Shown here: positions 1 through 63,783 of the stretch, one piece after another | How the letters are laid out: the number at the start of each line of letters is the position of its first letter | How positions within the stretch are numbered: the first letter of the stretch is position 1 | Origin: Actinomycetota bacterium | Lineage (GTDB): Bacteria > Actinomycetota > CADDZG01 > WHSQ01 | Reading direction: 5' to 3' | Length of the DNA stretch: 63,783 nucleotides | Assembly: GCA_009379915.1 (NCBI GenBank) | Contig: WHSV01000009.1 | Span: forward strand, 1-63,783 | Translations under genes and position numbers: made by a program | Notes under the pieces: generated by a model | Told to the model about the DNA's origin: nothing | Seen by the model: the letters and a program-made list of their open reading frames with translations, nothing else | The model's database searches: none

Positions 1-84
1 TCTTCCGTCTTGCCGATTTTCGCCTGGTTCGGTTACATTCCACCGGGCGGCCTCACCGAAGAGGCCGGAGACAAGGGGGAGCTC

Positions 85-1296
85 GTGAGACGTCTGATAT
101 GTCTATTGGCGCTGATGACGACCTTCACGGCGGTGCTGTCGTTGCCCGTATCGTCGGTCGCAGGTGCGGGCGGCTCGGCCCGCTACATTGTCGTCCTGAA
201 GGACTCGGCCGATCCGGATGCTACGGCACGAGACCATGGTCGCTCCTACGGAGCCGACGTTAGCCATGTTTACCGTTCGGCACTGAGGGGGTACGCGGCG
301 GTGATCCCCGACGCGCGTGTCGACGATGTACGCCGTGACACGCGCGTCAACTACCTCTCGGCCGACCGCGAGGTGAGCATCGCTGCGCAGACGCTGCCGA
401 CCGGGATCAACCGGATCGACGGCGAGCTCAGCAGCACCGTCTCCGGCAATGGCTCGGGGGCGGTGAGCGTGGACGTCGCCGTGATCGATACCGGGATTGA
501 TCTCGATCATCCCGACCTGAACGTCGTCGGCGGCAGGAACTGCTCGACCGGCAGGTCGTTCAACGACGGCAACGGCCACGGGTCGCACGTTGCAGGAACC
601 ATCGCGGCGAAGGACGACACTCAGGGCGTCGTCGGCGTCGCTCCCGGAGCGCGCCTCCACGCCGTCCGGGTGCTCAACAACGCCGGCCGCGGCTCGTTCT
701 CTTCGGTGATCTGCGGGGTCGACTGGGTGACGGCGAACGCCTCGACGATTGAGGTCGCCAACATGAGTCTTGGCGGGACGGGCTCGGAGCCAAGCGGCAG
801 CGGATGCAGCACAGGAGACGCGTTGCACGACGCTATCTGTAACTCAGTCGCCGCAGGAGTCACGTATGCCGTCGCCGCGGGCAACGAGGCCGACGACGCC
901 GCGAACCACGCGCCTGCCGCCTACGACGAGGTCATGACCGTGTCCGCGCTTGCAGACTTCGACGGTCAGCCAGGTGGCCTTGGGTCGTCCACGTGCCGGA
1001 CCGACGTCGACGACACCTTCGCCAACTTCTCGAACTTTGGCGCGGACATCGACCTGATCGCTCCGGGCGTCTGCATCTTGTCCACGTGGAAGGGCGGTGG
1101 ATACAACACGATCAGCGGAACGTCCATGGCGTCTCCTCATGTTGCCGGGGCGGCGGCGTTGTATAAAGCCAACAATTCTGGAGCGTCACCATCGCAGGTG
1201 AAGACGGCCCTGCAGAACGCAGGGAATTCGAACTGGAACGACATAGACGACCCCGACCCCATCAAGGAGATCCTGGTCAACGTCGACGCTTTCTAG
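85..1296 (+). CDS. Secreted S8 (subtilisin-like) serine peptidase
   Basis: Extracellular endopeptidase of the subtilase family, 403 aa. The GTG at 85 is chosen because an AAGGGGGA ribosome site lies just upstream and the product then starts with a normal signal peptide (MRRLICLLALMTTF...). An inhibitor-I9-type propeptide spans about residues 30-95. The catalytic triad is visible: Asp135 in VAVIDTG, His165 in NGHGSHVAG and Ser347 in GTSMASPHVAG. The oxyanion Asn is in AAGNEADD. The enzyme is short and has no C-terminal anchor or repeat domain, so it is probably released. The open frame continues upstream to 10 but lacks signal-peptide logic there. Family call is secure; substrate unknown. Confidence 0.93.
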   Translation: MRRLICLLALMTTFTAVLSLPVSSVAGAGGSARYIVVLKDSADPDATARDHGRSYGADVSHVYRSALRGYAAVIPDARVDDVRRDTRVNYLSADREVSIAAQTLPTGINRIDGELSSTVSGNGSGAVSVDVAVIDTGIDLDHPDLNVVGGRNCSTGRSFNDGNGHGSHVAGTIAAKDDTQGVVGVAPGARLHAVRVLNNAGRGSFSSVICGVDWVTANASTIEVANMSLGGTGSEPSGSGCSTGDALHDAICNSVAAGVTYAVAAGNEADDAANHAPAAYDEVMTVSALADFDGQPGGLGSSTCRTDVDDTFANFSNFGADIDLIAPGVCILSTWKGGGYNTISGTSMASPHVAGAAALYKANNSGASPSQVKTALQNAGNSNWNDIDDPDPIKEILVNVDAF

Positions 1297-1632
1297 GGCA
1301 AGCGAACTTTCGGGAGTCGCTCCGGGGAACCGGGGCGGCCCCGCCGACGGAGGGACCCGAACCCGCGCCCTAGGTGACATCAGGCATGGAGCAAAGACGT
1401 TTCGTAGCACCCTCGCCGGGTGCTGTTTGTTCGGTGAGGAAAGCGTTGGAGGGAATACGCGTCGTGATCCCGGCCGACTGCGTGGAGAAATGAGACTGCC
1501 CTCGGCTTGGAACGTCTTTCGCCGGACACGATCCCTCCGACCGGCCGCCAGGTGGAGATTCGTCGACGACTAGGACGGCGGCCGCCGCGCGCTCCGGTTG
1601 ATCCCCCCGCGAGGCGCGTTAGCATCTGGCGC
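1297..1632. other. Intergenic region with a small hairpin
   Basis: No supported gene. It holds one stem-loop at 1406-1424 (AGCACCC/GGGTGCT, 5-nt loop) followed by GTTTGTTC, which could be a weak terminator of the subtilase gene. At 1340-1372, read on the minus strand, there is a stretch like the 3' T-arm of a tRNA, but no matching 5' half. Confidence 0.5.
1406..1430 (+). terminator. Weak hairpin terminator after subtilase
   Basis: A 7-bp perfect stem (AGCACCC with GGGTGCT) closes a TCGCC loop and is followed by a T-rich stretch (GTTTGTTC). It lies 110 nt beyond the subtilase stop. The U-tract is imperfect, so factor-independent activity is only possible. Confidence 0.3.
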
Positions 1633-1941
1633 ATGACCTACGCGTTGCTCAACAAGTTGACTGCCAAGCAAGACCAACGCCCGCGAGTCGTGGAAATCCT
1701 GCTCGAGTCGGGCAAACTCTTCGACGACAACCCTGCCTGCCTCTTGTATCTCGTGAGCGAATCGGCCGACGATCCCAATCTGGTGTGGGTCGTGGATCTG
1801 TGGACCAGCCGGGAAGCGCATGTCGAGGCGCTCAAGGCCCCCGAGCTGCGGCCTTTTGTGGACGCGGCGATGCCGCTCTTGGAGGGTATGCCGGAGCAGC
1901 TAGAGATCAGGCCAGTGGGAGGCAAGGGGTTGCCGGACTGA
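1633..1941 (+). CDS. Antibiotic biosynthesis monooxygenase (ABM)-like protein
   Basis: A 102-aa single-domain dimeric alpha+beta barrel protein of the ABM/YgiN type. The ATG at 1633 gives MTYALLNKLTAK, the usual beginning of this fold (first strand), then the HVEALKAPELRPFVDAAMPLL helix-strand region near residues 67-88. Members act as small oxygenases, quinol oxidases or heme-degrading enzymes; which applies here cannot be told. Upstream in-frame sequence is basic and low-complexity and is rejected as coding. No operon partner. It is followed directly by a decayed oxidase fragment. Confidence 0.75.
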   Translation: MTYALLNKLTAKQDQRPRVVEILLESGKLFDDNPACLLYLVSESADDPNLVWVVDLWTSREAHVEALKAPELRPFVDAAMPLLEGMPEQLEIRPVGGKGLPD

Positions 1942-1981
1942 AAGCGCGGCACGGCTCGATTCGTGAAGATCCCATAAAGCG

Positions 1982-2023
1982 AAGTACGACCAGGACAACT
2001 TCTTCCGCTTCCATCAGTCAAAC
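1982..2023 (+). pseudogene. Remnant of a BBE-type FAD oxidase C-terminus
   Basis: These 14 codons read KYDQDNFFRFHQSN, closely matching the C-terminal BBE signature of berberine-bridge FAD oxidases. The intact homologue in this window (48434-49834) ends with RYDPDNFFRLNQNLSPS. A stop codon lies a few codons upstream in the same frame and no other part of the gene is present. The rest was probably deleted. The match is short but specific. Confidence 0.5.
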
Positions 2024-2177
2024 TTCGAATCAACCTCGAGGCGCGATTTCGTAATCATGGGAAAGTCCGTGAAGGTAAGGGAGAGTGAGTAATGTGCAAA
2101 CTCATGTCTGCAACATGACGTCTCTCGATAGCTTTCCTGGGCGCGGCTCGCGCGCCACGATGCGGTAGAAATGGAGC

Positions 2178-2436
2178 GTGGCTACGTTCTTCGTAGTGCT
2201 CCGCCGCTCCGGCCCTCAGTGGGACCCGTCGCGGCCGTTGGAGGAGCAGACCGGCTGGCCCGCGCACGCATCTTTCATGGACGGGCTCGTTGACGCGGGC
2301 TTCGTCGTCCTGGGCGGACCCCGAGTCGGAGGACGCCGTCCGCGCCACGCTCGCGCGCGATCCGTGGAGCGAAACGCATCTCCAGGTGGACACGATCGAC
2401 CCATGGACGATCCGGCTCGACGGGCGGAACGCCTAG
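2178..2436 (+). pseudogene. YciI-like (YCII-domain) protein, frameshifted with internal loss
   Basis: Starting at GTG 2178 the product reads as a YCII-related domain: FVVLRRSGPQWDPSRPLEEQ, then HASFMDGLVDAGFVVLGGP. At about 2320 the frame breaks. The remainder continues in the +2-shifted frame as ESEDAVRATLARDPWSE and ends with WTIRLDGRNA at the TAG 2434-2436. Compared with the family, about ten residues between GGP and ESED are missing, so a small out-of-frame deletion rather than a single-base error best explains it. YCII proteins are small ferredoxin-like-fold proteins of mostly unknown function. Confidence 0.75.
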
Positions 2437-2535
2437 CCGGGAGCCCGCATGAGACGGCCGGCAGACCACGGGAGATAAGGCTACCCACTACGGGGAGGAA
2501 CCCCAATCCACCGAGCAGTGGCAGAACACCTCCCC

Positions 2536-4740
2536 TCACCCCTCGGTCGCCGGACTCGGACGGAGTACACGCTCGGAGGGTCGGTGTGCACCATCGACCG
2601 AGATGTTGGGCAGCCACTCCAGCCAGCGAGGCATGTACCAGTTGCGGTCGCCCAGCAGTTTCATCGTCGCCGGCACGAGGACCGAGCGCACCAGGGTGGC
2701 GTCGATCAAGACGGCCGCCGCGAGCCCGAAGCCCGTCTGCTGAAGCGCAACGAGGTCGCCCGCGGCGAAACCGCCGAACACGGCCACCATGATCGCCGCG
2801 GCTCCCGTGATGAGACCGCCCGTGGTGCGAAGCCCGAATGCAACCGACTCCGTGTTGTCGCCCGTCTGGTCGAAGCGCTCCTTGATCCTCGAGAGCAGAA
2901 ACACGTGATAGTCCATCGACAATCCGAACAGGATCGAGAACAGGAACAGCGGGAGCCAGGCCTCGATTGCCTCTACTTGCTGGAAGCCGAAGAGGTCGGC
3001 GCCGACGCCCTCCTGAAAGACCAGCACGATCAGCCCATAAGCCGCCCCCACCGACAGCAGGTTCATCACGATCGCCTTCAAGGGCACGACGATCGAGCGA
3101 AACACCATCATCAAGAGCAGGAACGACAGCCCCAGGACGAACGCGAACACGATCGGCGTGTAGGTGTCGGTAACGTCGAAGAAGTCCTGGTTGAAAGCCG
3201 TGTCGCCTCCCACCAATACCTCGGCGCCGACACCCTCGAAGGCCGCGGGAACGTATTCGTCGCGGATGCGCTCGATCGATGATGTCGCGGCTTCACTGGA
3301 GGGGTCGGCGTTCACGGGGAACGAAACGACTGTCGTATCCGCTGCCTCGTCCACTTCCACCCGGGAGGGACCGAAGAGCTCGTCCTGGTCCAACAGTCCT
3401 CTTAGATCCGTGATCGCTCCTCGAACCTCCGACGAGTTCGCATCGCCGTCGGCTACGACTTCGACCGGCGAGTTCAGGCCCCCCGAGAACTCGGAGGCCA
3501 GAATGTCGAAGGTCCGGCGCGAGGGTGCGTCCTCGGGCATCGTGCTAACACCCGCGAACCCAGTGTTGATGTTGAAGTACGAGAGGCTCGCCGCGAGCAG
3601 GATTCCGGCTCCCACCAAGAGACTGAACACCGGACGGCTCATGACACGGCGGGTGATGGCGTTCCAGAAGCGGTGTGAGCTCTCGGAGCCGAGCTCCGTC
3701 CGTCGCCGCAAGACCCTCAGTGAGTTCACGCGATCGCCCAACAGGCTCAACAACGCGGGAAGCAAGGTCAGCGAGGCCAGTACGGCAACGACGACCACGA
3801 AGATGGCGCCGGCACCGACGCTACGAAAGATCGTCGAGGGAACGATGAGCATCCCGATGAGGGCGAGAACGACCGTCATGCCGCTGAAGAACACGGCGCG
3901 GCTCGCCGTCGCTGCAGCGACGTCGATCGCGTCGAGCTTCGGATGTCCGTGGGAGCGCTCCTCCCGATAGCGGCTGACGATGAACAACGAATAGTCGATG
4001 CCGACCGCCAGTCCCATCATGGTGATGATGTTGGTCACGAAGAACGAGAAGTCGACCGCTCGCCCCACCAGAGCAACCAGCCCGATCGCCAACGCGATCG
4101 AGGCGACACCCATCACGATCGGGATGATTCCCGCCACGAGCGCACCGAAGACGAGGACCAGGACCACGAGTGCGACCAGGACGCCAAAGGTCTCGCCCTG
4201 AGCGAGGTCCTCTTCGGCAATCCGGCTGAAGTCCTCTTCGATGGTCACCGGACCGAACGAGCGTGCGCTCACAACGGGTCCTTCGTTTGCCTCGTCCCCT
4301 AGTTCCTCGACCACCGGAAGGAGGTCGGCCGTCTCATCGGGCCTCTCGAAGGTGACGGGCACCAACGTCGTGTGCCCATCGTTAGAGACCATGGAGGGGT
4401 CCTCGGTGTCGTAGAAGGTGACGGCCCTGGCCCCCTTCTCCGGCGCCGATGCCTGCAGCGAGCGAACCGCCTGCTCGAACGTGGGGTCCTCAACGGTCAC
4501 GTCGGTCGAGCTGAGGATGAATACCTCGGTGACCCCCTCTTCGCCGAACCGCTCCTCGATCAACTCCTCGGCCTGCACGGCCTCCGGAGAGTTGGTGAAA
4601 TCGGCGCTGGTCGTCAGCGCCTCGGCCAGGTACTGGGACGAGATCCAGCCGGCGACTGCGATCGTCACCACCCAGAGTCCCAGAGTGATCCACGGACGCC
4701 GAGCGCTGGCCCCAGCCAAGCTTCGAGTGGTGAGTCTCAT
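2536..4740 (-). CDS. MMPL/RND-family transporter
   Basis: Inner-membrane export protein of 734 aa with the MmpL layout: an N-terminal membrane helix (about residues 15-37), a large extracytoplasmic domain, a block of helices containing GLAVGIDYSLFIVSRYREE, a second extracytoplasmic domain, then a second helix block with LFGLSMDYHVFLLSRIKERF. The two Asp residues in these helices are the likely proton-relay sites. Such proteins export lipids or small hydrophobic compounds. It is divergent from the ECF41 sigma gene and its promoter (4777-4805) is identical in -35, spacing and -10 to that of the sigma gene, so it is a predicted member of that regulon. Confidence 0.92.
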   Translation of the reverse strand: MRLTTRSLAGASARRPWITLGLWVVTIAVAGWISSQYLAEALTTSADFTNSPEAVQAEELIEERFGEEGVTEVFILSSTDVTVEDPTFEQAVRSLQASAPEKGARAVTFYDTEDPSMVSNDGHTTLVPVTFERPDETADLLPVVEELGDEANEGPVVSARSFGPVTIEEDFSRIAEEDLAQGETFGVLVALVVLVLVFGALVAGIIPIVMGVASIALAIGLVALVGRAVDFSFFVTNIITMMGLAVGIDYSLFIVSRYREERSHGHPKLDAIDVAAATASRAVFFSGMTVVLALIGMLIVPSTIFRSVGAGAIFVVVVAVLASLTLLPALLSLLGDRVNSLRVLRRRTELGSESSHRFWNAITRRVMSRPVFSLLVGAGILLAASLSYFNINTGFAGVSTMPEDAPSRRTFDILASEFSGGLNSPVEVVADGDANSSEVRGAITDLRGLLDQDELFGPSRVEVDEAADTTVVSFPVNADPSSEAATSSIERIRDEYVPAAFEGVGAEVLVGGDTAFNQDFFDVTDTYTPIVFAFVLGLSFLLLMMVFRSIVVPLKAIVMNLLSVGAAYGLIVLVFQEGVGADLFGFQQVEAIEAWLPLFLFSILFGLSMDYHVFLLSRIKERFDQTGDNTESVAFGLRTTGGLITGAAAIMVAVFGGFAAGDLVALQQTGFGLAAAVLIDATLVRSVLVPATMKLLGDRNWYMPRWLEWLPNISVDGAHRPSERVLRPSPATEG

Positions 4741-4776
4741 TCGTGCGCCTCCTCGGTTCGGTCATGTCGACCCCCT

Positions 4777-4805
4777 GAGACAAGCCGGCGCGCCTTTTTG
4801 TGACA
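4777..4805 (-). promoter_or_regulatory. ECF41-type promoter of the MMPL gene
   Basis: On the minus strand TGTCACA (4805-4799), 16 nt, then TGTCTC (4782-4777). ECF41 sigma factors are known to use a TGTCACA -35 and a CGTC-like -10. The MMPL start lies about 35 nt downstream. The same element occurs facing the other way at 4829-4857. Confidence 0.65.
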
Positions 4806-4828
4806 CGAGCATCGATTTCCCACAGAGG

Positions 4829-4857
4829 TGTCACAGGAGGGAGTCCCGTCTTGTCTC
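4829..4857 (+). promoter_or_regulatory. ECF41-type autoregulated promoter of the sigma gene
   Basis: TGTCACA (4829-4835), 16 nt, TGTCTC (4852-4857), immediately before AGGAG (4861-4865) and the ATG at 4869. The -10 is so close that the transcript would start at or next to the ribosome site, giving a leader of only a few bases. It is a mirror copy of the element at 4777-4805. Confidence 0.65.
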
Positions 4858-4868
4858 AGTAGGAGAAG

Positions 4869-5825
4869 ATGAACCTCAAGAGTGCTCCGCCGACCAAGAG
4901 GAAGACCGTGTACGAGGAACTCAAGCCCCTCCTCTTCTCGATCGCCTACCGGATGGTAGGCAGTGCCACCGATGCGGAAGACATCGTCCAGGAGGCGTTT
5001 CTCCGGTTCCATCGCGAATCGAGTGGAGGAGAAGACATCGAGTCGCCCAAGGCATGGCTGTCAACGGTCACGACGCGGCTCGCCATCAATCACGTGCAGT
5101 CGGCGCGCGTTCGTCGCGAGACCTACGTCGGTACCTGGCTGCCCGAACCCCTAATTACCGATGGGGAGTCGGACGCCGCTCAACACGCCGAAACCGCGGA
5201 CTCGCTGTCGCTGGCTTTCCTGGTCTTGCTCGAGAGCCTCAGTCCGGTCGAGCGCGCGGTCTTCATCCTTCGGGAAGTGTTCGATTACGGCTACGACGAG
5301 ATCGCCGACGTCGTGGACAAGGGCGAGGACAACTGCCGTCAGATCGCCGTGCGCGCCCGCCGACAGATCGGTGCGAAGAAACCGCGCTTCGAGGCCTCAC
5401 GTAGAAAGCGCGAGGAGCTTTCCAGGCGATTCTTCGACGCGGTCGGAGCGGGAGACACGGACGGTCTCATCGGTCTGCTCGCCGCGGATGTCGTCGCCTA
5501 CGGCGACGGAGGCGGCAAGGCTCCCGCCTTCCCGCACCCGGTCTATGGGCGGGAGCGAGTCGCTCGTCTGTTCCTCGGGATAAACCGGCAGGCGGAGCGT
5601 CTGGGAGTGAGCGGCATGCGCCACGTGGAGGTCAACGGGCAGCCGGGGGTCGTGTTCGTGGATCCCGAAGGAGGCCTCATCGCGGTTGTCTCGCTCGATA
5701 TCGCCGACGGCCTCGTCCAGACGGTGCGCGGGATAAGCAACCCGGACAAGCTGCGTCACCTCGCACCAGGGCTGCAGGCCGCCGACGCCCCTCCACGAGC
5801 CAATAGCGAAAGCGGGCAGCACTAG
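4869..5825 (+). CDS. ECF41-family RNA polymerase sigma factor (SigJ-like) with SnoaL domain
   Basis: Extracytoplasmic-function sigma factor of 318 aa. Sigma region 2 covers about residues 15-85 (YRMVGSATDAEDIVQEAF), region 4 about 110-175. The linker motif WLPEP (90-94), DGGGK (213-217) and NPDKLRHL (291-298) are hallmarks of group ECF41, where the fused SnoaL/NTF2-like domain (about 185-300) replaces a separate anti-sigma factor and controls activity. Start ATG has an AGGAG site. Its own promoter and the divergent MMPL promoter fit the ECF41 consensus. ECF41 genes are usually beside oxidoreductases or carboxymuconolactone decarboxylases; here an SDR follows after 200 nt. Confidence 0.92.
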   Translation: MNLKSAPPTKRKTVYEELKPLLFSIAYRMVGSATDAEDIVQEAFLRFHRESSGGEDIESPKAWLSTVTTRLAINHVQSARVRRETYVGTWLPEPLITDGESDAAQHAETADSLSLAFLVLLESLSPVERAVFILREVFDYGYDEIADVVDKGEDNCRQIAVRARRQIGAKKPRFEASRRKREELSRRFFDAVGAGDTDGLIGLLAADVVAYGDGGGKAPAFPHPVYGRERVARLFLGINRQAERLGVSGMRHVEVNGQPGVVFVDPEGGLIAVVSLDIADGLVQTVRGISNPDKLRHLAPGLQAADAPPRANSESGQH

Positions 5826-5856
5826 GCCCACCGGCGGAGGTCTCCCCGCCCCCGGC

Positions 5857-5905
5857 GACCATCGTCATTCCAGACCCCTGTAAGGGGGCTCCAGTGACGA
5901 TGGTC
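5857..5905. repeat. 49-nt palindromic element, copy 1
   Basis: Perfect 11-nt arms GACCATCGTCA and TGACGATGGTC enclose 27 nt that themselves form an inner hairpin (AGACCCC...GGGGGCT). A second copy of exactly the same length lies at 32637-32685 in the opposite orientation with 40 of 49 positions identical. Could be a REP/MITE-like mobile hairpin, a terminator-like element or a protein site. Confidence 0.7.
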
Positions 5906-5940
5906 CGCATATAGGGTCCTGCCGAGAAAAAACGGCCACT

Positions 5941-5964
5941 CTCATCGCGTCACCGATGAGTTTT
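5941..5964 (+). terminator. Hairpin with short T-tract upstream of SDR gene
   Basis: CTCATCG (5941-5947) pairs with CGATGAG (5954-5960) and is followed by TTTT. It sits 115 nt after the sigma gene stop and may end that transcript. Confidence 0.4.
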
Positions 5965-6024
5965 CGGGGCGGCGGTCGTTACACCTCTAGAACATCGAAT
6001 CCCCCGATCCAAGGAGGCAGATAT

Positions 6025-6813
6025 ATGACCAAGCTGCTGGAGGGAAAGACCGCGATCATCTACGGCGGTGGGGGCGGCATCGGGAGCGGCGTGGCTCGGA
6101 GCTTCGCCCGCGAGGGGACAACCGTCTTCCTCGTGGGACGCACGCCGGAGAAGCTCGAGCCGGTGGTGAAGGACATCGCGGCCGCCGGCGGATCGGCCAA
6201 GGTAGCGACTCTCGACGCGCTGGACGAGCAGGCGGTCGACGAGCACGTTCGGAGCGTGGCCTCCGAGACCCGCGGGGTCGACGTGTCCTTCAACCTCATC
6301 ACCCGAGGAGACGTCCAGGGCACTCCACTCGTCGACATGACGACGGACGATCTCCTTAGGGCCGTGGTGACGGGGTTGCAGTCAAACTTCATCACCGCGC
6401 GGGCGGCGGCGCGTCGCATGATCGAGCAAAAGTCGGGAGTGATCCTCCATCTGAACAGCGCTTCGGGCCCCGCGGCAATGCCCGGGATGGGCAGCACCGG
6501 ACCGGCCGACGCGGCGACCGAGTCGTTCATGCGCTACCTCGCGGCCGAGCTAGGGCCCCACGGCGTGCGGGTCTGCGGCATCTGGACCGCCGGCGTCGCC
6601 GAGACCCTGTCGGACGAGAAGATCGCGGCGGTCGGCGGAGAAGGCGCTCCGAGCGCGCAAACCGCCGAGGAGATGATCGCCGGAATGGCCGCGCTGCGCC
6701 GGGCGCCGAAGCTGGCCGACGTTGCCGAGGTGGCCACATTCCTCGCGTCGGACCGAGCTGCGGGCATGACCGGCACGATGGCGAACGTAACCAGCGGGCT
6801 CGTGCTCAGCTGA
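6025..6813 (+). CDS. Short-chain dehydrogenase/reductase (SDR)
   Basis: NAD(P)-dependent oxidoreductase of 262 aa. The ATG at 6025 is set by the strong AAGGAGG site 8-14 nt upstream. The nucleotide motif is GGGGGIG near residue 13. The usual Tyr-x3-Lys pair is not obvious: the region that should hold it reads SASGPAAMPGMGSTGPADAAT, so this is a divergent or non-classical (possibly enoyl-ACP-reductase-like) SDR whose catalysis is uncertain. It ends GTMANVTSGLVLS. It lies with the VOC gene (38-nt gap, both with strong AAGGAGG sites) behind the ECF41 gene, a context expected for ECF41 targets. Confidence 0.85.
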   Translation: MTKLLEGKTAIIYGGGGGIGSGVARSFAREGTTVFLVGRTPEKLEPVVKDIAAAGGSAKVATLDALDEQAVDEHVRSVASETRGVDVSFNLITRGDVQGTPLVDMTTDDLLRAVVTGLQSNFITARAAARRMIEQKSGVILHLNSASGPAAMPGMGSTGPADAATESFMRYLAAELGPHGVRVCGIWTAGVAETLSDEKIAAVGGEGAPSAQTAEEMIAGMAALRRAPKLADVAEVATFLASDRAAGMTGTMANVTSGLVLS

Positions 6814-6851
6814 GAGCCGCCCAGAACGACACACACCAAGGAGGCTTCATC

Positions 6852-7271
6852 ATGGATCTCAAACTCGAACTCGTACTGCTCCCCGTTTCGGACGTAGACC
6901 GCACCAAGGACTTCTACACCAAGAAGGTCGGCTTCAATCTGGACGTCGATCACCGGGCCGGTGATGAGTTTCGCGTCGTGCAGATGACACCCCCGGGCTC
7001 GGCGTGCTCGATCACCATCGGAATGGGACTCACGGACGCGACCCCAGGCTCCGTCCGGGGGACACACCTGGTCGTCACCGACATCGAAGCCGCGCGCGCC
7101 GAGCTCGTCGAGCGCGGGGTGGACGTCAGCGACATCCGGCACATGGAGTCGGGCGGGTGGGTCCCGGGCCCGGATCCCCAACACGCCGACTACGGATCGT
7201 TCGCCGACTTCAGCGACCCCGACGGCAACACGTGGGTTCTGCAGGAGAGGCGGGGCGAGCCGGTTAGATGA
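6852..7271 (+). CDS. VOC/glyoxalase-superfamily protein
   Basis: A 139-aa two-motif vicinal-oxygen-chelate protein. First half LELVLLPVSDVDRTKDFYTK, second half THLVVTDIEAARAELVERGV with the C-terminal DFSDPDGNTWVLQE motif typical of glyoxalase/bleomycin-resistance proteins. Ribosome site CCAAGGAGG precedes the ATG. Probably co-transcribed with the SDR. Substrate cannot be assigned. Confidence 0.85.
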   Translation: MDLKLELVLLPVSDVDRTKDFYTKKVGFNLDVDHRAGDEFRVVQMTPPGSACSITIGMGLTDATPGSVRGTHLVVTDIEAARAELVERGVDVSDIRHMESGGWVPGPDPQHADYGSFADFSDPDGNTWVLQERRGEPVR

Positions 7272-7272
7272 T

Positions 7273-7314
7273 CGGACGCTCGCGAACGTGACTCGGGGAC
7301 CGGTGCTCGGATGA
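7273..7314 (+). pseudogene. C-terminal echo of the SDR gene
   Basis: Fourteen codons read RTLANVTRGPVLG-stop, matching the end of the SDR at 6025-6813 (GTMANVTSGLVLS-stop) at 8 of 13 residues. They lie directly after the VOC stop and run into the start of the next sigma gene. This suggests that a second SDR copy once stood here and was almost completely deleted. Confidence 0.45.
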
Positions 7315-8294
7315 CGATGGATCGAACCGACGAGATGGTCGCCGCCGCTATCGCCGGCGACGAGTCGGCCTTTGCGGCCCTTACCGAGCGGCAGCGGCGC
7401 GAACTGCACGTCCACTGCTACCGGATGCTGGCCTCGTTCGACGAGGCCGAAGACGCCGTGCAGGAGACGTTCCTGCGCGCGTGGCGCAGCCGCGACGGCT
7501 TCGACGGCAGCTCCTTGTTCCGAGCGTGGCTCTATCGTATCGCGACGAATGTTTGCCTCGACATGATCCGGCGGAGCTCCCGGCGCCCGGCAACGCTGCA
7601 GTCCCTCGCCGAGGTGCCATGGCTCCAGCCGTACCCGGACCGATTGCTGGACGAGATTGCGCCGAGCGAGGACGAACCGGACGCGATCGCGGTCGAGCGG
7701 GAGACGATCGAGCTCGCGTTCCTCGCCGCCATGCAGGTGCTTCCCCCAAGGCAGCGCGCGGCGTTGATCGTTCGCGACTTGCTTGGCTTACCGGCGAGCG
7801 AGACGGCGTCTCTTCTCGAGACGAGCGTCGCGGCGGCGAACAGTGCGCTCCAGCGAGCGCGCGCGACGATGCAGGACCATCTGCCGGCGCGGCGCACGGA
7901 CTGGTCCACCGGGGAGCCGAGCGCCGACGAACGGGCGCTCCTCGAGCAATTCATCGACGCACACGAACGGAACGACGCTGCGGCTGCCCTTGCGATCGCG
8001 GCGCAGGACATCCGGGTCACGATGCCGCCGAACCTTCTGTGCTTCGACGGGCTCGATGCGGTCGCGCCGCTCATTGAGCGCGCGTTTGGAGAGGAAAGGG
8101 ACGGCGACTGGCGCCTCGTGCCGACCCGGGCCAACCGGATGCCGACGGCCGCGAGCTACCTCCGTCGGCCGGGCGACTCCGTATTCCGGGCGTTCAAGTT
8201 CGATGTCCTGCGCATCGAGAACGGCCTCATCGCGGAGATCACGACCTTCGGCCGCGGGCTCTTCCCGGCGTTCGGCCTGCCGCCGAAACTGTGA
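7311..8294 (+). CDS. SigG-like ECF sigma factor with SnoaL domain
   Basis: RNA polymerase sigma-70 family protein of 327 aa. Region 2 spans about residues 15-90 (YRMLASFDEAEDAVQETFLRAW), followed by the PWLQPYPDRLLDEI segment (103-116) characteristic of the SigG subgroup, region 4 about 135-190 and a C-terminal SnoaL-like domain (205-327). No ECF41 DGGGK motif, so it is a different ECF class from the one at 4869. ATG 7311 overlaps the stop of the SDR remnant; an alternative start is the ATG at 7317. No anti-sigma gene is nearby, which fits regulation by the fused domain. Confidence 0.9.
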   Translation: MTMDRTDEMVAAAIAGDESAFAALTERQRRELHVHCYRMLASFDEAEDAVQETFLRAWRSRDGFDGSSLFRAWLYRIATNVCLDMIRRSSRRPATLQSLAEVPWLQPYPDRLLDEIAPSEDEPDAIAVERETIELAFLAAMQVLPPRQRAALIVRDLLGLPASETASLLETSVAAANSALQRARATMQDHLPARRTDWSTGEPSADERALLEQFIDAHERNDAAAALAIAAQDIRVTMPPNLLCFDGLDAVAPLIERAFGEERDGDWRLVPTRANRMPTAASYLRRPGDSVFRAFKFDVLRIENGLIAEITTFGRGLFPAFGLPPKL

Positions 8295-8369
8295 GGTCCG
8301 GGTCCCTTTCAGTTGATCAACAGGGCTCGTCTTTGCGCGACGGCGAACTCGTTGCGCCCGGCTCCGGGA

Positions 8370-8960
8370 CTACTCCGCCGCGCGAGAGGGTGCGTTCCAC
8401 ATCCGCACGACGGGGGTTTCGCGTTCGTAACCCAGGACCGAGAGGGTCGCGGTATCCAGAGCGAGGATCCGTCCGTGGGTCGCAGTCAGCCCGCACCAAC
8501 GCGCCGTCAGGATTCGCAGGAGGTGCCCGTGTGCGAACACGACCACGTCCTGACCTTCGGCTCTGATGCGCTCGATCACGCGGTCTGCGCGCTTCCCCAC
8601 CTCGTCGGCCGACTCACCCTTCACCACCGGATGGGTCCAGATGCTCCACCCCGGGATCTCCTCGCGAATGGCGGCGGTGGTCCTTCCCTCGTAGACGCCG
8701 TAGTCCCACTCCCTCAGCTCGTCGACCCTCTCGCAGGTACGAGCAAAACCCGCGAGGCGACAGGTTTCCATCGCCCGCTGGAGTGGGCTGGTGAGCGCCC
8801 GAGCTTTGCGCCATCCGGCCAGCATGTCGCCGAGGAGACGCGCCTGCGCCCGGCCGGCTTCCGTGAGGGGAACGTCGGTCCACCCGGTGTGGCGACCGCT
8901 CTTGCTCCATTCGGTCTCGCCGTGACGCACGAGAGCAACGGCCGGCTGGAGATCGCTCAC
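8370..8960 (-). CDS. Histidine phosphatase family protein (phosphoglycerate mutase-like)
   Basis: A 196-aa member of the histidine phosphatase superfamily. The phospho-acceptor motif RHGETEWS lies at residues 12-19 and the second His motif at VVFAHGHLLRIL. Start codon is GTG at 8960. Such proteins dephosphorylate small phosphates (sugar phosphates, cobalamin or nucleotide intermediates); the substrate is not readable. It stands alone between the sigma gene and a small membrane protein 5 nt upstream on the same strand, so the two may be co-transcribed. Confidence 0.85.
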   Translation of the reverse strand: MSDLQPAVALVRHGETEWSKSGRHTGWTDVPLTEAGRAQARLLGDMLAGWRKARALTSPLQRAMETCRLAGFARTCERVDELREWDYGVYEGRTTAAIREEIPGWSIWTHPVVKGESADEVGKRADRVIERIRAEGQDVVVFAHGHLLRILTARWCGLTATHGRILALDTATLSVLGYERETPVVRMWNAPSRAAE

Positions 8961-8965
8961 AACGG

Positions 8966-9163
8966 CTACCTACGGAGATCGAACAGCGGGTCCGTGATCG
9001 TCAGCGGGAGCTCGTGTCCGAAGGCCGCGAAGAAGGCGAACAGCGCCAGCGCGGCTCCCAAGAAAGTGACGTTGCGCCAGAACAGCAGCGCCTGGACCAG
9101 CTTCTGGCTCTCATCGTCGATGGTCCAGAAACGGTGAAACCACGCCCCGGCAAAGTCGGTCAT
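8966..9163 (-). CDS. Small single-pass membrane protein
   Basis: Hypothetical protein of 65 aa. The ATG at 9163 is preferred because a GGGGG-rich ribosome site lies upstream (GAGGGGGCAAGAGATG). One membrane segment, VTFLGAALALFAFFAAFG, spans about residues 30-47, with a short acidic N-terminus. No recognised family. It is 5 nt upstream of the phosphatase gene on the same strand. Confidence 0.55.
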   Translation of the reverse strand: MTDFAGAWFHRFWTIDDESQKLVQALLFWRNVTFLGAALALFAFFAAFGHELPLTITDPLFDLRR

Positions 9164-9276
9164 CTCTTGCCCCCTCAGCCTCGTTCCTTGGAGAAACTCG
9201 TTGCGAGCACAAATATTTCTACCCCGGATCTCGAGTAACCCGGGCCGCGTCGTCCCCGCCAAGCTCCTTCAGGCGG

Positions 9277-9600
9277 CTAGGAGAACCGGTCGATCTTGGC
9301 CGCCATGATGAAGTCGTTCCGGGTGAGACCGTCGACCGTGTGCGTCCAGAAGGAGAAATCGACTCGATTCCACGAACAGGACATGTCCGGGTGATGGCCC
9401 TCGGCCTCCGCCAGCAGGGCGACGCGCGTGAGGAACGAGAAGGCCTCGTGGAAGTCTTTGAAGGTGAACGTCCGGTCCAAACTCCCGTCCGATACGGTCC
9501 AATCGGGCGCGAGGGGAATCAGCTCGGCGACCTCCTCCGCAGCGAGTGCCGGGGAGCCCTTGGGATATTCGTGCGGATGCTCTTTCGCGAGCTCGATCAT
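9277..9600 (-). CDS. phhB: Pterin-4a-carbinolamine dehydratase
   Basis: Dehydrates 4a-hydroxytetrahydrobiopterin; 107 aa, full length for the family. The signature GHHPDM (with the preceding EAE) and WTHTVDGLTRNDFIMAAKID are present. The ATG at 9600 overlaps the stop of the upstream methyltransferase (ATGA) and has GGAGGACTC upstream, so the two are translationally coupled. No aromatic amino acid hydroxylase is in the window; actinobacterial homologues are sometimes moonlighting or of unknown role. Confidence 0.88.
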   Translation of the reverse strand: MIELAKEHPHEYPKGSPALAAEEVAELIPLAPDWTVSDGSLDRTFTFKDFHEAFSFLTRVALLAEAEGHHPDMSCSWNRVDFSFWTHTVDGLTRNDFIMAAKIDRFS

Positions 9601-10358
9601 GAGTCCTCCTTCGTGCCGACGATTACCCATGCCTGGATCTCTCCCGATGTGTGCAGCCGCGCGAACTTGTGCAGCTCCCGGTCCACTGTCTCGCGCGCGG
9701 GGTCGTCGCGATGCAACCGACTTGCATACGCTTGCGCGGAGTTCTGAGCCTTACGCCAGGTAGCGGGCGGACGAGCAAGCGTGGAGGGATCGACCGTGAG
9801 AACCCTGAAGCCGCCGCGTTCAAAGTCCTCTATCAAAGCATCGAGTGGTTGGAAACGGTCCGCCATCGGAGCATCGTCGACCCCCTCGGCGGCCGAGACA
9901 AAGGTGTAAGCGGCCAATCGGCCCTCGGAGATCAGAACTCGCGCGAGTTCCTTCAGCGCCTCGGTTTTGTGTGCGATGCTCTCGAGAGCCCCGATCGCCC
10001 AGGTCGCGTCGAAGGTCGCGTTCCGAAACGGCAACGACCGCGAGGTGGCGACGACGGTGGTGAGCTGAGGGAAGAGGCGCCTCAACCCGCGCACCGGTTC
10101 TTCCAACACATCTATACCCACGACCTCGCAGCCTCGCTCGGTTGCGAGCCAGGCGCCCGGCCCGCCGATGCCGCACCCGACGTCCAGCACCAACGCGCCG
10201 GGCCGTGCCCCCATCGCGTCGGCGAGGAGCTCGAACAAGTTGGGATCACCCGCGCCGCGACACGCCGCCGGCATCGCGTCGAGGTCCAGGGCCTCGATCG
10301 CTTCGACTATCCAACCGGCGTGGCGGCCAAACTCGATCTCCAGCCGCTCTCGACCCAT
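9597..10358 (-). CDS. Class I SAM-dependent methyltransferase
   Basis: A 253-aa methyltransferase with motif I VLDVGCGIGGPG (about residues 57-68), the acidic residue after strand 2 (VVGIDVLEEP) and a motif similar to the UbiE/gamma-tocopherol type (SLPFRNATFDATWAIGALESI). ATG 10358. It overlaps the pterin dehydratase start by 4 nt. Acceptor unknown; the partner gene does not reveal one. Confidence 0.85.
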   Translation of the reverse strand: MGRERLEIEFGRHAGWIVEAIEALDLDAMPAACRGAGDPNLFELLADAMGARPGALVLDVGCGIGGPGAWLATERGCEVVGIDVLEEPVRGLRRLFPQLTTVVATSRSLPFRNATFDATWAIGALESIAHKTEALKELARVLISEGRLAAYTFVSAAEGVDDAPMADRFQPLDALIEDFERGGFRVLTVDPSTLARPPATWRKAQNSAQAYASRLHRDDPARETVDRELHKFARLHTSGEIQAWVIVGTKEDS

Positions 10359-10592
10359 CCCCGCGCAGCCTACGCTCGTCGCATCCCGCGTGCCTTGACC
10401 CTCGATCGTGCGGGACCGGACGATGACACCATTTGCGGCATTCGTTGGCCGTGGTGCGCGCTATGCGAACATTTCCAACATCAAACGGGCTGAAGCACCG
10501 GGTCCACACCGTGGTCGCGCCACGGCCGCCGGCCGCAGCTCATTGCGCGCGGATTCTCGGACGTCGCCCGGTGGCGCGAGCCGTTGCTCGGT

Positions 10593-13172
10593 CTACCCAC
10601 CCGTGCCGGGCGGCGGCCCGGGATGATTGCTTCGTCCCAGGTCGAGCCCGATGACCACGGGGTCGTGGTCCGAGGAGCGGAAGGCACTCGGGTCGTAGTA
10701 CGCCTCGGCGATCTCGGGCGTGCGGAATCGCTGGTTGTTGGGGAAGCCCACCGATTCCTGGTAGTCGATCGCCGGGACCTCGTCGGCGTTGATCTGCCAC
10801 GCCGCCGCGCCGGTCACGCGCGCAGCGAGGTCGTCCAGCGCCAGCGCCGTGTCGAGCGTGCCCTGCATGCCGTCGAACGTGAAGGTGTAGGGGAAGCCGT
10901 CCGTGAAGCGGACCAACTGATCCTCGTACCCCGAGTCCTCGAGCGCCCGGATCGGATCCTCTCGTCCGTAGGCGTTGAGGTCACCGATGATCAGGGCGCC
11001 CAGTGACTGAACCCCTGTCGGGTTGGTCGCGAGCCAGTCGGCCAGCGCCTCCGCCGAGGCGGTGCGCGTGGCGTTCCAGAAGCCCTGCCCGTCGCCCTGG
11101 TCGAAGTCCGGGTCGTCGGGGTCGTTGAGGCCGCTCTGTCCCTTGGACTTGAAGTGGTTGACGACGGCCGTCACGCGCTCGCCGGTCCCCAGCCGCGTGA
11201 ACGTCTGAGCCAGCGCCGGCCGGCTGCGGGTGTCGTCGAAGCGCGGATCGACCGCGCTCGTCAATATGGCGAACTCTCCCACGGGCCTGACGGTCCTGCG
11301 GTTGTAGACGAAGGCCTGCTTGATCTCGTCGCTGCCGACCACGCCGGTATCGACGAAATCGTAGACCCGAGCGCCGAGTGCGGCGTTGAGGGCGTCGACG
11401 ATCGTGCGGGTGGCATGGAACTCTCCGCCGTCGTTCTCGATCTCGATCAGTCCGTACACGTCGGCGTCGAGCCGGGTGATGGCGTCGACCAGCTTCTCGG
11501 TCTGGCGCGCCAGCTCGGAAGGCGTGGTGGCGCCACGGGAGGTCGGGAAGCCTCCGCCCTGGCCGTCACCATCGAAGTAGTTCAGGACGTTGAAGCTCGC
11601 GACCTTGAGCGTCCCGCCGACGTTCGGCGGAGTCTCCGGGCGCGGCCGGGTCCGGTTCGCGGCGAGCTCGTCCGTGATCGCGTCGATGTCGATCGGTTGC
11701 AGCCGCCACGCGCCGAAACCGAAGTGCAGCACCGCGGTGTGGTCGCGCAGCTGGTCGCCGATGCGCAGCGTCCCGCCGGCCTCCACGTAGGGGAGCAGGT
11801 CGTCGCTGTCGAGGCGGTTGAGGTTCTGCCCGCTGCGCCCGTCGTCGAGGACGATGTTCGCCGCGGCGTTATCGGCCGCGAGCTGGACGGCTTCATCGCT
11901 TCCCGGCAGGTGAACGTTGGTGGGCGTCTGTAGCACGCCGTCGGCCGACAGGCGGATCTCGCCGAAGCGCTCGACCTGGAAGAACTCGGTCACCGTCAAC
12001 TCGGAGTGGGTGACTCGCATGGACTCGAGCGGCTCCAGGACCTCCGCACGATCCTGAGGCGCGGTCGGCAGGGGCAGTGCGGCCGAGTCCGGCAGGTCGA
12101 CGCCGGTGTCGTCGCAGACATCGAGAGCGGTTGCCGTGATCTGCGTGACGTTCGAGAACTCGCCTGCCGTCCCCACGACGTGGACGAGGTCGCCTATCTC
12201 GCCGTCGAAGGTGCCCCCGCCGTCGAAGACGAACAGCCCCTCGGAGGTGAGCGGGTCGGCGTCGCGATCTCCAGCGATCGCCTCCATGAAGAATCCGCGC
12301 AGGCCCTGGTTCTGGGGAATGCCGCTCGCCCCGCCGGAGGTGAAGTCCGCGGTCACGACACCGCGCGAGGTGACGGACTCGCCGGCGATCGGCGTTTGCT
12401 GGCCGTCGCCCTGAACCTCGTTGATCGCAGTGAGGTCCGACTCGCCGACCTCGCACGGTTCTGTCGGATCTGGGTCGGTTCCTTCGCAGTCGTTCCCAGG
12501 ACTGGCACTCGTGCGCGGGGCCGGGGCGGCGGAGCCGAAGTCGGCGCCGTTGTCGTCGGTATCGATGCAGCCGCCGTCGGCCCGAAAGCCGGCGGTGCCG
12601 TTGCTCAGGCCGGGCGCCGCGCCGTTGCCCTCGAAGAAGTTCGCGTTGCCGTAGCCGACGAGGTCGACGATCCGCGCCAGCTGGGCTGCACTGCACGGGG
12701 TGGATCCGCCGTTGCAACCGAGTCCCTCGGTGCCGCCGACCAGCGCCACCTTGCCGGCGCCGGCCGCCATTGCGATCGGGGTCGGATCGACGAGGTCTGG
12801 GCTGGGTAGCGGCGACCCGTTGCCGGCACCGGCGCCCTGCTGTACGAGGAAGTAGCCACCGGGCGCGATGCTGCCGTCCAGCTCCGTCAGCTGTCCGGAG
12901 TTCGCGCCGAAGTTACCGGTTCCGGTGGCGCTCGCGTACTGAAGTGAAAAGTCTCCCAGGTCGATGCTCGTCTCGCCGCGGTTGAACAGCTCGATGTAGT
13001 CGTGGGTCAGCGGCGCGCCGCTGTTGCCGCCGCCGCCGTACACCTGACTCACCACCAGATCCTGTGAGGCGCCCTCGGCCGGAGTCGGACTCGCGGCCAG
13101 AAGTCCGGTCAGCAGCAGTACGACCGCAGCGAGCAGCACGAGAGAACGCGAGTGGTTGGTGGGACGAGTCAC
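10593..13172 (-). CDS. Secreted ExeM/NucH-type endonuclease with lamin-tail domain
   Basis: Extracellular DNase of 859 aa. The GTG at 13172 has a GAGGAGG site 8 nt upstream and opens a signal peptide (SLVLLAAVVLLLTGLLAAS). A lamin-tail domain follows (VSQVYGGGGNSGAPLTHDYIELFN...), then an OB-like ExeM region, then an exonuclease-endonuclease-phosphatase domain: LKVASFNVLNYFDGD, a catalytic EIEND, GDLNAYGREDP and the closing SSDHDPVV. Role is degradation of extracellular DNA for nutrients or biofilm turnover. A structured leader lies upstream (13310-13356). Confidence 0.9.
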   Translation of the reverse strand: MTRPTNHSRSLVLLAAVVLLLTGLLAASPTPAEGASQDLVVSQVYGGGGNSGAPLTHDYIELFNRGETSIDLGDFSLQYASATGTGNFGANSGQLTELDGSIAPGGYFLVQQGAGAGNGSPLPSPDLVDPTPIAMAAGAGKVALVGGTEGLGCNGGSTPCSAAQLARIVDLVGYGNANFFEGNGAAPGLSNGTAGFRADGGCIDTDDNGADFGSAAPAPRTSASPGNDCEGTDPDPTEPCEVGESDLTAINEVQGDGQQTPIAGESVTSRGVVTADFTSGGASGIPQNQGLRGFFMEAIAGDRDADPLTSEGLFVFDGGGTFDGEIGDLVHVVGTAGEFSNVTQITATALDVCDDTGVDLPDSAALPLPTAPQDRAEVLEPLESMRVTHSELTVTEFFQVERFGEIRLSADGVLQTPTNVHLPGSDEAVQLAADNAAANIVLDDGRSGQNLNRLDSDDLLPYVEAGGTLRIGDQLRDHTAVLHFGFGAWRLQPIDIDAITDELAANRTRPRPETPPNVGGTLKVASFNVLNYFDGDGQGGGFPTSRGATTPSELARQTEKLVDAITRLDADVYGLIEIENDGGEFHATRTIVDALNAALGARVYDFVDTGVVGSDEIKQAFVYNRRTVRPVGEFAILTSAVDPRFDDTRSRPALAQTFTRLGTGERVTAVVNHFKSKGQSGLNDPDDPDFDQGDGQGFWNATRTASAEALADWLATNPTGVQSLGALIIGDLNAYGREDPIRALEDSGYEDQLVRFTDGFPYTFTFDGMQGTLDTALALDDLAARVTGAAAWQINADEVPAIDYQESVGFPNNQRFRTPEIAEAYYDPSAFRSSDHDPVVIGLDLGRSNHPGPPPGTGG

Positions 13173-13669
13173 TGAATTGTTCCTCCTCGGAGAGCGTGGC
13201 GAGCGACGCAGCATGCGTCCGCGCGGAATGCGGCGCACGGGCAAGGATATGCCGACGAGCTGCTTTCGCGCATCGGACTCGAGGGAGGAATCGCCGGCGT
13301 TTTTCGTTTGCGGAGCGAGCAACGTCCTTCGGAACCCCCACGAGCTCCGCTTAAGCAAAGCGAACGTTATGTGTAATTAATGCACCTTGTTCATGGATTG
13401 TGTAACTGGCACCCCTTTTGAGGCGGGTAGCCAGGCGCCGCGCATAATTCTGCATGTGGTCGATAGGGACGAACATGGAGCCGGCCTTTCCAGCGGGGGG
13501 CCCGATTGAGGTCGGCGGATCCCGAGGCGGATCCCGATCTCCGGAATCCTTCCCTCGCCGGGCTTGCCTTGATATGAAGATGCGGTCGGTTCATATCGCC
13601 GCTCGCGCGGAGCCGATCATCGTGTCCCCGCGCTCGGCACAAGACGGCAAGACTCTAGGGGGAGGAAAA
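13173..13669. other. Long divergent intergenic region (nuclease / purine permease)
   Basis: 497 nt without a gene. It holds the divergent promoters of the nuclease and permease genes, an AT-rich core at 13360-13405, a 7-bp inverted repeat GCGGAGC/GCTCCGC (13310-13350) next to the palindrome GCTTAAGC (13349-13356) on the nuclease side, and an 8-bp inverted repeat GATATGAA/TTCATATC (13571-13597) on the permease side. I could not match a known purine or xanthine riboswitch. Confidence 0.6.
13571..13597 (+). promoter_or_regulatory. Inverted repeat upstream of purine permease
   Basis: Perfect 8-bp arms GATATGAA and TTCATATC separated by 11 nt, ending 72 nt before the permease GTG. Likely operator or leader hairpin controlling purine uptake; no regulator gene is present in the island. 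Confidence 0.4.
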
Positions 13670-15082
13670 GTGGTCAAGACAGGCACGCGTGGAGGCGGCC
13701 TCGACGGCTATTTCAAGATCACCGAGCGAGGCTCCAACGTTCGCACCGAGGTCATCGCCGGACTCACCACTTTCATGACGATGGCCTACATCTTGTTTCT
13801 GAATCCACTGATTCTCTCGGGACCAGACCGCGACGGCGTCACACTGGCGCCCGCGGCGGTCCTGACCGTCACCGCTCTCGCCGCCGGGCTCACGACAATC
13901 GCGATGGGGGTCTTCTCCAACTATCCCTTCGCCATCGCGGCGGGGCTCGGCCTGAATGCGGTGGTGGCCTTCCAACTGGTCGGAGGCTCGGGCCTAACCT
14001 GGCCCGAGGCCATGGGAGTGATCGTGGTCGAGGGAATCGTCATCCTGATACTCGTGCTCACGAAGTTCAGACAAGCGGTCATGGAATCGGTCCCGCTGCC
14101 ACTCAAGCATTCCATCGCCGTGGGAATCGGGTTGTTCATCGCGGTCATAGGCTTCGTCGACGCAGGATTCGTCACCACCACCACTCAGCCGAATCCTCCA
14201 CTCCAGCTGGGCGCGGCCAACGAGCTCCAGGGATGGCCGATCGGGGTCTTTCTCTTCGGCCTCCTGCTCACTCTCTTTTTGTTCTCGCGGCGAATGAAGG
14301 GGGCGCTTCTGATCGGCATCGTCGCGACCACGATCGCGGCGGTGATCGTCAACGAGGCCTTTCTCGACGGCGAAGCGTTCGGAGGCAAGGCGAACTACGG
14401 CAGCATCGCCGACTTCCCCTCGGCCGACAACTTCGATCTGATCGGGAACTTCTCGTTCGGTTTCTTTGCCGAGCTGGGCATCATCGCCGCGATCCTCGCG
14501 ATCTTCACCATCATGCTCTCCGACTTCTTCGACACCATGGGCACCGCGATCGGCTTGGGCCGCGAGGCCAATCTGCTCGATGAGGAGGGTCGCCTTCCCG
14601 ACATCGGCCGCGTGCTGGCGGTGGACTCCGGTGCTGCGGCCTTGGGGGGCGCGTTCTCAGCCTCCTCCAACACGACTTACATCGAGAGCGCTTCGGGGAT
14701 CGCCGAAGGAGGCCGTACCGGCCTCACCGCGGTCGTGGTCGGAGTGCTGTTCTTGCTATCGATCTTCTTCTCGCCACTCGCGCAGATCATTCCGTTCGAA
14801 GCGGCCGCTCCGGCACTCGTCATCGTTGGGTTCCTGATGATGACGAACATCCGGCACGTCCCCTGGGATGACTTCGAGCTCGCCATACCGGCGTTTCTCA
14901 CGATCGTCGTGATGCCGTTCACCTACTCGATTACGAACGGCATCGGAGCCAGCTTCGTCTCCTTCGTGTTCCTCAAGCTGGCGCGCGGCAAGGCTTCGGA
15001 GGTCCACCCGATGATGTACATCGCGGCCGCGGCCTTCGTCGTCTACTTCGGAATCTTCTACGTGAGGCTCTATCTCACTTAG
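13670..15082 (+). CDS. NCS2-family purine permease (AzgA-like)
   Basis: Proton-coupled nucleobase importer, 470 aa, about 12-14 membrane segments. Start GTG 13670 follows GGGGGAGGAAAA. Diagnostic AzgA-type motifs: FMTMAYILFLNP near residue 40, GLGLNAVVAF and the helix with DFFDTMGTAIGLGREANL, plus SGIAEGGRTGLTAV. AzgA proteins carry adenine, guanine or hypoxanthine. Its 3' end overlaps the convergent adenine deaminase gene by 8 nt, so supply and first catabolic step sit tail to tail. Confidence 0.92.
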   Translation: MVKTGTRGGGLDGYFKITERGSNVRTEVIAGLTTFMTMAYILFLNPLILSGPDRDGVTLAPAAVLTVTALAAGLTTIAMGVFSNYPFAIAAGLGLNAVVAFQLVGGSGLTWPEAMGVIVVEGIVILILVLTKFRQAVMESVPLPLKHSIAVGIGLFIAVIGFVDAGFVTTTTQPNPPLQLGAANELQGWPIGVFLFGLLLTLFLFSRRMKGALLIGIVATTIAAVIVNEAFLDGEAFGGKANYGSIADFPSADNFDLIGNFSFGFFAELGIIAAILAIFTIMLSDFFDTMGTAIGLGREANLLDEEGRLPDIGRVLAVDSGAAALGGAFSASSNTTYIESASGIAEGGRTGLTAVVVGVLFLLSIFFSPLAQIIPFEAAAPALVIVGFLMMTNIRHVPWDDFELAIPAFLTIVVMPFTYSITNGIGASFVSFVFLKLARGKASEVHPMMYIAAAAFVVYFGIFYVRLYLT

Positions 15083-16808
15083 GTGGCCCACCGGGTGAAT
15101 CGGTCTCCAGCGGAACGATCTCGAAACGGTCCACGTCTATCAGCCCCCGGTCGGTGATCTTCAGCGAGGGGATCACCGACAGGGCGAGGAAGCTCAGCGT
15201 CATGAAGGGCGAGGGGATCTTCACGCCCATGTCTGCCAGTACCTCATGGAGACGGTCCATGTGCTCGACCACGGTCTCGACCGGTTCATCGGACAGCAGG
15301 CCGGCCACAGGGAGCGCAAGCTCTCCGGCCACTCGTCCCTCGTCGACGACCACGATTCCTCCGCCGAGCTCCTCGAGGCGGCCCACGCATCTCGTCATGT
15401 CCTCGTCCGAGGTGCCCACCACCACGATGTTGTGAGCGTCGTGGGCGACCGACGACGCGAACGCGCCGCGCTGAAGCCCGAAGCCGGTGACGAAGCCCTT
15501 GCCGATCCGTCCGGTCGCGTGATGGCGTTCGACGACTGCGATCTTGGCGAGATCGCGGTCCGGGTCGGCCACCGCAAACCCATCGTCGAGTCTCGGTGCC
15601 TCGGTGCGCGCTTTCGTCAGCAACTGTTCGGGGATGACCTCGATGACCCGCAGCGCGCTCCCGCTCGACGCGATCCGCAGATCCTCCGCCCTCACGGGCG
15701 CGTTACGAACCGACCGCCGGACCCACATGGGAACGTCCCGGCCCTCGAACGGAAGGACGCTGCCGTTCGAGACCACCAGAGCACCTTCCTTGAAGACGTG
15801 CGTCGGCTCGAAGTGCTCGAGATCCGGCATGAGGAAGAAATCGGCTTTGAAACCGGGCGCCACGGCGCCCATGTCCGTCAGCCCGTGGTAACGAGCAGGG
15901 TGCAGCGAGGCCAGCAGGATCGCCTCCTCGGGTGCGAGCCCGTGAGCGACCGCCAGCCGGCACATGTGATTGATGTGCCCCTCTCTCACCAAGAAGTCGG
16001 GCTCCCGATCATCGGTGCAAAAAGCGCAGTTCTCGGGCCCGTAGTCCTTCACCAAAGGCAGCAGGTCGATCAGATTGCGCGCGTTCGACGCCTCCCTGAT
16101 CAGAACCCACATTCCCTTGCGCCGCTTCTCGAGGGCCTCCTCGTAGGTGGTCGACTCGTGATCCGAACGAATACCCGCCGCGAGATACGCGTCGAGCGAG
16201 CGACCGCGCACACCCGGGGCATGGCCGTCGACGTGCGTCGCTCCCCTGACCGCGAGCTTCTCGAGCTCGTCGTCGGCCCCCGCGATCACCGCGGGGAAGT
16301 TCATCATCTCCGCGACCCCGAGCGCGTGGCTTCGTCTGAGGATCGACTCCATGTCCCCGCTTGTGAGGGGCCGCCGCGGCGATTCGAACGCGCTGGCCGG
16401 CACGCACGAAGACGCCATCACGAAGACCTCGAGCGGCAGGCCCTCGCAGACGTCGAGCAGCCAGTGGATTCCGTCCGTGCCGAGCACGTTCGCGATCTCG
16501 TGCGGATCCGTGACCACCGCGGTCGTTCCATGCGGGAGCACCGCGCGCGCGAACTCGTCCACCATGAGCTTCGAGGACTCGATATGGACGTGAGCGTCGA
16601 TGAAACCGGGGACGAGATACTGATCCCGGCCGTCGACGACCTCACCGCCCTCGAAGCTGCCGAGCCCAGCGACCCGCCCCTCCGCCACCGCCACGTCGAC
16701 TTCGAGCCATTCCTTGGTGAAGGCCGCGAAGACGCGCGCGCCGCGCACGACGAGATCGGGCGGGGCATCACCCCTGGCCACGGCGATGAGACGGGCCCGG
16801 TCCGTCAC
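15075..16808 (-). CDS. ade: Adenine deaminase
   Basis: Converts adenine to hypoxanthine and ammonia; 577 aa amidohydrolase. Metal-ligand motifs DAHVHIESSKL (about residue 70), DPHEIANVLG and FCTDDREPDFLVREGHINH are visible, as is HPARYHGL. Start is GTG 16808, overlapping the stop of the xanthine dehydrogenase large subunit (GTGA). It is the last gene of the minus-strand purine operon and feeds hypoxanthine to the dehydrogenase encoded just upstream. Confidence 0.94.
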   Translation of the reverse strand: MTDRARLIAVARGDAPPDLVVRGARVFAAFTKEWLEVDVAVAEGRVAGLGSFEGGEVVDGRDQYLVPGFIDAHVHIESSKLMVDEFARAVLPHGTTAVVTDPHEIANVLGTDGIHWLLDVCEGLPLEVFVMASSCVPASAFESPRRPLTSGDMESILRRSHALGVAEMMNFPAVIAGADDELEKLAVRGATHVDGHAPGVRGRSLDAYLAAGIRSDHESTTYEEALEKRRKGMWVLIREASNARNLIDLLPLVKDYGPENCAFCTDDREPDFLVREGHINHMCRLAVAHGLAPEEAILLASLHPARYHGLTDMGAVAPGFKADFFLMPDLEHFEPTHVFKEGALVVSNGSVLPFEGRDVPMWVRRSVRNAPVRAEDLRIASSGSALRVIEVIPEQLLTKARTEAPRLDDGFAVADPDRDLAKIAVVERHHATGRIGKGFVTGFGLQRGAFASSVAHDAHNIVVVGTSDEDMTRCVGRLEELGGGIVVVDEGRVAGELALPVAGLLSDEPVETVVEHMDRLHEVLADMGVKIPSPFMTLSFLALSVIPSLKITDRGLIDVDRFEIVPLETDSPGGPPK

Positions 16809-19120
16809 CGCACCTCCCGCTCCGTCAGTCCCACGACGTCCTCCGGCCGCACGGGCGCGCGCTCCAGCGCCCGGCCGGTCGCATCCCGAAGGGCGGCGAT
16901 CACCGCCGGCGTGGACGAGATCGTCGGCGCCTCTCCAACGCCCTTGACGCCGTATGGCGCCTCGGGATCGCCGAGCTCGAGCACGTCGATCTTCATGGGC
17001 GGCATGTCGAGCACCGTGGGTATGAGGTAGTCGGTGAAGGACGGATTGCGAATCCGGCCGTTGCTCACTTGGATCTCCTCCATGAGGGCGAGTCCCAGTC
17101 CCTGCGCGCTTCCGCCCTCGATCTGACCCTCGACCGAGAGCGGATTGATCGCCTTTCCGACATCCTGGGCGGTTGCGAGCTCGACGACCCGCACGAGCCC
17201 GAGTTCGGTATCGACGTCGACGATCGCGCGGTGCGCGGCGAATGCAAACGCCACGTGCGCATCGCCCTGCCCGGTTTCGGGATCCATCGGGTAAGTCTTC
17301 CGGTGCCGGTACTCACGGGTCTCCTCGATGGAGTCCCGACCGAGCAGGTCCGCGATCGAGACCTCGATCCCGTTGGTCTGCGACACGATCTTGCCCCCCT
17401 CCATGGAGAAGTCGCTCGGAGACCCGCCGAGCTCCCCGGCCGCTCGCTCGAGCAAGCGCGCGCGCACTGCCTCACACGCGCTCTTGACCGCGCCTCCCGT
17501 CATCCACGTCTGGCGCGACGCCGACGATGAACCGGCCGAGCCGACCGTCGTGTCGGCCGGCAGGAGGGTCACGCGTTCGACGCCGAGCTCGGTGCGAGCG
17601 ACCTGGATCTGGACGACGCCGACTCCCTGACCGACCTCCGCCGCGGCGCTGTGAACCTCGACCTGCGGCTCGCCTCCGGCGGCAAACAGACGCACGCGTG
17701 CGGTGGCGAAGTCATCGGAACCCTCCGAGAAGGCGATGTTCTTGAACCCGATCGCGTAGCCGACGCCGCGCCTGATGCCCTCGCCGTGCGTAGTGTTCGA
17801 AACTCCGCCCGGGAGCGAACGAAGATCCAGAGGTGCGTCGTGTCCCGCCGGCGGAAGCGACATCTCCTTCACCCGCCGGAGCAGCTCCGCGACAGGTGCC
17901 GGCCCCTCGACGATCTGACCCGTGGGCATCGCCGACCCAGTGCTCATCGCATTTTTCATTCTGAGCTCGACGGGATCCATGCCGAGCGCGTCCGCGAGCT
18001 TGTCCATCTGGGACTCGTAGGCGAAACAGGCCTGTACCGCACCGAAACCGCGCATCGCGCCACAGGGCGGGTTGTTCGTGTACACGGCAAGGGCGTCGAC
18101 CTGGACGTTGGGCACTTCGTAGGGGCCGCAGGCGAAGGCGGTCGCGTTCGCGCACACCGCCGTCGATGACGACGCGTAGGCGCCGCCGTCGAGGACGATG
18201 CGGGCTTTGACGTAGACGAGCTCGCCTTCTCTCGTCGCACCGTGCTCGTAGTGCATGCGCGCGGGATGCCGGTGCACGTGCCCGAAGAAGGACTCCTCGC
18301 GCGAGTACATCATCTTCACGGGTCTGCCGGTGTACAGGGCCAGCATGCAGCAGTGAATCTGCATGGAGAGGTCCTCCCTCGCCCCGAACGCGCCGCCAAC
18401 TCCGGCAAGCGTGATGCGAACCTTGTCCTGCGGCAGTCCCAGACTTGCGGCCAGTTGCTCCAGATCGACGTGAAGCCACTGCGTGGCGACGTAGAGGTCA
18501 ATGCCGCCGTCCTCCGCGGGCACCGCGAGGCCGGACTCCGGCCCGAGAAAAGCCTGGTCCTGCATGGCCGTCTCGTAGGTTCCCTCGATCACGACGTCGG
18601 CGGTTACAGCCGGGTCGCCACACCGGATGCGCGCGTGGCGGATCAGGTTGCCGGAGGCGTGCAGCTGGGGCGCATCGGGTTCGACCGCCCTCTCGGGATC
18701 CACCAGCGGAGGGAGCTCCTCGTAGTCCACGCGCAGCCGGTCGGCGGCGCGGCGCGCGTTCTCGGGGTGATCCGCGGCGACGAGTGCGACCGGCTCACCC
18801 TCGTAGCGAATCTCGTCCCAGGCGAGCACCGGCTGGTCGACGATCTCCATGCCGAAGAGCTTGCGGCCCGGCACGTCCTCGTGCGTGAGCACGGCGTGCA
18901 CGCCCGAGACCGTCAACGCATCGGTGATATCCAGCGACCGGATCGCCGCGCGCGGATGAGGACTTCGCACGGTGGCGCCCCACAGCATCCCCTCGGCCCA
19001 GAGGTCGGACGAATAGGCAAACTCCCCCTTGACCTTGGGCACCGAGTCCTGCCGCCGCGCGCTGGTCCCCACTCCGCCGCGTACCGGGGGCGCGATGGTT
19101 CTCTCTTTCGTGGGCGTCAT
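16805..19120 (-). CDS. Xanthine dehydrogenase, molybdopterin-binding subunit
   Basis: Large (Mo-cofactor) subunit of the xanthine oxidase family, 771 aa. It oxidises hypoxanthine and xanthine. Signature stretches: VGGAFGAREDLS (moco contact), PPCGAMRGFGAVQACFAYE (Arg-containing substrate loop) and GVKGVGEAPT, whose Glu is the expected catalytic base. ATG 19120 has GGAAGGGAAACAAAG upstream. Together with the Fe-S and FAD subunits upstream it makes a full three-subunit enzyme; the order is interrupted by the deaminase gene and a three-hairpin spacer. Other substrates of the family (e.g. nicotinate) cannot be strictly excluded, but the context is purine. Confidence 0.92.
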   Translation of the reverse strand: MTPTKERTIAPPVRGGVGTSARRQDSVPKVKGEFAYSSDLWAEGMLWGATVRSPHPRAAIRSLDITDALTVSGVHAVLTHEDVPGRKLFGMEIVDQPVLAWDEIRYEGEPVALVAADHPENARRAADRLRVDYEELPPLVDPERAVEPDAPQLHASGNLIRHARIRCGDPAVTADVVIEGTYETAMQDQAFLGPESGLAVPAEDGGIDLYVATQWLHVDLEQLAASLGLPQDKVRITLAGVGGAFGAREDLSMQIHCCMLALYTGRPVKMMYSREESFFGHVHRHPARMHYEHGATREGELVYVKARIVLDGGAYASSSTAVCANATAFACGPYEVPNVQVDALAVYTNNPPCGAMRGFGAVQACFAYESQMDKLADALGMDPVELRMKNAMSTGSAMPTGQIVEGPAPVAELLRRVKEMSLPPAGHDAPLDLRSLPGGVSNTTHGEGIRRGVGYAIGFKNIAFSEGSDDFATARVRLFAAGGEPQVEVHSAAAEVGQGVGVVQIQVARTELGVERVTLLPADTTVGSAGSSSASRQTWMTGGAVKSACEAVRARLLERAAGELGGSPSDFSMEGGKIVSQTNGIEVSIADLLGRDSIEETREYRHRKTYPMDPETGQGDAHVAFAFAAHRAIVDVDTELGLVRVVELATAQDVGKAINPLSVEGQIEGGSAQGLGLALMEEIQVSNGRIRNPSFTDYLIPTVLDMPPMKIDVLELGDPEAPYGVKGVGEAPTISSTPAVIAALRDATGRALERAPVRPEDVVGLTEREVR

Positions 19121-19140
19121 CTTTGTTTCCCTTCCGCTGC

Positions 19141-19157
19141 GCCCCTCCTCGAGGGGC
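19141..19157 (-). other. Intercistronic hairpin 1
   Basis: Perfect 7-bp stem GCCCCTC/GAGGGGC with a 3-nt loop, 20 nt upstream of the xanthine dehydrogenase large-subunit start. First of three consecutive perfect hairpins in the gap between two genes of the operon. Confidence 0.6.
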
Positions 19158-19166
19158 TACGCTTCT

Positions 19167-19186
19167 CGCCGCCTCCAAAGGCGGCG
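19167..19186 (-). other. Intercistronic hairpin 2
   Basis: Perfect 8-bp stem CGCCGCCT/AGGCGGCG closing a 4-nt loop; middle hairpin of the three between the deaminase stop and the dehydrogenase start. Confidence 0.6.
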
Positions 19187-19202
19187 GCGCCGGGTAATGC
19201 TC

Positions 19203-19222
19203 GCGATCGTCGAGACGATCGC
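19203..19222 (-). other. Intercistronic hairpin 3
   Basis: Perfect 8-bp stem GCGATCGT/ACGATCGC with a 4-nt loop, beginning 1 nt after the deaminase stop codon. No U-tract follows, so it is not a classical terminator; a 3'-end stabiliser or attenuator is more likely. Confidence 0.6.
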
Positions 19223-19223
19223 T

Positions 19224-20585
19224 TCATCCTGAATCCAGCAGTCTGCGGGTGGCCTTGTCGAGATCCGCCGCGATGGAGGACTCGTCGCCCGTTGCGAGCC
19301 GTCCGCCCTCGACCACGGCGCGTCCCTGGACCAGCAACAACTCGACGGGCCGCGGAGGACCGAACACCAGGGCGGCGACGGGGTCTGAGATTCCCGTGTG
19401 GCCGAGGTCGTCGAGTCGCCACAAGGCGACGTCCGCCTGCATGGTGGGCTCGAGCGATCCGATCTCGTCGCGGCCGAGACAGCGCGCCCCGCCGCGGGTT
19501 GCGAGGGCGAGCGCGCCGCGCGCGGTGAGCGCGGCCGGACCGCCCGCGATGCGAGCGACGAGCAGCGCCTGGCGGATCTCGGGGCCCAGCTCGCCGCCCT
19601 CGTTGGACGCGGCGCCGTCGACGCCGAGACCGACGGGCGCGCCGGCCGAGGTGAGCGACGGGACCGGGGCGATGCCGACGCCGAGACGCGCGTTCGACGT
19701 GGGACAGTGCGCGACTCCCGTGCCCGTCTCCGCAATGCGATTGATCTCGGAGCTCGAGAGGTGGACGCAGTGGGCCAGCCACACGTCGTTCCCGAGCCAG
19801 CCGAGATCGTCGAGATACTCCACCGGGCGTACGCCGAAACGCTCCCTGCAGAACTCCTGCTCCTCGAGGGTCTCGGCCAGGTGGGTGTGGAGCCTGACGC
19901 CGCGCTCGCGGGCCAGGGCGGCGGCCTCGCGCATGAGCTCGGCGGTTACCGAGAATGGTGAGCAGGGAGCGACCGCGATCCGAAGCATCGAGCCCGGTGA
20001 GGGATCGTGCCACGCGTCGATCGCCCGCTCGGTGGCGGCGAGGATCTCGTCGCGATCCTCTGTGACTTCGTCGGGAGGAAGCCCTCCCCGTGACTTCCCG
20101 AGGTCCATCGATCCCCGGCAGGGATGGAAGCGAACGCCGAGCTCCCGTGCCGAAGCCACCTCGGCCTCGAGGAGGTCCCCCGCGCCGTGCGGGAAGACGT
20201 AATGGTGGTCGGTGGTGGTCGAGCAGCCCGAACGGGCGAGAGCGGCCAGTCCCGCGCGCGCCGCCGCGCTTTGCATGTCCTCATCGATGTGCGCCCATAT
20301 CGGGTACAACTCGGTCAACCAGTCGAAGAGGTTCGACTGTTGCGCGCGGCCGCGCGTGAGCCATTGATAGAGATGATGGTGGCAATTGATCAGGCCGGGC
20401 GTGGCGATGCAACCGCTGCCGTCGATGCGTCGGATGCCCGGCTCGAGCGCGGGTGCGGTTCCCTGGCCCACCGCTAGGATCGCGCCGCCCTCGATGACGA
20501 TGTGGCCGGAGGAGTGCTCGGAGAGCGCGTCGTCCATCGTCGCGATCGCGCAGCCCTCGATGACGACTCGGGATACGTCGTTCAT
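19224..20585 (-). CDS. 8-oxoguanine deaminase-type amidohydrolase (guanine-deaminase family)
   Basis: Amidohydrolase-superfamily deaminase, 453 aa, using ATG 20585, which overlaps the stop of the Fe-S subunit gene by 4 nt (ATGA). Metal motif NCHHHLYQWLTRG (His69-71), then DHHYVFPHGAG, HTHLAE and the late Asp in GVDGAASNEGG are as in characterised 8-oxoguanine/guanine deaminases of the SsnA-AtzA-TrzN group. In this operon a role converting guanine or 8-oxoguanine to xanthine or urate is the best reading. An s-triazine hydrolase activity is a less likely alternative. Confidence 0.88.
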   Translation of the reverse strand: MNDVSRVVIEGCAIATMDDALSEHSSGHIVIEGGAILAVGQGTAPALEPGIRRIDGSGCIATPGLINCHHHLYQWLTRGRAQQSNLFDWLTELYPIWAHIDEDMQSAAARAGLAALARSGCSTTTDHHYVFPHGAGDLLEAEVASARELGVRFHPCRGSMDLGKSRGGLPPDEVTEDRDEILAATERAIDAWHDPSPGSMLRIAVAPCSPFSVTAELMREAAALARERGVRLHTHLAETLEEQEFCRERFGVRPVEYLDDLGWLGNDVWLAHCVHLSSSEINRIAETGTGVAHCPTSNARLGVGIAPVPSLTSAGAPVGLGVDGAASNEGGELGPEIRQALLVARIAGGPAALTARGALALATRGGARCLGRDEIGSLEPTMQADVALWRLDDLGHTGISDPVAALVFGPPRPVELLLVQGRAVVEGGRLATGDESSIAADLDKATRRLLDSG

Positions 20586-21052
20586 GCGCGCGAGTTCCTG
20601 ACGGCGGCCGCGCGCACCGCGTCGAGGATCTTCTCGTAGCCGGTGCAGCGGCAGAGGTTGCCGGCCAGTGCTTCGCGGATCTCGGGATCGGTGGGCCGTG
20701 GATTGCGGGCCAGCAGCTCGTGGGTCGCAACGATCAGCCCCGGGGTGCAGAAACCGCACTGGACCGCGCCGGCCTCGACGAAGTCCTTCTGGATCGGATG
20801 AAGCTCGCCGTTCTCGGCGAGCCCCTCGACGGTGACGACGTCGCGACCCGCGGCCTGTGCCGCGAGCACGAGACAAGAGCACACGAGCACACCGTCGAGG
20901 TAGACCGAGCAGGACCCGCATTCTCCCTGTTCGCAGGCGTTCTTCGAGCCGGGCAGTCCGAGCCTCTCGCGCAGAACGTAGAGAAGGCTCTCACCCTCCC
21001 ACGCGCCGTCCACCTCGCGCGGGTTGCCGTTCACGGTTAGCTGCAAGTGCAT
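20582..21052 (-). CDS. Xanthine dehydrogenase, [2Fe-2S] subunit
   Basis: Electron-transfer subunit, 156 aa. Two [2Fe-2S] clusters: plant-ferredoxin type with Cys40, 45, 48 and 60, and the helical cluster with Cys99, 102, 134 and 136 (QCGFCTPG and GNLCRCTGY). Start ATG 21052 shares one base with the stop of the FAD subunit (TGATG) and the product overlaps the deaminase start, so three genes are translationally coupled. Confidence 0.94.
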   Translation of the reverse strand: MHLQLTVNGNPREVDGAWEGESLLYVLRERLGLPGSKNACEQGECGSCSVYLDGVLVCSCLVLAAQAAGRDVVTVEGLAENGELHPIQKDFVEAGAVQCGFCTPGLIVATHELLARNPRPTDPEIREALAGNLCRCTGYEKILDAVRAAAVRNSRA

Positions 21053-21921
21053 CAGAGCGTGCCTCGATACTCGTCCCAGGCCCACGCGAGCGTGCGACCG
21101 GCCATGACCCCCAGCGAGTGACGCCGATAGGCGGCCGACCCCCTGACGTCGTCGATGGGTCGGGACGCCTCGCTCGCGAGTTGTCCGAAGCGCGCGACCG
21201 CGCCTTCCGAGAGCTGGCCGCGGCTGTCCCACAGTCCTTCTTCGTCCAGGACTCCTTCGAGGAACCGCTCGGCCTCTGTCGCGCGCAGTGGCACGGGGCC
21301 GGCCGAGCCGATTCCGGTTCCGACCGAGCGGGCCGGCGGATCGAGTGTCAGCGCGAACGACGCGACCGCGATGACCATCGCGTTGCGGGTACCGATCTTG
21401 GAGAACTGCTGGGGACCGGTCGCAACCGGCATATGGATCGCGGCGATCAGCTCGTCGGGCGCGAGGACGTTTCGCTTCGGCGCGATGCAGAACTCCTCCA
21501 CCGGGACGACGCGAGTCCCGCTCGTCGCGGCGAGCTCGATGCGCGCGCCGCTCGCCACCAGTGGTGGTAGCGCGTCGCCCGCGGGAGAGGAGGTGCCGAG
21601 GTTGCCACCGACCGTGCCCCGGTTCCGAATCTGCGGGGACCCGACGGTGCGAGAGGCGATGGCCAGACCGGGGAGCTCGGATGCGAGCTCTGCGATCACG
21701 CGGGTGTAGTCGACGCCCGCACCCAGTCTCACGCCGCCGTTGACGTGCGACCATTCGTTCAGCTCCGCGACCCGGGTCAGATCGATGATCGTCTCGGGGC
21801 GGCGGCGATCGAAGTTGAGCTCGACCAGGAGATCCGTCCCTCCCGCCAGAGGAACGGCCCCCGGATGCTCCTCTTTGGCCGCGAGCGCTTCGCCCCAGCT
21901 AGTCGGCTGCAGGACTTCCAA
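21052..21921 (-). CDS. Xanthine dehydrogenase, FAD-binding subunit
   Basis: FAD subunit of the CoxM/XdhB type, 289 aa, with the two flavin motifs LAGGTDLLVEL (about residues 25-35) and RGTVGGNLGTSSPAGDALPPL (about 100-120). The first usable codon is TTG 21921, preceded by GGAACGGG; no ATG or GTG fits. First gene of the minus-strand operon (FAD, Fe-S, deaminase, Mo subunit, adenine deaminase). It is also the only FAD subunit available for the XdhD protein encoded at 27683-30325. Confidence 0.92.
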   Translation of the reverse strand: MEVLQPTSWGEALAAKEEHPGAVPLAGGTDLLVELNFDRRRPETIIDLTRVAELNEWSHVNGGVRLGAGVDYTRVIAELASELPGLAIASRTVGSPQIRNRGTVGGNLGTSSPAGDALPPLVASGARIELAATSGTRVVPVEEFCIAPKRNVLAPDELIAAIHMPVATGPQQFSKIGTRNAMVIAVASFALTLDPPARSVGTGIGSAGPVPLRATEAERFLEGVLDEEGLWDSRGQLSEGAVARFGQLASEASRPIDDVRGSAAYRRHSLGVMAGRTLAWAWDEYRGTL

Positions 21922-22017
21922 ATACCCGTTCCAGAAACTCGATTACCACTATCACTCTTCCCGTGAGACCTATGATTCGCTGCGACCAGTCTTCAACATT
22001 TTGCGTAGGAGGTGAAG
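21922..22017. promoter_or_regulatory. Divergent promoter region xdh operon / dihydropyrimidinase
   Basis: AT-richer spacer between divergent starts. A TATGAT -10-like hexamer lies at 21971-21976 facing the dihydropyrimidinase, followed by AGGAGG at 22007-22012. No clear operator palindrome was seen. Confidence 0.35.
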
Positions 22018-23439
22018 GTGGTTGGTTCCCAGGCGCAGGCTCTCCTGATTCGGGGCGGCGATGTCGTTTCGTCGGAGGAGGTGCGCCGAGCCGACGTCTT
22101 CATCCGAAACGAACGAATCGAACGCGTCGGCGCGCTCGGAGACGTCACGGCCGATGCCACGATCGACGCCGCCGGCAAGCTCGTGATACCGGGTGCCGTC
22201 GACGTCCACACACACCTCGACATGGAGGTCGGCGTGACGCGCTCGTCCGACGACTTCACGAGCGGAACCGTCGCCGCGGCCTGCGGGGGGACGACGACGG
22301 TGATCGACTTCGCCACCGCTTATAGGGGCGAGTCGCTCGCCGAAGGACTCGCCGCCTGGCACGGCAAGGCCACAGACAATGCCGTGATCGACTACTCCTT
22401 TCATATGACGATCACCGAGCTGGCCCGTCCGGCAGACGACCTCGTCGCCGAGATGGTGGAGGCCGGGATCACGAGCTTCAAGCTGTACATGACCTATCCC
22501 GAACGCTTGATGGTCTCCGACGAGGTCATCTCCGAGGTCATGAAGGCGGCCGAACGGCAGGGCGCGCTGGTCTGCCTCCACTGTGAGGACGACGCGACGA
22601 TTGCCGTTCGGCGCGCCGAGGCGCTCGGCGCGGGACACACTCAACCGCGCTGGCACGCACAATCGCGGCCTCCCGAGGCAGAGGCGGACGCGGTCCTGCG
22701 CGCAATCCGACTCGCCGAGAACACCGGCGCCGCGTGTTACGTCGTGCACCTGTCGAGCGCTCCGGCTCTCGAGCGCGTTCGTGTCGCTCGTGAAAGCGGT
22801 CTGGACTTCTATGCCGAGACCTGCCCCCAATACCTCTACCTGTCGGCGGAGCGTTACGAGGACGCTCCCGCCACCGCCGCCCACTACGTCTGCGCTCCCC
22901 CGTTGCGCGATCCGCACCACGCGGAGGAGTTGTGGGAGGGACTCAAGCGCGGCCACTTGCAGGTCGTAGCCACCGACCACTGTCCTTTCACCTCGGCGGA
23001 CAAGCGCGCCGGGCTCGCCGGTGGCGGCTGGAGCGATTTCACCCAGATCCCCGGAGGGGTGCCCGGCATCGAGACCCGGCTCGCGCTCGTCTACCAGAAG
23101 GTCGATGAGGGACGACTCGGCCTGACCGACTGGGTCGACCGTTGCTGTACGACTCCGGCCAAGCTCTTCGGTCTACATCCTCGTAAGGGGGAACTAATCG
23201 CGGGGGCCGATGCCGACGTCGTCGTCTTCGATCCCTCCGCTGAGCGGCCTCTCGTCGCCGAGCGCCTGCACATGAACGTCGACTACTCGCCTTACGAGGA
23301 CATCACCGTGCGAGGCTGGCCGAGCTTGGTGCTGTCACGCGGCCGGGTCGTGGCACGCGACGGAGAACCCGCCGGCACTCCGGGATGGGGCCGGTTCGTA
23401 CCACGGGGGCCGAGCGGCCGGCTCATCGACGGTACCTAG
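22018..23439 (+). CDS. Dihydropyrimidinase / hydantoinase (HyuA/YgeZ-type)
   Basis: Cyclic-amide hydrolase, 473 aa. GTG 22018 is preferred over GTG 22012 because the AGGAGG site (22007-22012) would overlap the latter. Zinc ligands: VDVHTHLD, the carboxylated Lys in GITSFKLYMTYP, CLHCEDD, VVHLSSAPA and the Asp in VATDHCPF. The order dihydropyrimidinase next to xdh, dpaL, ygeW, ssnA, xdhD and ygeY suggests it opens a reduced purine-derived ring (YgeZ role) rather than acting in pyrimidine degradation. Its stop overlaps the convergent toxin gene. Confidence 0.9.
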   Translation: MVGSQAQALLIRGGDVVSSEEVRRADVFIRNERIERVGALGDVTADATIDAAGKLVIPGAVDVHTHLDMEVGVTRSSDDFTSGTVAAACGGTTTVIDFATAYRGESLAEGLAAWHGKATDNAVIDYSFHMTITELARPADDLVAEMVEAGITSFKLYMTYPERLMVSDEVISEVMKAAERQGALVCLHCEDDATIAVRRAEALGAGHTQPRWHAQSRPPEAEADAVLRAIRLAENTGAACYVVHLSSAPALERVRVARESGLDFYAETCPQYLYLSAERYEDAPATAAHYVCAPPLRDPHHAEELWEGLKRGHLQVVATDHCPFTSADKRAGLAGGGWSDFTQIPGGVPGIETRLALVYQKVDEGRLGLTDWVDRCCTTPAKLFGLHPRKGELIAGADADVVVFDPSAERPLVAERLHMNVDYSPYEDITVRGWPSLVLSRGRVVARDGEPAGTPGWGRFVPRGPSGRLIDGT

Positions 23440-23729
23440 GGCTTTCCGAAGACCTCGTGCGTGCCGACTCGGCGCCAGATCACGTGGGGCTCCCCCTCGA
23501 CTTGCTCGTCTTCGTTCTCAAAGGTTGCCCGACCATCGTCGGCCCAGGTCATCTCGAAGATGGCCTCGGTCCCCTGCAGGCGCTCGACGCGGAGTCCCTT
23601 GCGGAAGGGCCGTTCTGCTTTGAGATCCGCAACAAACTTGTCGACCGCGCTCCTGAAACGCGCCTTGTCTTCGGGAGAGAGCGCGGCATGATCCTTCTTG
23701 AAGCGATCGGTTCTCCCGTAGGTCGGCAA
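23436..23729 (-). CDS. RelE/ParE-type toxin (type II toxin-antitoxin)
   Basis: A 97-aa basic protein with the RelE/ParE pattern: YGRTDRFKKDHAALSPEDKARF at the N-terminus, then GLRVERLQGTEAIFEMTWADDGRATF and a C-terminal HVIWRRVGTHEVF strand. It is 18 nt downstream of an AbrB-type antitoxin gene on the same strand. Most such toxins cleave mRNA at the ribosome or inhibit gyrase; the relevant target cannot be chosen from sequence. ATG 23729. Confidence 0.75.
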   Translation of the reverse strand: MPTYGRTDRFKKDHAALSPEDKARFRSAVDKFVADLKAERPFRKGLRVERLQGTEAIFEMTWADDGRATFENEDEQVEGEPHVIWRRVGTHEVFGKP

Positions 23730-23747
23730 CTCGATTGAGCTAGAGAA

Positions 23748-24020
23748 TCACTCGTCGAGCGACTCGAGGAAATCTTCGCCGGTCTTGGAAACCTCGACTC
23801 GTCCCTTCTCGATGTCGAGAGTGGCCTCTCGTTCGCCCTCTTGCCAGGACGGCGTCCAAAACCAAGCTTGGGACGCGTCGATCACCTTCTGGGGCCTCAG
23901 CAGAATCCCCTCGGGCACCATCTCTACCTCGACGGGATCGCCTTCCTCGAGGTGGGCGCGCTCCCGGATCTCACGCGGGATCGTGACCTGCCCCTTCGCT
24001 CTGACTCTCGTGGCCGCCAC
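23748..24020 (-). CDS. AbrB/MazE-type antitoxin
   Basis: A 90-aa protein with an N-terminal SpoVT-AbrB DNA-binding domain (VRAKGQVTIPREIRERAHLEEGD at about residues 5-28) and an acidic tail (ATLDIEKGRVEVSKTGEDFLESLDE) likely to wrap the toxin. ATG 24020. Combination of an AbrB antitoxin with a RelE/ParE toxin is known for mixed type II modules. It probably represses its own promoter through the inverted repeat at 24053-24073. Confidence 0.8.
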   Translation of the reverse strand: MAATRVRAKGQVTIPREIRERAHLEEGDPVEVEMVPEGILLRPQKVIDASQAWFWTPSWQEGEREATLDIEKGRVEVSKTGEDFLESLDE

Positions 24021-24052
24021 CGAAGCTCCTTTCGCCGGGTGCCGTTCCTAGC

Positions 24053-24073
24053 ACTTTCCGAAATAAGGAAAGT
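24053..24073 (-). promoter_or_regulatory. Inverted-repeat operator of the toxin-antitoxin operon
   Basis: ACTTTCC-N7-GGAAAGT, perfect 7-bp arms in an unusually AT-rich patch, ending 33 nt upstream of the antitoxin ATG. Position and symmetry fit the autorepression site of an AbrB-type antitoxin. Confidence 0.55.
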
Positions 24074-24117
24074 TAGAATTTCCGCCTCGTTCGGGCCGGA
24101 CGGTATCGTGCGTCAAG

Positions 24118-25269
24118 ATGCTCGGGATGACGCGCATCCACTGGAACCCGCAGGCGACCTCCGACGCGCCGGGCCCGGCCCCCGATCGCGCGCCGCTCGG
24201 CTACCACCGCCGCCTGCCCGGCTACGAGGCCTCGCCCCTGCGGGATGCGCCCTCGCTGGCCGCCGAGCTCGATCTCGGGCGCCTATGGGTGAAGGACGAG
24301 TCGAGCCGCCTCGGCCTCCCCTCGTTCAAGATCCTCGGGGCCTCCTGGGGCGTGTACCGCGCGCTCGAGGAGCACATCGGGGGCTTCGAGGAGTGGAGTC
24401 GCCTCGACGAACTCGCCGCCCAGCTCGGGCGCCGTCGTCCGCTAACCCTGGCAGCGGCCACCGACGGCAACCACGGACGGGCAGTCGCGCGCATGGCGCA
24501 GCTTCTCGGCCTGGAGGCTCGTATCTTCGTGCCCGCGGGCACCGCCGCGGCGCGCATCGAGGGGATCGAGAGCGAGGGTGCGAGCTGCGAGGTCGTCGAC
24601 GGTAGCTACGACGACGCGGTGGCGCGCTCGGCGCGCGAGGCCGGCGACCGTTGCCTCGTGATCTCGGACACGTCGTGGCCCGGATACGAGGACGTCCCAC
24701 GTTGGGTCATCGAGGGATACTCGACGATCTTCTGGGAGATCGACGACCAGCTGTCCGAGCGGGGCGATGCTGCCCCCGATTTGGTCGTGATTCAGATCGG
24801 CGTCGGGGCGCTGGCGGCCGCGGCGGCGCGGCACTTCAGATCGGGCGTGCGCCCTTCTCCGCGCATGGTGGGCGTGGAACCGGAAGCGTCGGCCTGCGTC
24901 CTCGCCTCGATGGAGGCGGGCCGGCTCGTCACGATCCCTGGCCCGCACGACTCGATCATGGTCGGCCTCAACTGCGGGACTCCCTCGGTGGTCGCCTGGC
25001 CGCTCGTGTCGCGCGGCTTCGATGCCTACGTCGCGCTCGCCGACGAACGGGCGGGCGAGGGAATGCGTGCGCTCGCGCGCGCCGGGGTGATCTCGGGCGA
25101 GACCGGGGCCGCGGGGATCGCATGCCTGCTCGAGTTGCTCAACGAGCGCGACGCGCGCGCGCGGTTGGGCATCGACCGGAACACCGCGGCCCTCGTGCTC
25201 TCCACCGAGGGGGCCACCGATCCGGCCGCCTACGAGGCCATCGTGGGCGCTCGCCCCGGTGTGCCGTGA
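24118..25269 (+). CDS. dpaL: Diaminopropionate ammonia-lyase (YgeX-type)
   Basis: PLP fold-type II lyase, 383 aa, that converts 2,3-diaminopropionate to pyruvate and two ammonia. The PLP lysine lies in LPSFKILGASWGVYRAL (about residue 64). The AATDGNHGRAVARMA phosphate/substrate loop and GVGALAAAAARHF glycine-rich loop are also present. Start ATG 24118 is weakly supported; ATG 24127 is the alternative. In yge clusters this enzyme is the terminal step of ring-opened purine breakdown, which suits its location here. Convergent with the carbamoyltransferase gene. Confidence 0.88.
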   Translation: MLGMTRIHWNPQATSDAPGPAPDRAPLGYHRRLPGYEASPLRDAPSLAAELDLGRLWVKDESSRLGLPSFKILGASWGVYRALEEHIGGFEEWSRLDELAAQLGRRRPLTLAAATDGNHGRAVARMAQLLGLEARIFVPAGTAAARIEGIESEGASCEVVDGSYDDAVARSAREAGDRCLVISDTSWPGYEDVPRWVIEGYSTIFWEIDDQLSERGDAAPDLVVIQIGVGALAAAAARHFRSGVRPSPRMVGVEPEASACVLASMEAGRLVTIPGPHDSIMVGLNCGTPSVVAWPLVSRGFDAYVALADERAGEGMRALARAGVISGETGAAGIACLLELLNERDARARLGIDRNTAALVLSTEGATDPAAYEAIVGARPGVP

Positions 25270-25361
25270 CCCGTGATCTGGTGTGGTTCGGCGGCGAGAT
25301 GCCCGCCGACTACCGTATTTGTGGTCGTTGGGCACGTCGCTGCAGCGGCGCCGCCAGTTAG
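25266..25361 (+). CDS. Possible coupled mini-ORF after dpaL
   Basis: GTG 25266 overlaps the dpaL stop (GTGA) and opens a 31-codon frame beginning MTRDLVWFGGEMPADYRI that ends one base past the stop of the convergent carbamoyltransferase gene. It could be the truncated start of a once-coupled gene or chance. No family recognised. Confidence 0.2.
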   Translation: MTRDLVWFGGEMPADYRICGRWARRCSGAAS

Positions 25362-26365
25362 CCCGAGGTGGCGTAGCCACCCATCGTCAGCGCCAGCAGT
25401 GCTTTGCCGCTGTGCAGGCGATTCTCGGCCTCCTGGAAGACGACGGATTGCTCGCCGTCGATTACCTCGTCCGTCACCTCGTAACCGCGGTCGGCGGGAA
25501 GGCAGTGCATGTAGATGGCATCGTTCGCGGCGGTCTGCATCCGCCGGTGGTTGCAGATCCAGTCCTTGTACTTGGCGTTGAGGGCGAGCGCCTCCTGCTC
25601 GTTTCCGAACAGGTGCTCGGCCCCCCATGACTTCGGATAGACGACCTGAGCGTCGGCGAAACCCGCATCCATGTCGTCGACCTCGGTGATCGAGCCGCCA
25701 CCCCTCGTCGCAATGAGCCGGGCCCGATCCATCACGTGAGACATGAGCCGGTATTCCGGGGGCCGGGCGATGGTGACGTCGGCTCCGAAACGAGGGAGGA
25801 GCAATGCGAGTCCCTGTGGCACGCTCATCGGCTTGGCGTAAGACGGAGCGTAGGCCCACGACACGCAGACCTTCATCCCCGTCAGGTCGCGCGTGCCGAA
25901 GACCTCCTCGATCGTCATGAGATCGGCCAGTTGCTGAGTGGGATGGTCCTCGTCGCACTGCAGGTTGATGACCGGCGTCTCGGAGTAGCGCGCCACCTCC
26001 CTGATGTAGGCGTTGCCCTCGCCCGGGACCTTGTCGTGGCGGATAGCGATCCCGTGCCCGTAGGACGACAGGATGATCCCCATGTCGCGCGGGCTCTCCC
26101 CATGAGCGATCTGGGACGTGTTCGCGTCGATGAAGTGAGCGTGTCCGCCGAGCTGGGTCATCCCCGCCTCGAACGCGTTGCGAGTCCTGGTCGAGAGGTC
26201 CAGGAAGATCATGAACAACGTCCTGTCGGACAGCAGGCGGTGGGGATCGCCGGACTTGAAGGCGCCTTTCAGCTCGCGCGCGACGTCCAGAGCGGTGCCG
26301 ATCTCGTCGACCGACCAGTCGGCGGTCGAGATGAAGTCTCTCCCCGTCAGTTCAGCGCGTCCCAC
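25358..26365 (-). CDS. ygeW: YgeW-type carbamoyltransferase
   Basis: Aspartate/ornithine carbamoyltransferase-fold protein, 335 aa. Carbamoyl-phosphate loop STRTRNAFEAGM (about residues 58-69), HPTQQLADLMTIEEVFG and MHCLPAD are present. The substrate-side loop differs from true OTC/ATC, and the sequence follows the YgeW group of knotted carbamoyltransferases. In yge clusters it is thought to run in the phosphorolytic direction, taking the carbamoyl group from a ureido intermediate to give carbamoyl phosphate. GTG 26365 has GGGAGGA upstream. Last gene of the five-gene minus-strand operon. No carbamate kinase gene is nearby. Confidence 0.85.
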   Translation of the reverse strand: MGRAELTGRDFISTADWSVDEIGTALDVARELKGAFKSGDPHRLLSDRTLFMIFLDLSTRTRNAFEAGMTQLGGHAHFIDANTSQIAHGESPRDMGIILSSYGHGIAIRHDKVPGEGNAYIREVARYSETPVINLQCDEDHPTQQLADLMTIEEVFGTRDLTGMKVCVSWAYAPSYAKPMSVPQGLALLLPRFGADVTIARPPEYRLMSHVMDRARLIATRGGGSITEVDDMDAGFADAQVVYPKSWGAEHLFGNEQEALALNAKYKDWICNHRRMQTAANDAIYMHCLPADRGYEVTDEVIDGEQSVVFQEAENRLHSGKALLALTMGGYATSG

Positions 26366-26378
26366 GTATCCTCCCTCT

Positions 26379-27686
26379 CTAGAGATTTGCCATGCGCTCC
26401 CACAGCACCGGTGCGCTCACGCGACAGCGCGCCGCGAGTTCCTCCTCGTCGACGAGGAGATGCTTGTGGTCGCGTACGACCCATCGGCCCGCCACCATCA
26501 CGTCGCGCACCGCTGCGGCCGTGAGGCCGAATATGAAGTGTCCCGCGAGATTGTCGGCGTCGACGGGAGTGGGAGAGGAATACTCCAGCACCATCAGGTC
26601 GGCCGGCGCGCCCACCTCCAGCGTGCCGAGCGCCGGCTCGCCGAACAGCGCTCCGGCCACATCGGCTCCGGTGGCCAGACGTTCGGTCGCAAACGCGGGT
26701 CCGGTCGTCCCGCTTGCCTCGCGCGCCTTCAGGTAGCACGCGCGCGCCTCGGCGAACATGTCGCCGTCGATGCCGTCGGTTCCCAGCGCCACCCGCTCAC
26801 CCATGTCCTGTACCGGTGCATAACCGACTCCATTGTTCATGTTGGAGCGTGGGTTGTGAGCCACCCATGCTCCCGAGGCCCGGACCCGGGCGCGCTCGGA
26901 ATCGTCGAGATGAACGCCGTGGGCGATGAGATCGCCTTCCTCGAGCGCGCCCTCGTCGGCCAGGCGGTGGGCGGTGCGTTGACCGTAGCGTTCCTGTGAA
27001 TCGCGCTCGTCGCATTCATCCTCGGCGAGATGGATGTGAATCGGCGTCGCAGAGTCGCGAGCCACGGCAACGAGTGACTCCATCGTGGGACGGCCGATTG
27101 TGAAGGACGCGTGCGCGCCGACCATGCCGCGCACGAGGGCCCGCCGGTTCGTCTTGATAAAGCGCGCGTTCTCCTGGACGCCGGCGAGGCCCCGCGGTTC
27201 ACCGTGTCGATCGCTGACCTCGTAGCACACAACCGCGCGCATTCCAGCCTCGTCGAGTCCGTCGGCCACCGCGTCCAGCGACGAGTCGATGGCTTCGGGC
27301 GAGGCGTGGTGGTCGACGAGCGAGGTCGTTCCGGCTCTCGCGGCTTCGACCGCACCCACGAGCGCAGAAAGCTTCACCGTCTCGAGATCGAGCGCGCGAT
27401 CCAGACGCCACCACACGCGCTCGAGGATCTCGGGAAAGGTGCGCGGGAGGTCCGCGGGTCCCGGCATTCCGCGTGCCAGAGCCGAATAGAGGTGATGATG
27501 CGCGCAGACGTTGCCCGGCATCACGAGACAACCCGAGACGTCCACCCGCTCGGCCGGCGCCCGACTCGCCGCTTGGTTCCCCGGCGTTGCTTGCGAGATG
27601 CGCCCCGCTGCGACCGCGAGATCCCCCGGCACGAGTATTCCGCGGCGCGGATCGGCGAGGACTCCACCGGCGAGAAGCGCGTTCAA
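26379..27686 (-). CDS. ssnA: SsnA-type aminohydrolase
   Basis: Amidohydrolase of the SsnA group, 435 aa. Metal motif NVCAHHHLYSALARGM, then HIHLAEDECD, the His of VAHNPRSNMNNGVGYAPV and the Asp of LGTDGIDGDMFAEA. TTG 27686 is the start: it overlaps the xdhD stop by 4 nt (TTGA) and no ATG/GTG fits. SsnA belongs to the anaerobic purine cluster of enterobacteria and gut bacteria, where it acts on a purine-derived intermediate. It is paralogous to the deaminase at 19224-20585, so the island holds two of these enzymes. Confidence 0.85.
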   Translation of the reverse strand: MNALLAGGVLADPRRGILVPGDLAVAAGRISQATPGNQAASRAPAERVDVSGCLVMPGNVCAHHHLYSALARGMPGPADLPRTFPEILERVWWRLDRALDLETVKLSALVGAVEAARAGTTSLVDHHASPEAIDSSLDAVADGLDEAGMRAVVCYEVSDRHGEPRGLAGVQENARFIKTNRRALVRGMVGAHASFTIGRPTMESLVAVARDSATPIHIHLAEDECDERDSQERYGQRTAHRLADEGALEEGDLIAHGVHLDDSERARVRASGAWVAHNPRSNMNNGVGYAPVQDMGERVALGTDGIDGDMFAEARACYLKAREASGTTGPAFATERLATGADVAGALFGEPALGTLEVGAPADLMVLEYSSPTPVDADNLAGHFIFGLTAAAVRDVMVAGRWVVRDHKHLLVDEEELAARCRVSAPVLWERMANL

Positions 27687-30325
27687 GAGGCGGGTTCGGC
27701 GGCGGCGCGGCGAGCGGCGCCGAGCTTGGCGACGGCCCGCGGGTGCGCCGCCTTCGCCGCCGCTGTGTCCTTCATCGGCAACCGGGTGCGCCACTTGCCG
27801 TCGAAGGAGTGGACCGCGCCGGCCACCGCCCCGGCGGTGGGCACGAGCCCGATCTCGCCCACCCCCTTTGCTCCGTAGGGACCCTCCGGCTGAGTTTCTT
27901 CGATGAAGATGCACTCGACCCTGGGCATGCCCTTCGCGGGGATGATTCCCTGCGACTTCAGCGTCGGGGTCTTGATGTGGCCGCCCTCGACGACGAACTC
28001 CTCGGTGAGCGAGTGCCCCAAGCCCATGTGAACCGAGCCCTCGATCTGTCCCTCGAGCAGGTTCCGGTTCATCACCTTTCCCACGTCGTGGGCGGCGACC
28101 ACCCTCTCGATCCTCCCGTCGGCGTCGAGGATCACGACTTGAACGCCCCACCCGTAGCAGATGTGGGAGCGCTCGAGGTTCGGGTCGTCCATCGGCTGAG
28201 TGAGCCTGAACTCGACCTCCCCGGTGAACTCCTGACCCACGAGATCGGTCAGCTGATTACCGTTGAGCTCCGCTCTCAGCTTCTCGCAGGCGCGCTTCAC
28301 CGCGAGTCCGCCGAGAAAGGTTCCGCGCGACGCGGTCGTCTGTCCCGTCGCGAACTCGCGCTCGGTGTCCACGCGCACGCTCACGTGCTTGAGCTCGATT
28401 CCGCTCTGCGCCAGTTCCTCGCAGGCGACCTGCTGGAGCACGGTATGCACACCCTGGCCCATCTCGGTCCACGAATGCCGTACGAGAATCGATGCATCCT
28501 CCTGAACCTCCACCGATGCGCGCCCGTACTCGGGCAGGCCGTTGCCGACGCCGACGTTCTTGACCGCACTGGAGATCCCCGCGTAGCGCGCGCCCTTGTA
28601 GATCTCCTTGACGGCCTCGAGGCACTTCTTGAGACCCACTCCTTCGCCGAGAATCTGCCCGGTGCCGAAGGTCGAGCCGACATCGAGCGCGTTGATCCAG
28701 CGGATGTCGAATCCGTCCATGCCCGCCATCTCGGCGAGGCGATCCATGCAACCCTCCATTGCAAAGTTCGCCTGGTTCGAGCCGAAGCCGCGCATCGCCC
28801 CAGCCGGTGGATTGTTCGTGTAGACGGCGTGCGCCGCGACGTTGACGACCGGCACGTCGTATGCGCTGCAGGAGTGGCCGCAGGCGCGTTGCAGCACCTT
28901 GTCCCCCACGCTCGCGTAGGCCCCCGTGTCGCCCACGATGCGAGCCTTCACGGCAGTGAGCCTGCCCCTCGAGTCGCAGCCCACGGTGTAGGTCATCCGC
29001 AGCGGATGCCGTTTGACGTGCATGCGTACCGACTCTTCGCGCGAGAGCGTGAGCTTGACCGGCACGCCGGCGGCTCGCGACATGACCGCTGCGTGACCGT
29101 TGATCCCGAGGTCCTCTCTCGCCCCGAACGCGCCTCCGTTGGAGACCAGCGACACTCGCACTTTGTCCTCGGGCTCGCCGAGCAGCCGCGCGATCTGGCG
29201 ACGGTCGTCCCAGATTCCCTGGCCCCCGGACAACACGTGCATCCCCTCGTCCCTGTCGACGGCGAGCGCGGACTCGGGCTCGAGGAACGCGTGCTCGATG
29301 AACTGGGTCTGAAACGTCTCGGTGACGACATGGTCCGAGGCGGCCAGCGCCGCGTCGGCGTCACCGCGCTCGATCCTCCAGGTCTTCAGCAGGTTCCCGC
29401 CGTCGTGCACCCGTGGCGCACCCGGTTCAAGCGCGCGCTCGGGATCGGTGACGGGCTCGAGCACCTCGTAAGCGACCTCGATGGCGGCCGCCGCCCGGCG
29501 AGCGACCAGACGCGAGGTCGCGACGACCCCCGCAAGCACGTCACCGACGTAGCGGGTCGTCTCTCCCTCGGCGACGAACGCGGGCCAGTCGTTGTGGATG
29601 CAGCCCACCTCTCGCTCGCCCGCGACGTCACTTGCGAGCACTACGCGCACCACTCCGTCCATGGCCTCGGCCCTCGAGACGTCGATCTTCGTGACCACGG
29701 CGCGCGGGTGGTCGGCGAAACGAAGTGCTCCGTGCCGAGTGTCCTGTACCTCCATGTCGTTGATGAAGGGCTTGAGACCGAGTGCCAGCTCGAACGACTG
29801 GTACTTCGGCGTTCGTGAGCCGATCCGGCCGGACCAGTCGAGGTGCGGTTGCTCGTCACCCGAAAGGATTCCCCCCGCCATCTCGATCGCGTCTATGACC
29901 TTCACGTAGCCCGTGCAGCGGCAGAGGTTGCCGGCGAGTGATTTGGCTATCTCGCTGCGGGACGGTTGAGGGTTCTTGGTGAGGAGGTTGAGGGCCTTGA
30001 CCACTATTCCGGGGGAGCAGAATCCGCACTGGGACGCACCCGTCGCGGAGAACGCCAGGGCGAACGCCTCGCGCTCGTGATCGGAGAGCCCCTCCAGGGT
30101 CACGACCGACTTGCCGGCGAACTTCGAGGCCGGCTGCGAGCAAGCCACCCGCGCGTGCCCGTCGACGAGCACCGTGCAGGCCCCGCAGTAGCCCTCGGGC
30201 TGGCACCCGTCCTTGGCCGCGAGCAGGCCCAGGTCGTCTCGCAGGACGTCGAGGAGCGTCTCGTCCTCCGCGGCTTCGACCGCGACATCCTCGCCGTTCA
30301 CCTGGAACTGCAAGCGTTCGTTCAT
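27683..30325 (-). CDS. xdhD: XdhD-type molybdenum hydroxylase ([2Fe-2S] and Mo domains fused)
   Basis: Purine hydroxylase of 880 aa. Residues about 1-155 carry two [2Fe-2S] clusters (GCQPEGYCGACTVLVDG, QCGFCSPG, GNLCRCTGY). The rest is the Mo-cofactor part with GGAFGAREDLG, PPAGAMRGFGSNQANFAME and GAKGVGEIG. XdhD is usually grouped with selenium-dependent dehydrogenases because Mo-Se cofactor genes are neighbours; none are seen here and there is no in-frame TGA. ATG 30325 lies 2 nt after the YgeY stop. A FAD partner is not fused and must be the subunit at 21052 or another flavoprotein. Confidence 0.88.
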   Translation of the reverse strand: MNERLQFQVNGEDVAVEAAEDETLLDVLRDDLGLLAAKDGCQPEGYCGACTVLVDGHARVACSQPASKFAGKSVVTLEGLSDHEREAFALAFSATGASQCGFCSPGIVVKALNLLTKNPQPSRSEIAKSLAGNLCRCTGYVKVIDAIEMAGGILSGDEQPHLDWSGRIGSRTPKYQSFELALGLKPFINDMEVQDTRHGALRFADHPRAVVTKIDVSRAEAMDGVVRVVLASDVAGEREVGCIHNDWPAFVAEGETTRYVGDVLAGVVATSRLVARRAAAAIEVAYEVLEPVTDPERALEPGAPRVHDGGNLLKTWRIERGDADAALAASDHVVTETFQTQFIEHAFLEPESALAVDRDEGMHVLSGGQGIWDDRRQIARLLGEPEDKVRVSLVSNGGAFGAREDLGINGHAAVMSRAAGVPVKLTLSREESVRMHVKRHPLRMTYTVGCDSRGRLTAVKARIVGDTGAYASVGDKVLQRACGHSCSAYDVPVVNVAAHAVYTNNPPAGAMRGFGSNQANFAMEGCMDRLAEMAGMDGFDIRWINALDVGSTFGTGQILGEGVGLKKCLEAVKEIYKGARYAGISSAVKNVGVGNGLPEYGRASVEVQEDASILVRHSWTEMGQGVHTVLQQVACEELAQSGIELKHVSVRVDTEREFATGQTTASRGTFLGGLAVKRACEKLRAELNGNQLTDLVGQEFTGEVEFRLTQPMDDPNLERSHICYGWGVQVVILDADGRIERVVAAHDVGKVMNRNLLEGQIEGSVHMGLGHSLTEEFVVEGGHIKTPTLKSQGIIPAKGMPRVECIFIEETQPEGPYGAKGVGEIGLVPTAGAVAGAVHSFDGKWRTRLPMKDTAAAKAAHPRAVAKLGAARRAAAEPAS

Positions 30326-30327
30326 GT

Positions 30328-31527
30328 TCAGTCTCCGATCCCGGCGATTGCCGCGGGCAGGGCCGCGTAGTAGGCGACCGAGGCCACCAGGTGATCGACG
30401 GGGCACTGGTCGAGAACGGAATGCGCCCAACGCTCCTCGCTCGGCCCGAAACCGATCGTCGGTATTCCCAAGCGGCCGGCCGACGCAATGCCGTTGGTCG
30501 AGAACGTCCACTTGTCCACCTCGGGCGTCTTGCCGAGGGCGGCCTTCCCGGCAGCCGCTCCCGCAGCAACGAGTGGGTGGTCCGGCTCGAGCACCCACGT
30601 CGGGTAGTACTTCTCGGTTTCCAGCGTCAGCCCCGTGTAAGCGGGACGGGCGTAGTCGAGAACCTCGACCTTCGCGTTCTCGGCGGAGCCGAGGGACGCC
30701 ACCTCCTTGAGCGCAGACTCCAGGGTCTCGCCCGCGGTGAGGCGGCGGTCGAGATAGATCGTGCAGGAGTCGGGGATTGCGTTCAGAGAGGCCGTCTCGC
30801 ACTCGATCATGGTCACGGCGATGGTTCCGCGCCCGAGAAAGGCGTCGTCGGCAAGCCGCTCGTTGAGCTCGGTAACGTCGAGGACAACCGGAGCCATCGC
30901 GGCAACCGCGTTGTCACCCCGCTCCGGCGCGCTCGCGTGCGCGGACGTGCCCCTCGTTTGAACGGAGATCTCCATCCGACCTCGATGCCCCCGGTACACC
31001 GCGAGGTTCGTGCACTCACCGAGCACGACGGCGTCCACGCCGGTCACCGTCTCGGTGAGGAAATAGCCGAGCGCAAGCCCGTCACAATCCTCTTCCATGA
31101 CCGTGCCGACGACGTAGACGGTCACATCCGCGCCGTCGAGGCCTCGGCCGGCTATGAGCTTCCCACCGTAGACCTGCGACGCGACCGCGCCCTTGTTGTC
31201 CGACGCACCACGGCCGAAGACGACACCGTCGGTGAGCTTGCCCTCGTAGGGATCGTGGGGCCAGGACGAGGAATCCCCTACTCCGACCGTGTCCATGTGG
31301 GCATCGAGAACGATCTTGGTCTTACCGTCGCCGATACGTCCTACGACGTTGCCCATTGGGTCGGAAAAGACCTCGTCGTAACCGAGGTCCTCCATTTCGG
31401 CCGCGATCCGTCGCGCCACGTCTGCCTCCTCGCACGAAGGGGAGGGTATGGCGATGATCTCGCGCAAGAAACCTGTCACGTCGTCGCGATACTGTTCTGC
31501 TTGCTCCAGGTAATCGCTCAAGTTCAA
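30328..31527 (-). CDS. ygeY: YgeY-type M20 family hydrolase
   Basis: Zinc amidohydrolase/peptidase of the M20 family, 399 aa. Metal and catalytic motifs: [35 protein letters not shown] (Glu base) and [15 protein letters not shown] in the dimer domain. YgeY proteins travel with xdhD/ssnA and are predicted to remove an acyl or carbamoyl group from a ring-opened purine product. TTG 31527 overlaps the LLM stop by 4 nt (TTGA) with GAGGAC upstream. Confidence 0.88.
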
Positions 31528-32642
31528 GTCCTCGCTACTTGTAGGCCGAAGGCGTCGATCATCGCGTCGACGTCATCTCCCAGCGGATAAAGAACGGGGC
31601 AGGTCGCACCGTGCTCGATGTACTCGTTCACCTTCGCTCTGCACTCGTCCGGTGTCCCCGACGCGCTCACGAGCTGGACGACCTCGTCGGGCACCAGTGC
31701 CGCCGCTTTCTCGATCTCATCGTGTGTGGCGGGCCAGTCGACCACCGCGTTGATCTCCTCGATCAGCGACGAGTCGACGCCGGAGGCCTTCATGATATGC
31801 GGTTGCTGTCCGAGGTACTGCGTGAGGAGCAAACGGGCCGCGTCCAGCGCTTTGGTCCGATCGTCGTCGAGCGAGCAAACCACGAGCTGGGGGCGATCGA
31901 CGTCGTCGATGCTCCGGCCCCCGCGCCTGGCCCCCGCTTCGAGCCGCTCCATCGCATCGTCGTTGTAACTCGGCGAGACCATGTAATTGAGAACGACGCC
32001 GTCGGCGATCTCGCCGGCGAGCTCGAGCATCTTGGGGCCGGTGGCGCCGACGTAGATCGGGATGTCGCGCGCGGAGACGTCTCCGTGTACGACATCGATC
32101 CTCACACCGTCGAGGTGCACGAACTCACCCTCGTAGGAGACCTCGTCGAGAGTGAACAGCCTCCGGCAAGCCTCCACCGTTTCGCGCATGCACTGCAGCG
32201 GATGGCGGCGAGAGATGCCGACCTTGCGCGCCAGCGGATCCCACCAGGCCCCCAGTCCGAGCATGACGCGGGCCGGCGCGAGGTCGTCGAGCGTGACGAA
32301 GGTCGCGGCCAGCAGTCCAACGTTGCGCGTCCACGTGTTCACCACCCCCGAACCGACCTTGATGCGATCGGTCGATGCGGCGAAGGCGGCCATCGGCACC
32401 GTCGCCTCTCTGACGAGGCGAGACTCGGCCTGCCACACCGCCTCGAAGCCCCTCTCCTCCGCCCGCTGCACGTAGCGAATCCCATCCCTTATGGGGTGCT
32501 TGTCCTGCAGGTAGAGAGCTACGCGCTGGGGAGATGCGTTCGCTGTAGGGCTCCTCTTAGACGCCGGGTGTGCGTTCAGTCGATTATGCGGAAGCCTCGG
32601 AGCTCGCGTCAACATCGTCGAAACGTCGCCAGAGGCGACCAT
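31524..32642 (-). CDS. LLM-class (F420-type) flavin-dependent oxidoreductase
   Basis: Luciferase-like TIM-barrel oxidoreductase, 372 aa if begun at ATG 32642. Recognisable parts: [15 protein letters not shown] at the first strand, [33 protein letters not shown] and [19 protein letters not shown]. This is the F420-dependent (methylene-H4MPT reductase-like) branch; FMN cannot be excluded. The first 40 residues are not family-like. ATG 32642 lies inside the palindromic element at 32637-32685 with GGGAGG 11 nt upstream; ATG 32615 is the alternative. First gene of the ygeY-xdhD-ssnA-ygeW operon, so a redox step in purine catabolism is likely. Confidence 0.85.
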
Positions 32643-32685
32643 TGTCAGATCAGCCTCCCTACAGGAGTCTCGAATGACGATGGTC
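32637..32685. repeat. 49-nt palindromic element, copy 2
   Basis: GACCATTGTCA...TGACGATGGTC with 27 nt between. Reverse complement matches copy 1 (5857-5905) at 40 of 49 positions. The inner stem has changed C-G to T-A on both sides, keeping pairing. It overlaps the predicted start of the LLM oxidoreductase gene. Confidence 0.7.
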
Positions 32686-32986
32686 GAGCCGCGCCAGAAG
32701 CAGGGAGGTGATGCGCGGCCGGTACGCGCCTGCCCGGGCTGTGGACAGGCCGGGCGGGTGGGTGTAGGCAGATAGGAGGAAACACACCGGCCGCATCAGG
32801 GGGTGAGTCACATCGGACCACCGTGGCCGTCTCGGAACCGCGGGATCTGCGTGCGCGACTCTCGGACGTCCCTGCATCCCGATTCCGGGAGCAGGAGAGC
32901 TGGAGATCGTCCCGTCACGACGGGAGGTGATGACCTTGGATTAGGCAAATTGCTTAGTCAATCCAGGTCGCTCTAAGGGGGAATTT
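32643..32986. other. Divergent intergenic region (LLM operon / fdhA)
   Basis: 344 nt. It contains most of palindromic copy 2, a hairpin CCCGTCACGACGGG at about 32912-32925 and, directly upstream of fdhA, an AT-rich dyad around 32933-32964 (GGATT...AATCC enclosing GCAAATTGC) that may be the fdhA promoter or operator. No gene is supported. Confidence 0.5.
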
Positions 32987-34207
32987 ATGGCAGGCAATAA
33001 GGCACTCGCGTACCTCGAGCCGGGCAAGGTCGAGATACAGACAATCGATTATCCCGAACTCGTCCTCAAGGACGGACCCGGGGTCAACCCCGCGAACGTC
33101 GGCCGCAAGTGCGAGCACGGCGTCATCTTGAAGGTTGTATCCACCAACATCTGCGGGAGCGATCAGCACATGGTTCGGGGTCGGACCACAGCACCGCGAG
33201 ACCTCGTGCTCGGTCACGAGATTACCGGCGAGGTCATCGAAACAGGTCGCGACGTCGAATTCATCAAGAAGGGAGACCTCTGTTCCGTTCCGTTCAACAT
33301 CGCCTGTGGGCGGTGCGTTAACTGCAAGGAAGGCAAGACCGGCATCTGTCTGAACGTCAACCCGGACCGGCCCGGTTCGGCCTACGGGTACGTCGATATG
33401 GGCGGATGGGTCGGCGGCCAGGCCGAGTACGTCATGGTCCCCTACGCGGACTTCAACCTCCTGAGGTTCCCGGACAAGGATCAGGCGATGGACAAGATCC
33501 GCGACCTGACCATGCTTTCGGACATCTTTCCGACCGGATTCCATGGTGCCTACAGCGCCGGAGTCGGGCCCGGGTCGACCGTGTACGTTGCCGGGGCGGG
33601 CCCCGTCGGGCTGGCAAGCGCGCACTCGGCGCAATTCCTCGGGGCGTCCGCCGTGATCGTTGGTGATGTCATCGACGAACGGCTTGCCCAGGCGAGGAGC
33701 TTTGGCTGCGAGACGATCGACCTGAAGAAGGACGCGACGCTGCCGGAGCAGATCGAGCAGATTCTCGGCGAACCCGAGGTCGATGCCGCTGTGGACTGCG
33801 TCGGTTTCGAGGCCCGTGGGCACGGCGCGGACTCGGACCACGAGGCGCCGGCCACGGTACTCAACTCGATCATGGGCGTCGCCCGCGCCGGGGCCAGTTT
33901 GGGCATCCCCGGGCTGTACGTCACGGGCGATCCGGGAGGGGTCGACGAGTCCGCCAAGGTCGGCTCGCTGAGCATCCGCATCGGGCTCGGCTGGGCGAAG
34001 TCCCACACCTTCACGACCGGTCAGTGCCCGGTGATGAGATACCACCGGGGCCTCATGCAGGCGATCCTTCGGGACAAGGTGCAGATCGCCAACGCCGTGA
34101 ACGCCACGGTCATCCCGCTGGACGATGCGCCCGAGGGCTACCGCGACTTCGACAAGGGGGCATCCAAGAAGTTCGTGCTGAATCCGCACGGCTTGGTCGA
34201 TGCATGA
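32987..34207 (+). CDS. fdhA: Glutathione-independent formaldehyde dehydrogenase
   Basis: Zinc-dependent medium-chain dehydrogenase, 406 aa, oxidising formaldehyde with NAD without added thiol. Catalytic zinc motif NICGSDQHM and GHEITGEV; structural zinc IACGRCVNCKEGKTGIC; long insert ADSDHEAPATVLNSIM typical of FdhA rather than ordinary alcohol dehydrogenases; Rossmann motif VAGAGPVGLA. ATG 32987 follows TAAGGGGGAATTT. Single-gene unit ending in a strong terminator. The extra formaldehyde detoxification may serve one-carbon units released in purine or N-methyl metabolism, but that is inference. Confidence 0.93.
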   Translation: MAGNKALAYLEPGKVEIQTIDYPELVLKDGPGVNPANVGRKCEHGVILKVVSTNICGSDQHMVRGRTTAPRDLVLGHEITGEVIETGRDVEFIKKGDLCSVPFNIACGRCVNCKEGKTGICLNVNPDRPGSAYGYVDMGGWVGGQAEYVMVPYADFNLLRFPDKDQAMDKIRDLTMLSDIFPTGFHGAYSAGVGPGSTVYVAGAGPVGLASAHSAQFLGASAVIVGDVIDERLAQARSFGCETIDLKKDATLPEQIEQILGEPEVDAAVDCVGFEARGHGADSDHEAPATVLNSIMGVARAGASLGIPGLYVTGDPGGVDESAKVGSLSIRIGLGWAKSHTFTTGQCPVMRYHRGLMQAILRDKVQIANAVNATVIPLDDAPEGYRDFDKGASKKFVLNPHGLVDA

Positions 34208-34239
34208 GAGGAGCGAGTGTTTGAGGCGCTCCCGCGAGC

Positions 34240-34270
34240 GGGGGGCTCGGCAATCCGGGCCCCCCTTCGT
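34240..34270 (+). terminator. Terminator of fdhA
   Basis: GGGGGGCTCGG (34240-34250) pairs with CCGGGCCCCCC (34255-34265) around a CAAT loop with a single G-T pair, followed by TTCGT. Lies 33 nt after the fdhA stop. Confidence 0.7.
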
Positions 34271-34368
34271 GTCCGGGTTGTAAATCCCTGGGCCGTGGTT
34301 CGCCGGCCCTTACCCTTTAAATGACCTGAACCGCTGAAGTTGTGCGCCTCCCCGGTCGAAGGGTAAGC

Positions 34369-34578
34369 ATGACAACCTGGCAGTACTCCATCGGACATGT
34401 CTGGCGCTACGAGGGAAACGCCGTCCCGGACGGCATGAAGATGCGTTTCGCCGTCAATGAGGAAGCGAAGGCATCGGGACTCTGCGGGTGCGATTGCGGA
34501 GTGTGCGGGCCCGAGGATCCTCACACGGTTGACGACGGCTGCGTCTGCGGACCGCTGGCCTGTCCCTGTCTTGGCTAG
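34369..34578 (+). CDS. Small Cys-rich protein with CxC/CxxC cluster
   Basis: Hypothetical protein of 69 aa. N-terminal half MTTWQYSIGHVWRYEGNAVPDGMKMRF is ordinary; the C-terminal 25 residues carry eight cysteines as CxCxCxxC, CxC and CxC (GLCGCDCGVCGPEDPH, DGCVCGPLACPCLG). That density suggests zinc, copper or Fe-S binding, in the manner of small bacterial metallothioneins. Start ATG 34369 follows GAAGGGTAAGC. No family recognised. Stands alone between fdhA and the two-component system. Confidence 0.6.
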   Translation: MTTWQYSIGHVWRYEGNAVPDGMKMRFAVNEEAKASGLCGCDCGVCGPEDPHTVDDGCVCGPLACPCLG

Positions 34579-34654
34579 CCGGCCGCCTCACCCTTCTTAG
34601 GTGCGCGGAAGAGGGGGACGACTTCTGGCTGGACTCATCGAGGGAGTCGAGTCA

Positions 34655-35326
34655 CTAACGAGGGGTCGTCCAATTCGGCTTGACCAGCCCGGACTCGTAC
34701 GCAAGGACGACGAGCTGGGCGCGGTCGCGCGCATGCAGCTTGACCATGGCCCGGCTGACGTGCGTCTTCGCCGTCGCGGGACTGACCACCAGGTGCTCGG
34801 CGATCTCGTCGTTCGACATCCCCGTCGCGACAAGCGCCATGACTTCGCGCTCTCGCCCCGTGAGCTGGTCGAGCTCCTCGAGCGTTCTCCTCTCGGTCGA
34901 TCGTGTTGCGAACTCAGCGATGAGCCGGCGCGTCACACTCGGCGACAGCAGCGACTCACCCGCCGCTACGACGCGCACTCCGTGCAGTAACTCGAGTGGC
35001 TCGGTGTCCTTCACGAGAAAGCCGCTGGCACCGGCGCGAAGCGACTCGAAGACGTACTCGTCGAGCTCGAACGTCGTCAGGATCACGACCCTCACTCCCG
35101 CAAGGCGATCGTCGCCGGCTATTCGGCGCGTTGCCTCGATCCCGTCGAGTTTCGGCATGCGGATGTCCATCAGGATGACATCGGGTTTCGCTTGCGATGC
35201 AAGCGCGACGGCCTCCTCACCATCAGACGCCTCTGCCACGACCTCGATGTCGTCCTCGTTGTCCAGCAGAGACCGGAAACCGGCCCGAACCAGAACCTGA
35301 TCGTCGACGAGCACGACCCGGATCAT
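34655..35326 (-). CDS. NarL/DesR-type response regulator
   Basis: Two-component response regulator, 223 aa. Receiver domain with Asp54 in ILMDIRMPKLDG and the conserved Lys in GFLVKDTEP. C-terminal LuxR-type HTH (LTGREREVMALVATGMSNDEIAEHL, about residues 153-178). ATG 35326 overlaps the stop of the kinase gene (ATGA). The pair likely controls the ABC exporter encoded 1.3 kb away on the other strand, the usual layout in actinobacteria. Confidence 0.92.
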   Translation of the reverse strand: MIRVVLVDDQVLVRAGFRSLLDNEDDIEVVAEASDGEEAVALASQAKPDVILMDIRMPKLDGIEATRRIAGDDRLAGVRVVILTTFELDEYVFESLRAGASGFLVKDTEPLELLHGVRVVAAGESLLSPSVTRRLIAEFATRSTERRTLEELDQLTGREREVMALVATGMSNDEIAEHLVVSPATAKTHVSRAMVKLHARDRAQLVVLAYESGLVKPNWTTPR

Positions 35327-36528
35327 GTCAGTCCGTTCAGGGGAAGCCGAGCCCAGACGCGCCAGCCGCCGTCGGGGCGGGGGCCTGCATCGAACTCTCC
35401 TCCCGTTGCCGCGGCACGCTCGCTCATTCCCGTGATCCCGTGGCCTCCGCTGGACAGGCCGTTGCTCGAGACGGCCCGCCCATCGTCGGACACCTCGACT
35501 TGGAGGTCGCGTTCGCCATAGGTAATCGTCACCGTGGCGAAGGCGGGGGCTGCGTGACGAGCCACGTTCGTTAGCGACTCTTGGACGATGCGAAACGCGG
35601 CTTGCTCGACGCCGACGGGCAGGACGCGCGGCTCGCCCACGACCAACATGTTCACGCCGACACCGGTAGCAGAATCAGGTATGAGCTCGTCGAGCTGCGC
35701 CAAGCTGGGGCCGGGCTTCAAAGGCACCCCGTCATCGACCTGTCGCAACATCCCGAGGGTCGCGCGCAGCTCACGCAGCGCGTCCTTGCTCGCCGTCTTG
35801 ATCGCATCGAGCGCGTCGCGCGCTTCCTCGGGCTTCTTGTCGAGCAGGTGGGCGGCCACTCCGGCCCTCACGTTGATCATCGAGATATTGTGGGCCAGGA
35901 CGTCGTGCAACTCGCGTGCGATACGAAGACGCTCTTCGCCGGCGCGCCGCCGCCCCTCTTCCTCTCGGGTCCGCTCGGCCTCGATCGCCCGCTGCTCGAC
36001 CTCGGCCAGGTATGAGCGGCGACTCCTGGTCACCTCGCCCAAGGCGATGCTTACCGCAAGCCAGCCCGAGAACCACAGGACGCCGTTCACGCCGAGCACG
36101 TGGCCCGAGTCGAACAGAACGTCGGCGATGACGAACAGCGAGGCGATCAGAGCTGCTGCGCCGATCCCTTGTACACGCATGCCGGCGGCGACCAGCGAAT
36201 AGAGGCCGATGCCGATCGGGATGGTGTAAAAGCCGCCGGGGTAGTCGAGAAGATCGTACGTGAGCGCGCAGGCCACGGTTACCAACAGTGCGGGCGCGGG
36301 ATGCTCGCGGCGCGCGACGAGCGGGATGGCCGCAGTTACGAGCAGAGCGGCACCGAACCAGTCCAGAGACTCCGCACCCGACGAGCGCTGCGTGGCCAGG
36401 AAAGTGCCAAGAATCTGCGCAGCGGCGACCGCGCTTGCAATGGCGATGTCTCTGCCTAGAGGGCCGAGTGCACCCCGGCGTCGATTGATCACGGACCCCA
36501 CGCTATGACAGGGCGTGACCACTGTCAT
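35323..36528 (-). CDS. Sensor histidine kinase (HisKA_3 type)
   Basis: Membrane sensor kinase, 401 aa from ATG 36528; GTG 36492 (after GGGG) is a likely alternative start. Five to six N-terminal membrane segments with little extracytoplasmic sequence, then the dimerisation helix with phospho-acceptor His in RIARELHDVLAHNISM and the HATPase_c domain ending SSGGHGITGMSERAAATGGEF. Such short-loop kinases often sense membrane or antibiotic stress. Confidence 0.9.
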   Translation of the reverse strand: MTVVTPCHSVGSVINRRRGALGPLGRDIAIASAVAAAQILGTFLATQRSSGAESLDWFGAALLVTAAIPLVARREHPAPALLVTVACALTYDLLDYPGGFYTIPIGIGLYSLVAAGMRVQGIGAAALIASLFVIADVLFDSGHVLGVNGVLWFSGWLAVSIALGEVTRSRRSYLAEVEQRAIEAERTREEEGRRRAGEERLRIARELHDVLAHNISMINVRAGVAAHLLDKKPEEARDALDAIKTASKDALRELRATLGMLRQVDDGVPLKPGPSLAQLDELIPDSATGVGVNMLVVGEPRVLPVGVEQAAFRIVQESLTNVARHAAPAFATVTITYGERDLQVEVSDDGRAVSSNGLSSGGHGITGMSERAAATGGEFDAGPRPDGGWRVWARLPLNGLT

Positions 36529-36685
36529 CGCGCCGGGGAAGTACTAGCGGGTACTCCCCACGGCGTAGCCGGCAGCATCCAGAAGCCCTCCGTCACCCGA
36601 CGACGCGTGGGCCCTCAATGAGGACCATGGGCTCTAGCGAATCCGACTGACTCACGAGCACCGATCGTAAGAAAAGGAGACACCC

Positions 36686-37645
36686 ATGACTCTCCAGTCC
36701 GAGCTCACGACGAGACCTGTTATCGAGCCCGATCGCCGCACCGATGACCTGGTGATCGAGACTCGCGATCTCACCAAGCGTTACGGCAACCTGGTGGCGG
36801 TCGACGAGCTGACACTGCGTGTACGGCGAGGCGAGGTCTACGGCTTTCTTGGGCCCAACGGAGCGGGCAAAACCACCACCCTGCGGATGCTGCTCGGGCT
36901 CGTGCGCCCGAGCTCCGGCCGAGCCTCCGTGCTCGGCGCTGCGCCCGGAAACCCGAGTGGGCTGGCGCGCACGGGCGCCATGATCGAGTCGGCCGCGCTG
37001 TACCCGTTTCTCTCGGGCAGGGACAACCTTCGGGTTCTCGCCCGCCATGCAGGTGCTCCCGAGGAGCGCATCGAACCTGCACTCGCAGAAGTCGACCTTA
37101 GCGATAGAGCCGGGGACCGGTTCGGCTCGTACTCGCAGGGGATGAAGCAGCGCCTGGGCGTGGCTGCCGCGCTGCTCAAGGATCCCGAGCTCTTGATCCT
37201 CGACGAGCCGACCAACGGTCTCGACCCGGCGGGCATGGCAGAGATGCGCTCGTTCATCCGAAGCCTCGGCCGCGGTCGACGGACCGTGTTGCTTTCGAGC
37301 CATTTGATGAGCGAGGTCGAGCAGGTCTGCGATCGCGTGGGGGTGATCCGCAGCGGGAAGCTGGTCGGAGAGGGAACGGTCGACGAGCTGCGGGGCCGCG
37401 CCGGACTGCGCGTGCGCGCGGAGCCCCTGGCGTCGGCCGAGCGGGTGGTGGCTGCCCTCAACGGTGTCGAGAAGGTCACCACGAGCGACGGGGCCCTGAG
37501 GATCACGGCCGATGTCGCCAATGCACCCGCGATCAACCGCGCCCTCGTAAACGCAGGAGTCGACGTCACCGAGTTGTCGCCCGAAAGAGCTTCTCTGGAG
37601 CAGGTCTTTCTCGAGCTCACGGGAAACAGAAAGGACGAATCATGA
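36686..37645 (+). CDS. ABC transporter ATP-binding protein
   Basis: ATPase subunit of an exporter (DrrA/CcmA-like), 319 aa. Walker A GPNGAGKTT, signature SYSQGMKQRLGV, Walker B LLILDEPTNGLDP. The C-terminal domain after about residue 230 is the extended DrrA-type tail. ATG 36686 follows AAAAGGAGA. Coupled by ATGA to the permease gene. Confidence 0.93.
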   Translation: MTLQSELTTRPVIEPDRRTDDLVIETRDLTKRYGNLVAVDELTLRVRRGEVYGFLGPNGAGKTTTLRMLLGLVRPSSGRASVLGAAPGNPSGLARTGAMIESAALYPFLSGRDNLRVLARHAGAPEERIEPALAEVDLSDRAGDRFGSYSQGMKQRLGVAAALLKDPELLILDEPTNGLDPAGMAEMRSFIRSLGRGRRTVLLSSHLMSEVEQVCDRVGVIRSGKLVGEGTVDELRGRAGLRVRAEPLASAERVVAALNGVEKVTTSDGALRITADVANAPAINRALVNAGVDVTELSPERASLEQVFLELTGNRKDES

Positions 37646-38451
37646 CCAACAGCGTCATCGCCGAGATCCTCGTGCTTCGCAAGCGTGCCAGCACCTGGGT
37701 ACTGCTTTCAACCTGGACCGCGCTCGCGCTCTTCTTTTCCTACGTGCTTCCCTATGTGGAGCAACGTTCCATGACCGAGCTTTTGCCCGAAGGACTCGCA
37801 GGCACGCTGGTCCGCGGCTTTCCGTTCTTCGGAGGGGTGTTCGCGCTCATGCTCGGAGTGCTCGCAGTGGGAAGCGACTATTCGTGGGACACGATGAAGA
37901 CCCTGTTGACCCAGCGCCCCAGCAGGCTGCGGATGCTCGCCGCCAAGCTGATGGCCCTCGGGATTGTCCTGGTCCTATTCGTCGCCTCTGTCGCCGTCAC
38001 CGCCACGGTGGCCAGCTACGTCGTGGCCAGCGTCGAGAACGCCGCGGTTGACTGGCCCTCGGCCTGGCTGCTGGTACGCACGTTCGCCGCGGGCTGGTTC
38101 GTGCTGGTCGTGTGGGCTGCGCTGGGCGTGATGCTGGCAGTCCTGTCGCGCGGGACCTCGCTCGCGATCGGGATCGGCATCCTCTATGCGCTGGTGATCG
38201 AAGGGTTGCTGAGCGCGCTGGTAACGCAGTTGGAGGTCCTGGATGGTCTGTCAGAGTTCTTCCTGCGTACCAACTCGTACTCGATAGCGAGCGCGCTCGG
38301 GGCTTCAACCGAGACCATCGCGGATAGCGGGCCCGGCGCCTTCGCCGGACCCTATGTGTCAAGCGGACAGGCAGCGGCGGTACTTGCGGCCTACGCAATC
38401 TGCTTCGTCGTGGCCGCTGCCGTCGCGCTGCGCCGGCGAGACGTGGCCTGA
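37642..38451 (+). CDS. ABC-2-type transporter permease
   Basis: Integral membrane partner of the preceding ATPase, 269 aa with about six membrane segments (VLLSTWTALALFFSYVL, FFGGVFALMLGVLAVG and further helices to the C-terminal AAVLAAYAICFVVAAAVAL). No recognisable substrate motif. ATG overlaps the ATPase stop by 4 nt. With the kinase/regulator pair it makes a likely drug or peptide resistance module. Confidence 0.88.
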   Translation: MTNSVIAEILVLRKRASTWVLLSTWTALALFFSYVLPYVEQRSMTELLPEGLAGTLVRGFPFFGGVFALMLGVLAVGSDYSWDTMKTLLTQRPSRLRMLAAKLMALGIVLVLFVASVAVTATVASYVVASVENAAVDWPSAWLLVRTFAAGWFVLVVWAALGVMLAVLSRGTSLAIGIGILYALVIEGLLSALVTQLEVLDGLSEFFLRTNSYSIASALGASTETIADSGPGAFAGPYVSSGQAAAVLAAYAICFVVAAAVALRRRDVA

Positions 38452-38482
38452 CACGCATCGATTGAACGCGGAAGCGCTCGAC

Positions 38483-39280
38483 TCAGCCGCCGAGCCACTC
38501 CTTGATCCGGGCCGGCGGCACGTCGAGTGACGAAAAGTCGCCCGCGTCCCGCACCTTCGTCGCCGCGGTCGCCATCGCCTCGACCGCCACCCAGGTCAGT
38601 GCACCCCCGAGGCTGATGCGGAGACCACCGGCGTCGACGATCTCGGGCAACGTCAAGCTCGCGTGGGCCAGCACGTTGAGGGGTTTGGATGTGGCTTCGG
38701 ATACCGCTCGAATCTCGTCGCCGCTGCGGAGTCCGGGGGCGTACAGCACATCGGCGCCGGCGCGCTCGTAGGCCTGCAGCCGGGTGATGGTGTCGTCGAT
38801 GTCGGGGTTGCCGCGGATGTGATTCTCCGCTCGCGCAGTCAGCATGAATGGGAAGTTCAGCTCTCTTGCCGCCTCGCTGGCCGCGGCCACTCGTTCGACC
38901 GAGTGATCGAGATCGTAGATCTCGCCCTCCGGATCGTAGTCCTCGATCGAGCCGCCAACGGCTCCGGCCTCGGCTGCGCGGGCGATGGCCGTGGCCGCCG
39001 CTTCGGGCTCGGGCCCGAAACCATTCCCCAAGTCGACAGAGACCGGCAGACTTGTCGATCGATCGAGTGCTCGGACGTGCTCGAGCACCTCATCGGGCGT
39101 GGCACCGCCGTCCAGCCGTCCCAGCGTGAACGCGAAGCCCGAGCTGGTGCTTGCGAGTGCCTTGAACCCGAGTGCCTCCAAGACCCTGGCGGAGCCCGCA
39201 TCCCAGGGATTAGGAATGATGAAGGCGTCACCCTCGTGCAGTGCGCGAAAGTCCGTCGCTTTCTGCTGTGCGTGGCTCAT
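38483..39280 (-). CDS. Isocitrate lyase/PEP mutase-family enzyme
   Basis: TIM-barrel C-C or P-C lyase of the ICL/PEPM superfamily, 265 aa. Contains IPNPWDAGSARVLEALGFKA at the N-terminus, VDLGNGFG (metal and substrate Asp), GGSIEDYDPEG and TARAENHIRG. The KKCGH loop of true isocitrate lyase is absent, so oxaloacetate decarboxylase, methylisocitrate lyase-like or phosphonopyruvate hydrolase activities remain possible. Single gene. Confidence 0.82.
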   Translation of the reverse strand: MSHAQQKATDFRALHEGDAFIIPNPWDAGSARVLEALGFKALASTSSGFAFTLGRLDGGATPDEVLEHVRALDRSTSLPVSVDLGNGFGPEPEAAATAIARAAEAGAVGGSIEDYDPEGEIYDLDHSVERVAAASEAARELNFPFMLTARAENHIRGNPDIDDTITRLQAYERAGADVLYAPGLRSGDEIRAVSEATSKPLNVLAHASLTLPEIVDAGGLRISLGGALTWVAVEAMATAATKVRDAGDFSSLDVPPARIKEWLGG

Positions 39281-39294
39281 CTGTTCAGGCTAAC

Positions 39295-39330
39295 AAGGGG
39301 AGGGACCGGTCCCCCGGTCCCTCCCCTTTT
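39295..39330. terminator. Strong bidirectional terminator
   Basis: AAGGGGAGGGACCGG and CCGGTCCCTCCCCTT form a perfect 15-bp stem with a 4-nt loop, flanked by T/A runs. It closes the M14 peptidase gene (minus) and insulates the following lyase promoter. Confidence 0.8.
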
Positions 39331-39339
39331 AGAGTCAGC

Positions 39340-42300
39340 TCAATTCAGCAGATGGTCGATCGCTCTGCCTATGACCTCCGCTCGGCTGTCGGCGCCGGTG
39401 ATTCCCTCGATCCCGAAGCCCATGATGGTCGCGCTCGGGGTGGTGATCGAGGAACCGACCGGGAAGCCCGCTGCGTCCGTGCGAATCCAGTTGTTCGCGT
39501 TGGGACCGCTGCCCGGCGGCGGACCGGTGATCTGCCAGCCCCCCAGGTCGTCCTCGAACGACGTGCTCGTACCATCCGGCAGAGTCACGTCGTCGACGAA
39601 CACCCCGAGGTTCTGGATCGCCCAGTCGCTGGCGTACGCGATCGAAACCTCCACGGTCTCTCCGGACCACTCGGAAAGGTCCACCGACCACTCCTGCCAG
39701 CCGCCCGAGTTGCCCGAGGCCGCGTTCCACTCACCGGTCGTGCCGGTCGGCGAGCACGTGCCGTCGGCGTTGAGCGTCTGGTAGCGGTGGAGCTGCGGGT
39801 GCAGCTCGTCGCCCCACCCCGCGGGGCAGCTGTCGCCGGTGTTCTGAGTCGTGTGGCCGTTACCGTCCGGCAGCGTCGTCCAGTCGTCGCCACCCGCCGT
39901 ACGGGCCTCCACGAACAGGTGGTCCCAGGCGGCCTCGGTGTCGTACGAGGTCCAGAAGTTCAGGTCCCCGCCCCCGGCCGGCACCTGGATCTCGCGCGTC
40001 AGCCGTTTGTAGGAGACGTCCGCAATCTGCGAGTAGACGTATTGGTCTCCGGTGTGCGGCTCGAAGGGCCCGCCCGGCTTGTCCCACCGGCTCGAGGGCC
40101 AGCTTTCGAACTGCGGAAACTCGTCGGGCGGGAGGATGCCACCCGTGGCGACGAACGACGAGCTCATGCTCTGGTTGCCCGCGCTATCGGGACCATCGAA
40201 GCCCCAGGACAGCCCCTCGAGCGGATCGTCGATGCCGATCGCGTCGAAATGCTCGCCCGTCTCTGGATCGTGCCCGTCGCCGGGGATGAGCAGGTAGGAG
40301 CCGAAGAGGTACTGGAGCACGTCGTTGGTTCCGTCCCCGGAGCCGCGAAGCAGCAAGCACCGGCGTGGATCGAAGCCCGGGTTCGGGACACACGGTCCCT
40401 CGTCCTTGGGGTCGTAGAACTGGTTGCCGACGGCGCTCGTGTATTGCTGCCCGGCCCACGAACCGGTGTACAGCACTCCGCCGCCCTCGTTCATGTACGC
40501 CCGGAACTCGAGCATCTCGTCCAGCGCGAGCCGGTCGGCGTTACCCGCCGCCCGGCCCAACTCGCGCGTGACGATGTCGTCGCCCGTGTACCAGACCACG
40601 GCGTCGTAGTGGCTCAGCACTCCGATGTGGTCAGGTGCCGTGCGGCCGCGCGCGTCGACGTCGTAGACATCGGCGTCATGCCCGGCGTCGGCCAGTGCGT
40701 CCAAGTAGTAGTCCAGGTAGTGGGGGCCCGGCGTCTGGTCCGGCGACGCGCCACTGTAGTCCTCGGCCGCCACCACCAACACCTCGTTGTCGGTCTCGGA
40801 GACGGCTTCGTAGGTGAACGACTCGCTGCGCTCGCCTCCACCCTCGAACCAGACCTCGACCGAGTCGCCGGGTTCCGTGCCGGTCACCTCGCCGCGCATC
40901 TCGTGGTAGTAGACGTCGGCGGGCATGAAGCGCTCGCCGCCCTCCCACTCCGTGGTGGGCGCGCTCTGGACGCTCCCACCGTTGATGCTGTACCTCAGCG
41001 TGACGTCCCCGAGGCTCCGCTTCGCCAGCACCTGAACCGGCTGCGGGTCGCCGTAGGAGTACTCGAACTTGAAGTTGGCGCCCGGGATGCCCTCCTTGTA
41101 AGGGTCGTCGCTCTCGAGGTAGAAGGGCTTGGTCTCGATGCCGAGCACCGAGTCCGGGTTCTCCGGATCGCCCGCCGACTTCGCGACCGACAGCGAGAAC
41201 GGAAGGATGCGCTCGAACTCCTCCTGCACGGCCTCCTCGTCGTCGGGGAACACGAACCCGCAGTCCTCCTCCGGGCAGCCGTCGCCGAGCTCGGGCGTCC
41301 ACGCCAGCGTGCCGGTGGTGTCGTGTGCGTAGTCCGTCGTCTCGCCGTTGGTGACGTAGAGGACGTCCGAGCTCAGCCCCGGGTGGAAGTCCTCGGCCGC
41401 CGGCTCGTCGAGGTTGCCGGAGAGGGCGAAGTAGATCGGATCGTCCGCGGTCGGCGTAGCGATCTGCCAGCCCTCGGCGTACAGCAGCCACTCGCCGACG
41501 GAGTGATAGTTGATCTGGAACTCGAACCCGATCCGGTCGAGCAAGCCCTTAAGGGCCTCGGTCTCCGGCTCGGAAACCGGGCCGGTGCCACGATAGGTCT
41601 CGCTCGAGGCTATCGAAGAGGAACCCTCTTCGTCGTACTTGAAGTGGTTCGGGAAGTTGCGGTTCAGGTCGATGCCGTCGCCGACCGTGATCTCGCCGTC
41701 GCCGTTGTTGTCCCGCAGGTTCTTGCGCCACAGGCGGTCGGTGTCGAACGTGTACTGGTAGCCGTCAGGGTTTGCGACCGGAACGAACCAGAGCTCGGTT
41801 TCCCTCAGCAGGTTCCTGATCTCTCTGTCGTTGGCCTGCCAGCCGTCTATGAGGTAATTCATCAGGCGCCGGTCCACCTCTCCGGCGATCCATTCGCGCG
41901 CGTGCTGAGTCGCGCTGTAGAGCACTGCCGGCCGGCTCCCATCGCGTTGGCCGCGCGCGCCCTGAGTGAGCTTGAGCGCGAGGATCTCGCGGCCCTGAAT
42001 CGTGGTCCCGATGTTGACGAGCTTGGCGATCTGCGGATTCTCGCGGGCGATCTCGTGCATCTGATCGCGGAACCCACCCGGCTCATCCCAGGAGCGCCAC
42101 ACCTCGAAACCGTTCTCGGCCTGGGCGGCCGCAAACTGCTGCACGGTCTGGCCACCCTTGACGCGGGTCAGCTTGGTCTTGATTCCCTGCCGCGCAAGTT
42201 TGGCGCGCTGCTGAGGAGTGAGTATCAGGTCTACCTTGAAGCCGGCTGCGCCCGCGCGTTCACCGTGGACATCGAAACCCTGTTCCGCGAGTTGACCGAG

Positions 42301-42438
42301 TTGTGCGGCATTTACCTCTGCCGTGTAGGCGTCGAGCCGATCCTGATTGCCCTGATTGCGTTGGGCCGCGTCTCCCACCGGCGCCATCAACGCAAAGCCC
42401 ACGATCGCCGCGGCCACCAGTGCCAAGCCCCGTCGCAT
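39340..42438 (-). CDS. Secreted M14 zinc carboxypeptidase, multidomain
   Basis: Extracellular metallopeptidase of 1032 aa with a signal peptide (MRRGLALVAAAIVGFALMAP). Zinc ligands His179 and Glu182 in TQHAREW, third His in FQINYHSVGEW and the catalytic Glu in TLAWTPELGDG mark a carboxypeptidase T-like M14 domain (about residues 110-420). Next comes an immunoglobulin-like stretch, then a GATase/ThuA-like alpha/beta region (NEVLVVAAEDYSGASPDQTP to DIVTRELG), then MAM-like beta domains (LNFWTSYDTEAAWDHLFVEA, SIAYASDWAIQNLGVFVDDV) as in InhA-type proteases. No cell-wall anchor. Role: nutrient peptide processing outside the cell. Confidence 0.9.
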   Translation of the reverse strand: MRRGLALVAAAIVGFALMAPVGDAAQRNQGNQDRLDAYTAEVNAAQLGQLAEQGFDVHGERAGAAGFKVDLILTPQQRAKLARQGIKTKLTRVKGGQTVQQFAAAQAENGFEVWRSWDEPGGFRDQMHEIARENPQIAKLVNIGTTIQGREILALKLTQGARGQRDGSRPAVLYSATQHAREWIAGEVDRRLMNYLIDGWQANDREIRNLLRETELWFVPVANPDGYQYTFDTDRLWRKNLRDNNGDGEITVGDGIDLNRNFPNHFKYDEEGSSSIASSETYRGTGPVSEPETEALKGLLDRIGFEFQINYHSVGEWLLYAEGWQIATPTADDPIYFALSGNLDEPAAEDFHPGLSSDVLYVTNGETTDYAHDTTGTLAWTPELGDGCPEEDCGFVFPDDEEAVQEEFERILPFSLSVAKSAGDPENPDSVLGIETKPFYLESDDPYKEGIPGANFKFEYSYGDPQPVQVLAKRSLGDVTLRYSINGGSVQSAPTTEWEGGERFMPADVYYHEMRGEVTGTEPGDSVEVWFEGGGERSESFTYEAVSETDNEVLVVAAEDYSGASPDQTPGPHYLDYYLDALADAGHDADVYDVDARGRTAPDHIGVLSHYDAVVWYTGDDIVTRELGRAAGNADRLALDEMLEFRAYMNEGGGVLYTGSWAGQQYTSAVGNQFYDPKDEGPCVPNPGFDPRRCLLLRGSGDGTNDVLQYLFGSYLLIPGDGHDPETGEHFDAIGIDDPLEGLSWGFDGPDSAGNQSMSSSFVATGGILPPDEFPQFESWPSSRWDKPGGPFEPHTGDQYVYSQIADVSYKRLTREIQVPAGGGDLNFWTSYDTEAAWDHLFVEARTAGGDDWTTLPDGNGHTTQNTGDSCPAGWGDELHPQLHRYQTLNADGTCSPTGTTGEWNAASGNSGGWQEWSVDLSEWSGETVEVSIAYASDWAIQNLGVFVDDVTLPDGTSTSFEDDLGGWQITGPPPGSGPNANNWIRTDAAGFPVGSSITTPSATIMGFGIEGITGADSRAEVIGRAIDHLLN

Positions 42439-42631
42439 AGCCCCCCCTTGTTCAAGTGACGATTTTCAACCGAGAGCCTCCCACGCGTCCTCGAGTGTGG
42501 CAACATGCCGGCCCACTGACGTGCGGGCCGAGCAATTCGACAGGTCCGGCACTAACCTTGGTGATGCACGCGATCCACCGGAGGGGTGGGCAGAGTCGCA
42601 CAGTCGATCCGTCGAGGGGAGGTCGTCATAG

Positions 42632-43279
42632 ATGGCAGCCGCTGCCGAGGTCGTTCTCGAGCTCGGCCCGGTCGAGCTCGCTGGAGATCTTGCGGTTCCT
42701 TCGGGGGCCGAGGCGATCGTCCTGTTCGCGCACGGAAGTGGGAGCGGCAGGCGCAGCCCTCGGAATCGGTCGGTCGCGGCGACGCTGCAGGACGCCGGAC
42801 TGGCGACGTTGCTGTTCGACCTCCTGACCGACGAAGAGGAGACGATCGATGAACGAACGGCAGAGTTGCGTTTCGACATTTCGCTGTTGGCGGATCGCCT
42901 TCTGGGTGCGACCCGCTGGGTAAGGGCGCAGGACGATCTGCAGGGTATGCGGATCGGATACTTCGGCGCGAGCACCGGAGCCGCGGCAGCACTCGTCGCC
43001 GCGGCAGAGGATCAGCGCATCGGCGCCGTCGTATCGCGCGGCGGGAGGCCCGATCTAGCGCAAGACTCACTGGCGCGGGTCATCTCACCGACGTTGTTGA
43101 TCGTGGGTGGAGCAGACGTTCGCGTCATAGCGATGAACGAAGAGGCGATGGAACAGCTTCGCTGCGAGAAGCGAATGGAGATCGTGCCGGGGGGGTCTCA
43201 CCTCTTCGAGGAACCCGGCGCCCTGGAACGCGTGGCAGAGCTGGCGCGCGACTGGTTCGCCGAGAAGCTGGCCTCGTGA
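42632..43279 (+). CDS. Dienelactone-hydrolase-like alpha/beta hydrolase
   Basis: A 215-aa alpha/beta hydrolase. Nucleophile Ser in GYFGASTGAAAAL (about residue 115), Asp in LLIVGGADVRV and the His in PGGSHLFEEPGAL. In many actinobacteria this domain is fused behind a phosphoribosyltransferase; here it stands alone. N-terminus has the typical LAVPSGAEAIVLFAHGSGSGR. Substrate unknown. Confidence 0.85.
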   Translation: MAAAAEVVLELGPVELAGDLAVPSGAEAIVLFAHGSGSGRRSPRNRSVAATLQDAGLATLLFDLLTDEEETIDERTAELRFDISLLADRLLGATRWVRAQDDLQGMRIGYFGASTGAAAALVAAAEDQRIGAVVSRGGRPDLAQDSLARVISPTLLIVGGADVRVIAMNEEAMEQLRCEKRMEIVPGGSHLFEEPGALERVAELARDWFAEKLAS

Positions 43280-43343
43280 TCCGGAATCACTGAGCACGGC
43301 CGGTTGCGATCACGGATGAGGCCTCCGGAGGTGCTCGGTCCCT

Positions 43344-43361
43344 TTCAGAAGAAATTCTGAA
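43344..43361. promoter_or_regulatory. Perfect palindrome upstream of peroxiredoxin
   Basis: TTCAGAA-GAAA-TTCTGAA, 7-bp arms, 149 nt before the peroxiredoxin start. Candidate operator or hairpin; the regulator is unknown. Confidence 0.35.
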
Positions 43362-43509
43362 GCATCCCGAGTACCCGGCCAGGACATGGGTTGCCGAAGA
43401 GCTCGGGAGTCAGCACCGGCTTCGATTCGTCCCGTCCGGATCAAGGACGAACCGGGTCGGCTTGGGCGGATTACTGGGCTCATGGCCAACGCAGACGAGG
43501 AGTGAACGC

Positions 43510-44058
43510 ATGAAGGGAACCGCCCAGACGGTCGACGACGGCGCCTACAGTCACCTCCGAGAGGGAGTGGTTCTTCCGGAGATGAGGTTGGCCGCGACCA
43601 CCGGAGAGTCCTTGGACATCGTCGCTCCGTCGGCGATCACCGTCATTTTCCTCTATCCGATGACCGGCGCGCCGGGGCAACCCCTGCCGGATGGATGGCT
43701 GGAGTTGCCGGGGGCGTTCGGTTGCACGGCCGAGTCGTGCGGATACCGAGACCTGGTCGAGGAGTTCGCCCGACTCGACACCACGGTCTACGGAGTAAGC
43801 ACTCAGACGACGTCCCAACAGAGGGAGTTCACCGAGCGCGAACACATCAATTATCCATTGCTTAGCGACTCGGAGCATCGTTTGGTGGACGCTCTGAGGC
43901 TTCCGCTTTTCCAGGTCGCCGGCCACCCGCCGCGGATCAAGCGGGCGACCCTGATCGTCGACCGAGATCGGGTCGTGCGCGAAACCAACTATCCGGTTCC
44001 AGATCCCGCCGCGGATGCAGCCCACGCCCTGGCCGCGGTCACGAAACGGTTCGCGTAG
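43510..44058 (+). CDS. Peroxiredoxin (AhpC/TSA family)
   Basis: Thiol peroxidase of 182 aa. ATG 43510 has GAGGAG 8 nt upstream. Thioredoxin-fold start LPEMRLAATTGESLD, then IFLYPMTGAPG and the Cys-containing GCTAESCGYRDLVEEFARLD, where two Cys lie four residues apart. This places the reactive Cys pair at the start of helix 2 later than in classic 2-Cys peroxiredoxins, as in a subset of bacterial redoxins. Reduces hydrogen or organic peroxides. Single gene. Confidence 0.85.
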   Translation: MKGTAQTVDDGAYSHLREGVVLPEMRLAATTGESLDIVAPSAITVIFLYPMTGAPGQPLPDGWLELPGAFGCTAESCGYRDLVEEFARLDTTVYGVSTQTTSQQREFTEREHINYPLLSDSEHRLVDALRLPLFQVAGHPPRIKRATLIVDRDRVVRETNYPVPDPAADAAHALAAVTKRFA

Positions 44059-44203
44059 CTCTTGAGCTTCTACGCGGGACCTCTGCTCCATCCGCGTGCC
44101 GCAATCAACTCAAGTCGAGGGGGTGGTCGACCACGCAGAAGAGGTTTGTCTCCGGCGAACTCCTAGGCTTGCGAATCCCCCTTCGTGCTAATGATGGTGG
44201 TGG

Positions 44204-44548
44204 ATGGTGACGATCGACGACGTGCGCGCTCTGGCCCTCGGCCTTCCCCGCAGCTACGAGGCCCTCGTCGGGGACCGGGTCAAGTTCCGGGTCGGCCGGA
44301 TCGTGTACCTGGCGTTCGCGCGCGACGAGACCCTGATGGGCTTCGCGTTTCCCAAGGACGAGCGTGAGGCCTTGATCGCATCCGAACCGGAGAAGTTCAT
44401 GATGCCGAAACGCGCGGACCAGCGTTACAACTGGGTCGTCGTTCGCCTCGCAGCCATCGACGAGGAGGAGATGCGCGAGCTCGTCCTCGACGCGTGGCGG
44501 ATGGTCGTGCCGAAAAGCGTGGCCGCCGAACATTTGGGCGACCAATAA
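44204..44548 (+). CDS. MmcQ/YjbR family protein
   Basis: A 114-aa protein of the MmcQ/YjbR fold. Typical pieces: TIDDVRALALGLPRSYE, KFRVGRIVYLAFARDE, and the C-terminal EEMRELVLDAWRMVVPKSVAAEH. Members are often described as DNA-binding-like but have no proven role. ATG 44204; the next codon GTG is an alternative. Confidence 0.85.
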   Translation: MVTIDDVRALALGLPRSYEALVGDRVKFRVGRIVYLAFARDETLMGFAFPKDEREALIASEPEKFMMPKRADQRYNWVVVRLAAIDEEEMRELVLDAWRMVVPKSVAAEHLGDQ

Positions 44549-44620
44549 TGCGTCTCGAGGCGATATGGCCCAATGTAGGAGTCCTTCAGCGGACCGGATC
44601 ACTTCCGCGAGGTTGAGGAT

Positions 44621-45521
44621 TCAAGGAGAAATATGAGATTCGGAGAGAGGTAGTCGCAGTCGGGTGCTTCGAGCCTCGAGCACTAACATCCCGCTCAAGA
44701 TCGCTACGAGGGCGACGAGTTGCATCACCGCGGTGACGTACATGCCCACCAGGATCGTCGCAACGGCAAGCAGAGCGCCGCAGATGCGGAAGATGCGGGG
44801 TTCGATACGCAGGGTTCGCCGGAAGAAGAGGTCGCCGAGCAGGTACAGCGCAAGGTTCGAGTCCCCGAGCGCGACGGCGAAAGGAGTCGGAAGAGGGTGG
44901 GACACGTCCGCAATTGCCTCCTCGAGGGCCGCGGCCATGATCACGATTCCGAGCAGCATCGGTATGTACGAATAGAAGTACGCGTTTATCGCGAGTCGGA
45001 ACCTCTCCCCCGCGTCCACAGATGAAATCGCCCCCACTGCGGCCTCGTTATCGCCGACGAAGTACGTCCACCACAACGCGGACGCGAGCGCCAGGCCCAG
45101 GAGCAGCGCGATCGCGACGGGCACGTCCAGCGCAAGGTTCGAGTCCCCGATCCCCACTGCGACGATCGACTCGCCCAGTGCAACGATCATGATCAGGCCG
45201 TGGCGCTCGGAATAAGCGCCGGAAGGTCAGGTTCGGTGCAACCCGGTTCGTGAGCCACACGTATCCGCCGTACATCCAGTAGAGAACGGTGAAGACGAGA
45301 ACCGTGCGAGCCGCTCCCTCGAACGTCGGATCGTGCCTCAGACGGCTCGCCAACTGCGTCAGCGTGAAGACGAAAACCAGGTCGAAGAAGAGCTCGAGCG
45401 TCGATACCTTCTGCTGGTTCTCCTGCAAGCGCTTCACCTCTGTGCGTCGGCCGGCAGCGCCCACCGTCCCACGTTTCCGTTTCTTTGTGCCGTTGAGCCC
45501 GTTTGGCGGGAGCTCTCGCAC
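44621..45521 (-). pseudogene. ltrA: LtrA-like membrane protein, internal deletion with frameshift
   Basis: The N-terminal half reads STLELFFDLVFVFTLTQLAS and continues to VWLTNRVAPNLTFRR; the C-terminal half reads SERHGLIMIVALGESIVAVG onward in another frame to 44621. In intact low-temperature-requirement A proteins about a hundred residues with several membrane helices lie between these two parts. They are missing, and the halves join at about 45205-45225 in different frames. GTG 45437 is the probable original start. The protein cannot be made whole. Two overlapping partial frames remain open, which is why it may look like two genes. Confidence 0.8.
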
Positions 45522-45531
45522 TCAGATTCCG

Positions 45532-46977
45532 TTAGAGGGTGGTCCAGAGGTATTGGACGGCGTAGGAGCGCCAGGGCCGCCAGCGTTCGGCGAGAGTCTG
45601 GGCCGAGTCGGGATCGCCGGGATGGCCCAGCTTCTCGAGGGCCCGTCTCACTCCCAGGTCCCCCGGCAGGAAGACGTCGGGGTCGCCCAGCGCTCGCATG
45701 GCGATGTACGACGCGGTCCACGGTCCGACTCCTCGCAGCGACAGCAATCTTGCAGCGACCTCGGTGCGATCCGCTCCCCGATCGAGCACCAGGTCACCGG
45801 CCGCGACGGCCCCGGCGAGCGTCCGTACCGTCTCCCGGCGGCTTCCGGGAACTCCGAGCTCGCTGAGGTCGGCGTCGACGAGCGCGGCCGGCTCGGGGAA
45901 AACGTGCGTCAGATGCCCGTCCGGCGCCGTCAGCGGTTTGCCGAAGCGACGAACGAGCCGGCCCGCAATCGTGAGGGCGCCGGCGACGGAGACCTGCTGA
46001 CCGAGCACCGCACGCACCGCAAGCTCGAAGCCATCGACACTGCCGGGCAGCCGCCGCCCGGGACGGGAGCGCACAACGGAACCAAGAACGCGGTCGTCGC
46101 CGAGTGCTTCGTCGACGGCGATGGGGTCCGCGTCGAGGTCCAGCAGTTGCCTGCAACGACGCACCGCCGGACCGAGGTCACGGATATCGCCGAGGCGCAG
46201 ATCGCAGCGAACGTAGTCTTGCTTGACCTCGAGCTCGACGATCGCATCCGACGCCGGCAACCTCAGAGCTCGCCGGTAGACGGTGCCGTCGTACGACTCG
46301 ATCCCCGAGATCGCGCGGGTACCGAGAAAGGCCAGCAGGCCACCGCCGTCGAACGGCGCACGATAAGGGAGCCGCAAGGACATCGTGCCCGGTGTGGCGA
46401 ACTTACGGGCGTGCTTCCTTCTGAGCTCGGTGGGAGTTGTGGCAAAGACCTTCTTGATCGTGTCGTTGAACTGACGCACGCTTGCGAAGCCTGCCCCGAA
46501 CGCCACCTCGGTGAATGGGAGCGTCGTCGTCTCGATGAGTACTCGAGCCGTCTGGGCCCGTTGAGCGCGCGCGAGGGCCTGAGGCGCAGCACCGACCTCG
46601 GCGACGAGTTGCCTCTGCAGGTGACGAGGGCTGACGTGCAGACGTCCTGCGAGTCCGCCGACCCCGTTTCGGTCGACCACCCCGTCCGCTATCAACCGCA
46701 TCGCTCGACCGACGAGATCGGCTCTGACGTCCCACTCCGGCGACCCAGGAGAAGCATCGGGGCGGCATCGCTTGCAGGCGCGGAATCCTGCTCCCTGCGC
46801 GGCCGCGGCCGTGTGGAAGAACCGGATGTTCGAGCGCTTTACCGAGCGCGCCGGACAGCTCGGACGGCAGTAGATCCCGGTCGACGTCACGCCGGCGAAG
46901 AAGCTGCCGTCGAAGCGCGCATCGCGGCTCTTGAGAGCCCGGTAGCAGAGGTCGAAGTCGAGTGGCATTCGGCTCAT
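45532..46977 (-). CDS. alkA: AlkA-type DNA-3-methyladenine glycosylase fused to Ada-like regulatory domains
   Basis: Alkylation-repair protein of 481 aa in three parts: an Ada zinc-binding domain (GIYCRPSCPARSVKRSNIRF, FRACKRCRPD; four Cys), an AraC-type HTH (LHVSPRHLQRQLVAEVG, FASVRQFNDTIKKVF) and an AlkA glycosylase domain with the HhH motif LLSLRGVGPWTASYIAMRALG and catalytic Asp in DPDVFLPGDLGVRRAL. There is no Ada C-terminal methyltransferase domain. The fusion links sensing of methyl-phosphotriesters to base excision. ATG 46977; ATG 46968 possible. Confidence 0.93.
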   Translation of the reverse strand: MSRMPLDFDLCYRALKSRDARFDGSFFAGVTSTGIYCRPSCPARSVKRSNIRFFHTAAAAQGAGFRACKRCRPDASPGSPEWDVRADLVGRAMRLIADGVVDRNGVGGLAGRLHVSPRHLQRQLVAEVGAAPQALARAQRAQTARVLIETTTLPFTEVAFGAGFASVRQFNDTIKKVFATTPTELRRKHARKFATPGTMSLRLPYRAPFDGGGLLAFLGTRAISGIESYDGTVYRRALRLPASDAIVELEVKQDYVRCDLRLGDIRDLGPAVRRCRQLLDLDADPIAVDEALGDDRVLGSVVRSRPGRRLPGSVDGFELAVRAVLGQQVSVAGALTIAGRLVRRFGKPLTAPDGHLTHVFPEPAALVDADLSELGVPGSRRETVRTLAGAVAAGDLVLDRGADRTEVAARLLSLRGVGPWTASYIAMRALGDPDVFLPGDLGVRRALEKLGHPGDPDSAQTLAERWRPWRSYAVQYLWTTL

Positions 46978-47028
46978 CCTCGCAGCCCCTCGACTCGATG
47001 ACTAGCGGTTATCGGACGGCCTGGTCCG

Positions 47029-47535
47029 CTAGCGGGTCCACGACCTGAGCGTCGGACTGATTGCTTCCTCCTCGTAGTCGAGGTGCTCGAGCAGGTGCCC
47101 TGCAAGCGTGTCCAGCGCGGCGACCAACCGAAGACGAGTCGCCGGGGCGCCGTCTTGCTGCAGCTCGTCGACACCGGCCGTGATCTCGTCAAGGTGGACG
47201 GCCACCGCTCGGTGATCCGCCTCGAGCTTGTCGATCACCGGCCGCAACTTGCGGTTCGACTCGAGCAGGGCAGGGAACAGAGCCCGGTCTTCGAGCGAGT
47301 GATGACCGTGAACGAAGCTGCAGTAGTGCAGGCAGTTCATTCGCAGCTTCCAAAGCGGCCCGTCGGTCTGCAGTGAGTCGATCTCCGCCCGGAGATCGAC
47401 CGATGTCGCCCCCTCCAGAGTCTCGGCCGCGAGACGCTGAACGGCGTTGAGGTCCCGGCGAATCATGCCGTGGACCCACCGCAACTCTTGAACGAATGAC
47501 TCTCCCTGGTGTTGCGCGTCGCTCGGGCTCGTCAA
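47029..47535 (-). CDS. Hemerythrin HHE domain protein
   Basis: A 168-aa four-helix-bundle protein with the expected iron ligands spread over HGMIRRDL, HGHHSLEDRALFP, LEADHRAVAVHLDEI and LLEHLDYEEEAI. TTG 47535 is the start, with GGGAGGCGG upstream. Binds a di-iron centre; roles in oxygen or NO sensing or iron handling are possible. Upstream of the AlkA fusion gene on the same strand (51-nt gap). Confidence 0.85.
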   Translation of the reverse strand: MTSPSDAQHQGESFVQELRWVHGMIRRDLNAVQRLAAETLEGATSVDLRAEIDSLQTDGPLWKLRMNCLHYCSFVHGHHSLEDRALFPALLESNRKLRPVIDKLEADHRAVAVHLDEITAGVDELQQDGAPATRLRLVAALDTLAGHLLEHLDYEEEAISPTLRSWTR

Positions 47536-47631
47536 GTCCGCCTCCCGTGGCTCTCATTGGGCATCCGGAAGTGAGCAACCTCCGTCTCGGAGAAATAGTC
47601 CCGCACCCGTTCCCCTGTCGACGAAATCACG

Positions 47632-47877
47632 ATGGCGCTGGACGCGGACACCGTGCCGGCACCAGACGCACTGGAAAAGCTCTTACCGAGCCTGGATGAT
47701 CCCAGAGTCGCGGCGGCCTGTAGCTTCGTGATTCCCCGTCATGTCCGTACGGTGTGGGAGCGAGGTCGCTACGTCGAGTATCTCTTCGCGTTCACCTTCC
47801 TCAAGCCGATTCGACCACCCCGGGCTATCTGCCGGGGCATTATGCAAGCAGACGGGAAGAGGATCGATAGGCGATAG
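47632..47877 (+). pseudogene. Fragment of a family-2 glycosyltransferase
   Basis: 81 codons of which the first 60 (MALDADTVPAPDALEKLLP, VAAACSFVIPRHVRTVWERG, YVEYLFAFTFLKPI) look like the DxD region of a hyaluronan-synthase-type GT2. The donor-binding N-terminus and the acceptor and membrane parts are absent, and the last 20 residues are unrelated. Remnant bounded by deletions on both sides. Confidence 0.5.
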
Positions 47878-47907
47878 GTTTCTGTGCGATAACCAAAGGA
47901 GTCAGCC

Positions 47908-48318
47908 ATGAACCGCGACGATGCGCTCGAGTTCGTGAGCAAGAACCACCGAGCGGTGCTTGTGACCCGAAGGACGGACGACGGACTGCAGACCTCGCCG
48001 ATCACCGTCGGTATCGACGAGGACGGCTACGTCGTCATCAGCAGTCGGGAGACCGCCTACAAGGTTCGCAACCTGCGGCGCGACCCGCGCGCCACCCTCT
48101 GCGTATTCAACAACGGCTTCTACGGGGATTGGATACAGATCGACGGCACGGCCGACCTGATAAGCCAGCCCCACGCGATGGAGAGACTGATCGACTATTA
48201 CCGCCGGATATCGGGCGAGCATCCCGACTGGGATGACTACCGAAGGGCGATGGTGGAGGACAAACGCTTGATTATCCGAATCTCGATCGACAGGGTCGGC
48301 CCAACCAGAGTGGGCTGA
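47908..48318 (+). CDS. PPOX-class F420/FMN-dependent oxidoreductase
   Basis: A 136-aa split-barrel flavoprotein of the pyridoxamine-5'-phosphate-oxidase superfamily, F420-binding type (AVLVTRRTDDGLQTSPITVGIDEDGYVVIS, KVRNLRRDPRATLCVF, WIQIDGTADLI). ATG 47908 follows CAAAGGAGTCAGCC. Role in biliverdin, nitro or other reductions cannot be assigned. Ends in a GNRA-loop hairpin. Confidence 0.88.
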   Translation: MNRDDALEFVSKNHRAVLVTRRTDDGLQTSPITVGIDEDGYVVISSRETAYKVRNLRRDPRATLCVFNNGFYGDWIQIDGTADLISQPHAMERLIDYYRRISGEHPDWDDYRRAMVEDKRLIIRISIDRVGPTRVG

Positions 48319-48326
48319 TACCGGTG

Positions 48327-48352
48327 CTCGCGCGCAAGCGCGAGTGAAGTTT
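48327..48352 (+). terminator. Hairpin terminator after PPOX gene
   Basis: CTCGCGC-GCAA-GCGCGAG, 7-bp stem with a GNRA tetraloop, followed by TGAAGTTTCT. A second stem CTTCGG/CCGAAG at 48356-48382 may serve the convergent oxidase gene. Confidence 0.5.
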
Positions 48353-48433
48353 CTCCTTCGGTTGGGAGTTACTCCGCCGAAGGTCTGACGACCCTGAAAA
48401 TGTCGGAGACGGAAGTTCAATTCACCGGCGAAC

Positions 48434-49834
48434 TCAGGACGGCGAGAGGTTCTGGTTGAGCCGGAAGAAGTTGTCCGGGTCGTACCTTTTCTTCAGCTTC
48501 TCCAGCCTCTCGTACTTCTTCGGCCCGTAGGCCTGCCGGATCCGTTCCTCCCCCTCGTCCATCAGGAAGTTCACGTAGACGCTGGTGTGGTGTGGCTCGA
48601 GGGCGGTCCAGAGCCGGCGCGCCCAGTCCCTCTCTTCGTCGAAGCCGTTCTCGCCCGTGGTGATTCCGTTGATGTTGAAGGTGTGGCCCGCCGCCCGGCC
48701 GCTGTAGGCGGTTTCGTCCTCGCCGACGCGAGCCACCCGGCCCCCGAGATGGAAGATCGGACAGCCGCTCATCGGAGACTCGATACGCATGCAGTGCTCG
48801 ACGGTGGCGTCGATGACCTCGTCGCTCAGCCGGGCGACGTCGCACGACCTGAAGTAGTACCACCAGCCGCGGGGGAACGAGGCATCGAACATCGCCTGGT
48901 GCATCACGAACGGCTTCGGTGCGCACAGGTCGAGCAGCGGCGAGGAGAATTCCCTCAGCGGCGCGAGCAACCGCTCTCCGTCTTCGATCGAGCCCGAGTA
49001 GCAAGCCACGATGATGACGACGGGCTTACCGTGCAGGTCCTCCGGGATCACCGGCAGAGAGGGCGCCTTCCGATTGACGATCACGGTCGTGAGCTCGTCG
49101 GGGGCATCCTCGATCCAGTCCCGATAGAAACGCAGCACCTCGGGAGCCTTCTCCAGCGGCCAGAAAATCGGACCCGCAAGCACGGTCGGACCCACGGGAT
49201 TCAGCCGGAACTCGAACTCGGTCACGATTCCGAAGTTGCCGCCGCCACCTCGAACGCCCCAGAAGAGATCGGGGTTCTCGCTCGCGCTCGCCTTCACGAA
49301 CTCCCCTTCGGCCGTCACCATGTCTACGGACAGGAGCTGATCGATCGTGAGACCGTGCTTTCGCATCAGCCACCCGATTCCGCCGCCGAGCGTGAGCCCC
49401 GCGAGCCCGGTGTGCGTGACGATGCCGGCGGGCACCGCCTGTCCGAAAGCCTGAGTCTCCCTATCGAGCTCTCCAAGGAGGACACCTGCCTGGGCCCGCG
49501 CGGTTCGTCCTTCGGGGTCGACCCGGATGCCCTTCATCGGCCCCAGATCGATCACGATTCCACCGTCGCACACCGATTGGCCGGGGAAGCTGTGGCCTCC
49601 CGACCGAACGGCGGTCACCATCCCGGTCTTCCGCGCGTACCCCAGCGCCGCAACCACATCCGCAACCCCGGCGCACCGAGCGATGACGGCGGGGTGCCGG
49701 TCGATCGATCCGTTCCAGACCCTGCGCTGCACTTCGTAGGAGTCGTCTCCGGGCCGAATGATCTGGCCCGCGAAGACCGTCCGGAACTCGCGTAGAGCGG
49801 TCTCGTCCAACCTGAGGTCGGTTGCGATTGTCAT
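48434..49834 (-). CDS. BBE-type FAD-linked oxidase
   Basis: FAD-binding oxidoreductase of 466 aa. ATG 49834 has GAGAGGACAGCC upstream. FAD domain motifs AVRSGGHSFPGQSVCDGGIV (about residues 74-93; bicovalent His in GGHS) and GLAGLTLGGGIGWLMRKHGL; C-terminal BBE domain ending RYDPDNFFRLNQNLSPS. Family members oxidise sugars, alkaloids or secondary metabolites. A similar C-terminus remains as a fossil at 1982-2023. The minisatellite region lies directly upstream. Confidence 0.9.
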   Translation of the reverse strand: MTIATDLRLDETALREFRTVFAGQIIRPGDDSYEVQRRVWNGSIDRHPAVIARCAGVADVVAALGYARKTGMVTAVRSGGHSFPGQSVCDGGIVIDLGPMKGIRVDPEGRTARAQAGVLLGELDRETQAFGQAVPAGIVTHTGLAGLTLGGGIGWLMRKHGLTIDQLLSVDMVTAEGEFVKASASENPDLFWGVRGGGGNFGIVTEFEFRLNPVGPTVLAGPIFWPLEKAPEVLRFYRDWIEDAPDELTTVIVNRKAPSLPVIPEDLHGKPVVIIVACYSGSIEDGERLLAPLREFSSPLLDLCAPKPFVMHQAMFDASFPRGWWYYFRSCDVARLSDEVIDATVEHCMRIESPMSGCPIFHLGGRVARVGEDETAYSGRAAGHTFNINGITTGENGFDEERDWARRLWTALEPHHTSVYVNFLMDEGEERIRQAYGPKKYERLEKLKKRYDPDNFFRLNQNLSPS

Positions 49835-50272
49835 GGCTGTCCTCTCGTGCGCCCAGCTTTGACATTCTGGCATCGAGGCGCGCGGCCAACCAGTGCCGCA
49901 AACCTCACGTTCCCGCACATAGGGTCCACCGGGCTTGGCGCAATGGCTTGGCGCAAGTCGAGCAGACTTCTCGCGCGAGATGTCCGTTCCTGAGAAGGGG
50001 TGGTCGGTGCGGTCGGTGCGGTCGGTGCGGTCGGTGCGGTCGGTGCCTACCACTACGACCAGTACGACCAGCGAAGTTCCCAGATACCTATCTCGAGCGC
50101 TGGGCGGGGGCAGCTCTGATCCGGGCGCTGCGGTCGGTGCGGTCGGTGCGGTCGGTGCGGTCGGTGCGGTCGGTGCGGTCGGTGCCTACCACTACGACCA
50201 GTACGACCAGCGAAGTTCCCAGATACCTTCTATCTGGAGAAAGGGCCCGGTGGCCACTGGAAACAACAATCT
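49835..50272. other. Intergenic region with direct repeats and minisatellite
   Basis: 438 nt. It contains a 10-nt direct repeat CTTGGCGCAA (49934-49943 and 49947-49956) near the likely promoter of the FAD oxidase and the double minisatellite unit described at 50002-50228. Open frames here encode only periodic Thr-Asp-Arg or Val-Gly-Ala and are not genes. Confidence 0.6.
50002..50228. repeat. Duplicated 9-bp minisatellite unit
   Basis: GGTCGGTGC repeated five times (50002-50046) plus a 43-nt tail (50047-50089), then a 42-nt spacer, then the same 9-mer six times (50132-50185) plus an identical 43-nt tail (50186-50228). The tail itself holds TACGACCAG twice. Each tail ends at a small hairpin (CCAGATA-CCTTC-TATCTGG at 50219-50237; AGATACCTATCT in the first copy). 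Confidence 0.85.
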
Positions 50273-50941
50273 CTACCCCGTGGCGAGCACCCACGGCGCG
50301 TCCGATCGGCCGGCGTCGAGGGCCTCGCCCGGCGCACACTCTTCCGAGCGATATGCGGCGGGCATCCAGGGATAGACCTCCCGCCAGTACGCGATCGCAA
50401 GCTCCCCGGCGGCCTCGGGTGACGCTCCGAGATGTTCGGCCATCGCCGCGTCGCGCTGCATCGCCATGCATTCGGCCTGGGCTTCGTTTTGCACACCGCT
50501 CATGTGGATCGCCTCGTGAGTGAGGACGTGCACCGCGACGATCTGATCGCGCGTCGGTTCCTGCTTGCCGGATCTCAGATAGTCAGACAGGTCCGCACAC
50601 TGATCGCGCTTGATGAGAGTCCACTGCTCGGGCGTCCCGTCTGGCCCGAAGACCACGTAGCCCAGGTCGGCCCCAACGTCGACGAAGGCTCCCCCGAAGC
50701 TCTGGCAGCGCACCTCGGCGCTCGTTCCGAGCAACTCCGAAGTCGCGGACGCGAGGCGGCGCTCGAGGCGAACCCGAAGCACGAACGGCGCGAGCGACGC
50801 GCACCCGAGCGCTACCAGAACGACGACCGCTATGTAGGGAAACGGTCGAGGGCGGCCGAGCGCATCGGTGCGCGCCGACATCCATCGGATCGCGAGGCCA
50901 CCGGCCGCGACCAGCAGCGCAACGCCGATCCAAGCCAGCAC
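50273..50941 (-). CDS. Membrane-anchored protein with HExxH motif
   Basis: Hypothetical protein, 222 aa. Two membrane segments near the N-terminus (LAWIGVALLVAAGGLAIRW and YIAVVVLVALGCASLAPFVL) leave the rest outside. The sequence AVHVLTHEAIHMSGVQNEAQAE contains HEAIH with a Glu/Asn-rich follow-up, as in zinc peptidases. Four to five Cys in the outer domain may form disulfides. I do not recognise the family; a zincin function is inferred from the motif only. Confidence 0.65.
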   Translation of the reverse strand: MLAWIGVALLVAAGGLAIRWMSARTDALGRPRPFPYIAVVVLVALGCASLAPFVLRVRLERRLASATSELLGTSAEVRCQSFGGAFVDVGADLGYVVFGPDGTPEQWTLIKRDQCADLSDYLRSGKQEPTRDQIVAVHVLTHEAIHMSGVQNEAQAECMAMQRDAAMAEHLGASPEAAGELAIAYWREVYPWMPAAYRSEECAPGEALDAGRSDAPWVLATG

Positions 50942-51009
50942 GTCAATCGCTCCCTGGAGGATTCATCCAAGGAGCATCGGCACCGCAGCGCTCGCCCATG
51001 AGGACGGAG

Positions 51010-52944
51010 CTAGCGGGTCGAAGCCGGCCGAAGGTAGCCCAGCATCCCTCCGGCGAGCAGAACCTCTCTTTCGCGCTGCAGTAGCTCGATGCCCAAATCG
51101 ATGATCGAGCCCGCACCGGTGCGGCAGCTCACCGACGCCGCTCCGTCCGCCACCGCGTCCCGGAGGTCCTCGATCCGCCACTCGTCCCCCACCGCAACCA
51201 GGTCATGATCGTCCCCGGACGCGAAGAGCAACGGAAGGATTCCCTGAGCGATCAGGTTCTGGCGGTGAATGCGAGCGAAGCTCTGGGCCACGATGGTCCG
51301 AATACCGAGATGCGATGCCGACAGCGCCGCCTGCTCGCGCGACGAACCCTGGCCGTAGTTGTGTCCCGCGACGATGATCCCACCTCCCCACTCGACCGCG
51401 CGGCTGTGGAACTCCGGATCGATCCTGCGGAACATGAACTCCGCACACGCGGGGATGTTCGACCACAGTGCAATTCCGAGCGCGCCGTCGGGGGCCATGT
51501 CTCCGGTCGACACGTCGTCTCCGAGCACGATGAGTACACGTGACTGCACGCTCGGTGCCACCGGCTGCGGAACCGGAGGCGGCACGATGTTCGACCCTCT
51601 GTGGATCTCGACCCGAGCGACTGTGTCCCCCGCCGCGGGCTCGATGATGTGACGGTCGACCACCTCGGGTGTGTAGGTCGGCGGGCCGACGGGCGGGACG
51701 ACGCCAAGACGGCGAGGATCCGTGATCACTCCCCGCAGCGCGGCCGCCGCGGCAACCGAGGGCGAACAGAGGTAGACCGCGTCACCCTCCGTCCCGCTTC
51801 GCCCCGGAAAGTTGCGGTTGAACGTGCGAACCGAAGGGACTCCCGCCGACGGAGCTTGGCCCACGCCGATGCACGGTCCGCAGACGGCCTCGAGCACGCG
51901 CGCGCCGGCCTCCAGGAGATCGCGGTAGACATCCGAGCGCGCGGCGGCATCGAGAACCTGACGCGAGCCCGGGCTTACAGTCAGGTCGACGTCACGATGC
52001 ACGGAGGCCCCTCGCAGGACGGCGGCGACGAGCGCCAGATCCTCGTACGAGGAGTTGACCGACGATCCCACGCACACCTGACCGACGGCAGTGCCCTCGA
52101 GCTCTGCCACTGGCACGACGTTGCCCGGCGAGTGTGGTCTCGCAATCAGCGGTTCCAACGACGACAGATCGAGGACCTCGACCTCGTCGTAGGTCGCTCC
52201 GGCGTCCGCCGACATCGAGACGAAGTCGTCGCCGCGCTTCTGAGCCGTCAACCACTCGCGCGTGCGCGCGTCGCTGGGGAAAACGCCGGTCGTGGCCCCC
52301 GTTTCGAGGACCATGTTGCAGATGGTCGCGCGCTCCATCACCGACAGAGTCGACACACCCTCGCCGACGAACTCGAACACCTTGCCGCGGCCGTCGCGTG
52401 TCCCGTAACGCCTCAACAACTCCAGGACGACGTCCTTGGCCTCGACCCAGCCGGGCAGGACTCCGCGCAACTCGACCGCGACGACCGACGGGCACGGAAT
52501 CCAGAAACCGTGTCCCGCGAGAGCGACCGCGACGTCGAGGCCTCCAGCACCCACCGCAAACATGCCCGCGGCCCCCGCCGTCGTGCTGTGCGAGTCCGCC
52601 CCGAGCAGCACGTCACCCGGGCGCGCGAATCGTTCCAGGTGAATGCTGTGCGAGATCCCGTTGCCGGCTTTCGAGCACTTGACTCCGTAGCGCGAGGAGA
52701 ATGACTGGAGAAAACGGTGCTCGTCGGCGTTCAACTCGTCCACCTGGAGCACGTTGTGGTCGACATACATGACGGCGAGTGGAACCTCGACTCGTTCGAC
52801 TCCGAGCGACTCGAACTGCATGTAGGTCATCGAGCCGGTGGCGTCCTCGATTAGTACCTGGTCCGGCTTCAGGTGAATCTCCTCGCCGGGTCGGAGTTCC
52901 CCGTCCACCAGATTCTTCGACAGAAGCCGGTGCGTCAGGTTCAC
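51010..52944 (-). CDS. Aconitate hydratase (aconitase superfamily, 644 aa)
   Basis: [4Fe-4S] hydro-lyase with all domains in one chain. Substrate/cluster motifs: VLLGADSHSTTAGAAGMFAVG, cluster Cys in VGQVCVGSSVNSS and EAVCGPCIGVGQ, and the swivel-domain loop HNYGQGSSREQAALS. At about 640 residues it matches the short LeuC/AcnA-like aconitases rather than the 900-residue type. GTG 52944 overlaps the stop of the lyase gene (GTGA). As the last gene of a catabolic operon with a citryl-CoA lyase homologue and a CoA ligase, its substrate may be citrate/aconitate or an analogue. Confidence 0.9.
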   Translation of the reverse strand: MNLTHRLLSKNLVDGELRPGEEIHLKPDQVLIEDATGSMTYMQFESLGVERVEVPLAVMYVDHNVLQVDELNADEHRFLQSFSSRYGVKCSKAGNGISHSIHLERFARPGDVLLGADSHSTTAGAAGMFAVGAGGLDVAVALAGHGFWIPCPSVVAVELRGVLPGWVEAKDVVLELLRRYGTRDGRGKVFEFVGEGVSTLSVMERATICNMVLETGATTGVFPSDARTREWLTAQKRGDDFVSMSADAGATYDEVEVLDLSSLEPLIARPHSPGNVVPVAELEGTAVGQVCVGSSVNSSYEDLALVAAVLRGASVHRDVDLTVSPGSRQVLDAAARSDVYRDLLEAGARVLEAVCGPCIGVGQAPSAGVPSVRTFNRNFPGRSGTEGDAVYLCSPSVAAAAALRGVITDPRRLGVVPPVGPPTYTPEVVDRHIIEPAAGDTVARVEIHRGSNIVPPPVPQPVAPSVQSRVLIVLGDDVSTGDMAPDGALGIALWSNIPACAEFMFRRIDPEFHSRAVEWGGGIIVAGHNYGQGSSREQAALSASHLGIRTIVAQSFARIHRQNLIAQGILPLLFASGDDHDLVAVGDEWRIEDLRDAVADGAASVSCRTGAGSIIDLGIELLQREREVLLAGGMLGYLRPASTR

Positions 52945-53768
52945 GGCGTTTCCGGCTCTACGTTCTCCAAGGCTCTGGCGTTCACCTCTTTGTAGAGACG
53001 CATTCCGATGGGGTGCTCGGCCTCCTCCGCGAGGTGACCGACGAGCCCTGCCGTCCGAGCCAGCAGTGCAAAGCCGCGCGCGAGCGTGGGAGGAAATCCA
53101 AGGTCGGCCAGCACCGCTCCGGCCGCGCCCGCTCCGTTGATGGGCAACGCCCTGCCCGTCGCCTTCTGTTGAGCGGCGGCGACGAACCTGAGCAGTCTGA
53201 GGTTCGGCCCCAGCAGGCCCACCTCCCGCGCAAGCTCGTAGAAGCGCGGCGTACGTGGATCGGTCTCGCGATGAACGGGATGGCCGAGCCCGGGAATCCG
53301 ATTGCCTGCGGCCAGCACCTTCTCCACCGCGTCCGCCGCCACCGCCTCGAGCGCGGAGTCATCCGACCGCCGGTCGTCGGGAACGGCCGCGAGGACGTCG
53401 TGCAGGAACCGCGCCGCGTCCTCGGCGGGTCCGAGAAACACGCTTCCACCACCGAGCAGTCCCGCGGCGATCGCTCCCTGCATCGCTTCGGGAGCGCCGG
53501 TGTAGGTCAGCCTCGCCGCCAGCGCGGTGGGCGTCAGCCCATGATCTGCAAGCGACACGAGCACGGCGTTGAACATCGTCGCCTCGGCCTCGGACGGTGT
53601 GCGTCCGGCGGCGAGCAGGAACGCGAGGTCCGTGAACGACATCCGGCCCATTACCTCGGAGGCGAGGTCGCGCCCTCGCACCGTGATGGAGTCGGGCGTC
53701 GCGTGACCGATCGACGACCTGAGCCAGTCCCCGGTTTCGGATGATCTCGGTTCGGAGGGTTCGCTCAA
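52941..53768 (-). CDS. Citryl-CoA lyase-like protein (citrate synthase family)
   Basis: Citrate-synthase-fold protein of 275 aa, the short form seen in citryl-CoA lyases. His motifs GLGHPVHRETDPRTPRF and the LPINGAGAAGAVLADLG region are present; the N-terminal small domain of true citrate synthase is reduced. It would cleave or form a CoA thioester of a citrate-like acid. TTG 53768 overlaps the ligase stop by 4 nt, with GGAG upstream. Synthase (forward) activity is the alternative. Confidence 0.85.
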   Translation of the reverse strand: MSEPSEPRSSETGDWLRSSIGHATPDSITVRGRDLASEVMGRMSFTDLAFLLAAGRTPSEAEATMFNAVLVSLADHGLTPTALAARLTYTGAPEAMQGAIAAGLLGGGSVFLGPAEDAARFLHDVLAAVPDDRRSDDSALEAVAADAVEKVLAAGNRIPGLGHPVHRETDPRTPRFYELAREVGLLGPNLRLLRFVAAAQQKATGRALPINGAGAAGAVLADLGFPPTLARGFALLARTAGLVGHLAEEAEHPIGMRLYKEVNARALENVEPETP

Positions 53769-55318
53769 GATTGCTCTCCGCCTGCGCGAGCGGGCTCGAA
53801 GTCGCTCTCTCTGTCACTGCGGTCTGTGGGCAGCTCGTGCTTCGCAATTCGACCCGTCGGAGTGTGCGGCAATTCCTCGACGGTCTCGAGATACCGGGGA
53901 ACCTTGAAGGGAGCGAGTCGTTCGGCGGCAAAGTCTCGCAGCTCGCCGAGCGAGACGTTTGCGTCGGCCTTGAGCACCACGAAAGCCTTTACCTCCTCTT
54001 CGGACAGCTCGGACGGAACACCGATCACCGCGGCCTCCTCGACATCGGGGTGAGCTTCGAGCGCGGCCTCGACCTCGACGGGAGAAAGGTTCTCGCCCCT
54101 GCGGCGGATGAGCTCCTTTCGGCGCCCCACGAATGTGAAGGTGCCGTCGTCGTTCACGGTGACCACGTCTCCAGTGCGCAGCCAGCCATCGGACAGAACC
54201 CTGTCGGTTTCCTCGGGCATCCCGTAGTAACCGAGCATGACCGCGGGGTTCTTCAACTCGAGCTCGCCCACACCTCCGACGCCGACCTCTCGGCCGTCCT
54301 CGACGACGCGCCCGTGATTTATCTCGCCCATCGTGGGGTGCTGACGCAGACTCCCGAGCGTCTCGAAGGGCCGGGTGCCCTTTCTCCAGATGAGAGCGTA
54401 CGGCGTTTCGGACAGCGCGTAGCCGCACACGATCTCGATGCCGAAGCGCCGCTCGATGGCGAGGTGGCGCTCCTTGGGCGGCGATGGGCCCGTGTAGCAG
54501 AGCCGCAGCGGGTTGTCTGCGTCGTCGTCGCGCTCGGGCTGTCGCATCAGGATCTCGATCATGGCCCCGATCGCGTTGAACTCGGTCGCGCCGTAGCGAC
54601 GAGCCGAGTCGAGGAATCCGCTTCCTGAAAAGCGCGGGAGCAGAATCAGTCCGGCGCGCGCCGCGACCGAACCGAGCATCGAATAGGCCGGGGCGTTGAT
54701 GTGGAACAACGGCAACGAAGTCATCAGGCGATCCGACTCGTCGAGCCCCATCCAGAAAGGAAAGCCAACGCCCGCCATCGCGTAGGCGCGCTGCGTTTGC
54801 ATCACCAACTTGGAGCGACCGGTGGTCCCGGACGTCGGGATCATGACGGCGACATCATCGGGACGAGCGGCGGGTGCCATCCGAGCCGCGGGGGCCTTCG
54901 CGAGGTCCTCGGCGAGCACCAATCGAGCATCGGGAGAGCGGTCTCGGACCGCGTCCCCCAATCCCGCGTCGCTCACGACGACGTGCGGCCGCACCTGATC
55001 GATGAGGCCCCCGAGCTCATCCGGACTGCTGGCGGGGTTGACGGCAACGATGGTCGCGCCCAGATGCACGGCCGCGAGCCAGGTGAAGAGGTAGTCGGGA
55101 GTGTTCCGCGCGGTAGCGAGGACCCGCCTATCGCGCCCGGCCCCCAGTTGGTCGAGCGCGTAGGCCACCGCGGATATGCGCTCGTACGCCTGCTCGTAGG
55201 TCCAGATCGAGTCCTCGAAGTACAGCCATTCCTTCGTGGGCGAGCCGGCCACGGCCGATTCGAAGAGGCCCGGGATCGTCGGCACGGTTGTTGTCTCGTC
55301 GTGCGATGAGCCGCTCAA
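53765..55318 (-). CDS. AMP-forming acyl-CoA synthetase
   Basis: Class I adenylate-forming ligase, 517 aa from TTG 55318 (4-nt overlap with the HxlR stop) or 506 aa from GTG 55285. ATP loop IPTSGTTGRSKLV, core ALSETPYALI, GDVVTVNDDGTFTFVGRRKELI hinge and the catalytic Lys in TPTGRIAKHELP. It activates a carboxylic acid as CoA thioester. Its place before the citryl-CoA lyase homologue suggests a citrate-like or aromatic-derived acid. Confidence 0.9.
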   Translation of the reverse strand: MSGSSHDETTTVPTIPGLFESAVAGSPTKEWLYFEDSIWTYEQAYERISAVAYALDQLGAGRDRRVLATARNTPDYLFTWLAAVHLGATIVAVNPASSPDELGGLIDQVRPHVVVSDAGLGDAVRDRSPDARLVLAEDLAKAPAARMAPAARPDDVAVMIPTSGTTGRSKLVMQTQRAYAMAGVGFPFWMGLDESDRLMTSLPLFHINAPAYSMLGSVAARAGLILLPRFSGSGFLDSARRYGATEFNAIGAMIEILMRQPERDDDADNPLRLCYTGPSPPKERHLAIERRFGIEIVCGYALSETPYALIWRKGTRPFETLGSLRQHPTMGEINHGRVVEDGREVGVGGVGELELKNPAVMLGYYGMPEETDRVLSDGWLRTGDVVTVNDDGTFTFVGRRKELIRRRGENLSPVEVEAALEAHPDVEEAAVIGVPSELSEEEVKAFVVLKADANVSLGELRDFAAERLAPFKVPRYLETVEELPHTPTGRIAKHELPTDRSDRESDFEPARAGGEQS

Positions 55319-55665
55319 CGCGCGTGCGTCTCGGCGTGCTCGTGCGGCGCGACCCAATCGTGGGCCCAGTCCTCGAGCTCGGTGATGACCGACTCGAGCG
55401 CCCGTCCTTTGTCGGTCAACTCGTAGCTCACGCCGACCGGCTGGGTGGCCTCCACACTGCGCGTGATCAAGCCCTCGATCTCGAGCTCCTTCAGCCGGAG
55501 CGAGAGCGACCGGTCGGAGATCTCCTCGATGTGAGTCGATATCTCAGAGAAACGCAACGGGCGGTACATGATGGCGCGCAGTATCGTGCCGCTCCATCTC
55601 TTGCCCACCAACTCGATGGCCTTTTGAAAGTGCGGGCAGAAGGCCTTGTCCGGACTGGTCGCCAT
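55315..55665 (-). CDS. HxlR-family transcriptional regulator
   Basis: A 116-aa winged-helix regulator: FCPHFQKAIELVGKRWSGTILRAIM, SEISTHIEEISDRSLSLRLKELEIEGLI and a C-terminal EDWAHDWV tail. Cys10 near the N-terminus is the usual redox- or quinone-sensing position in this family. ATG 55665 begins 2 nt after the dioxygenase stop. HxlR proteins next to ring-cleaving dioxygenases typically sense quinones or electrophiles, so it probably controls this operon. Confidence 0.9.
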   Translation of the reverse strand: MATSPDKAFCPHFQKAIELVGKRWSGTILRAIMYRPLRFSEISTHIEEISDRSLSLRLKELEIEGLITRSVEATQPVGVSYELTDKGRALESVITELEDWAHDWVAPHEHAETHAR

Positions 55666-55667
55666 GG

Positions 55668-56591
55668 CTAGCTCTGTGACTCTGCTCGGGGATCGGGCAG
55701 CGGAGTCAGGACTTCGGCGAGCTTGTCGCGCAGGTGCTCGTAGTCCGGAGGCAGAGCCAGACGCTGGCCGAGCGATTCGATCGGCTCGTCGACGGCGAAG
55801 CCCGGGCCGAGGGTGGCGATCTCGAAGAGCACGCCCGACGGCTCGCGGAAGTAGATGGACTTGAAGTAATAGCGATCGATGATCGGCGTGACGTCGGCTC
55901 CGGCCCTCCCGACCCGCTCGTGCCACGCCGTGTGCTCGTTCATCGGGGTCGCCCACGCGATGTGGTGCACGGTGCCCGCGCCGCTCAGACCCGGTTTGTC
56001 GGGCGCTTCGTCGTAGACGTAGGAGCCACCGCGCTGCTCGCCGCGCGCGCTCCAGGACGAGTCCGACTCCGCATCGAAGTTCATGGTCGAACCGAGGAAG
56101 TCCTTGCTCGCGGCGGGATCATTCGTGTACGCGCGCACGCCGTCGAACCCCTGCAGGGCGAACTCCTGGGGAATGGCCGGGTGGCGCGCGCTGAGCGGCT
56201 CGTCCGTCGTCTCGACCACCGCGAACTCGAGACCCAGGCCCTCGGGATCGTCGAACCGAAGCCTGTCGCCGTCGCGCTCGGTTGCGATGCCGTGGTCCCC
56301 GAGGCGCGCGGCCCAGAAGTCGAGGGCGTCGGTGGAGCCGACGCGCCAGGTGATGCGGTAAACCATGCCCGCTCCCGCGCGGCCGCGCGCCGCCTTGGGG
56401 TACTCGAAGAACGTGATGTCGGAGCCCGCCCCGCCCTCTTCGTCCGCGTAGAAGAGGTGGTAGACGGTCGGGTCGTCCTGATTGACCGACTTCTTCACGA
56501 GTCGGAGACCGAGCGTGTCGGAGTAGAACCCCACGTTCTGGGGAGCGTCGCCCGTGATTGCGGTGATGTGGTGGATTCCTTCCAGCTTCAT
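55668..56591 (-). CDS. Ring-cleaving dioxygenase (MhqO/VOC type)
   Basis: VOC-superfamily extradiol-type dioxygenase, 307 aa, first gene of the operon. IHHITAITGDAPQNVGFYSDTLGLRLVKKS at the start and GTVHHIAWATPMNEH with the C-terminal YFREPSGVLFEIATLGPGF carry the iron ligands (two His, one Glu). MhqO homologues open hydroquinone-type rings. ATG 56591 follows CGAGGAGGCAGC. Confidence 0.9.
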   Translation of the reverse strand: MKLEGIHHITAITGDAPQNVGFYSDTLGLRLVKKSVNQDDPTVYHLFYADEEGGAGSDITFFEYPKAARGRAGAGMVYRITWRVGSTDALDFWAARLGDHGIATERDGDRLRFDDPEGLGLEFAVVETTDEPLSARHPAIPQEFALQGFDGVRAYTNDPAASKDFLGSTMNFDAESDSSWSARGEQRGGSYVYDEAPDKPGLSGAGTVHHIAWATPMNEHTAWHERVGRAGADVTPIIDRYYFKSIYFREPSGVLFEIATLGPGFAVDEPIESLGQRLALPPDYEHLRDKLAEVLTPLPDPRAESQS

Positions 56592-56710
56592 GCTGCCTCC
56601 TCGACGCGTACGCGTGCCGGCTCGTTGGCTAACCTCTTGTAAGTAACTATAACCAGTGTCACAATCGGCCCCAAGAACGGTCCGAACGCCAAGCTCTAGG
56701 GGGGAAGGTT
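56592..56710. promoter_or_regulatory. Divergent promoter region dioxygenase operon / DinB-like gene
   Basis: AT-rich core TAAGTAACTATAACC (56640-56654), followed on the plus strand by TGTCACA (56657-56663) and GGTC 15 nt later, a possible ECF41-type site for the 56711 gene. The core probably carries the HxlR-controlled promoter of the operon. Confidence 0.35.
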
Positions 56711-57550
56711 ATGTCGATCGCCGACCAGGACACCTCACAGTGGGACGCCACCAACTTCGCCGCCAAGGACAACCTGCTGCGCGTGGTGCGCGAGGAGGCC
56801 GAGGGTTTCTTCGCCCTGGCCGAGAAGCCGGAGAACTGGGACTCGCCGACTCCCGCGGGGCACTGGCGCGTGAGAAACCTCGTCGCTCACATCGCCGACA
56901 CGACCGAGGGCTATCTCGAGCGCTTCGAGACCACGCGGGCCGGTGGGACGGCGGAGCCCCTCGCTCCCCTCGACCAGATGGCCGTAACCGCCGACAAGCG
57001 GGCTCAAGCACTCAGCGGTGCTCCACAGGACGAACAGATGGCGCGGTTGCGCGAGGACTTTTCGCGAGCGATGAAGATGTTCGAGGAAGTAAACGAGCAG
57101 GACTGGAGCAACTTCCTCATCACTCACGCGTACATGGGCCCCGTGCCGGCGTTCTTTTATCCCATCGGTCAGTTGATGGACTACGGTGTGCACGGCTGGG
57201 ACCTGCGCGAGGGACTCGGCCTGCCTCACTTCCTGAGCTCCGACGCGGCGGACCTGCTCGTGCCGTTCATGTTCGTGTTGTGGCAGGCGACAACAGACGT
57301 CTCGCGGCTCGGAGACGAAAGCCTCCAAGTTGGCGTGCGCGTCTCGGGGCGCAACGCGGGTACCTATCGGGTGACGGTCACAGACGAGGGCATGGCCTAC
57401 GAACCGGGGTCGGCCGACGATCTACCGGTCCTGATCGACTTCGATCCGGCCAGTCTCGTCCTCACGGCCTTCGGTCGCACCTGCTCGGGGACTCCGTATG
57501 GTGACCTCGACGCGGCCCGCAAGTTCGCCGGTCTGTTCTTCAGGATCTAG
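56711..57550 (+). CDS. DinB-superfamily (mycothiol maleylpyruvate isomerase-like) protein
   Basis: A 279-aa actinobacterial protein with an N-terminal MDMPI/DinB helical bundle (GHWRVRNLVAHIADTTEGYLERF; metal His residues also in FYPIGQLMDYGVHGWDLREG) and a C-terminal SCP-2-like domain (VGVRVSGRNAGTYRVTVTDEG, LIDFDPASLVLTAFGR). ATG 56711 follows GGGGGGAAGGTT. Related proteins use mycothiol as cofactor or transfer it. It may act on a product of the neighbouring dioxygenase operon. Confidence 0.85.
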   Translation: MSIADQDTSQWDATNFAAKDNLLRVVREEAEGFFALAEKPENWDSPTPAGHWRVRNLVAHIADTTEGYLERFETTRAGGTAEPLAPLDQMAVTADKRAQALSGAPQDEQMARLREDFSRAMKMFEEVNEQDWSNFLITHAYMGPVPAFFYPIGQLMDYGVHGWDLREGLGLPHFLSSDAADLLVPFMFVLWQATTDVSRLGDESLQVGVRVSGRNAGTYRVTVTDEGMAYEPGSADDLPVLIDFDPASLVLTAFGRTCSGTPYGDLDAARKFAGLFFRI

Positions 57551-58187
57551 CGGCTCGGTCTCCATCGGCCGAGAGATAGAAGCGCACAGACCGGATAACG
57601 CGTCCGACCCTTGCATCCAGACGAGGCTCTGAACCGCGCTCGAGGAACCCCGCGATGACGAAGTTGTGGGTCGGTCCGGAGACGACGACTCCCTCGAAGT
57701 TCAGACGTGCGCCCCGCCTGTTACGAGCGCGACCCGCGATCGACCGAGCCGGGCAGCCGTCGAGTAACAGTGGACCCTCGCTGCTGACGTTCAGGTCGCG
57801 GTAGGACCGGCGAAGGCTCGACCGCAGATCTTCGAGCGCCACCGAGAGGTCGCCCGATCGCGCCCGCCCCACCGACAGCGTGGCCCGGCCGTTCTTCTTG
57901 TAAAGACTGACGACGCTGCCATCCGACTTGCTCCTCCACGCCGGTGGAACCTCGATAGCGAAACGCCTTGCATCATCGAAGCGAGCATTGGAGGGCGAAC
58001 CTGCCGCTGTTGTCTCGCCGCAGCCGGCCGTATCGTCGAGGCGCGACTCGACTCTGCCATCGCTTGTCACCGGTTCATCGTCGGACCCCTCTCGGTCACC
58101 GAAGAACCACACGAGGATTGCGACCTCGACGACCAGCGCAGCGACGATCATTGCGGCGAAGATCACGCGCTGGCGTGTGAAAGTCAT
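57540..58187 (-). CDS. Membrane-anchored hypothetical protein
   Basis: 215 aa: one N-terminal membrane helix (VIFAAMIVAALVVEVAILVWFFG) and an outer domain with two Cys (AGCGET and LDGCPARS) that could form a disulfide. The outer part resembles a PsbP/Mog1-like sandwich (RFAIEVPPAWRSKSDGSVVSLYKK, FVIAGFLERGSEPRLDARVGRVIRSVRF), but this is weak. Coupled by ATGA to the gene upstream; its 3' end overlaps the convergent DinB gene by 11 nt. Confidence 0.65.
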   Translation of the reverse strand: MTFTRQRVIFAAMIVAALVVEVAILVWFFGDREGSDDEPVTSDGRVESRLDDTAGCGETTAAGSPSNARFDDARRFAIEVPPAWRSKSDGSVVSLYKKNGRATLSVGRARSGDLSVALEDLRSSLRRSYRDLNVSSEGPLLLDGCPARSIAGRARNRRGARLNFEGVVVSGPTHNFVIAGFLERGSEPRLDARVGRVIRSVRFYLSADGDRAARS

Positions 58188-58900
58188 GACCCGGCGGCAC
58201 GCACCCGAGCTCGCCCCCGCCAGACGAATGCGTACCCCGCGCCCAACAGCAAGCAGGCCAGGATGAGCCAGGTCAGGACCTGAACACCGGTGCGAGAAAG
58301 ACCCGATCCCTCGGACTCCTCGGCTTCTGTCGCCGGGGCGATGATCTGGGTTCCCTTCACCTGGGCCGGCTCGATCGTGTTGCCCGCGGCCGCCACCTCC
58401 TCGGTGTCGCCCTCGGGCCCGCCTCGGCCGCCCTTCGAGGCACGGCCCGATCGATTCGAGGTCCGGCCCGCTCGATTCGTCGTGCCGGCGACCCTGTCGT
58501 CGGCGTCGGAGGAACCAGTCGATGAGCTGGCCGGCGTCGACCGGGCGGGAGGTGCCACGCTATCGGGGGCGGGTCCCGGCGCGGGCGTGTCGTCCACGGA
58601 TCCGGCCGAGCCGCCCGAATTCTTGGCGACCTCGGTCACTTCCTTGGCGACCTCGTCGACGACCTCATCGACCTCTTTGGTGATGTTTTCGACCGGCTTC
58701 GTGACTGGGTCGAGGACCTTCTCGACATCTTCGACGACCTCGTCGACCGGCTTCTTGACCTTGTCGAGGGGATTGGACAGCTCGCCGACCACCTCGTCGA
58801 GTGGTCCGTCGAGGCCGGACAGCGATTGAGCGGCGGCCGGTCCGGAGGACGCCCAGAACACAACCAGAAACGAAGCCGCTAAGCAGGCGACCCTCTTCAT
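58184..58900 (-). CDS. Secreted low-complexity protein with LSRTG sorting-like tail
   Basis: 238 aa. Signal peptide MKRVACLAASFLVVFWASS, then a hydrophobic-heptad segment (DEVVEDVEKVLDPVTKPVENI, about residues 50-75), a Ser/Pro/Gly-rich linker and a C-terminal GLSRTG followed by a membrane helix (VLTWLILACLLLGAGYAFVW) and basic tail RGRARVR. The order motif-helix-Arg tail is that of sortase substrates, with LSRTG instead of LPxTG. No sortase gene is in the window. Confidence 0.65.
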   Translation of the reverse strand: MKRVACLAASFLVVFWASSGPAAAQSLSGLDGPLDEVVGELSNPLDKVKKPVDEVVEDVEKVLDPVTKPVENITKEVDEVVDEVAKEVTEVAKNSGGSAGSVDDTPAPGPAPDSVAPPARSTPASSSTGSSDADDRVAGTTNRAGRTSNRSGRASKGGRGGPEGDTEEVAAAGNTIEPAQVKGTQIIAPATEAEESEGSGLSRTGVQVLTWLILACLLLGAGYAFVWRGRARVRAAGS

Positions 58901-58919
58901 GCGAACCCCCCAGTTGTTG

Positions 58920-59045
58920 CACGTAGCCAGTTGTTCGCTGAATACCCAGTTCTTCCCTGCTTGGAACAGAGTTTTCTTCGAAGAGCTCCCGAGCCGCGTC
59001 CGCGAACTCCGGGGCCGATCGAGCTACCTCTTGCCAGCGCGCCAC
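58920..59045 (-). pseudogene. Truncated start of a PPOX-family protein
   Basis: GTG 59045 with GGAGGTGA upstream begins MARWQEVARSAPEFADAARE, which matches the N-terminal helix of PPOX-type (pyridoxamine 5'-phosphate oxidase-like) proteins. After about 21 codons the match ends and the frame runs into the neighbour antisense-free sequence. The flavin barrel is absent. It lies directly behind the AlkZ-like gene. Confidence 0.4.
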
Positions 59046-59092
59046 ACTCACCTCCGTTTCGACGAGGCCGCCCCCTCTTGAGCGAAAGCCAC

Positions 59093-60217
59093 CTATGACC
59101 CGAACCTGACCTCGACGTCGGATGCGCCCCGCGCCGCGGCCACGACCTCGGCCTCTTTCTCGACCGCTGTCTTCGCGCGCCGAGTAGGGGAGCCGAACGC
59201 GTCGACGGTCACCACGAGGCGCTTCTTGCCGGCCATCTTGGCCCGCCACACTCCAGTGATCTCGCCGTCGACGAAGAGGGCCCCCGGCGCGCCGAGAACG
59301 CCGCGCCACAACGACTTCTGCTGGGCCTTGTCCTCGAGGAGCAACCCGCGGTCGCGCGCCTGGAGATAGGGATCGTACGGCGGAAGCAGCCGAACCATGT
59401 GCCCGGGCTTCGCCTTCTTGAGAGCGGAGAGATTTGTCCGCGGCAACCATGCGCGCTTGCCGTCGATGCTCACCTCCGAGAGGTCGTCGGGCCACACCGG
59501 CCCGACCAGCGGACGGTTGGTTCCGAGGAACGAGGCCACCTCGGATTCCGTGGCGGGGCCGAGAAACGTCAGGTACGCGCGGACGAGTGATTCGGTGCCG
59601 GCGGCCTTGCGCGGAATTCTCGGCCTGCCGTCGATCGGGGAAAGCATCACCGGCGACCTGTTGGTCGTCAACGCCAGCCCGGCAGGCAGAGCCGATAACC
59701 GGAAGAGTTGCTCGTGAATGTGCGTGCAATTGCAACTCCTGCACCAAAGCGAGACGTAGTCGGGCGCGCGCTTCGTGACGGCCCCGCTGACGTCCCCCTT
59801 GGTCATGGGCTTCGCCACTACCGCACGCATCGCCTTGGCGGCCTCGGATTGCGCCTCGAGTGCGGACCTGCCGGCCTTTTTCATGTCCGATCCGAACGCG
59901 GCCAGGCGCGCGTAGGCATCGTCTTCGCCCAGCGGCCACAGGGCGGGTGCCAGCTCCGGCAGGTCGGCTCGCCTGTGTAGATGCGGCGCTCCGCGGAACG
60001 TCCACGCGAGCGCCAGGGATTCATCGGCGATCAGGGCGTCGTTGGAACGCGCCTCGCGCAGACGGGCCGCCAGCCCGATCGCCGCCGAGCCGGCCGGCGT
60101 GTCCTGGAATCCAAGGTCGAATACCCCCAACCTGGATGCGGTACGGGCGCTGCGATCGAGCCCCTGGGCCGCCGCCCTGTAGGCGAGTACCTGCTTGCGA
60201 CCGACCTCGGTGATCAT
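59093..60217 (-). CDS. Winged-helix DNA glycosylase-like protein (AlkZ/HTH_42)
   Basis: A 374-aa member of the AlkZ-like winged-helix family that removes bulky or crosslinked bases in other bacteria. Family hallmarks: YRAAAQGLDRS, IADESLALAWTFRGAPHLHRRADL, YLTFLGPATESEVASFLG and PPYDPYLQARDRGLLL, the last near the catalytic QxQ position, where QAR is read here. CRSCNCTHIHEQLFRL is unusually Cys-rich. ATG 60217. Confidence 0.85.
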   Translation of the reverse strand: MITEVGRKQVLAYRAAAQGLDRSARTASRLGVFDLGFQDTPAGSAAIGLAARLREARSNDALIADESLALAWTFRGAPHLHRRADLPELAPALWPLGEDDAYARLAAFGSDMKKAGRSALEAQSEAAKAMRAVVAKPMTKGDVSGAVTKRAPDYVSLWCRSCNCTHIHEQLFRLSALPAGLALTTNRSPVMLSPIDGRPRIPRKAAGTESLVRAYLTFLGPATESEVASFLGTNRPLVGPVWPDDLSEVSIDGKRAWLPRTNLSALKKAKPGHMVRLLPPYDPYLQARDRGLLLEDKAQQKSLWRGVLGAPGALFVDGEITGVWRAKMAGKKRLVVTVDAFGSPTRRAKTAVEKEAEVVAAARGASDVEVRFGS

Positions 60218-60396
60218 CGTCGCTGCCGTCCTCCCGCGGGTCGAGGTTGGGATTTCTCGGTGAACACTAGTGGGGAAGTTCAGGGACGCCTGGTTTGCGT
60301 ATCAGGGGTGATCGGGAACCAAAAGGCGGGTGACTGCCGGCACCGTTGCCGCGGCGCCTGAACTCACTCCGTATCTGTGATCCGCCCGAGCGCGTC

Positions 60397-60789
60397 TCAC
60401 TCCGTGATCTCGAGCGTGCCCGTCATGTCCTCGGGATGGAACGAGCAGATGAAGTCGTAGGTCCCCGGCTCGACATCGGCGAGGTCGATGGAAACCGTCT
60501 CGCCTGCATCGACGTCCTCGTCTATGTCCGCCTCCTCGGCTTGCAGGTTGTGGGGTGACTCACCTTCGTTCGAGAGCTCGATGGTGTCGCCTACAGCCGC
60601 CGTCACCGTGTCCGGATCGAAGGAGAAGTCTTCGGCGGTCAACGTGACGCTACCGCCTCGGCCTCCGCCACCTGCGCCGTCTCCCGACGCGGCCGACGAA
60701 TCTCCATCATCGCCACCACAAGCCGTGGCCAACAGGGCGACGATCCCGAAGGCTGCAAGCATCCTCTTGATCGTGCGATCTCCTTTCAT
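60397..60789 (-). CDS. Cupredoxin lipoprotein (plastocyanin-like)
   Basis: 130-aa lipoprotein. Lipobox LLATACGG gives a lipidated Cys about residue 24. Single cupredoxin domain with type-1 copper ligands His (SPHNLQAEE), Cys, His and Met (FICSFHPEDM). ATG 60789 overlaps the stop of the upstream two-domain protein (ATGA). Likely periplasmic electron carrier or copper chaperone. Confidence 0.88.
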   Translation of the reverse strand: MKGDRTIKRMLAAFGIVALLATACGGDDGDSSAASGDGAGGGGRGGSVTLTAEDFSFDPDTVTAAVGDTIELSNEGESPHNLQAEEADIDEDVDAGETVSIDLADVEPGTYDFICSFHPEDMTGTLEITE

Positions 60790-61559
60790 CGGACGTTCAC
60801 CACTCCTTCCATCTCTGGGTGGATTGCACAGCGATATGCAAAGGTGCCGGGCCGGTCGAACGTGAAGGAGAACGATTCGCCCTGACCCAGGCTGTTCGAC
60901 TCGAAGTCCCCGTCGATCGCGGTGACCGTGTGCTCGGCGGCATCGTCGTTGTTCCACGTGACCCTGGTGCCGGCCTCGACCTCGGTTGCCTCGGGAGCGA
61001 ACGCGAAGTCGGCGATCGCAATCCGGCCCGGATCGCTCCGCGCCTCATCTTTGACGAGAGGTGCGTCCGCTCGGACGTCGAGCAGATCCTCCATTCCCAT
61101 GTCGTCGTGACCGTCGACGAGACATTCGATCTTGTGTGTTCCGGGGGCCAGGGTGACCCTCATCCGAGTCGACTCCCCGGGTTGGAGCAGCTCGGACTCG
61201 GCCTTGAAGAGATCGCCCGAACCGTGGCCGCTGCTCTCGCCCTCGAGCTCGATCTCGAAACCGTGCGGGACCGTCCCCCGGTTGTGGATCACGAAGGTCA
61301 CCGGTCCGGGCCGGATCGCCTTTGCCTCCGCGCCGATCGCCCACTCGCCGAGCCCGATCTCGAACCCGTCGCGCCTCGGATCGATGTGCTTGGCCGGACC
61401 GGAGTTCGACGAAGAGGTCGCCCTCCCCTGCGCGCCACCACCGGAATTGTTCTGGGCCGACTGGTTCGTTGGATCACCTGCCGGCTGCGTCGGGCTCTCG
61501 CCGCCGCACGCCGCGGCAACGATGACGAGCACGAGCGTCGCCAACTTGAGCTTCGGCAT
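60786..61559 (-). CDS. Two-domain cupredoxin lipoprotein
   Basis: 257-aa lipoprotein (lipobox VAAACGG). First cupredoxin-like domain: GTVPHGFEIELEGESSGHGSG and HKIECLVDGHDDMGMEDLL (His, Cys, His, Met candidates). Second domain: DDAAEHTVTAIDGDF and YRCAIHPEMEGV (His, Cys, His, Met). It could pass copper or electrons to the one-domain protein encoded next. No cytochrome oxidase or nitrite reductase gene is present to name the pathway. Confidence 0.85.
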   Translation of the reverse strand: MPKLKLATLVLVIVAAACGGESPTQPAGDPTNQSAQNNSGGGAQGRATSSSNSGPAKHIDPRRDGFEIGLGEWAIGAEAKAIRPGPVTFVIHNRGTVPHGFEIELEGESSGHGSGDLFKAESELLQPGESTRMRVTLAPGTHKIECLVDGHDDMGMEDLLDVRADAPLVKDEARSDPGRIAIADFAFAPEATEVEAGTRVTWNNDDAAEHTVTAIDGDFESNSLGQGESFSFTFDRPGTFAYRCAIHPEMEGVVNVR

Positions 61560-61855
61560 GCGTCAATCGCCCCCTTGGATGACCGTTGTCTTCGCGTTGC
61601 TTGTTGGCCTAACGACAAGGAGGCCGACGCGTTACGGGCGGCGGGTCGCCTGGGTGCTCTTGACTCGAGGTGCGGACCGCCGAAGCGTGCGGAGGAAGCT
61701 TCAATTTGGTGCGGATCCGCAGGTTTTCTATCTGGCAACCGCCAGGCGGGCTTCAGATAGCAGAGTCGCCGTTGGGAGCCAATTCGGCGGCCTGATTGGC
61801 CGCGCCCACCTGATCCCCCCGTGGGTGCCGGGTTTGCCTTTGGTGCCCGGCAACT
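61560..61855. other. Intergenic region with long hairpin
   Basis: 296 nt between TypA and the cupredoxin pair, both on the minus strand. It holds a composite hairpin at 61728-61760 (CTATCTG/CAGATAG outer, CCGCC/GGCGG inner), the palindrome GCGGATCCGC (61711-61720) and a 7-bp dyad TGCCGGG/CCCGGCA (61826-61852) just behind the TypA stop that may be a terminator without U-tract. Confidence 0.5.
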
Positions 61856-63688
61856 TTAGGAGCTTCGGCGCCGGGATTCCCTGGTTCGATCGCCGGCCTT
61901 CAGCGTGACCTTGCGCAGGCGCACGTGGTTGGGCGTGACCTCGGCGCACTCGTCTTCCCTGATGAACTCGAGGGCCTGTTCGAGCGACAGCTCGCGCGGG
62001 GGGATCAGGCGAACCAACTCATCGCCGGTGGAGGAGCGCATGTTCGTGAGCTTCTTCTCCTTGGTCGGGTTGACGTCCATGTCCTCGCTGCGGGCGTTCT
62101 CTCCGACGATCATTCCCTCGTAGACCTCGATGCCAGGCCCCACGAACATCGCTCCGCGGTCCTGGAGGTTGAGCAACGCATAGTTCGTCGTCTGACCTCG
62201 GCGGTCGGCGATGAGGCTCCCCGTCGGACGAGTGCGCAACTCACCGTGCCAGGGCTCGTAACGGTCGAAGACGTGATGGAGAAGCCCCGTGCCGCGCGTC
62301 TCGGTGAGGAACTCGGTTCGGAACCCGATAAGCCCGCGCGCGGGGACCAGGTACTCCATCCGCACCCAACCGGTTCCGTGGTTGACCATCTGCTCGAGGC
62401 GTCCTTTTCGGAGGGCGAGCAATTGGGTCACGACACCGAGGTAGTCCTCGGGAACGTCGATGGCCAGCGACTCTACGGGCTCGCAGAGCTTGCCGTCGAT
62501 CTCCTTCGTCACGACCTGGGGTTTGCCGACCGTCAGCTCGAAGCCCTCGCGCCGCATCATCTCGACGAGGACGGCGAGCTGTAGCTCTCCTCTGCCCTGG
62601 ACCTCCCAGGCATCGGGCCGGTCGGTGTCGAGCACGCGGATCGACACGTTCCCGATGAGCTCGGCATCGAGCCGGTTTTTCAAGAGCCGCGCGGTCAGCT
62701 TGTTGCCGTCCTGTCCGGAGAGCGGGGCAGTGTTGATGCCGACGAGCATCGACAACGACGGGTCGTCGAAGTGGCTTACGGGCAGCGGCCTCGGATCGTC
62801 TGGGTCCGAGAGCGTCTCGCCGATAGTGACTTCGGCGATGCCCGCAATTGCGATGATCTCCCCGGGACCGGCTTCGTCCGCATCGACACGGTCGAGCGAC
62901 TCAGTGACGTAGAGCTCGGTCACCTTGAGTCGTTCGACACTCCCGTCGGTCCGGCACCAGGCGACCTGACTTCCCTTCCGGATGGTTCCGTGGAAGACGC
63001 GGCACAGCGCGATCCGGCCGACGTAGGGGGACGAGTCGAGGTTGGTGACGAGCGCCTGCAGTGGGTGAGCCTCGTCGTGAGTCGGAGCGGGGATGCGGTC
63101 GAGCAGAAGCTCGAACAATGGCTTGAGATCGATGCCCTCGACTCCCTGTTCGAGCGACGCCCAGCCGGCGCGCGCGTTCGCGTAGACGATCGGGAAATCG
63201 ATCTGGCTCTCGTCCGCGTCAAGATCGAGAAACAACTGATAGACCTCGTCGACGACCTCGGAGATACGGGCGTCGGGGCGGTCGACCTTGTTGACCACGA
63301 GGATGACGGGGAGCCGCGCCTCGAGGGCCTTCCGCAACACGAACCGGGTCTGGGGAAGGGGGCCCTCGCTGGCGTCGACGAGGAGGAGAACGCCGTCGAC
63401 CATGGTCAGGCCCCGCTCGACCTCGCCCCCGAAGTCGGCGTGCCCCGGAGTGTCGACGATATTGATCTTGACTTCCCCGTAGCGCACGGCTGTGTTCTTG
63501 GCCAGGATGGTGATGCCCTTTTCGCGCTCGAGATCCATCGAGTCCATGACCCGCTCGTTGACGTCCTGGTTCGCCCGAAATGCGCCCGACTGCCACAGCA
63601 TCGCGTCGACGAGCGTCGTCTTGCCGTGGTCGACGTGAGCGACGATCGCGACGTTGCGAATGTCATTGCGAACGGACAGAACGGACAC
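61856..63688 (-). CDS. typA: Translational GTPase TypA/BipA
   Basis: Ribosome-associated GTPase of 610 aa. G1 [10 protein letters not shown]2 [13 protein letters not shown]3 [13 protein letters not shown]4 NKVDRPDA; then the EF-G-like domains II, III and V and the BipA-specific C-terminal domain ([31 protein letters not shown]). GTG 63688 has GGAG 8 nt upstream. Functions in stress-dependent ribosome assembly and translation. Complete. Confidence 0.95.
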
Positions 63689-63783
63689 GGATGATCTCCA
63701 GTCATCGAGGGCCCCCTGAACTCCGGGTGGGAGGCCGAGCGCACTGGGCCGGCGCGCATGGGCAATAGCCTACAAAATGGGGG

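Follow-up and report, generated by a model that had tools for sequence, protein, structure and literature searches.

A purine-breakdown island in the draft genome of an Actinomycetota bacterium (CADDZG01; WHSQ01; assembly GCA_009379915.1, contig WHSV01000009.1) raises the question of the route by which purines would be taken apart there, and of the reductant that such a route would use. The window, i.e., the whole stretch of DNA that was analysed, is 63,783 nt long, and the host assembly is 95% complete, so that gene absences from it are not absolute. Every gene that an earlier note had named at positions 13670–32642 was found there by profile scores and by identity to E. coli proteins; scores of this size exclude a chance result for the gene content of the island, and the four transcription units proposed in that note are fair by strand pattern. 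The island probably encodes a purine-to-pyruvate route in which coenzyme F420 serves as the reductant of the reductive urate pathway.

The first operon, on the reverse strand, would convert adenine, guanine and hypoxanthine/xanthine to urate. Its order is xdhB (FAD-binding subunit, 21052–21921; PF00941 and PF03450), xdhC ([2Fe-2S] subunit, 20582–21052; NF043084 174 bits, below the cut-off of 217), an 8-oxoguanine/guanine deaminase-like enzyme (19224–20585; NF006055 671 bits, cut-off 532), xdhA (the PucD-type Mo subunit of xanthine dehydrogenase, 16805–19120; TIGR03196 891 bits, cut-off 783.65) and the adenine deaminase gene ade (15075–16808; TIGR01178 572 bits, cut-off 472.5). On the forward strand lie an NCS2-type purine permease (13454–15082; PF00860 136 bits), the true start of which is probably downstream of 13454, the hydantoinase/dihydropyrimidinase HyuA (22012–23439; TIGR02033 531.9 bits, cut-off 393.25; 41% identity to E. 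coli HyuA) and the 2,3-diaminopropionate ammonia-lyase DpaL/YgeX (24118–25269; NF006058 339 bits, cut-off 276; 34% identity to E. coli YgeX). The last two make up the hyuA-dpaL unit. DpaL scores below both TIGRFAM diaminopropionate models (TIGR03528, 269 against 532 bits; TIGR01747, 252 against 274), but HyuA, DpaL and the YgeY described below each exceed at least one curated-model cut-off.

The second operon, also on the reverse strand, comprises five genes in the order LLM-ygeY-xdhD-ssnA-ygeW; with the starts chosen here, LLM/ygeY and xdhD/ssnA overlap by 4 nt, and the two gaps measure 2 and 13 nt. Its first gene (31524–32642; PF00296 228 bits) encodes a luciferase-like (LLM-class) F420-type oxidoreductase, proposed here to be an F420H2-dependent yanthine (2,8-dioxopurine) reductase. 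It is followed by YgeY, an M20-family ureido hydrolase (30328–31527, TTG start taken; NF009555 496 bits, cut-off 321; 50% identity to E. coli YgeY), and by XdhD, a Mo/[2Fe-2S] hydroxylase of the TIGR03311 type and the proposed urate-to-yanthine reductase (27683–30325, start ATG at 30325 taken; 930 bits, cut-off 830.45). SsnA, the aminohydrolase proposed to open reduced yanthine (26379–27686, TTG start taken), shares 39% identity with its E. coli namesake across 408 aa, though it stays under both NCBIfam cut-offs (NF005540, 403 bits against 444; TIGR03314, 387 against 455.5); in a scan of 396 genomes it falls in the group with at least 263 bits, the others reaching at most 208. The last gene encodes a YgeW-like carbamoyltransferase (25358–26365; 38% identity to E. 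coli YgeW), which scores 236.6 and 225.2 bits against NCBIfam YgeW equivalog cut-offs of 453 and 500 and is likewise under the OTC cut-offs. It was assigned by its tree grouping, a clade of 19 rows that includes E. coli YgeW (support 100/99) and leaves ArgI and the genome's own OTC outside, the placement of E. coli YgeW being less sure because of its long branch. The OTC-like and ATC-like genes of the genome lie elsewhere, on contigs C46 and C58, and are distinct from the YgeW-like gene of the island.

The pathway to which these genes are compared was published in 2025 by Li et al. (PMC12507026) as XdhD-YgfK/UacX-SsnA-HyuA-YgeW/UacY-YgeY-YgeX, and all of its steps save YgfK/UacX have a candidate enzyme inside 11 kb of the window. 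According to PMC12507026 and PMC12990295, the reactions of XdhD, SsnA, HyuA, YgeW, YgeY and YgeX are known from enzyme studies in E. coli, C. difficile and C. sporogenes. By analogy, XdhD would reduce urate to yanthine, and the LLM protein with F420H2 would reduce yanthine to dihydro-yanthine, replacing YgfK or UacX. SsnA would then open the ring of dihydro-yanthine to give ureidomethyl-hydantoin, and HyuA would convert this to diureidopropionate; the earlier proposal that hydantoinase opens the ring agrees in outline with the opening of the second ring by the purified E. coli and C. difficile enzymes described in PMC12507026. YgeW would take one carbamoyl group off diureidopropionate as carbamoyl phosphate, YgeY would remove the other hydrolytically, and DpaL would turn diaminopropionate into pyruvate and ammonia.

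XdhD is 25% identical to E. coli XdhD, and the Glu of its KGVGE motif is present. It could be an ordinary xanthine dehydrogenase that works in the oxidative direction, with the operon being fed by external reduced purines or 2,8-dioxopurine, a reading to which the name of TIGR03311, “selenium-dependent xanthine dehydrogenase”, lends itself, as does the comparison with E. coli XdhD near Glu606, where the alignment is too heavily gapped for judgement. This reading is given very little credence, since the neighbouring operon already encodes a PucD-type XDH and since 16 of 22 ssnA-containing loci titled Actinomycetota hold an XdhD of the window's type. No FAD-subunit gene for XdhD was found within its operon, which was counted against the F420 explanation.

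The earlier note assigned no enzyme to the reductive dearomatisation; its coordinates cover the LLM gene at the head of the operon, which encodes an F420-type reductase, but the text of the note omits that gene. The ten best solved sequence kin of the LLM protein are F420 enzymes, as are its thirty best fold matches (structure model pLDDT 83.4). In the host, the F420-biosynthesis genes CofE and CofD adjoin each other on contig C83. The LLM protein is proposed to take F420H2 as its reductant and yanthine as its substrate. Against this counts that F420 ligase turned up in 8, not all, of the 9 LLM carriers among 41 genomes. The closest solved kin of the LLM protein, with the same fold and ~29% identity, is the F420-dependent methylene-H4MPT reductase (Mer) rather than a purine enzyme, although the genomic setting of the LLM protein is purine breakdown. 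The island may encode the reductive urate pathway while the LLM protein serves a different F420 function, such as a Mer-like reduction of a C1 carrier or the reduction of a side product, and an unlinked enzyme reduces yanthine. A possible candidate for the latter is a YgfK-like partial protein on host contig C66, which aligns to positions 442–934 of the YgfK model (246.8 bits, cut-off 835.3). Among the eight other LLM carriers in the set of 41 genomes, only one (G029) has a comparable, weaker match (155 bits), the best E-values of the other seven being 1e-5 to 1e-8, and no folate or methanopterin genes were recognised among the annotated LLM neighbours, which are part of all neighbours. Another job for the LLM protein is accordingly held to be unlikely, and the distribution of the gene argues against it further.

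In a sample of 396 genomes of Actinomycetota, the host included, LLM was found in 28, SsnA in 50 and both in 25 (Fisher p 1.3e-22, uncorrected for kinship), leaving three LLM carriers in which SsnA is missing. YgfK was found in 15 genomes, all of which have SsnA, and never together with LLM, so that LLM and YgfK are mutually exclusive in this sample and are each accompanied by SsnA; ten of the 50 SsnA carriers have neither. LLM and SsnA share a contig in 18 of the 25 double carriers, at most 5.3 kb apart and within 300 bp in 11 of the 18, and are on separate contigs in the other seven. Among named genomes, ssnA was seen at 51 of 80 LLM loci, and ssnA, an xdh gene or an F420-group gene at 73 of 80. 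The loci that lack ssnA favor another job for the LLM protein: they number 29 of 80, partly at contig ends, and 11 of the 47 with enough flank, and at three LLM loci (L047, L057 and L037) the annotated neighbours are not obviously purine genes. The pairing of LLM with ssnA recurs across Actinomycetota and Chloroflexota, and the description of the island as an unusual actinobacterial version, if meant as a one-off, does not hold. As a side observation, some relatives have a second, ATCase-like carbamoyltransferase; YgeY was found in none of ten such relatives, but 64 of the 80 loci show neither.

That ygeW/X/Y, xdhD and ssnA belong to a set for breaking down urate, with diaminopropionate and pyruvate at its end, as the earlier note stated, is borne out by PMC12507026, but its term “oxygen-independent” does not fit a host with three matches to haem-copper oxidase subunit I. 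At least one haem-copper oxidase was found in 27 of the 28 LLM carriers versus 1 of the 15 YgfK carriers, a comparison confounded by kinship. The reductive urate route would here run in an oxygen-respiring cell. The oxidase genes, the classical xdh genes and the hydantoinase could instead belong to an oxidative breakdown by a urate oxidase of another family followed by allantoinase, with the yge-type genes acting on other ureido or hydantoin compounds. Such a route could draw on an allantoinase-like gene on host contig C3 (TIGR03178 320.9 bits, under the cut-off of 357.85). The earlier note, which saw no allantoinase, is incomplete on this point; uricase (PF01014) and YgfK over its cut-off were not found genome-wide. 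PF01014 uricase was likewise found in none of the nine LLM carriers among the 41 genomes, the two genomes that have it being without LLM. With XdhD, SsnA and LLM sharing an operon with YgeY and YgeW, and with LLM and SsnA co-occurring, the oxidative route is considered very unlikely. The earlier interpretation is thus partly supported, with F420H2 and the LLM protein as the probable source of the reductive step.

More tentatively, and with slightly less than even confidence, an aerobic form of the reductive urate pathway is proposed, in which oxygen-respiring Actinomycetota (and Chloroflexota) would replace the Fe-S yanthine reductase by an F420H2-dependent LLM enzyme, and some lineages would also replace YgeY by a second, ATCase-like carbamoyltransferase, both ureido groups leaving as carbamoyl phosphate. 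If this were true, the two carbamoyl phosphates, together with a neighbouring carbamate kinase, could be worth two ATP for each urate. Were the ATCase-like enzyme to act on the alpha (2-)ureido group, the 3-ureido group would fall to YgeW, a point of relevance to a published disagreement over the order of cleavage. Should the F420 variant work in oxygen-respiring environmental bacteria, reductive purine recycling would be far wider than thought, F420 would have a physiological role new to it, and a yanthine reductase free of Fe-S clusters would offer itself as a component of urate-lowering enzymes or of probiotics.

Among known systems, the E. coli/C. difficile pathway (PMC12507026) shares with the window a neighbourhood with homologues of XdhD, SsnA, HyuA, YgeW, YgeY and YgeX, and pyruvate as the end product. 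In contrast to it, the host genome is without a YgfK over the cut-off, which makes this a variant and not the E. coli form of the pathway, and an F420-type LLM gene comes first in the operon; neither a UacX-like gene nor a carbamate kinase is among the annotated ORFs of the island, XdhD is of the TIGR03311 type with no YgfM-like gene in its operon, and the host has haem-copper oxidases. The Puc-type classical xanthine dehydrogenase is matched by xdhA-B-C of the first operon, which here appears to supply urate to the reductive rather than the uricase branch. A further likeness is to Chloroflexota, for which PMC12507026 predicts an F420 “luciferase-family” reductase by bioinformatics only. The LLM proteins at Chloroflexota-titled loci are 62–74% identical to that of the window, lie near ssnA at 23 of 41 loci and are, judging by family and phylum, presumably the luciferase-family protein of that study. 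The order ssnA-fno-cofE-nitroreductase-cofD-cofC-LLM recurs there, with cof genes at 21 of the 23 loci having enough flank. Here, by contrast, the host is an actinomycetote, xdhD, ygeY and ygeW lie inside the LLM operon, and cofE-cofD are on a separate contig. An F420-type LLM reductase of the kind predicted earlier for Chloroflexota is present here in Actinomycetota.

The island is best read as a variant of the reductive urate pathway that depends on F420 and is probably aerobic. The published steps of the pathway were each followed with purified enzymes (Li et al. 2025, PMC12507026, in the part of the article available): urate is reduced to yanthine by XdhD, ureidomethyl-hydantoin is formed by SsnA acting with YgfK (in C. 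difficile, UacX), HyuA then gives diureidopropionate, the two ureido groups are taken off by YgeW (or UacY) and YgeY, and YgeX releases pyruvate. Counterparts are present in the window for each of these steps, YgfK/UacX excepted, and it is this reductase that is proposed to be replaced by LLM, an F420-type luciferase-like oxidoreductase (31524-32642, minus strand). The window's XdhD (27683-30325) is of the TIGR03311 type and 25% identical to the E. coli enzyme; an XdhD of C. difficile, at 25.63% identity, was likewise assigned by position (PMC12507026). Around Glu606 of E. coli XdhD the alignment is too gapped to judge conservation in the window's protein. In one aligned segment the PucD-type XdhA (16805-19120) reads FLGPE and XdhD reads FLEPE, the Glu of the latter being, as we take it, similar to the pocket Glu of classical xanthine dehydrogenases.

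The island comprises a pair of operons on the minus strand and two units on the plus strand. The first operon, from 21921 down to 15075, has the order xdhB-xdhC-8-oxoguanine deaminase-xdhA-ade, and the second, from 32642 down to 25358, the order LLM-ygeY-xdhD-ssnA-ygeW, while the plus strand carries the permease (13454-15082) and hyuA with dpaL (22012-25269). For the start codons taken, LLM/ygeY and xdhD/ssnA overlap by 4 nt each, whereas ygeY and xdhD are separated by 2 nt and ssnA and ygeW by 13 nt. Every gene named in an earlier note, which had claimed a purine-catabolism island from the sequence, was found within these 19 kb, and its interpretation holds in outline, with the decisive enzyme, LLM, missing from it; its coordinates reach precisely to where the LLM gene begins, yet the gene is absent from its text. 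A gene for a glutathione-independent formaldehyde dehydrogenase (32987-34207; TIGR02819, 770 bits) is oriented divergently to the LLM operon. The window has no match in an Rfam scan, and the tRNA-Ser called by ARAGORN at 11570-11658 (plus strand), inside the ExeM/NucH nuclease gene (10593-13358, minus strand), where Rfam has no match either, is probably a false call.

The LLM protein belongs to PF00296, and its ten best solved relatives by sequence, as well as the first 30 fold matches to its model (pLDDT 83.4), are F420 enzymes, with Mer, the F420-dependent methylene-H4MPT reductase, first in both cases; the profile alignment of LLM starts beyond the catalytic Glu of Mer. Among 40 relatives, 8 have an orthologue, at 71-85% identity, and the two nearest relatives in named genomes (84 and 79%), both “Actinomycetota bacterium” records, share the window's gene order up to the ends of their contigs; the host is accordingly placed in this phylum. 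In 396 genomes, drawn evenly across the phylum, LLM orthologues were found in 28, SsnA in 50 (counted from at least 263 bits, with 13 further genomes at 173-208 bits left out) and YgfK in 15. LLM occurred with SsnA in 25 of these genomes, spread over 7 family codes, YgfK with SsnA in 15, and LLM with YgfK in none, in tests that ignore kinship; 10 SsnA carriers had neither LLM nor YgfK, and 3 LLM carriers were without SsnA. Where LLM and SsnA occurred together, they lay on one contig in 18 of the 25 genomes, at most 5.3 kb apart (11 of these 18 with a distance of no more than 300 bp), and on different contigs in the other 7.

When named genomes were scanned with the LLM alignment, at least 532 relatives were confirmed, and the analysis used the best 80, which are the closest ones and not a random sample; neighbour families were similarity clusters, each named by Pfam on one member, and the locus counts are affected by contig ends. 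Among these best 80 of 532, ssnA was found in 51 loci, an xdh gene in 57, an F420-biosynthesis gene (cofC, cofD or cofE) in 32, an Fno-like F420:NADP oxidoreductase in 29, and YgfK in none; at least one member of the ssnA, xdh or F420 groups, the nitroreductase being counted in the last, was present in 73. A recurring order in Chloroflexota was ssnA-fno-cofE-nitroreductase-cofD-cofC-LLM, and cof genes were present in 21 of the 23 Chloroflexota loci in this set with enough flank. The F420-biosynthesis genes and the Fno-like gene are enclosed by ssnA and LLM in the loci L066, L074, L089, L097 and other Chloroflexota loci; upstream of ssnA, L066, L089 and L097 carry a PALP-family PLP enzyme, for which the best match in L097 was cysteine synthase, under the cut-off. 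A recurring 871-aa Chloroflexota neighbour was set aside as a pathway component, having no Pfam match and a translation that reads as a membrane protein. In a MAG titled Acidobacteria, an amidohydrolase (L047:8183-9811; PRK09061 model, 196 bits against a cut-off of 340) adjoins LLM without ssnA, and might serve as a comparison for UacY of C. difficile. In the host itself, CofE and CofD are adjacent on another contig (C83), and of the 9 genomes with LLM in a set of 41, 8 contain an F420 ligase.

Could an ordinary YgfK, or a different route altogether, be present elsewhere in the host? Its draft genome (3.39 Mb in 158 contigs, 95% complete), of which the window is one contig, has no YgfK over the cut-off. 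It does encode a partial YgfK-like protein (contig C66, 4853-6385; 246.8 bits to TIGR03315, positions 442-934), which was rejected as a conserved reductase on finding no comparable match in 7 of the 8 other LLM carriers of the 41-genome set. The earlier note had named a full uricase/allantoin pathway as an outcome that would overturn its claim. Uricase (PF01014) was found neither in the draft host genome nor in the other LLM carriers of the 41 genomes; an allantoinase-like gene lies on contig C3, because of which the host may still use allantoin. The island carbamoyltransferase was also considered as argF and rejected, as genes resembling ornithine and aspartate carbamoyltransferase occur elsewhere in the genome and the tree separates them from the island protein, which groups with E. 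coli YgeW.

Haem-copper oxidase subunit I (PF00115) was found in 27 of 28 LLM carriers against 1 of 15 YgfK carriers, a comparison confounded by kinship, since the former represent 8 family codes and the latter 3; the YgfK carrier with the oxidase (G303) is the sole one outside two families. The host genome has PF00115 three times. Many Actinomycetota are aerobes anyway, so some of the oxidase count among LLM carriers (27 of 28) may be background. LLM enzymes are not known to carry an Fe-S cluster. The 4Fe-4S clusters of YgfK needed anaerobic reconstitution (PMC12507026). The swap of YgfK for LLM may make the reductive route workable in air.

In some loci a second exchange is likely, at the YgeY step. 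Two carbamoyltransferase genes were present in 10 of the best 80 of 532 loci (L034, L039, L042, L051, L052, L053, L055, L056, L068 and L099), adjacent in 8 of the 10, each pair consisting of one YgeW-clade member and one of another, ATCase-like kind; 6 of these loci also contain a carbamate kinase gene (the one kinase scanned scored 397 over 266). The other kind forms a well-supported clade of its own (10 rows), joined to E. coli PyrB at 93/84, and the two of ten scanned were both recognised as aspartate carbamoyltransferase, at 254 and 256 bits against a cut-off of 236.95. YgeY was searched for in 19 genomes, hand-picked mostly by locus content: no orthologue was found in the 10 with the ATCase-like gene (best match 90 bits), whereas it was present (344-886 bits) in all 5 whose locus includes ygeY, one of them being the window's own genome. 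None was found in the genomes of L059 and L106, whose loci reach a contig end at that place, nor in G373 and G107 (best 47 and 102 bits), chosen as LLM carriers only. Within the best 80 loci, ygeY and a second carbamoyltransferase never occurred together, and neither was present in 64. The window is of the YgeY type; where the second carbamoyltransferase is present, it likely takes over the YgeY step.

Among the open-licence PMC matches listed, only PMC12507026 and PMC12990295 dealt, by their titles, with the chemistry of the pathway. In the available part of PMC12507026 no mention of a link to F420 biosynthesis was found, its main text having “F420” four times and “cofD” and “biosynthesis” not at all. 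The F420 idea itself was already in print there for Chloroflexota, and some Actinomycetota nodes of its Fig. 3c may already be coloured. Beyond what that part of the article holds, the present comparison adds, by genomic inference throughout, the Actinomycetota form of the pathway, the counts of co-occurrence, the neighbourhood with F420-biosynthesis genes, the presence of oxidase genes in the hosts, and the second carbamoyltransferase.

Follow-up and report, generated by a model that had tools for sequence, protein, structure and literature searches.

Gene order, regulator, and conserved element

The locus occupies positions 51010-56591 of contig WHSV01000009.1 (Actinomycetota bacterium, GCA_009379915.1), within the 63,783-nt stretch of DNA that was analyzed as a whole and is referred to here as the window. 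Five genes follow each other on the minus strand in the order voc, hxlR, ligase, ccl, and acn, separated by a 2-nt gap between voc and hxlR and joined by 4-nt overlaps at the other three junctions (TTGA between hxlR and the ligase gene). Thus, the five-gene operon originally predicted here was borne out, with all open reading frames in place. Pfam and NCBIfam confirmed the five families (glyoxalase/VOC, HxlR, AMP-binding, citrate synthase C-domain/PRK06224, and PRK07229). The features are as follows.

56711..57550, plus strand: mdmpi, divergent gene of the mycothiol maleylpyruvate isomerase/DinB type (MDMPI_N, Pfam PF11716, E = 5e-17)
56629..56651, minus strand: 23-bp element TATAGTTACTTACAAGAGGTTAG, candidate HxlR operator with a CTTAC-N5-GT(A/T)AG dyad
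55668..56591, minus strand: voc, VOC-fold ring-cleaving dioxygenase of the MhqO/PcpA type (ATG start)
55315..55665, minus strand: hxlR, HxlR-family regulator, YodB/QsrR-like (ATG start, PF01638)
53765..55318, minus strand: AMP-forming acyl-CoA ligase (TTG start, PF00501 and PF13193)
52941..53768, minus strand: ccl, citrate-synthase-fold lyase homologue (TTG start, PF00285, NF004868 at 318 bits)
51010..52944, minus strand: acn, aconitase-family hydratase, PRK07229 (GTG start, NF005558 at 782 bits)

No sigma-70-like site was detected when the region was scanned with a promoter consensus, and terminators were no more frequent there than expected by chance. The HxlR protein was closest to YodB (PDB 5HS7, E = 3e-21) and also matched QsrR (E = 4e-14); it has the HxlR fold and an N-terminal cysteine, Cys10, that aligns with the cysteine of both regulators. 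The 23-bp element is identical in the source genome and in G003, which belong to two genera, and recurs with three mismatches in G014 and G002. These were the only four matches in 61 genomes, all of them beside hxlR, and the reversed control had no matches in the same 61 genomes.

Genomes of the same family share a conserved core, voc-(hxlR)-ligase-ccl, found in the same order and with ca. 70% amino acid identity in two other genera, which argues against a chance arrangement. The ligase is 69 to 70% identical in G003 and G010, 58% in G273, and 56% in Rhodococcus rhodochrous. In a third genus (G014), mdmpi, voc, hxlR, and ligase are kept and the contig ends inside the ligase gene; mdmpi has the same place in G003 (69% identical) and G014 (61%). 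A K+/H+ antiporter gene and TrkA_C adjoin ligase-ccl in two genera. By contrast with this core, acn is joined to the operon only in the source genome and is absent from the homologous operons of G003, G010, and G273, where ligase-ccl is present. Conservation of the operon therefore holds for the core and does not extend to acn, which is an optional part.

Active-site residues of the three enzymes

The best PDB match of the voc product was MhqO (3OAJ, E = 4e-55), and the next was PcpA (4HUZ, E = 2e-29). The predicted metal ligands are H8, H210, and E257, and in the phmmer alignment this His-His-Glu site and the second-shell residues His10, Thr13, His226, Arg259, and Tyr266 of PcpA were all identical. 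The substrates of PcpA are substituted hydroquinones (PMC3727088).

The ccl product, annotated as a citryl-CoA lyase (PRK06224.1-5), has the citrate synthase C-domain fold. Its AF2 model, made with an alignment built from genome loci only, had a pLDDT of 91.5 and was closest to 6HXP (TM 0.76/0.81, 32% identity). However, the catalytic residues of citrate synthase and citryl-CoA lyase, His274 and Asp375 (pig numbering), are replaced by F111 and A213, while the oxo-acid-side residues His320, Arg329, and Arg401 are kept as H163, R172, and R238. In citrate synthase, the pair polarizes and (de)protonates the acetyl-CoA part. None of the 30 non-canonical homologues checked has retained either residue; the His and Asp are kept in 6HXP, L045, and L074-L076, and L064, a partial sequence, shows the His site only. 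Given the loss of two key catalytic residues, the ccl protein probably does not act on citrate. In ATP citrate lyase, it is disputed what the equivalent residue, Asp1026, does (PMC10115795). Nearly all of the checked proteins labeled as citryl-CoA lyase lack the known catalytic residues. Homologues of ccl were present in 134 plasmid records, and a scan of the genome collection with the single ccl query, which reaches close relatives, found one relative.

The acn product has the aconitase fold, with QGSSRE, CGPC, and the Fe-S residues Cys421 and Cys424. In the recognition loop of its swivel domain, ALWSNIP starting at residue 492, a Trp stands where most homologues, about 50 of those compared, have an Arg, so that the substrate-binding Arg, which by our alignment is probably Arg580, is missing. 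The third cluster Cys of aconitase (Cys358; PMC8184944) is also missing, with GSSVN in place of GSCTN, a change seen in almost every PRK07229 homologue from the phylum. CoA-activation or C-C-lyase genes adjoin 6 of 10 W/M aconitase loci versus none of 50 Arg loci, a count that leaves out L148, whose alignment is frameshifted at that site. The acn orthologue of G003, which carries Trp as well, is found among CoA-transferase and lyase genes, and related W/M-type aconitases adjoin genes for CaiB CoA-transferase and HMG-CoA-lyase-family proteins. A housekeeping role for acn in the citrate cycle was rejected, since AcnA is encoded on another contig; a full citrate synthase is also present separately in the genome.

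Recurrence of the gene set and a proposed pathway

A Burkholderia glumae plasmid carries an intradiol dioxygenase, ccl, CaiB CoA-transferase, and LeuCD in one run of genes, and parts of this four-function set occur in Caballeronia and Rhodococcus. Its recurrence in B. glumae with non-orthologous components supports the predicted grouping of ring-cleaving dioxygenase, CoA activation, lyase homologue, and hydratase. In many genomes, ccl and a CoA-activating enzyme lie beside intradiol, LigB, or VOC dioxygenases; some neighbors of CaiB-ccl labeled as intradiol dioxygenases by BLAST were LigB class III enzymes according to an HMM check. In R. rhodochrous BX2, ligase and ccl directly follow pcaD. 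A limited literature search retrieved no named pathway with this gene set, as the original prediction had held, and nothing relevant on citryl-CoA lyase with hydroquinone or aromatic degradation.

Our best model, held tentatively and at somewhat less than even confidence, is a quinone-responsive operon for hydroquinone ring cleavage and CoA-dependent breakdown. At the 23-bp element, the YodB-like HxlR would hold the promoter region of the divergent mdmpi and voc genes, until its Cys10 is modified by an electrophilic quinone. The dioxygenase, an Fe(II) enzyme of the MhqO/PcpA type, would then open the ring of a (substituted) hydroquinone or hydroxyquinol to give a maleylacetate-type beta-keto diacid, which the ligase would turn into a CoA thioester. 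The ccl protein may cleave the C-C bond adjacent to the thioester group, releasing acetyl-CoA and maleate, fumarate, or a methyl homologue (a C4/C5 diacid), and in those operons that include it the aconitase homologue could hydrate the unsaturated diacid to (citra)malate. Of the chemical steps, substrates, step order, and regulation that we infer here, the ccl reaction is the least certain.

Several lines of evidence favor this model. The gene order matches the proposed order of steps, and the model also accommodates operons that lack acn. A link to quinones is supported by the regulator with its aligned Cys, by a dioxygenase resembling MhqO and then PcpA down to its active-site residues, by the element beside hxlR in four genomes, and by the antiporter and TrkA_C genes next to ligase-ccl in relatives. 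The R. rhodochrous ligase-ccl pair stands after pcaD, where a CoA transferase and a thiolase would normally act, ccl and CoA activation accompany dioxygenases in many genomes (including the full run of B. glumae), and the W/M residue of the aconitases tracks a CoA-activation/C-C-lyase context, with the housekeeping AcnA elsewhere. Against the model, neither of the residues that deal with the acetyl-CoA enolate in citrate synthase remains in the ccl protein, so this fold would have to release acetyl-CoA by a different mechanism. Hydroquinone without substituents would be cleaved to an aldehyde, for which the operon encodes no aldehyde dehydrogenase, and we know of no well-established substrate of MhqO. 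In addition, two operons that link an aconitase gene to CaiB and an HMG-CoA-lyase homologue lack ccl, an arrangement consistent with hydration as the first step.

The missing enolate-handling pair also raises the question of whether ccl is a C-C lyase at all. That it instead hydrolyzes, tautomerizes, or decarboxylates a thioester or oxo acid in the same pathway would agree with the joint loss of His274 and Asp375 in the non-canonical homologues while the oxo-acid side stays, but we consider it unlikely, given that the fold is closest to citryl-CoA lyase and that ccl accompanies CoA-activating genes in aromatic clusters that would otherwise lack a CoA-dependent cleavage step. A doubtful but still credible alternative, closest to the route first suggested although with C5-type acids, places the hydratase first: a citraconate/mesaconate-type ring-cleavage diacid would become a 2-substituted malate, be activated by the ligase, and yield an acyl-CoA plus a 2-oxo acid on cleavage by ccl. 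The retained His320, Arg329, and Arg401 fit this order, as do the W/M-type aconitases with CaiB and HMG-CoA-lyase-family genes and one related aconitase beside a gene of the PEP-mutase/isocitrate-lyase family, which includes alkylmalate lyases. However, the ligase-ccl operons of G003, G010, and G273 without a hydratase make isomerization ahead of ligase and lyase doubtful, and in R. rhodochrous the pair stands behind pcaD, which yields 3-oxoadipate rather than a malate.

A role for acn as a passenger, co-transcribed by chance, would explain its absence from the operons of other genera, but is improbable considering its 4-nt overlap with ccl, the company of its Trp-bearing orthologue in G003, and the proximity of LeuCD genes to ccl and CaiB in both B. 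glumae and Caballeronia. True citrate chemistry, with citrate, methylcitrate, or another tricarboxylate isomerized and cleaved through a citryl-CoA-type thioester, has the NCBIfam names (citryl-CoA lyase and aconitate hydratase) in its favor and is nevertheless highly improbable: both catalytic residues of ccl are replaced, Trp stands for Arg in the recognition loop of acn, and AcnA and a full citrate synthase are encoded separately. The citrate-like tricarboxylate of the original prediction thus found no support.

Significance and comparison with known systems

The gene contexts, which come from more than one phylum, point to an unrecognized CoA-dependent way out of aromatic ring cleavage that in this lineage is tied to quinone defense. 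In a broader reading, which we regard as possible rather than probable, a large and misannotated subfamily with the citrate synthase fold would cleave C-C bonds in acyl-CoA thioesters derived from ring fission, a new reaction that dispenses with the canonical His/Asp pair. The subfamily would thereby stand in for thiolase (and for maleylacetate reductase) in an alternative lower pathway for aromatics that is widespread and combines dioxygenases, CoA-activating enzymes, and hydratases of the aconitase family as interchangeable modules. The model supplies a concrete set of substrates for testing enzymes that annotation now assigns to citrate metabolism and, if true, would revise ideas on the entry of ring-cleavage products into central metabolism for clusters that contain no gene for maleylacetate reductase or thiolase.

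The YodB-like regulator with its aligned sensing Cys and the MhqO-like dioxygenase recall the MhqR/YodB regulons of Bacillus subtilis (MhqO, CatDE, YodB) and QsrR of Staphylococcus. However, regulator and dioxygenase here share one operon with a CoA ligase and homologues of ccl and aconitase, and to our knowledge the Bacillus regulons have no CoA ligase, ccl, or aconitase members. YodB/QsrR regulators use a dyad operator beside the controlled gene, and the CTTAC-N5-GTAAG dyad that accompanies hxlR in four genomes is a candidate counterpart. The dioxygenase family and active-site residues are shared with the PcpA/LinE hydroquinone 1,2-dioxygenase pathways, which proceed via maleylacetate and maleylacetate reductase, whereas this operon has no reductase and continues instead with genes for a CoA ligase and an enzyme of the citrate synthase fold. 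The Hydrogenobacter citryl-CoA lyase (6HXP) and ATP citrate lyase have the fold and oxo-acid-side residues in common with ccl, but ccl has Phe and Ala for His and Asp and is linked to ring cleavage rather than to the reductive citrate cycle. In the beta-ketoadipate pathway (pcaD, pcaIJ, pcaF), the R. rhodochrous pair takes the place right after pcaD, with a ligase replacing the CoA transferase and the ccl homologue replacing the thiolase; by Pfam and NCBIfam, neither PcaIJ nor PcaF is in the operon of the window. Finally, the maleate hydratase of the gentisate pathway (Liu 2015, as cited in PMC12294151) and the itaconate/citramalate clusters (PMC12290011) follow a common logic, hydration of a C4/C5 unsaturated diacid and cleavage through a CoA thioester, but with other enzyme subfamilies, and the operon described here adds a quinone-type dioxygenase and regulator.

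A conserved operon around a ring-cleaving dioxygenase

The genes voc, hxlR, ligase, ccl and acn form a real, conserved operon, apparently without earlier description, whose most interesting part is a non-canonical lyase subfamily (ccl). HMM searches confirmed the family of each gene, and the five-gene set of the original prediction, with three 4-nt overlaps and a 2-nt gap, was borne out.

Genes of the operon
55668-56591, minus strand, VOC-fold ring-cleaving dioxygenase (voc)
55315-55665, minus strand, HxlR-family regulator (hxlR)
53765-55318, minus strand, start TTG, AMP-forming acyl-CoA ligase (ligase)
52941-53768, minus strand, start TTG, citrate-synthase-fold homologue annotated citryl-CoA lyase (ccl)
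51010-52944, minus strand, start GTG, aconitase-family homologue (acn)

In another genus of the same family (genome G003), voc-hxlR-ligase-ccl is ca. 69 to 73% identical to its counterpart in the window, with a divergent MDMPI_N gene (mdmpi), no aconitase gene in the operon, and genes for a TrkA_C protein and then a K+/H+ antiporter after ccl. G010 carries voc-ligase-ccl there but neither hxlR nor an aconitase gene; in G014, mdmpi/voc-hxlR-ligase runs into a contig end; and G273, which lies outside the class, shows the order TrkA_C, antiporter, ligase, ccl. Given this gene content, the dioxygenase, ligase and ccl make up the conserved core, to which acn has been added in the genome of the window. 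The TrkA_C-antiporter pair, which adjoins ligase-ccl in two distant genera (loci L042 2349-4019 and L058 11474-13140), recalls electrophile-responsive antiporters.

The best PDB matches of the voc protein were MhqO (E 4e-55) and PcpA (E 2e-29), and it has identical residues at the positions aligned with the His, His and Glu metal ligands and the second-shell residues of PcpA. Substituted hydroquinones serve as substrates of PcpA, which requires the 1,4-dihydroxy pattern (PMC3727088). A hydroquinone-type compound is our best prediction for the voc substrate.

For the HxlR protein, the nearest PDB entries were YodB (E 3e-21) and QsrR (E 4e-14), with which its sensing-type Cys aligns. Between mdmpi and voc, a 23-bp stretch is identical in the window and G003, while the remainder of the region has diverged. 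Searched with up to three mismatches in 61 genomes, it gave four matches, all adjoining an hxlR gene (in G002 the neighbour on the other side is a divergent YceI-family gene; L167 5488-6502); the reversed sequence gave none. The element is absent from G010, which lacks hxlR at this locus. Its dyad, CTTAC-N5-GTAAG, shows no mismatch in G002 and G014 and a single one in each of the remaining copies. The element is a candidate HxlR binding site. Close to the beginning of a berberine-type FAD oxidase gene, a 9-bp tandem repeat (GGTCGGTGC) forms two perfect arrays (window 50002-50046 and 50122-50185).

The lyase homologue and its neighbourhoods

The confident AF2 model of ccl (pLDDT 91.5) had Hydrogenobacter citryl-CoA lyase as nearest structure (TM 0.76/0.81). 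However, Phe111 takes the place of the catalytic His in GSAHGG, and Ala213 that of the catalytic Asp in LNVDGA. Both are lost jointly in 30 of 35 sequences (one, L064, is partial with only the His site visible) and kept jointly in five; the GxGH His, the DPR Arg and a later Arg are retained. Matched by motif and spacing, these sites correspond to His274, Asp375, His320, Arg329 and Arg401 in the numbering of pig citrate synthase. What the equivalent Asp1026 does in ATP citrate lyase is a matter of dispute (PMC10115795), but the citrate-synthase-fold domain is all that a stand-alone lyase has. The subfamily should not be called "citryl-CoA lyase" unless assayed.

Rhodococcus rhodochrous BX2 has a row of hpaB, catC, intradiol dioxygenase, catB-like, pcaD, ligase (56% identical to that of the window) and ccl, with one IS element within. 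The order IclR, CaiB, ccl, followed by LigB or an intradiol dioxygenase, is common in the phylum, Rhodococcus and Nonomuraea, where many genomes carry it. In Martelella the genes are IclR, LigB, amidohydrolase, ccl, CaiB and one for a C4-dicarboxylate transporter; in B. glumae they are intradiol dioxygenase, ccl (also missing the catalytic His and Asp), aromatic hydroxylase, CaiB, leuC and leuD; and in Caballeronia SBC1 ccl-CaiB lies near leuC-leuD. Thus, the function set recurs in different make-ups, drawing on dioxygenases of three families, CoA-activating enzymes of two kinds and aconitase-family proteins of two types. Further members sit in acyl-CoA and TRAP/tricarboxylate-transporter clusters where a dioxygenase is absent, so the subfamily is not exclusively aromatic. 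Two Rhodococcus plasmids carry an orphan leuD-like gene next to ccl and dioxygenase genes (L051 9814-10449; L055 11228-11818), with no leuC recognised beside it.

The aconitase homologue and the order of steps

Elsewhere, the genome also encodes AcnA, a second PRK07229 protein and two LeuC proteins. Most homologues have YRSNIP or similar in the recognition loop, whereas acn has ALWSNIP. The loop residue is W or M in 10 of 60 alignable homologues and Arg in 50; same-strand CoA-ligase/transferase or C-C-lyase neighbours were found at 6/10 W/M loci versus 0/50 Arg loci (p=2.5e-5, from a scripted table with the frameshifted L148 scored as Arg), although W-type proteins are mostly one clade and therefore represent few independent events. 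Together, loop residue and neighbours suggest an acn substrate without a third carboxylate, such as maleate, citraconate or mesaconate. Nearly all PRK07229 aconitases of the phylum have Ser at cluster ligand Cys358 (GSS versus GSC; window 51010-52944; L046, L090-L149) and retain the other two cluster Cys; among the homologues compared, only L096, L141 and L144 keep Cys358.

Ring cleavage would yield a maleylacetate-type acid, which would be activated to its CoA thioester and split into acetyl-CoA and a C4/C5 diacid, with hydration of the latter as a last, optional step. This succession of steps agrees with the way the genes are arranged, with the pcaD context and with the operons of relatives, from which the hydratase is missing. 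Hydration at the outset is a serious rival because acn-CaiB-HMG-CoA-lyase operons exist; they hold both the G003 acn orthologue and the M-type protein of G001. Such operons (L090 6473-10529; L096 102-6642, including IclR and an MFS transporter; L148, with an additional PEP-mutase/isocitrate-lyase-family gene) give the impression of a catabolic route of their own for C4-C6 diacids. Genuine citrate chemistry is improbable. The original prediction had the gene set right, but its citrate-like substrate is probably wrong. In isopropylmalate isomerase, the small-subunit recognition region determines substrate preference (PMC7308503), and in our alignment the ALWSNIP loop would be the counterpart of that region.
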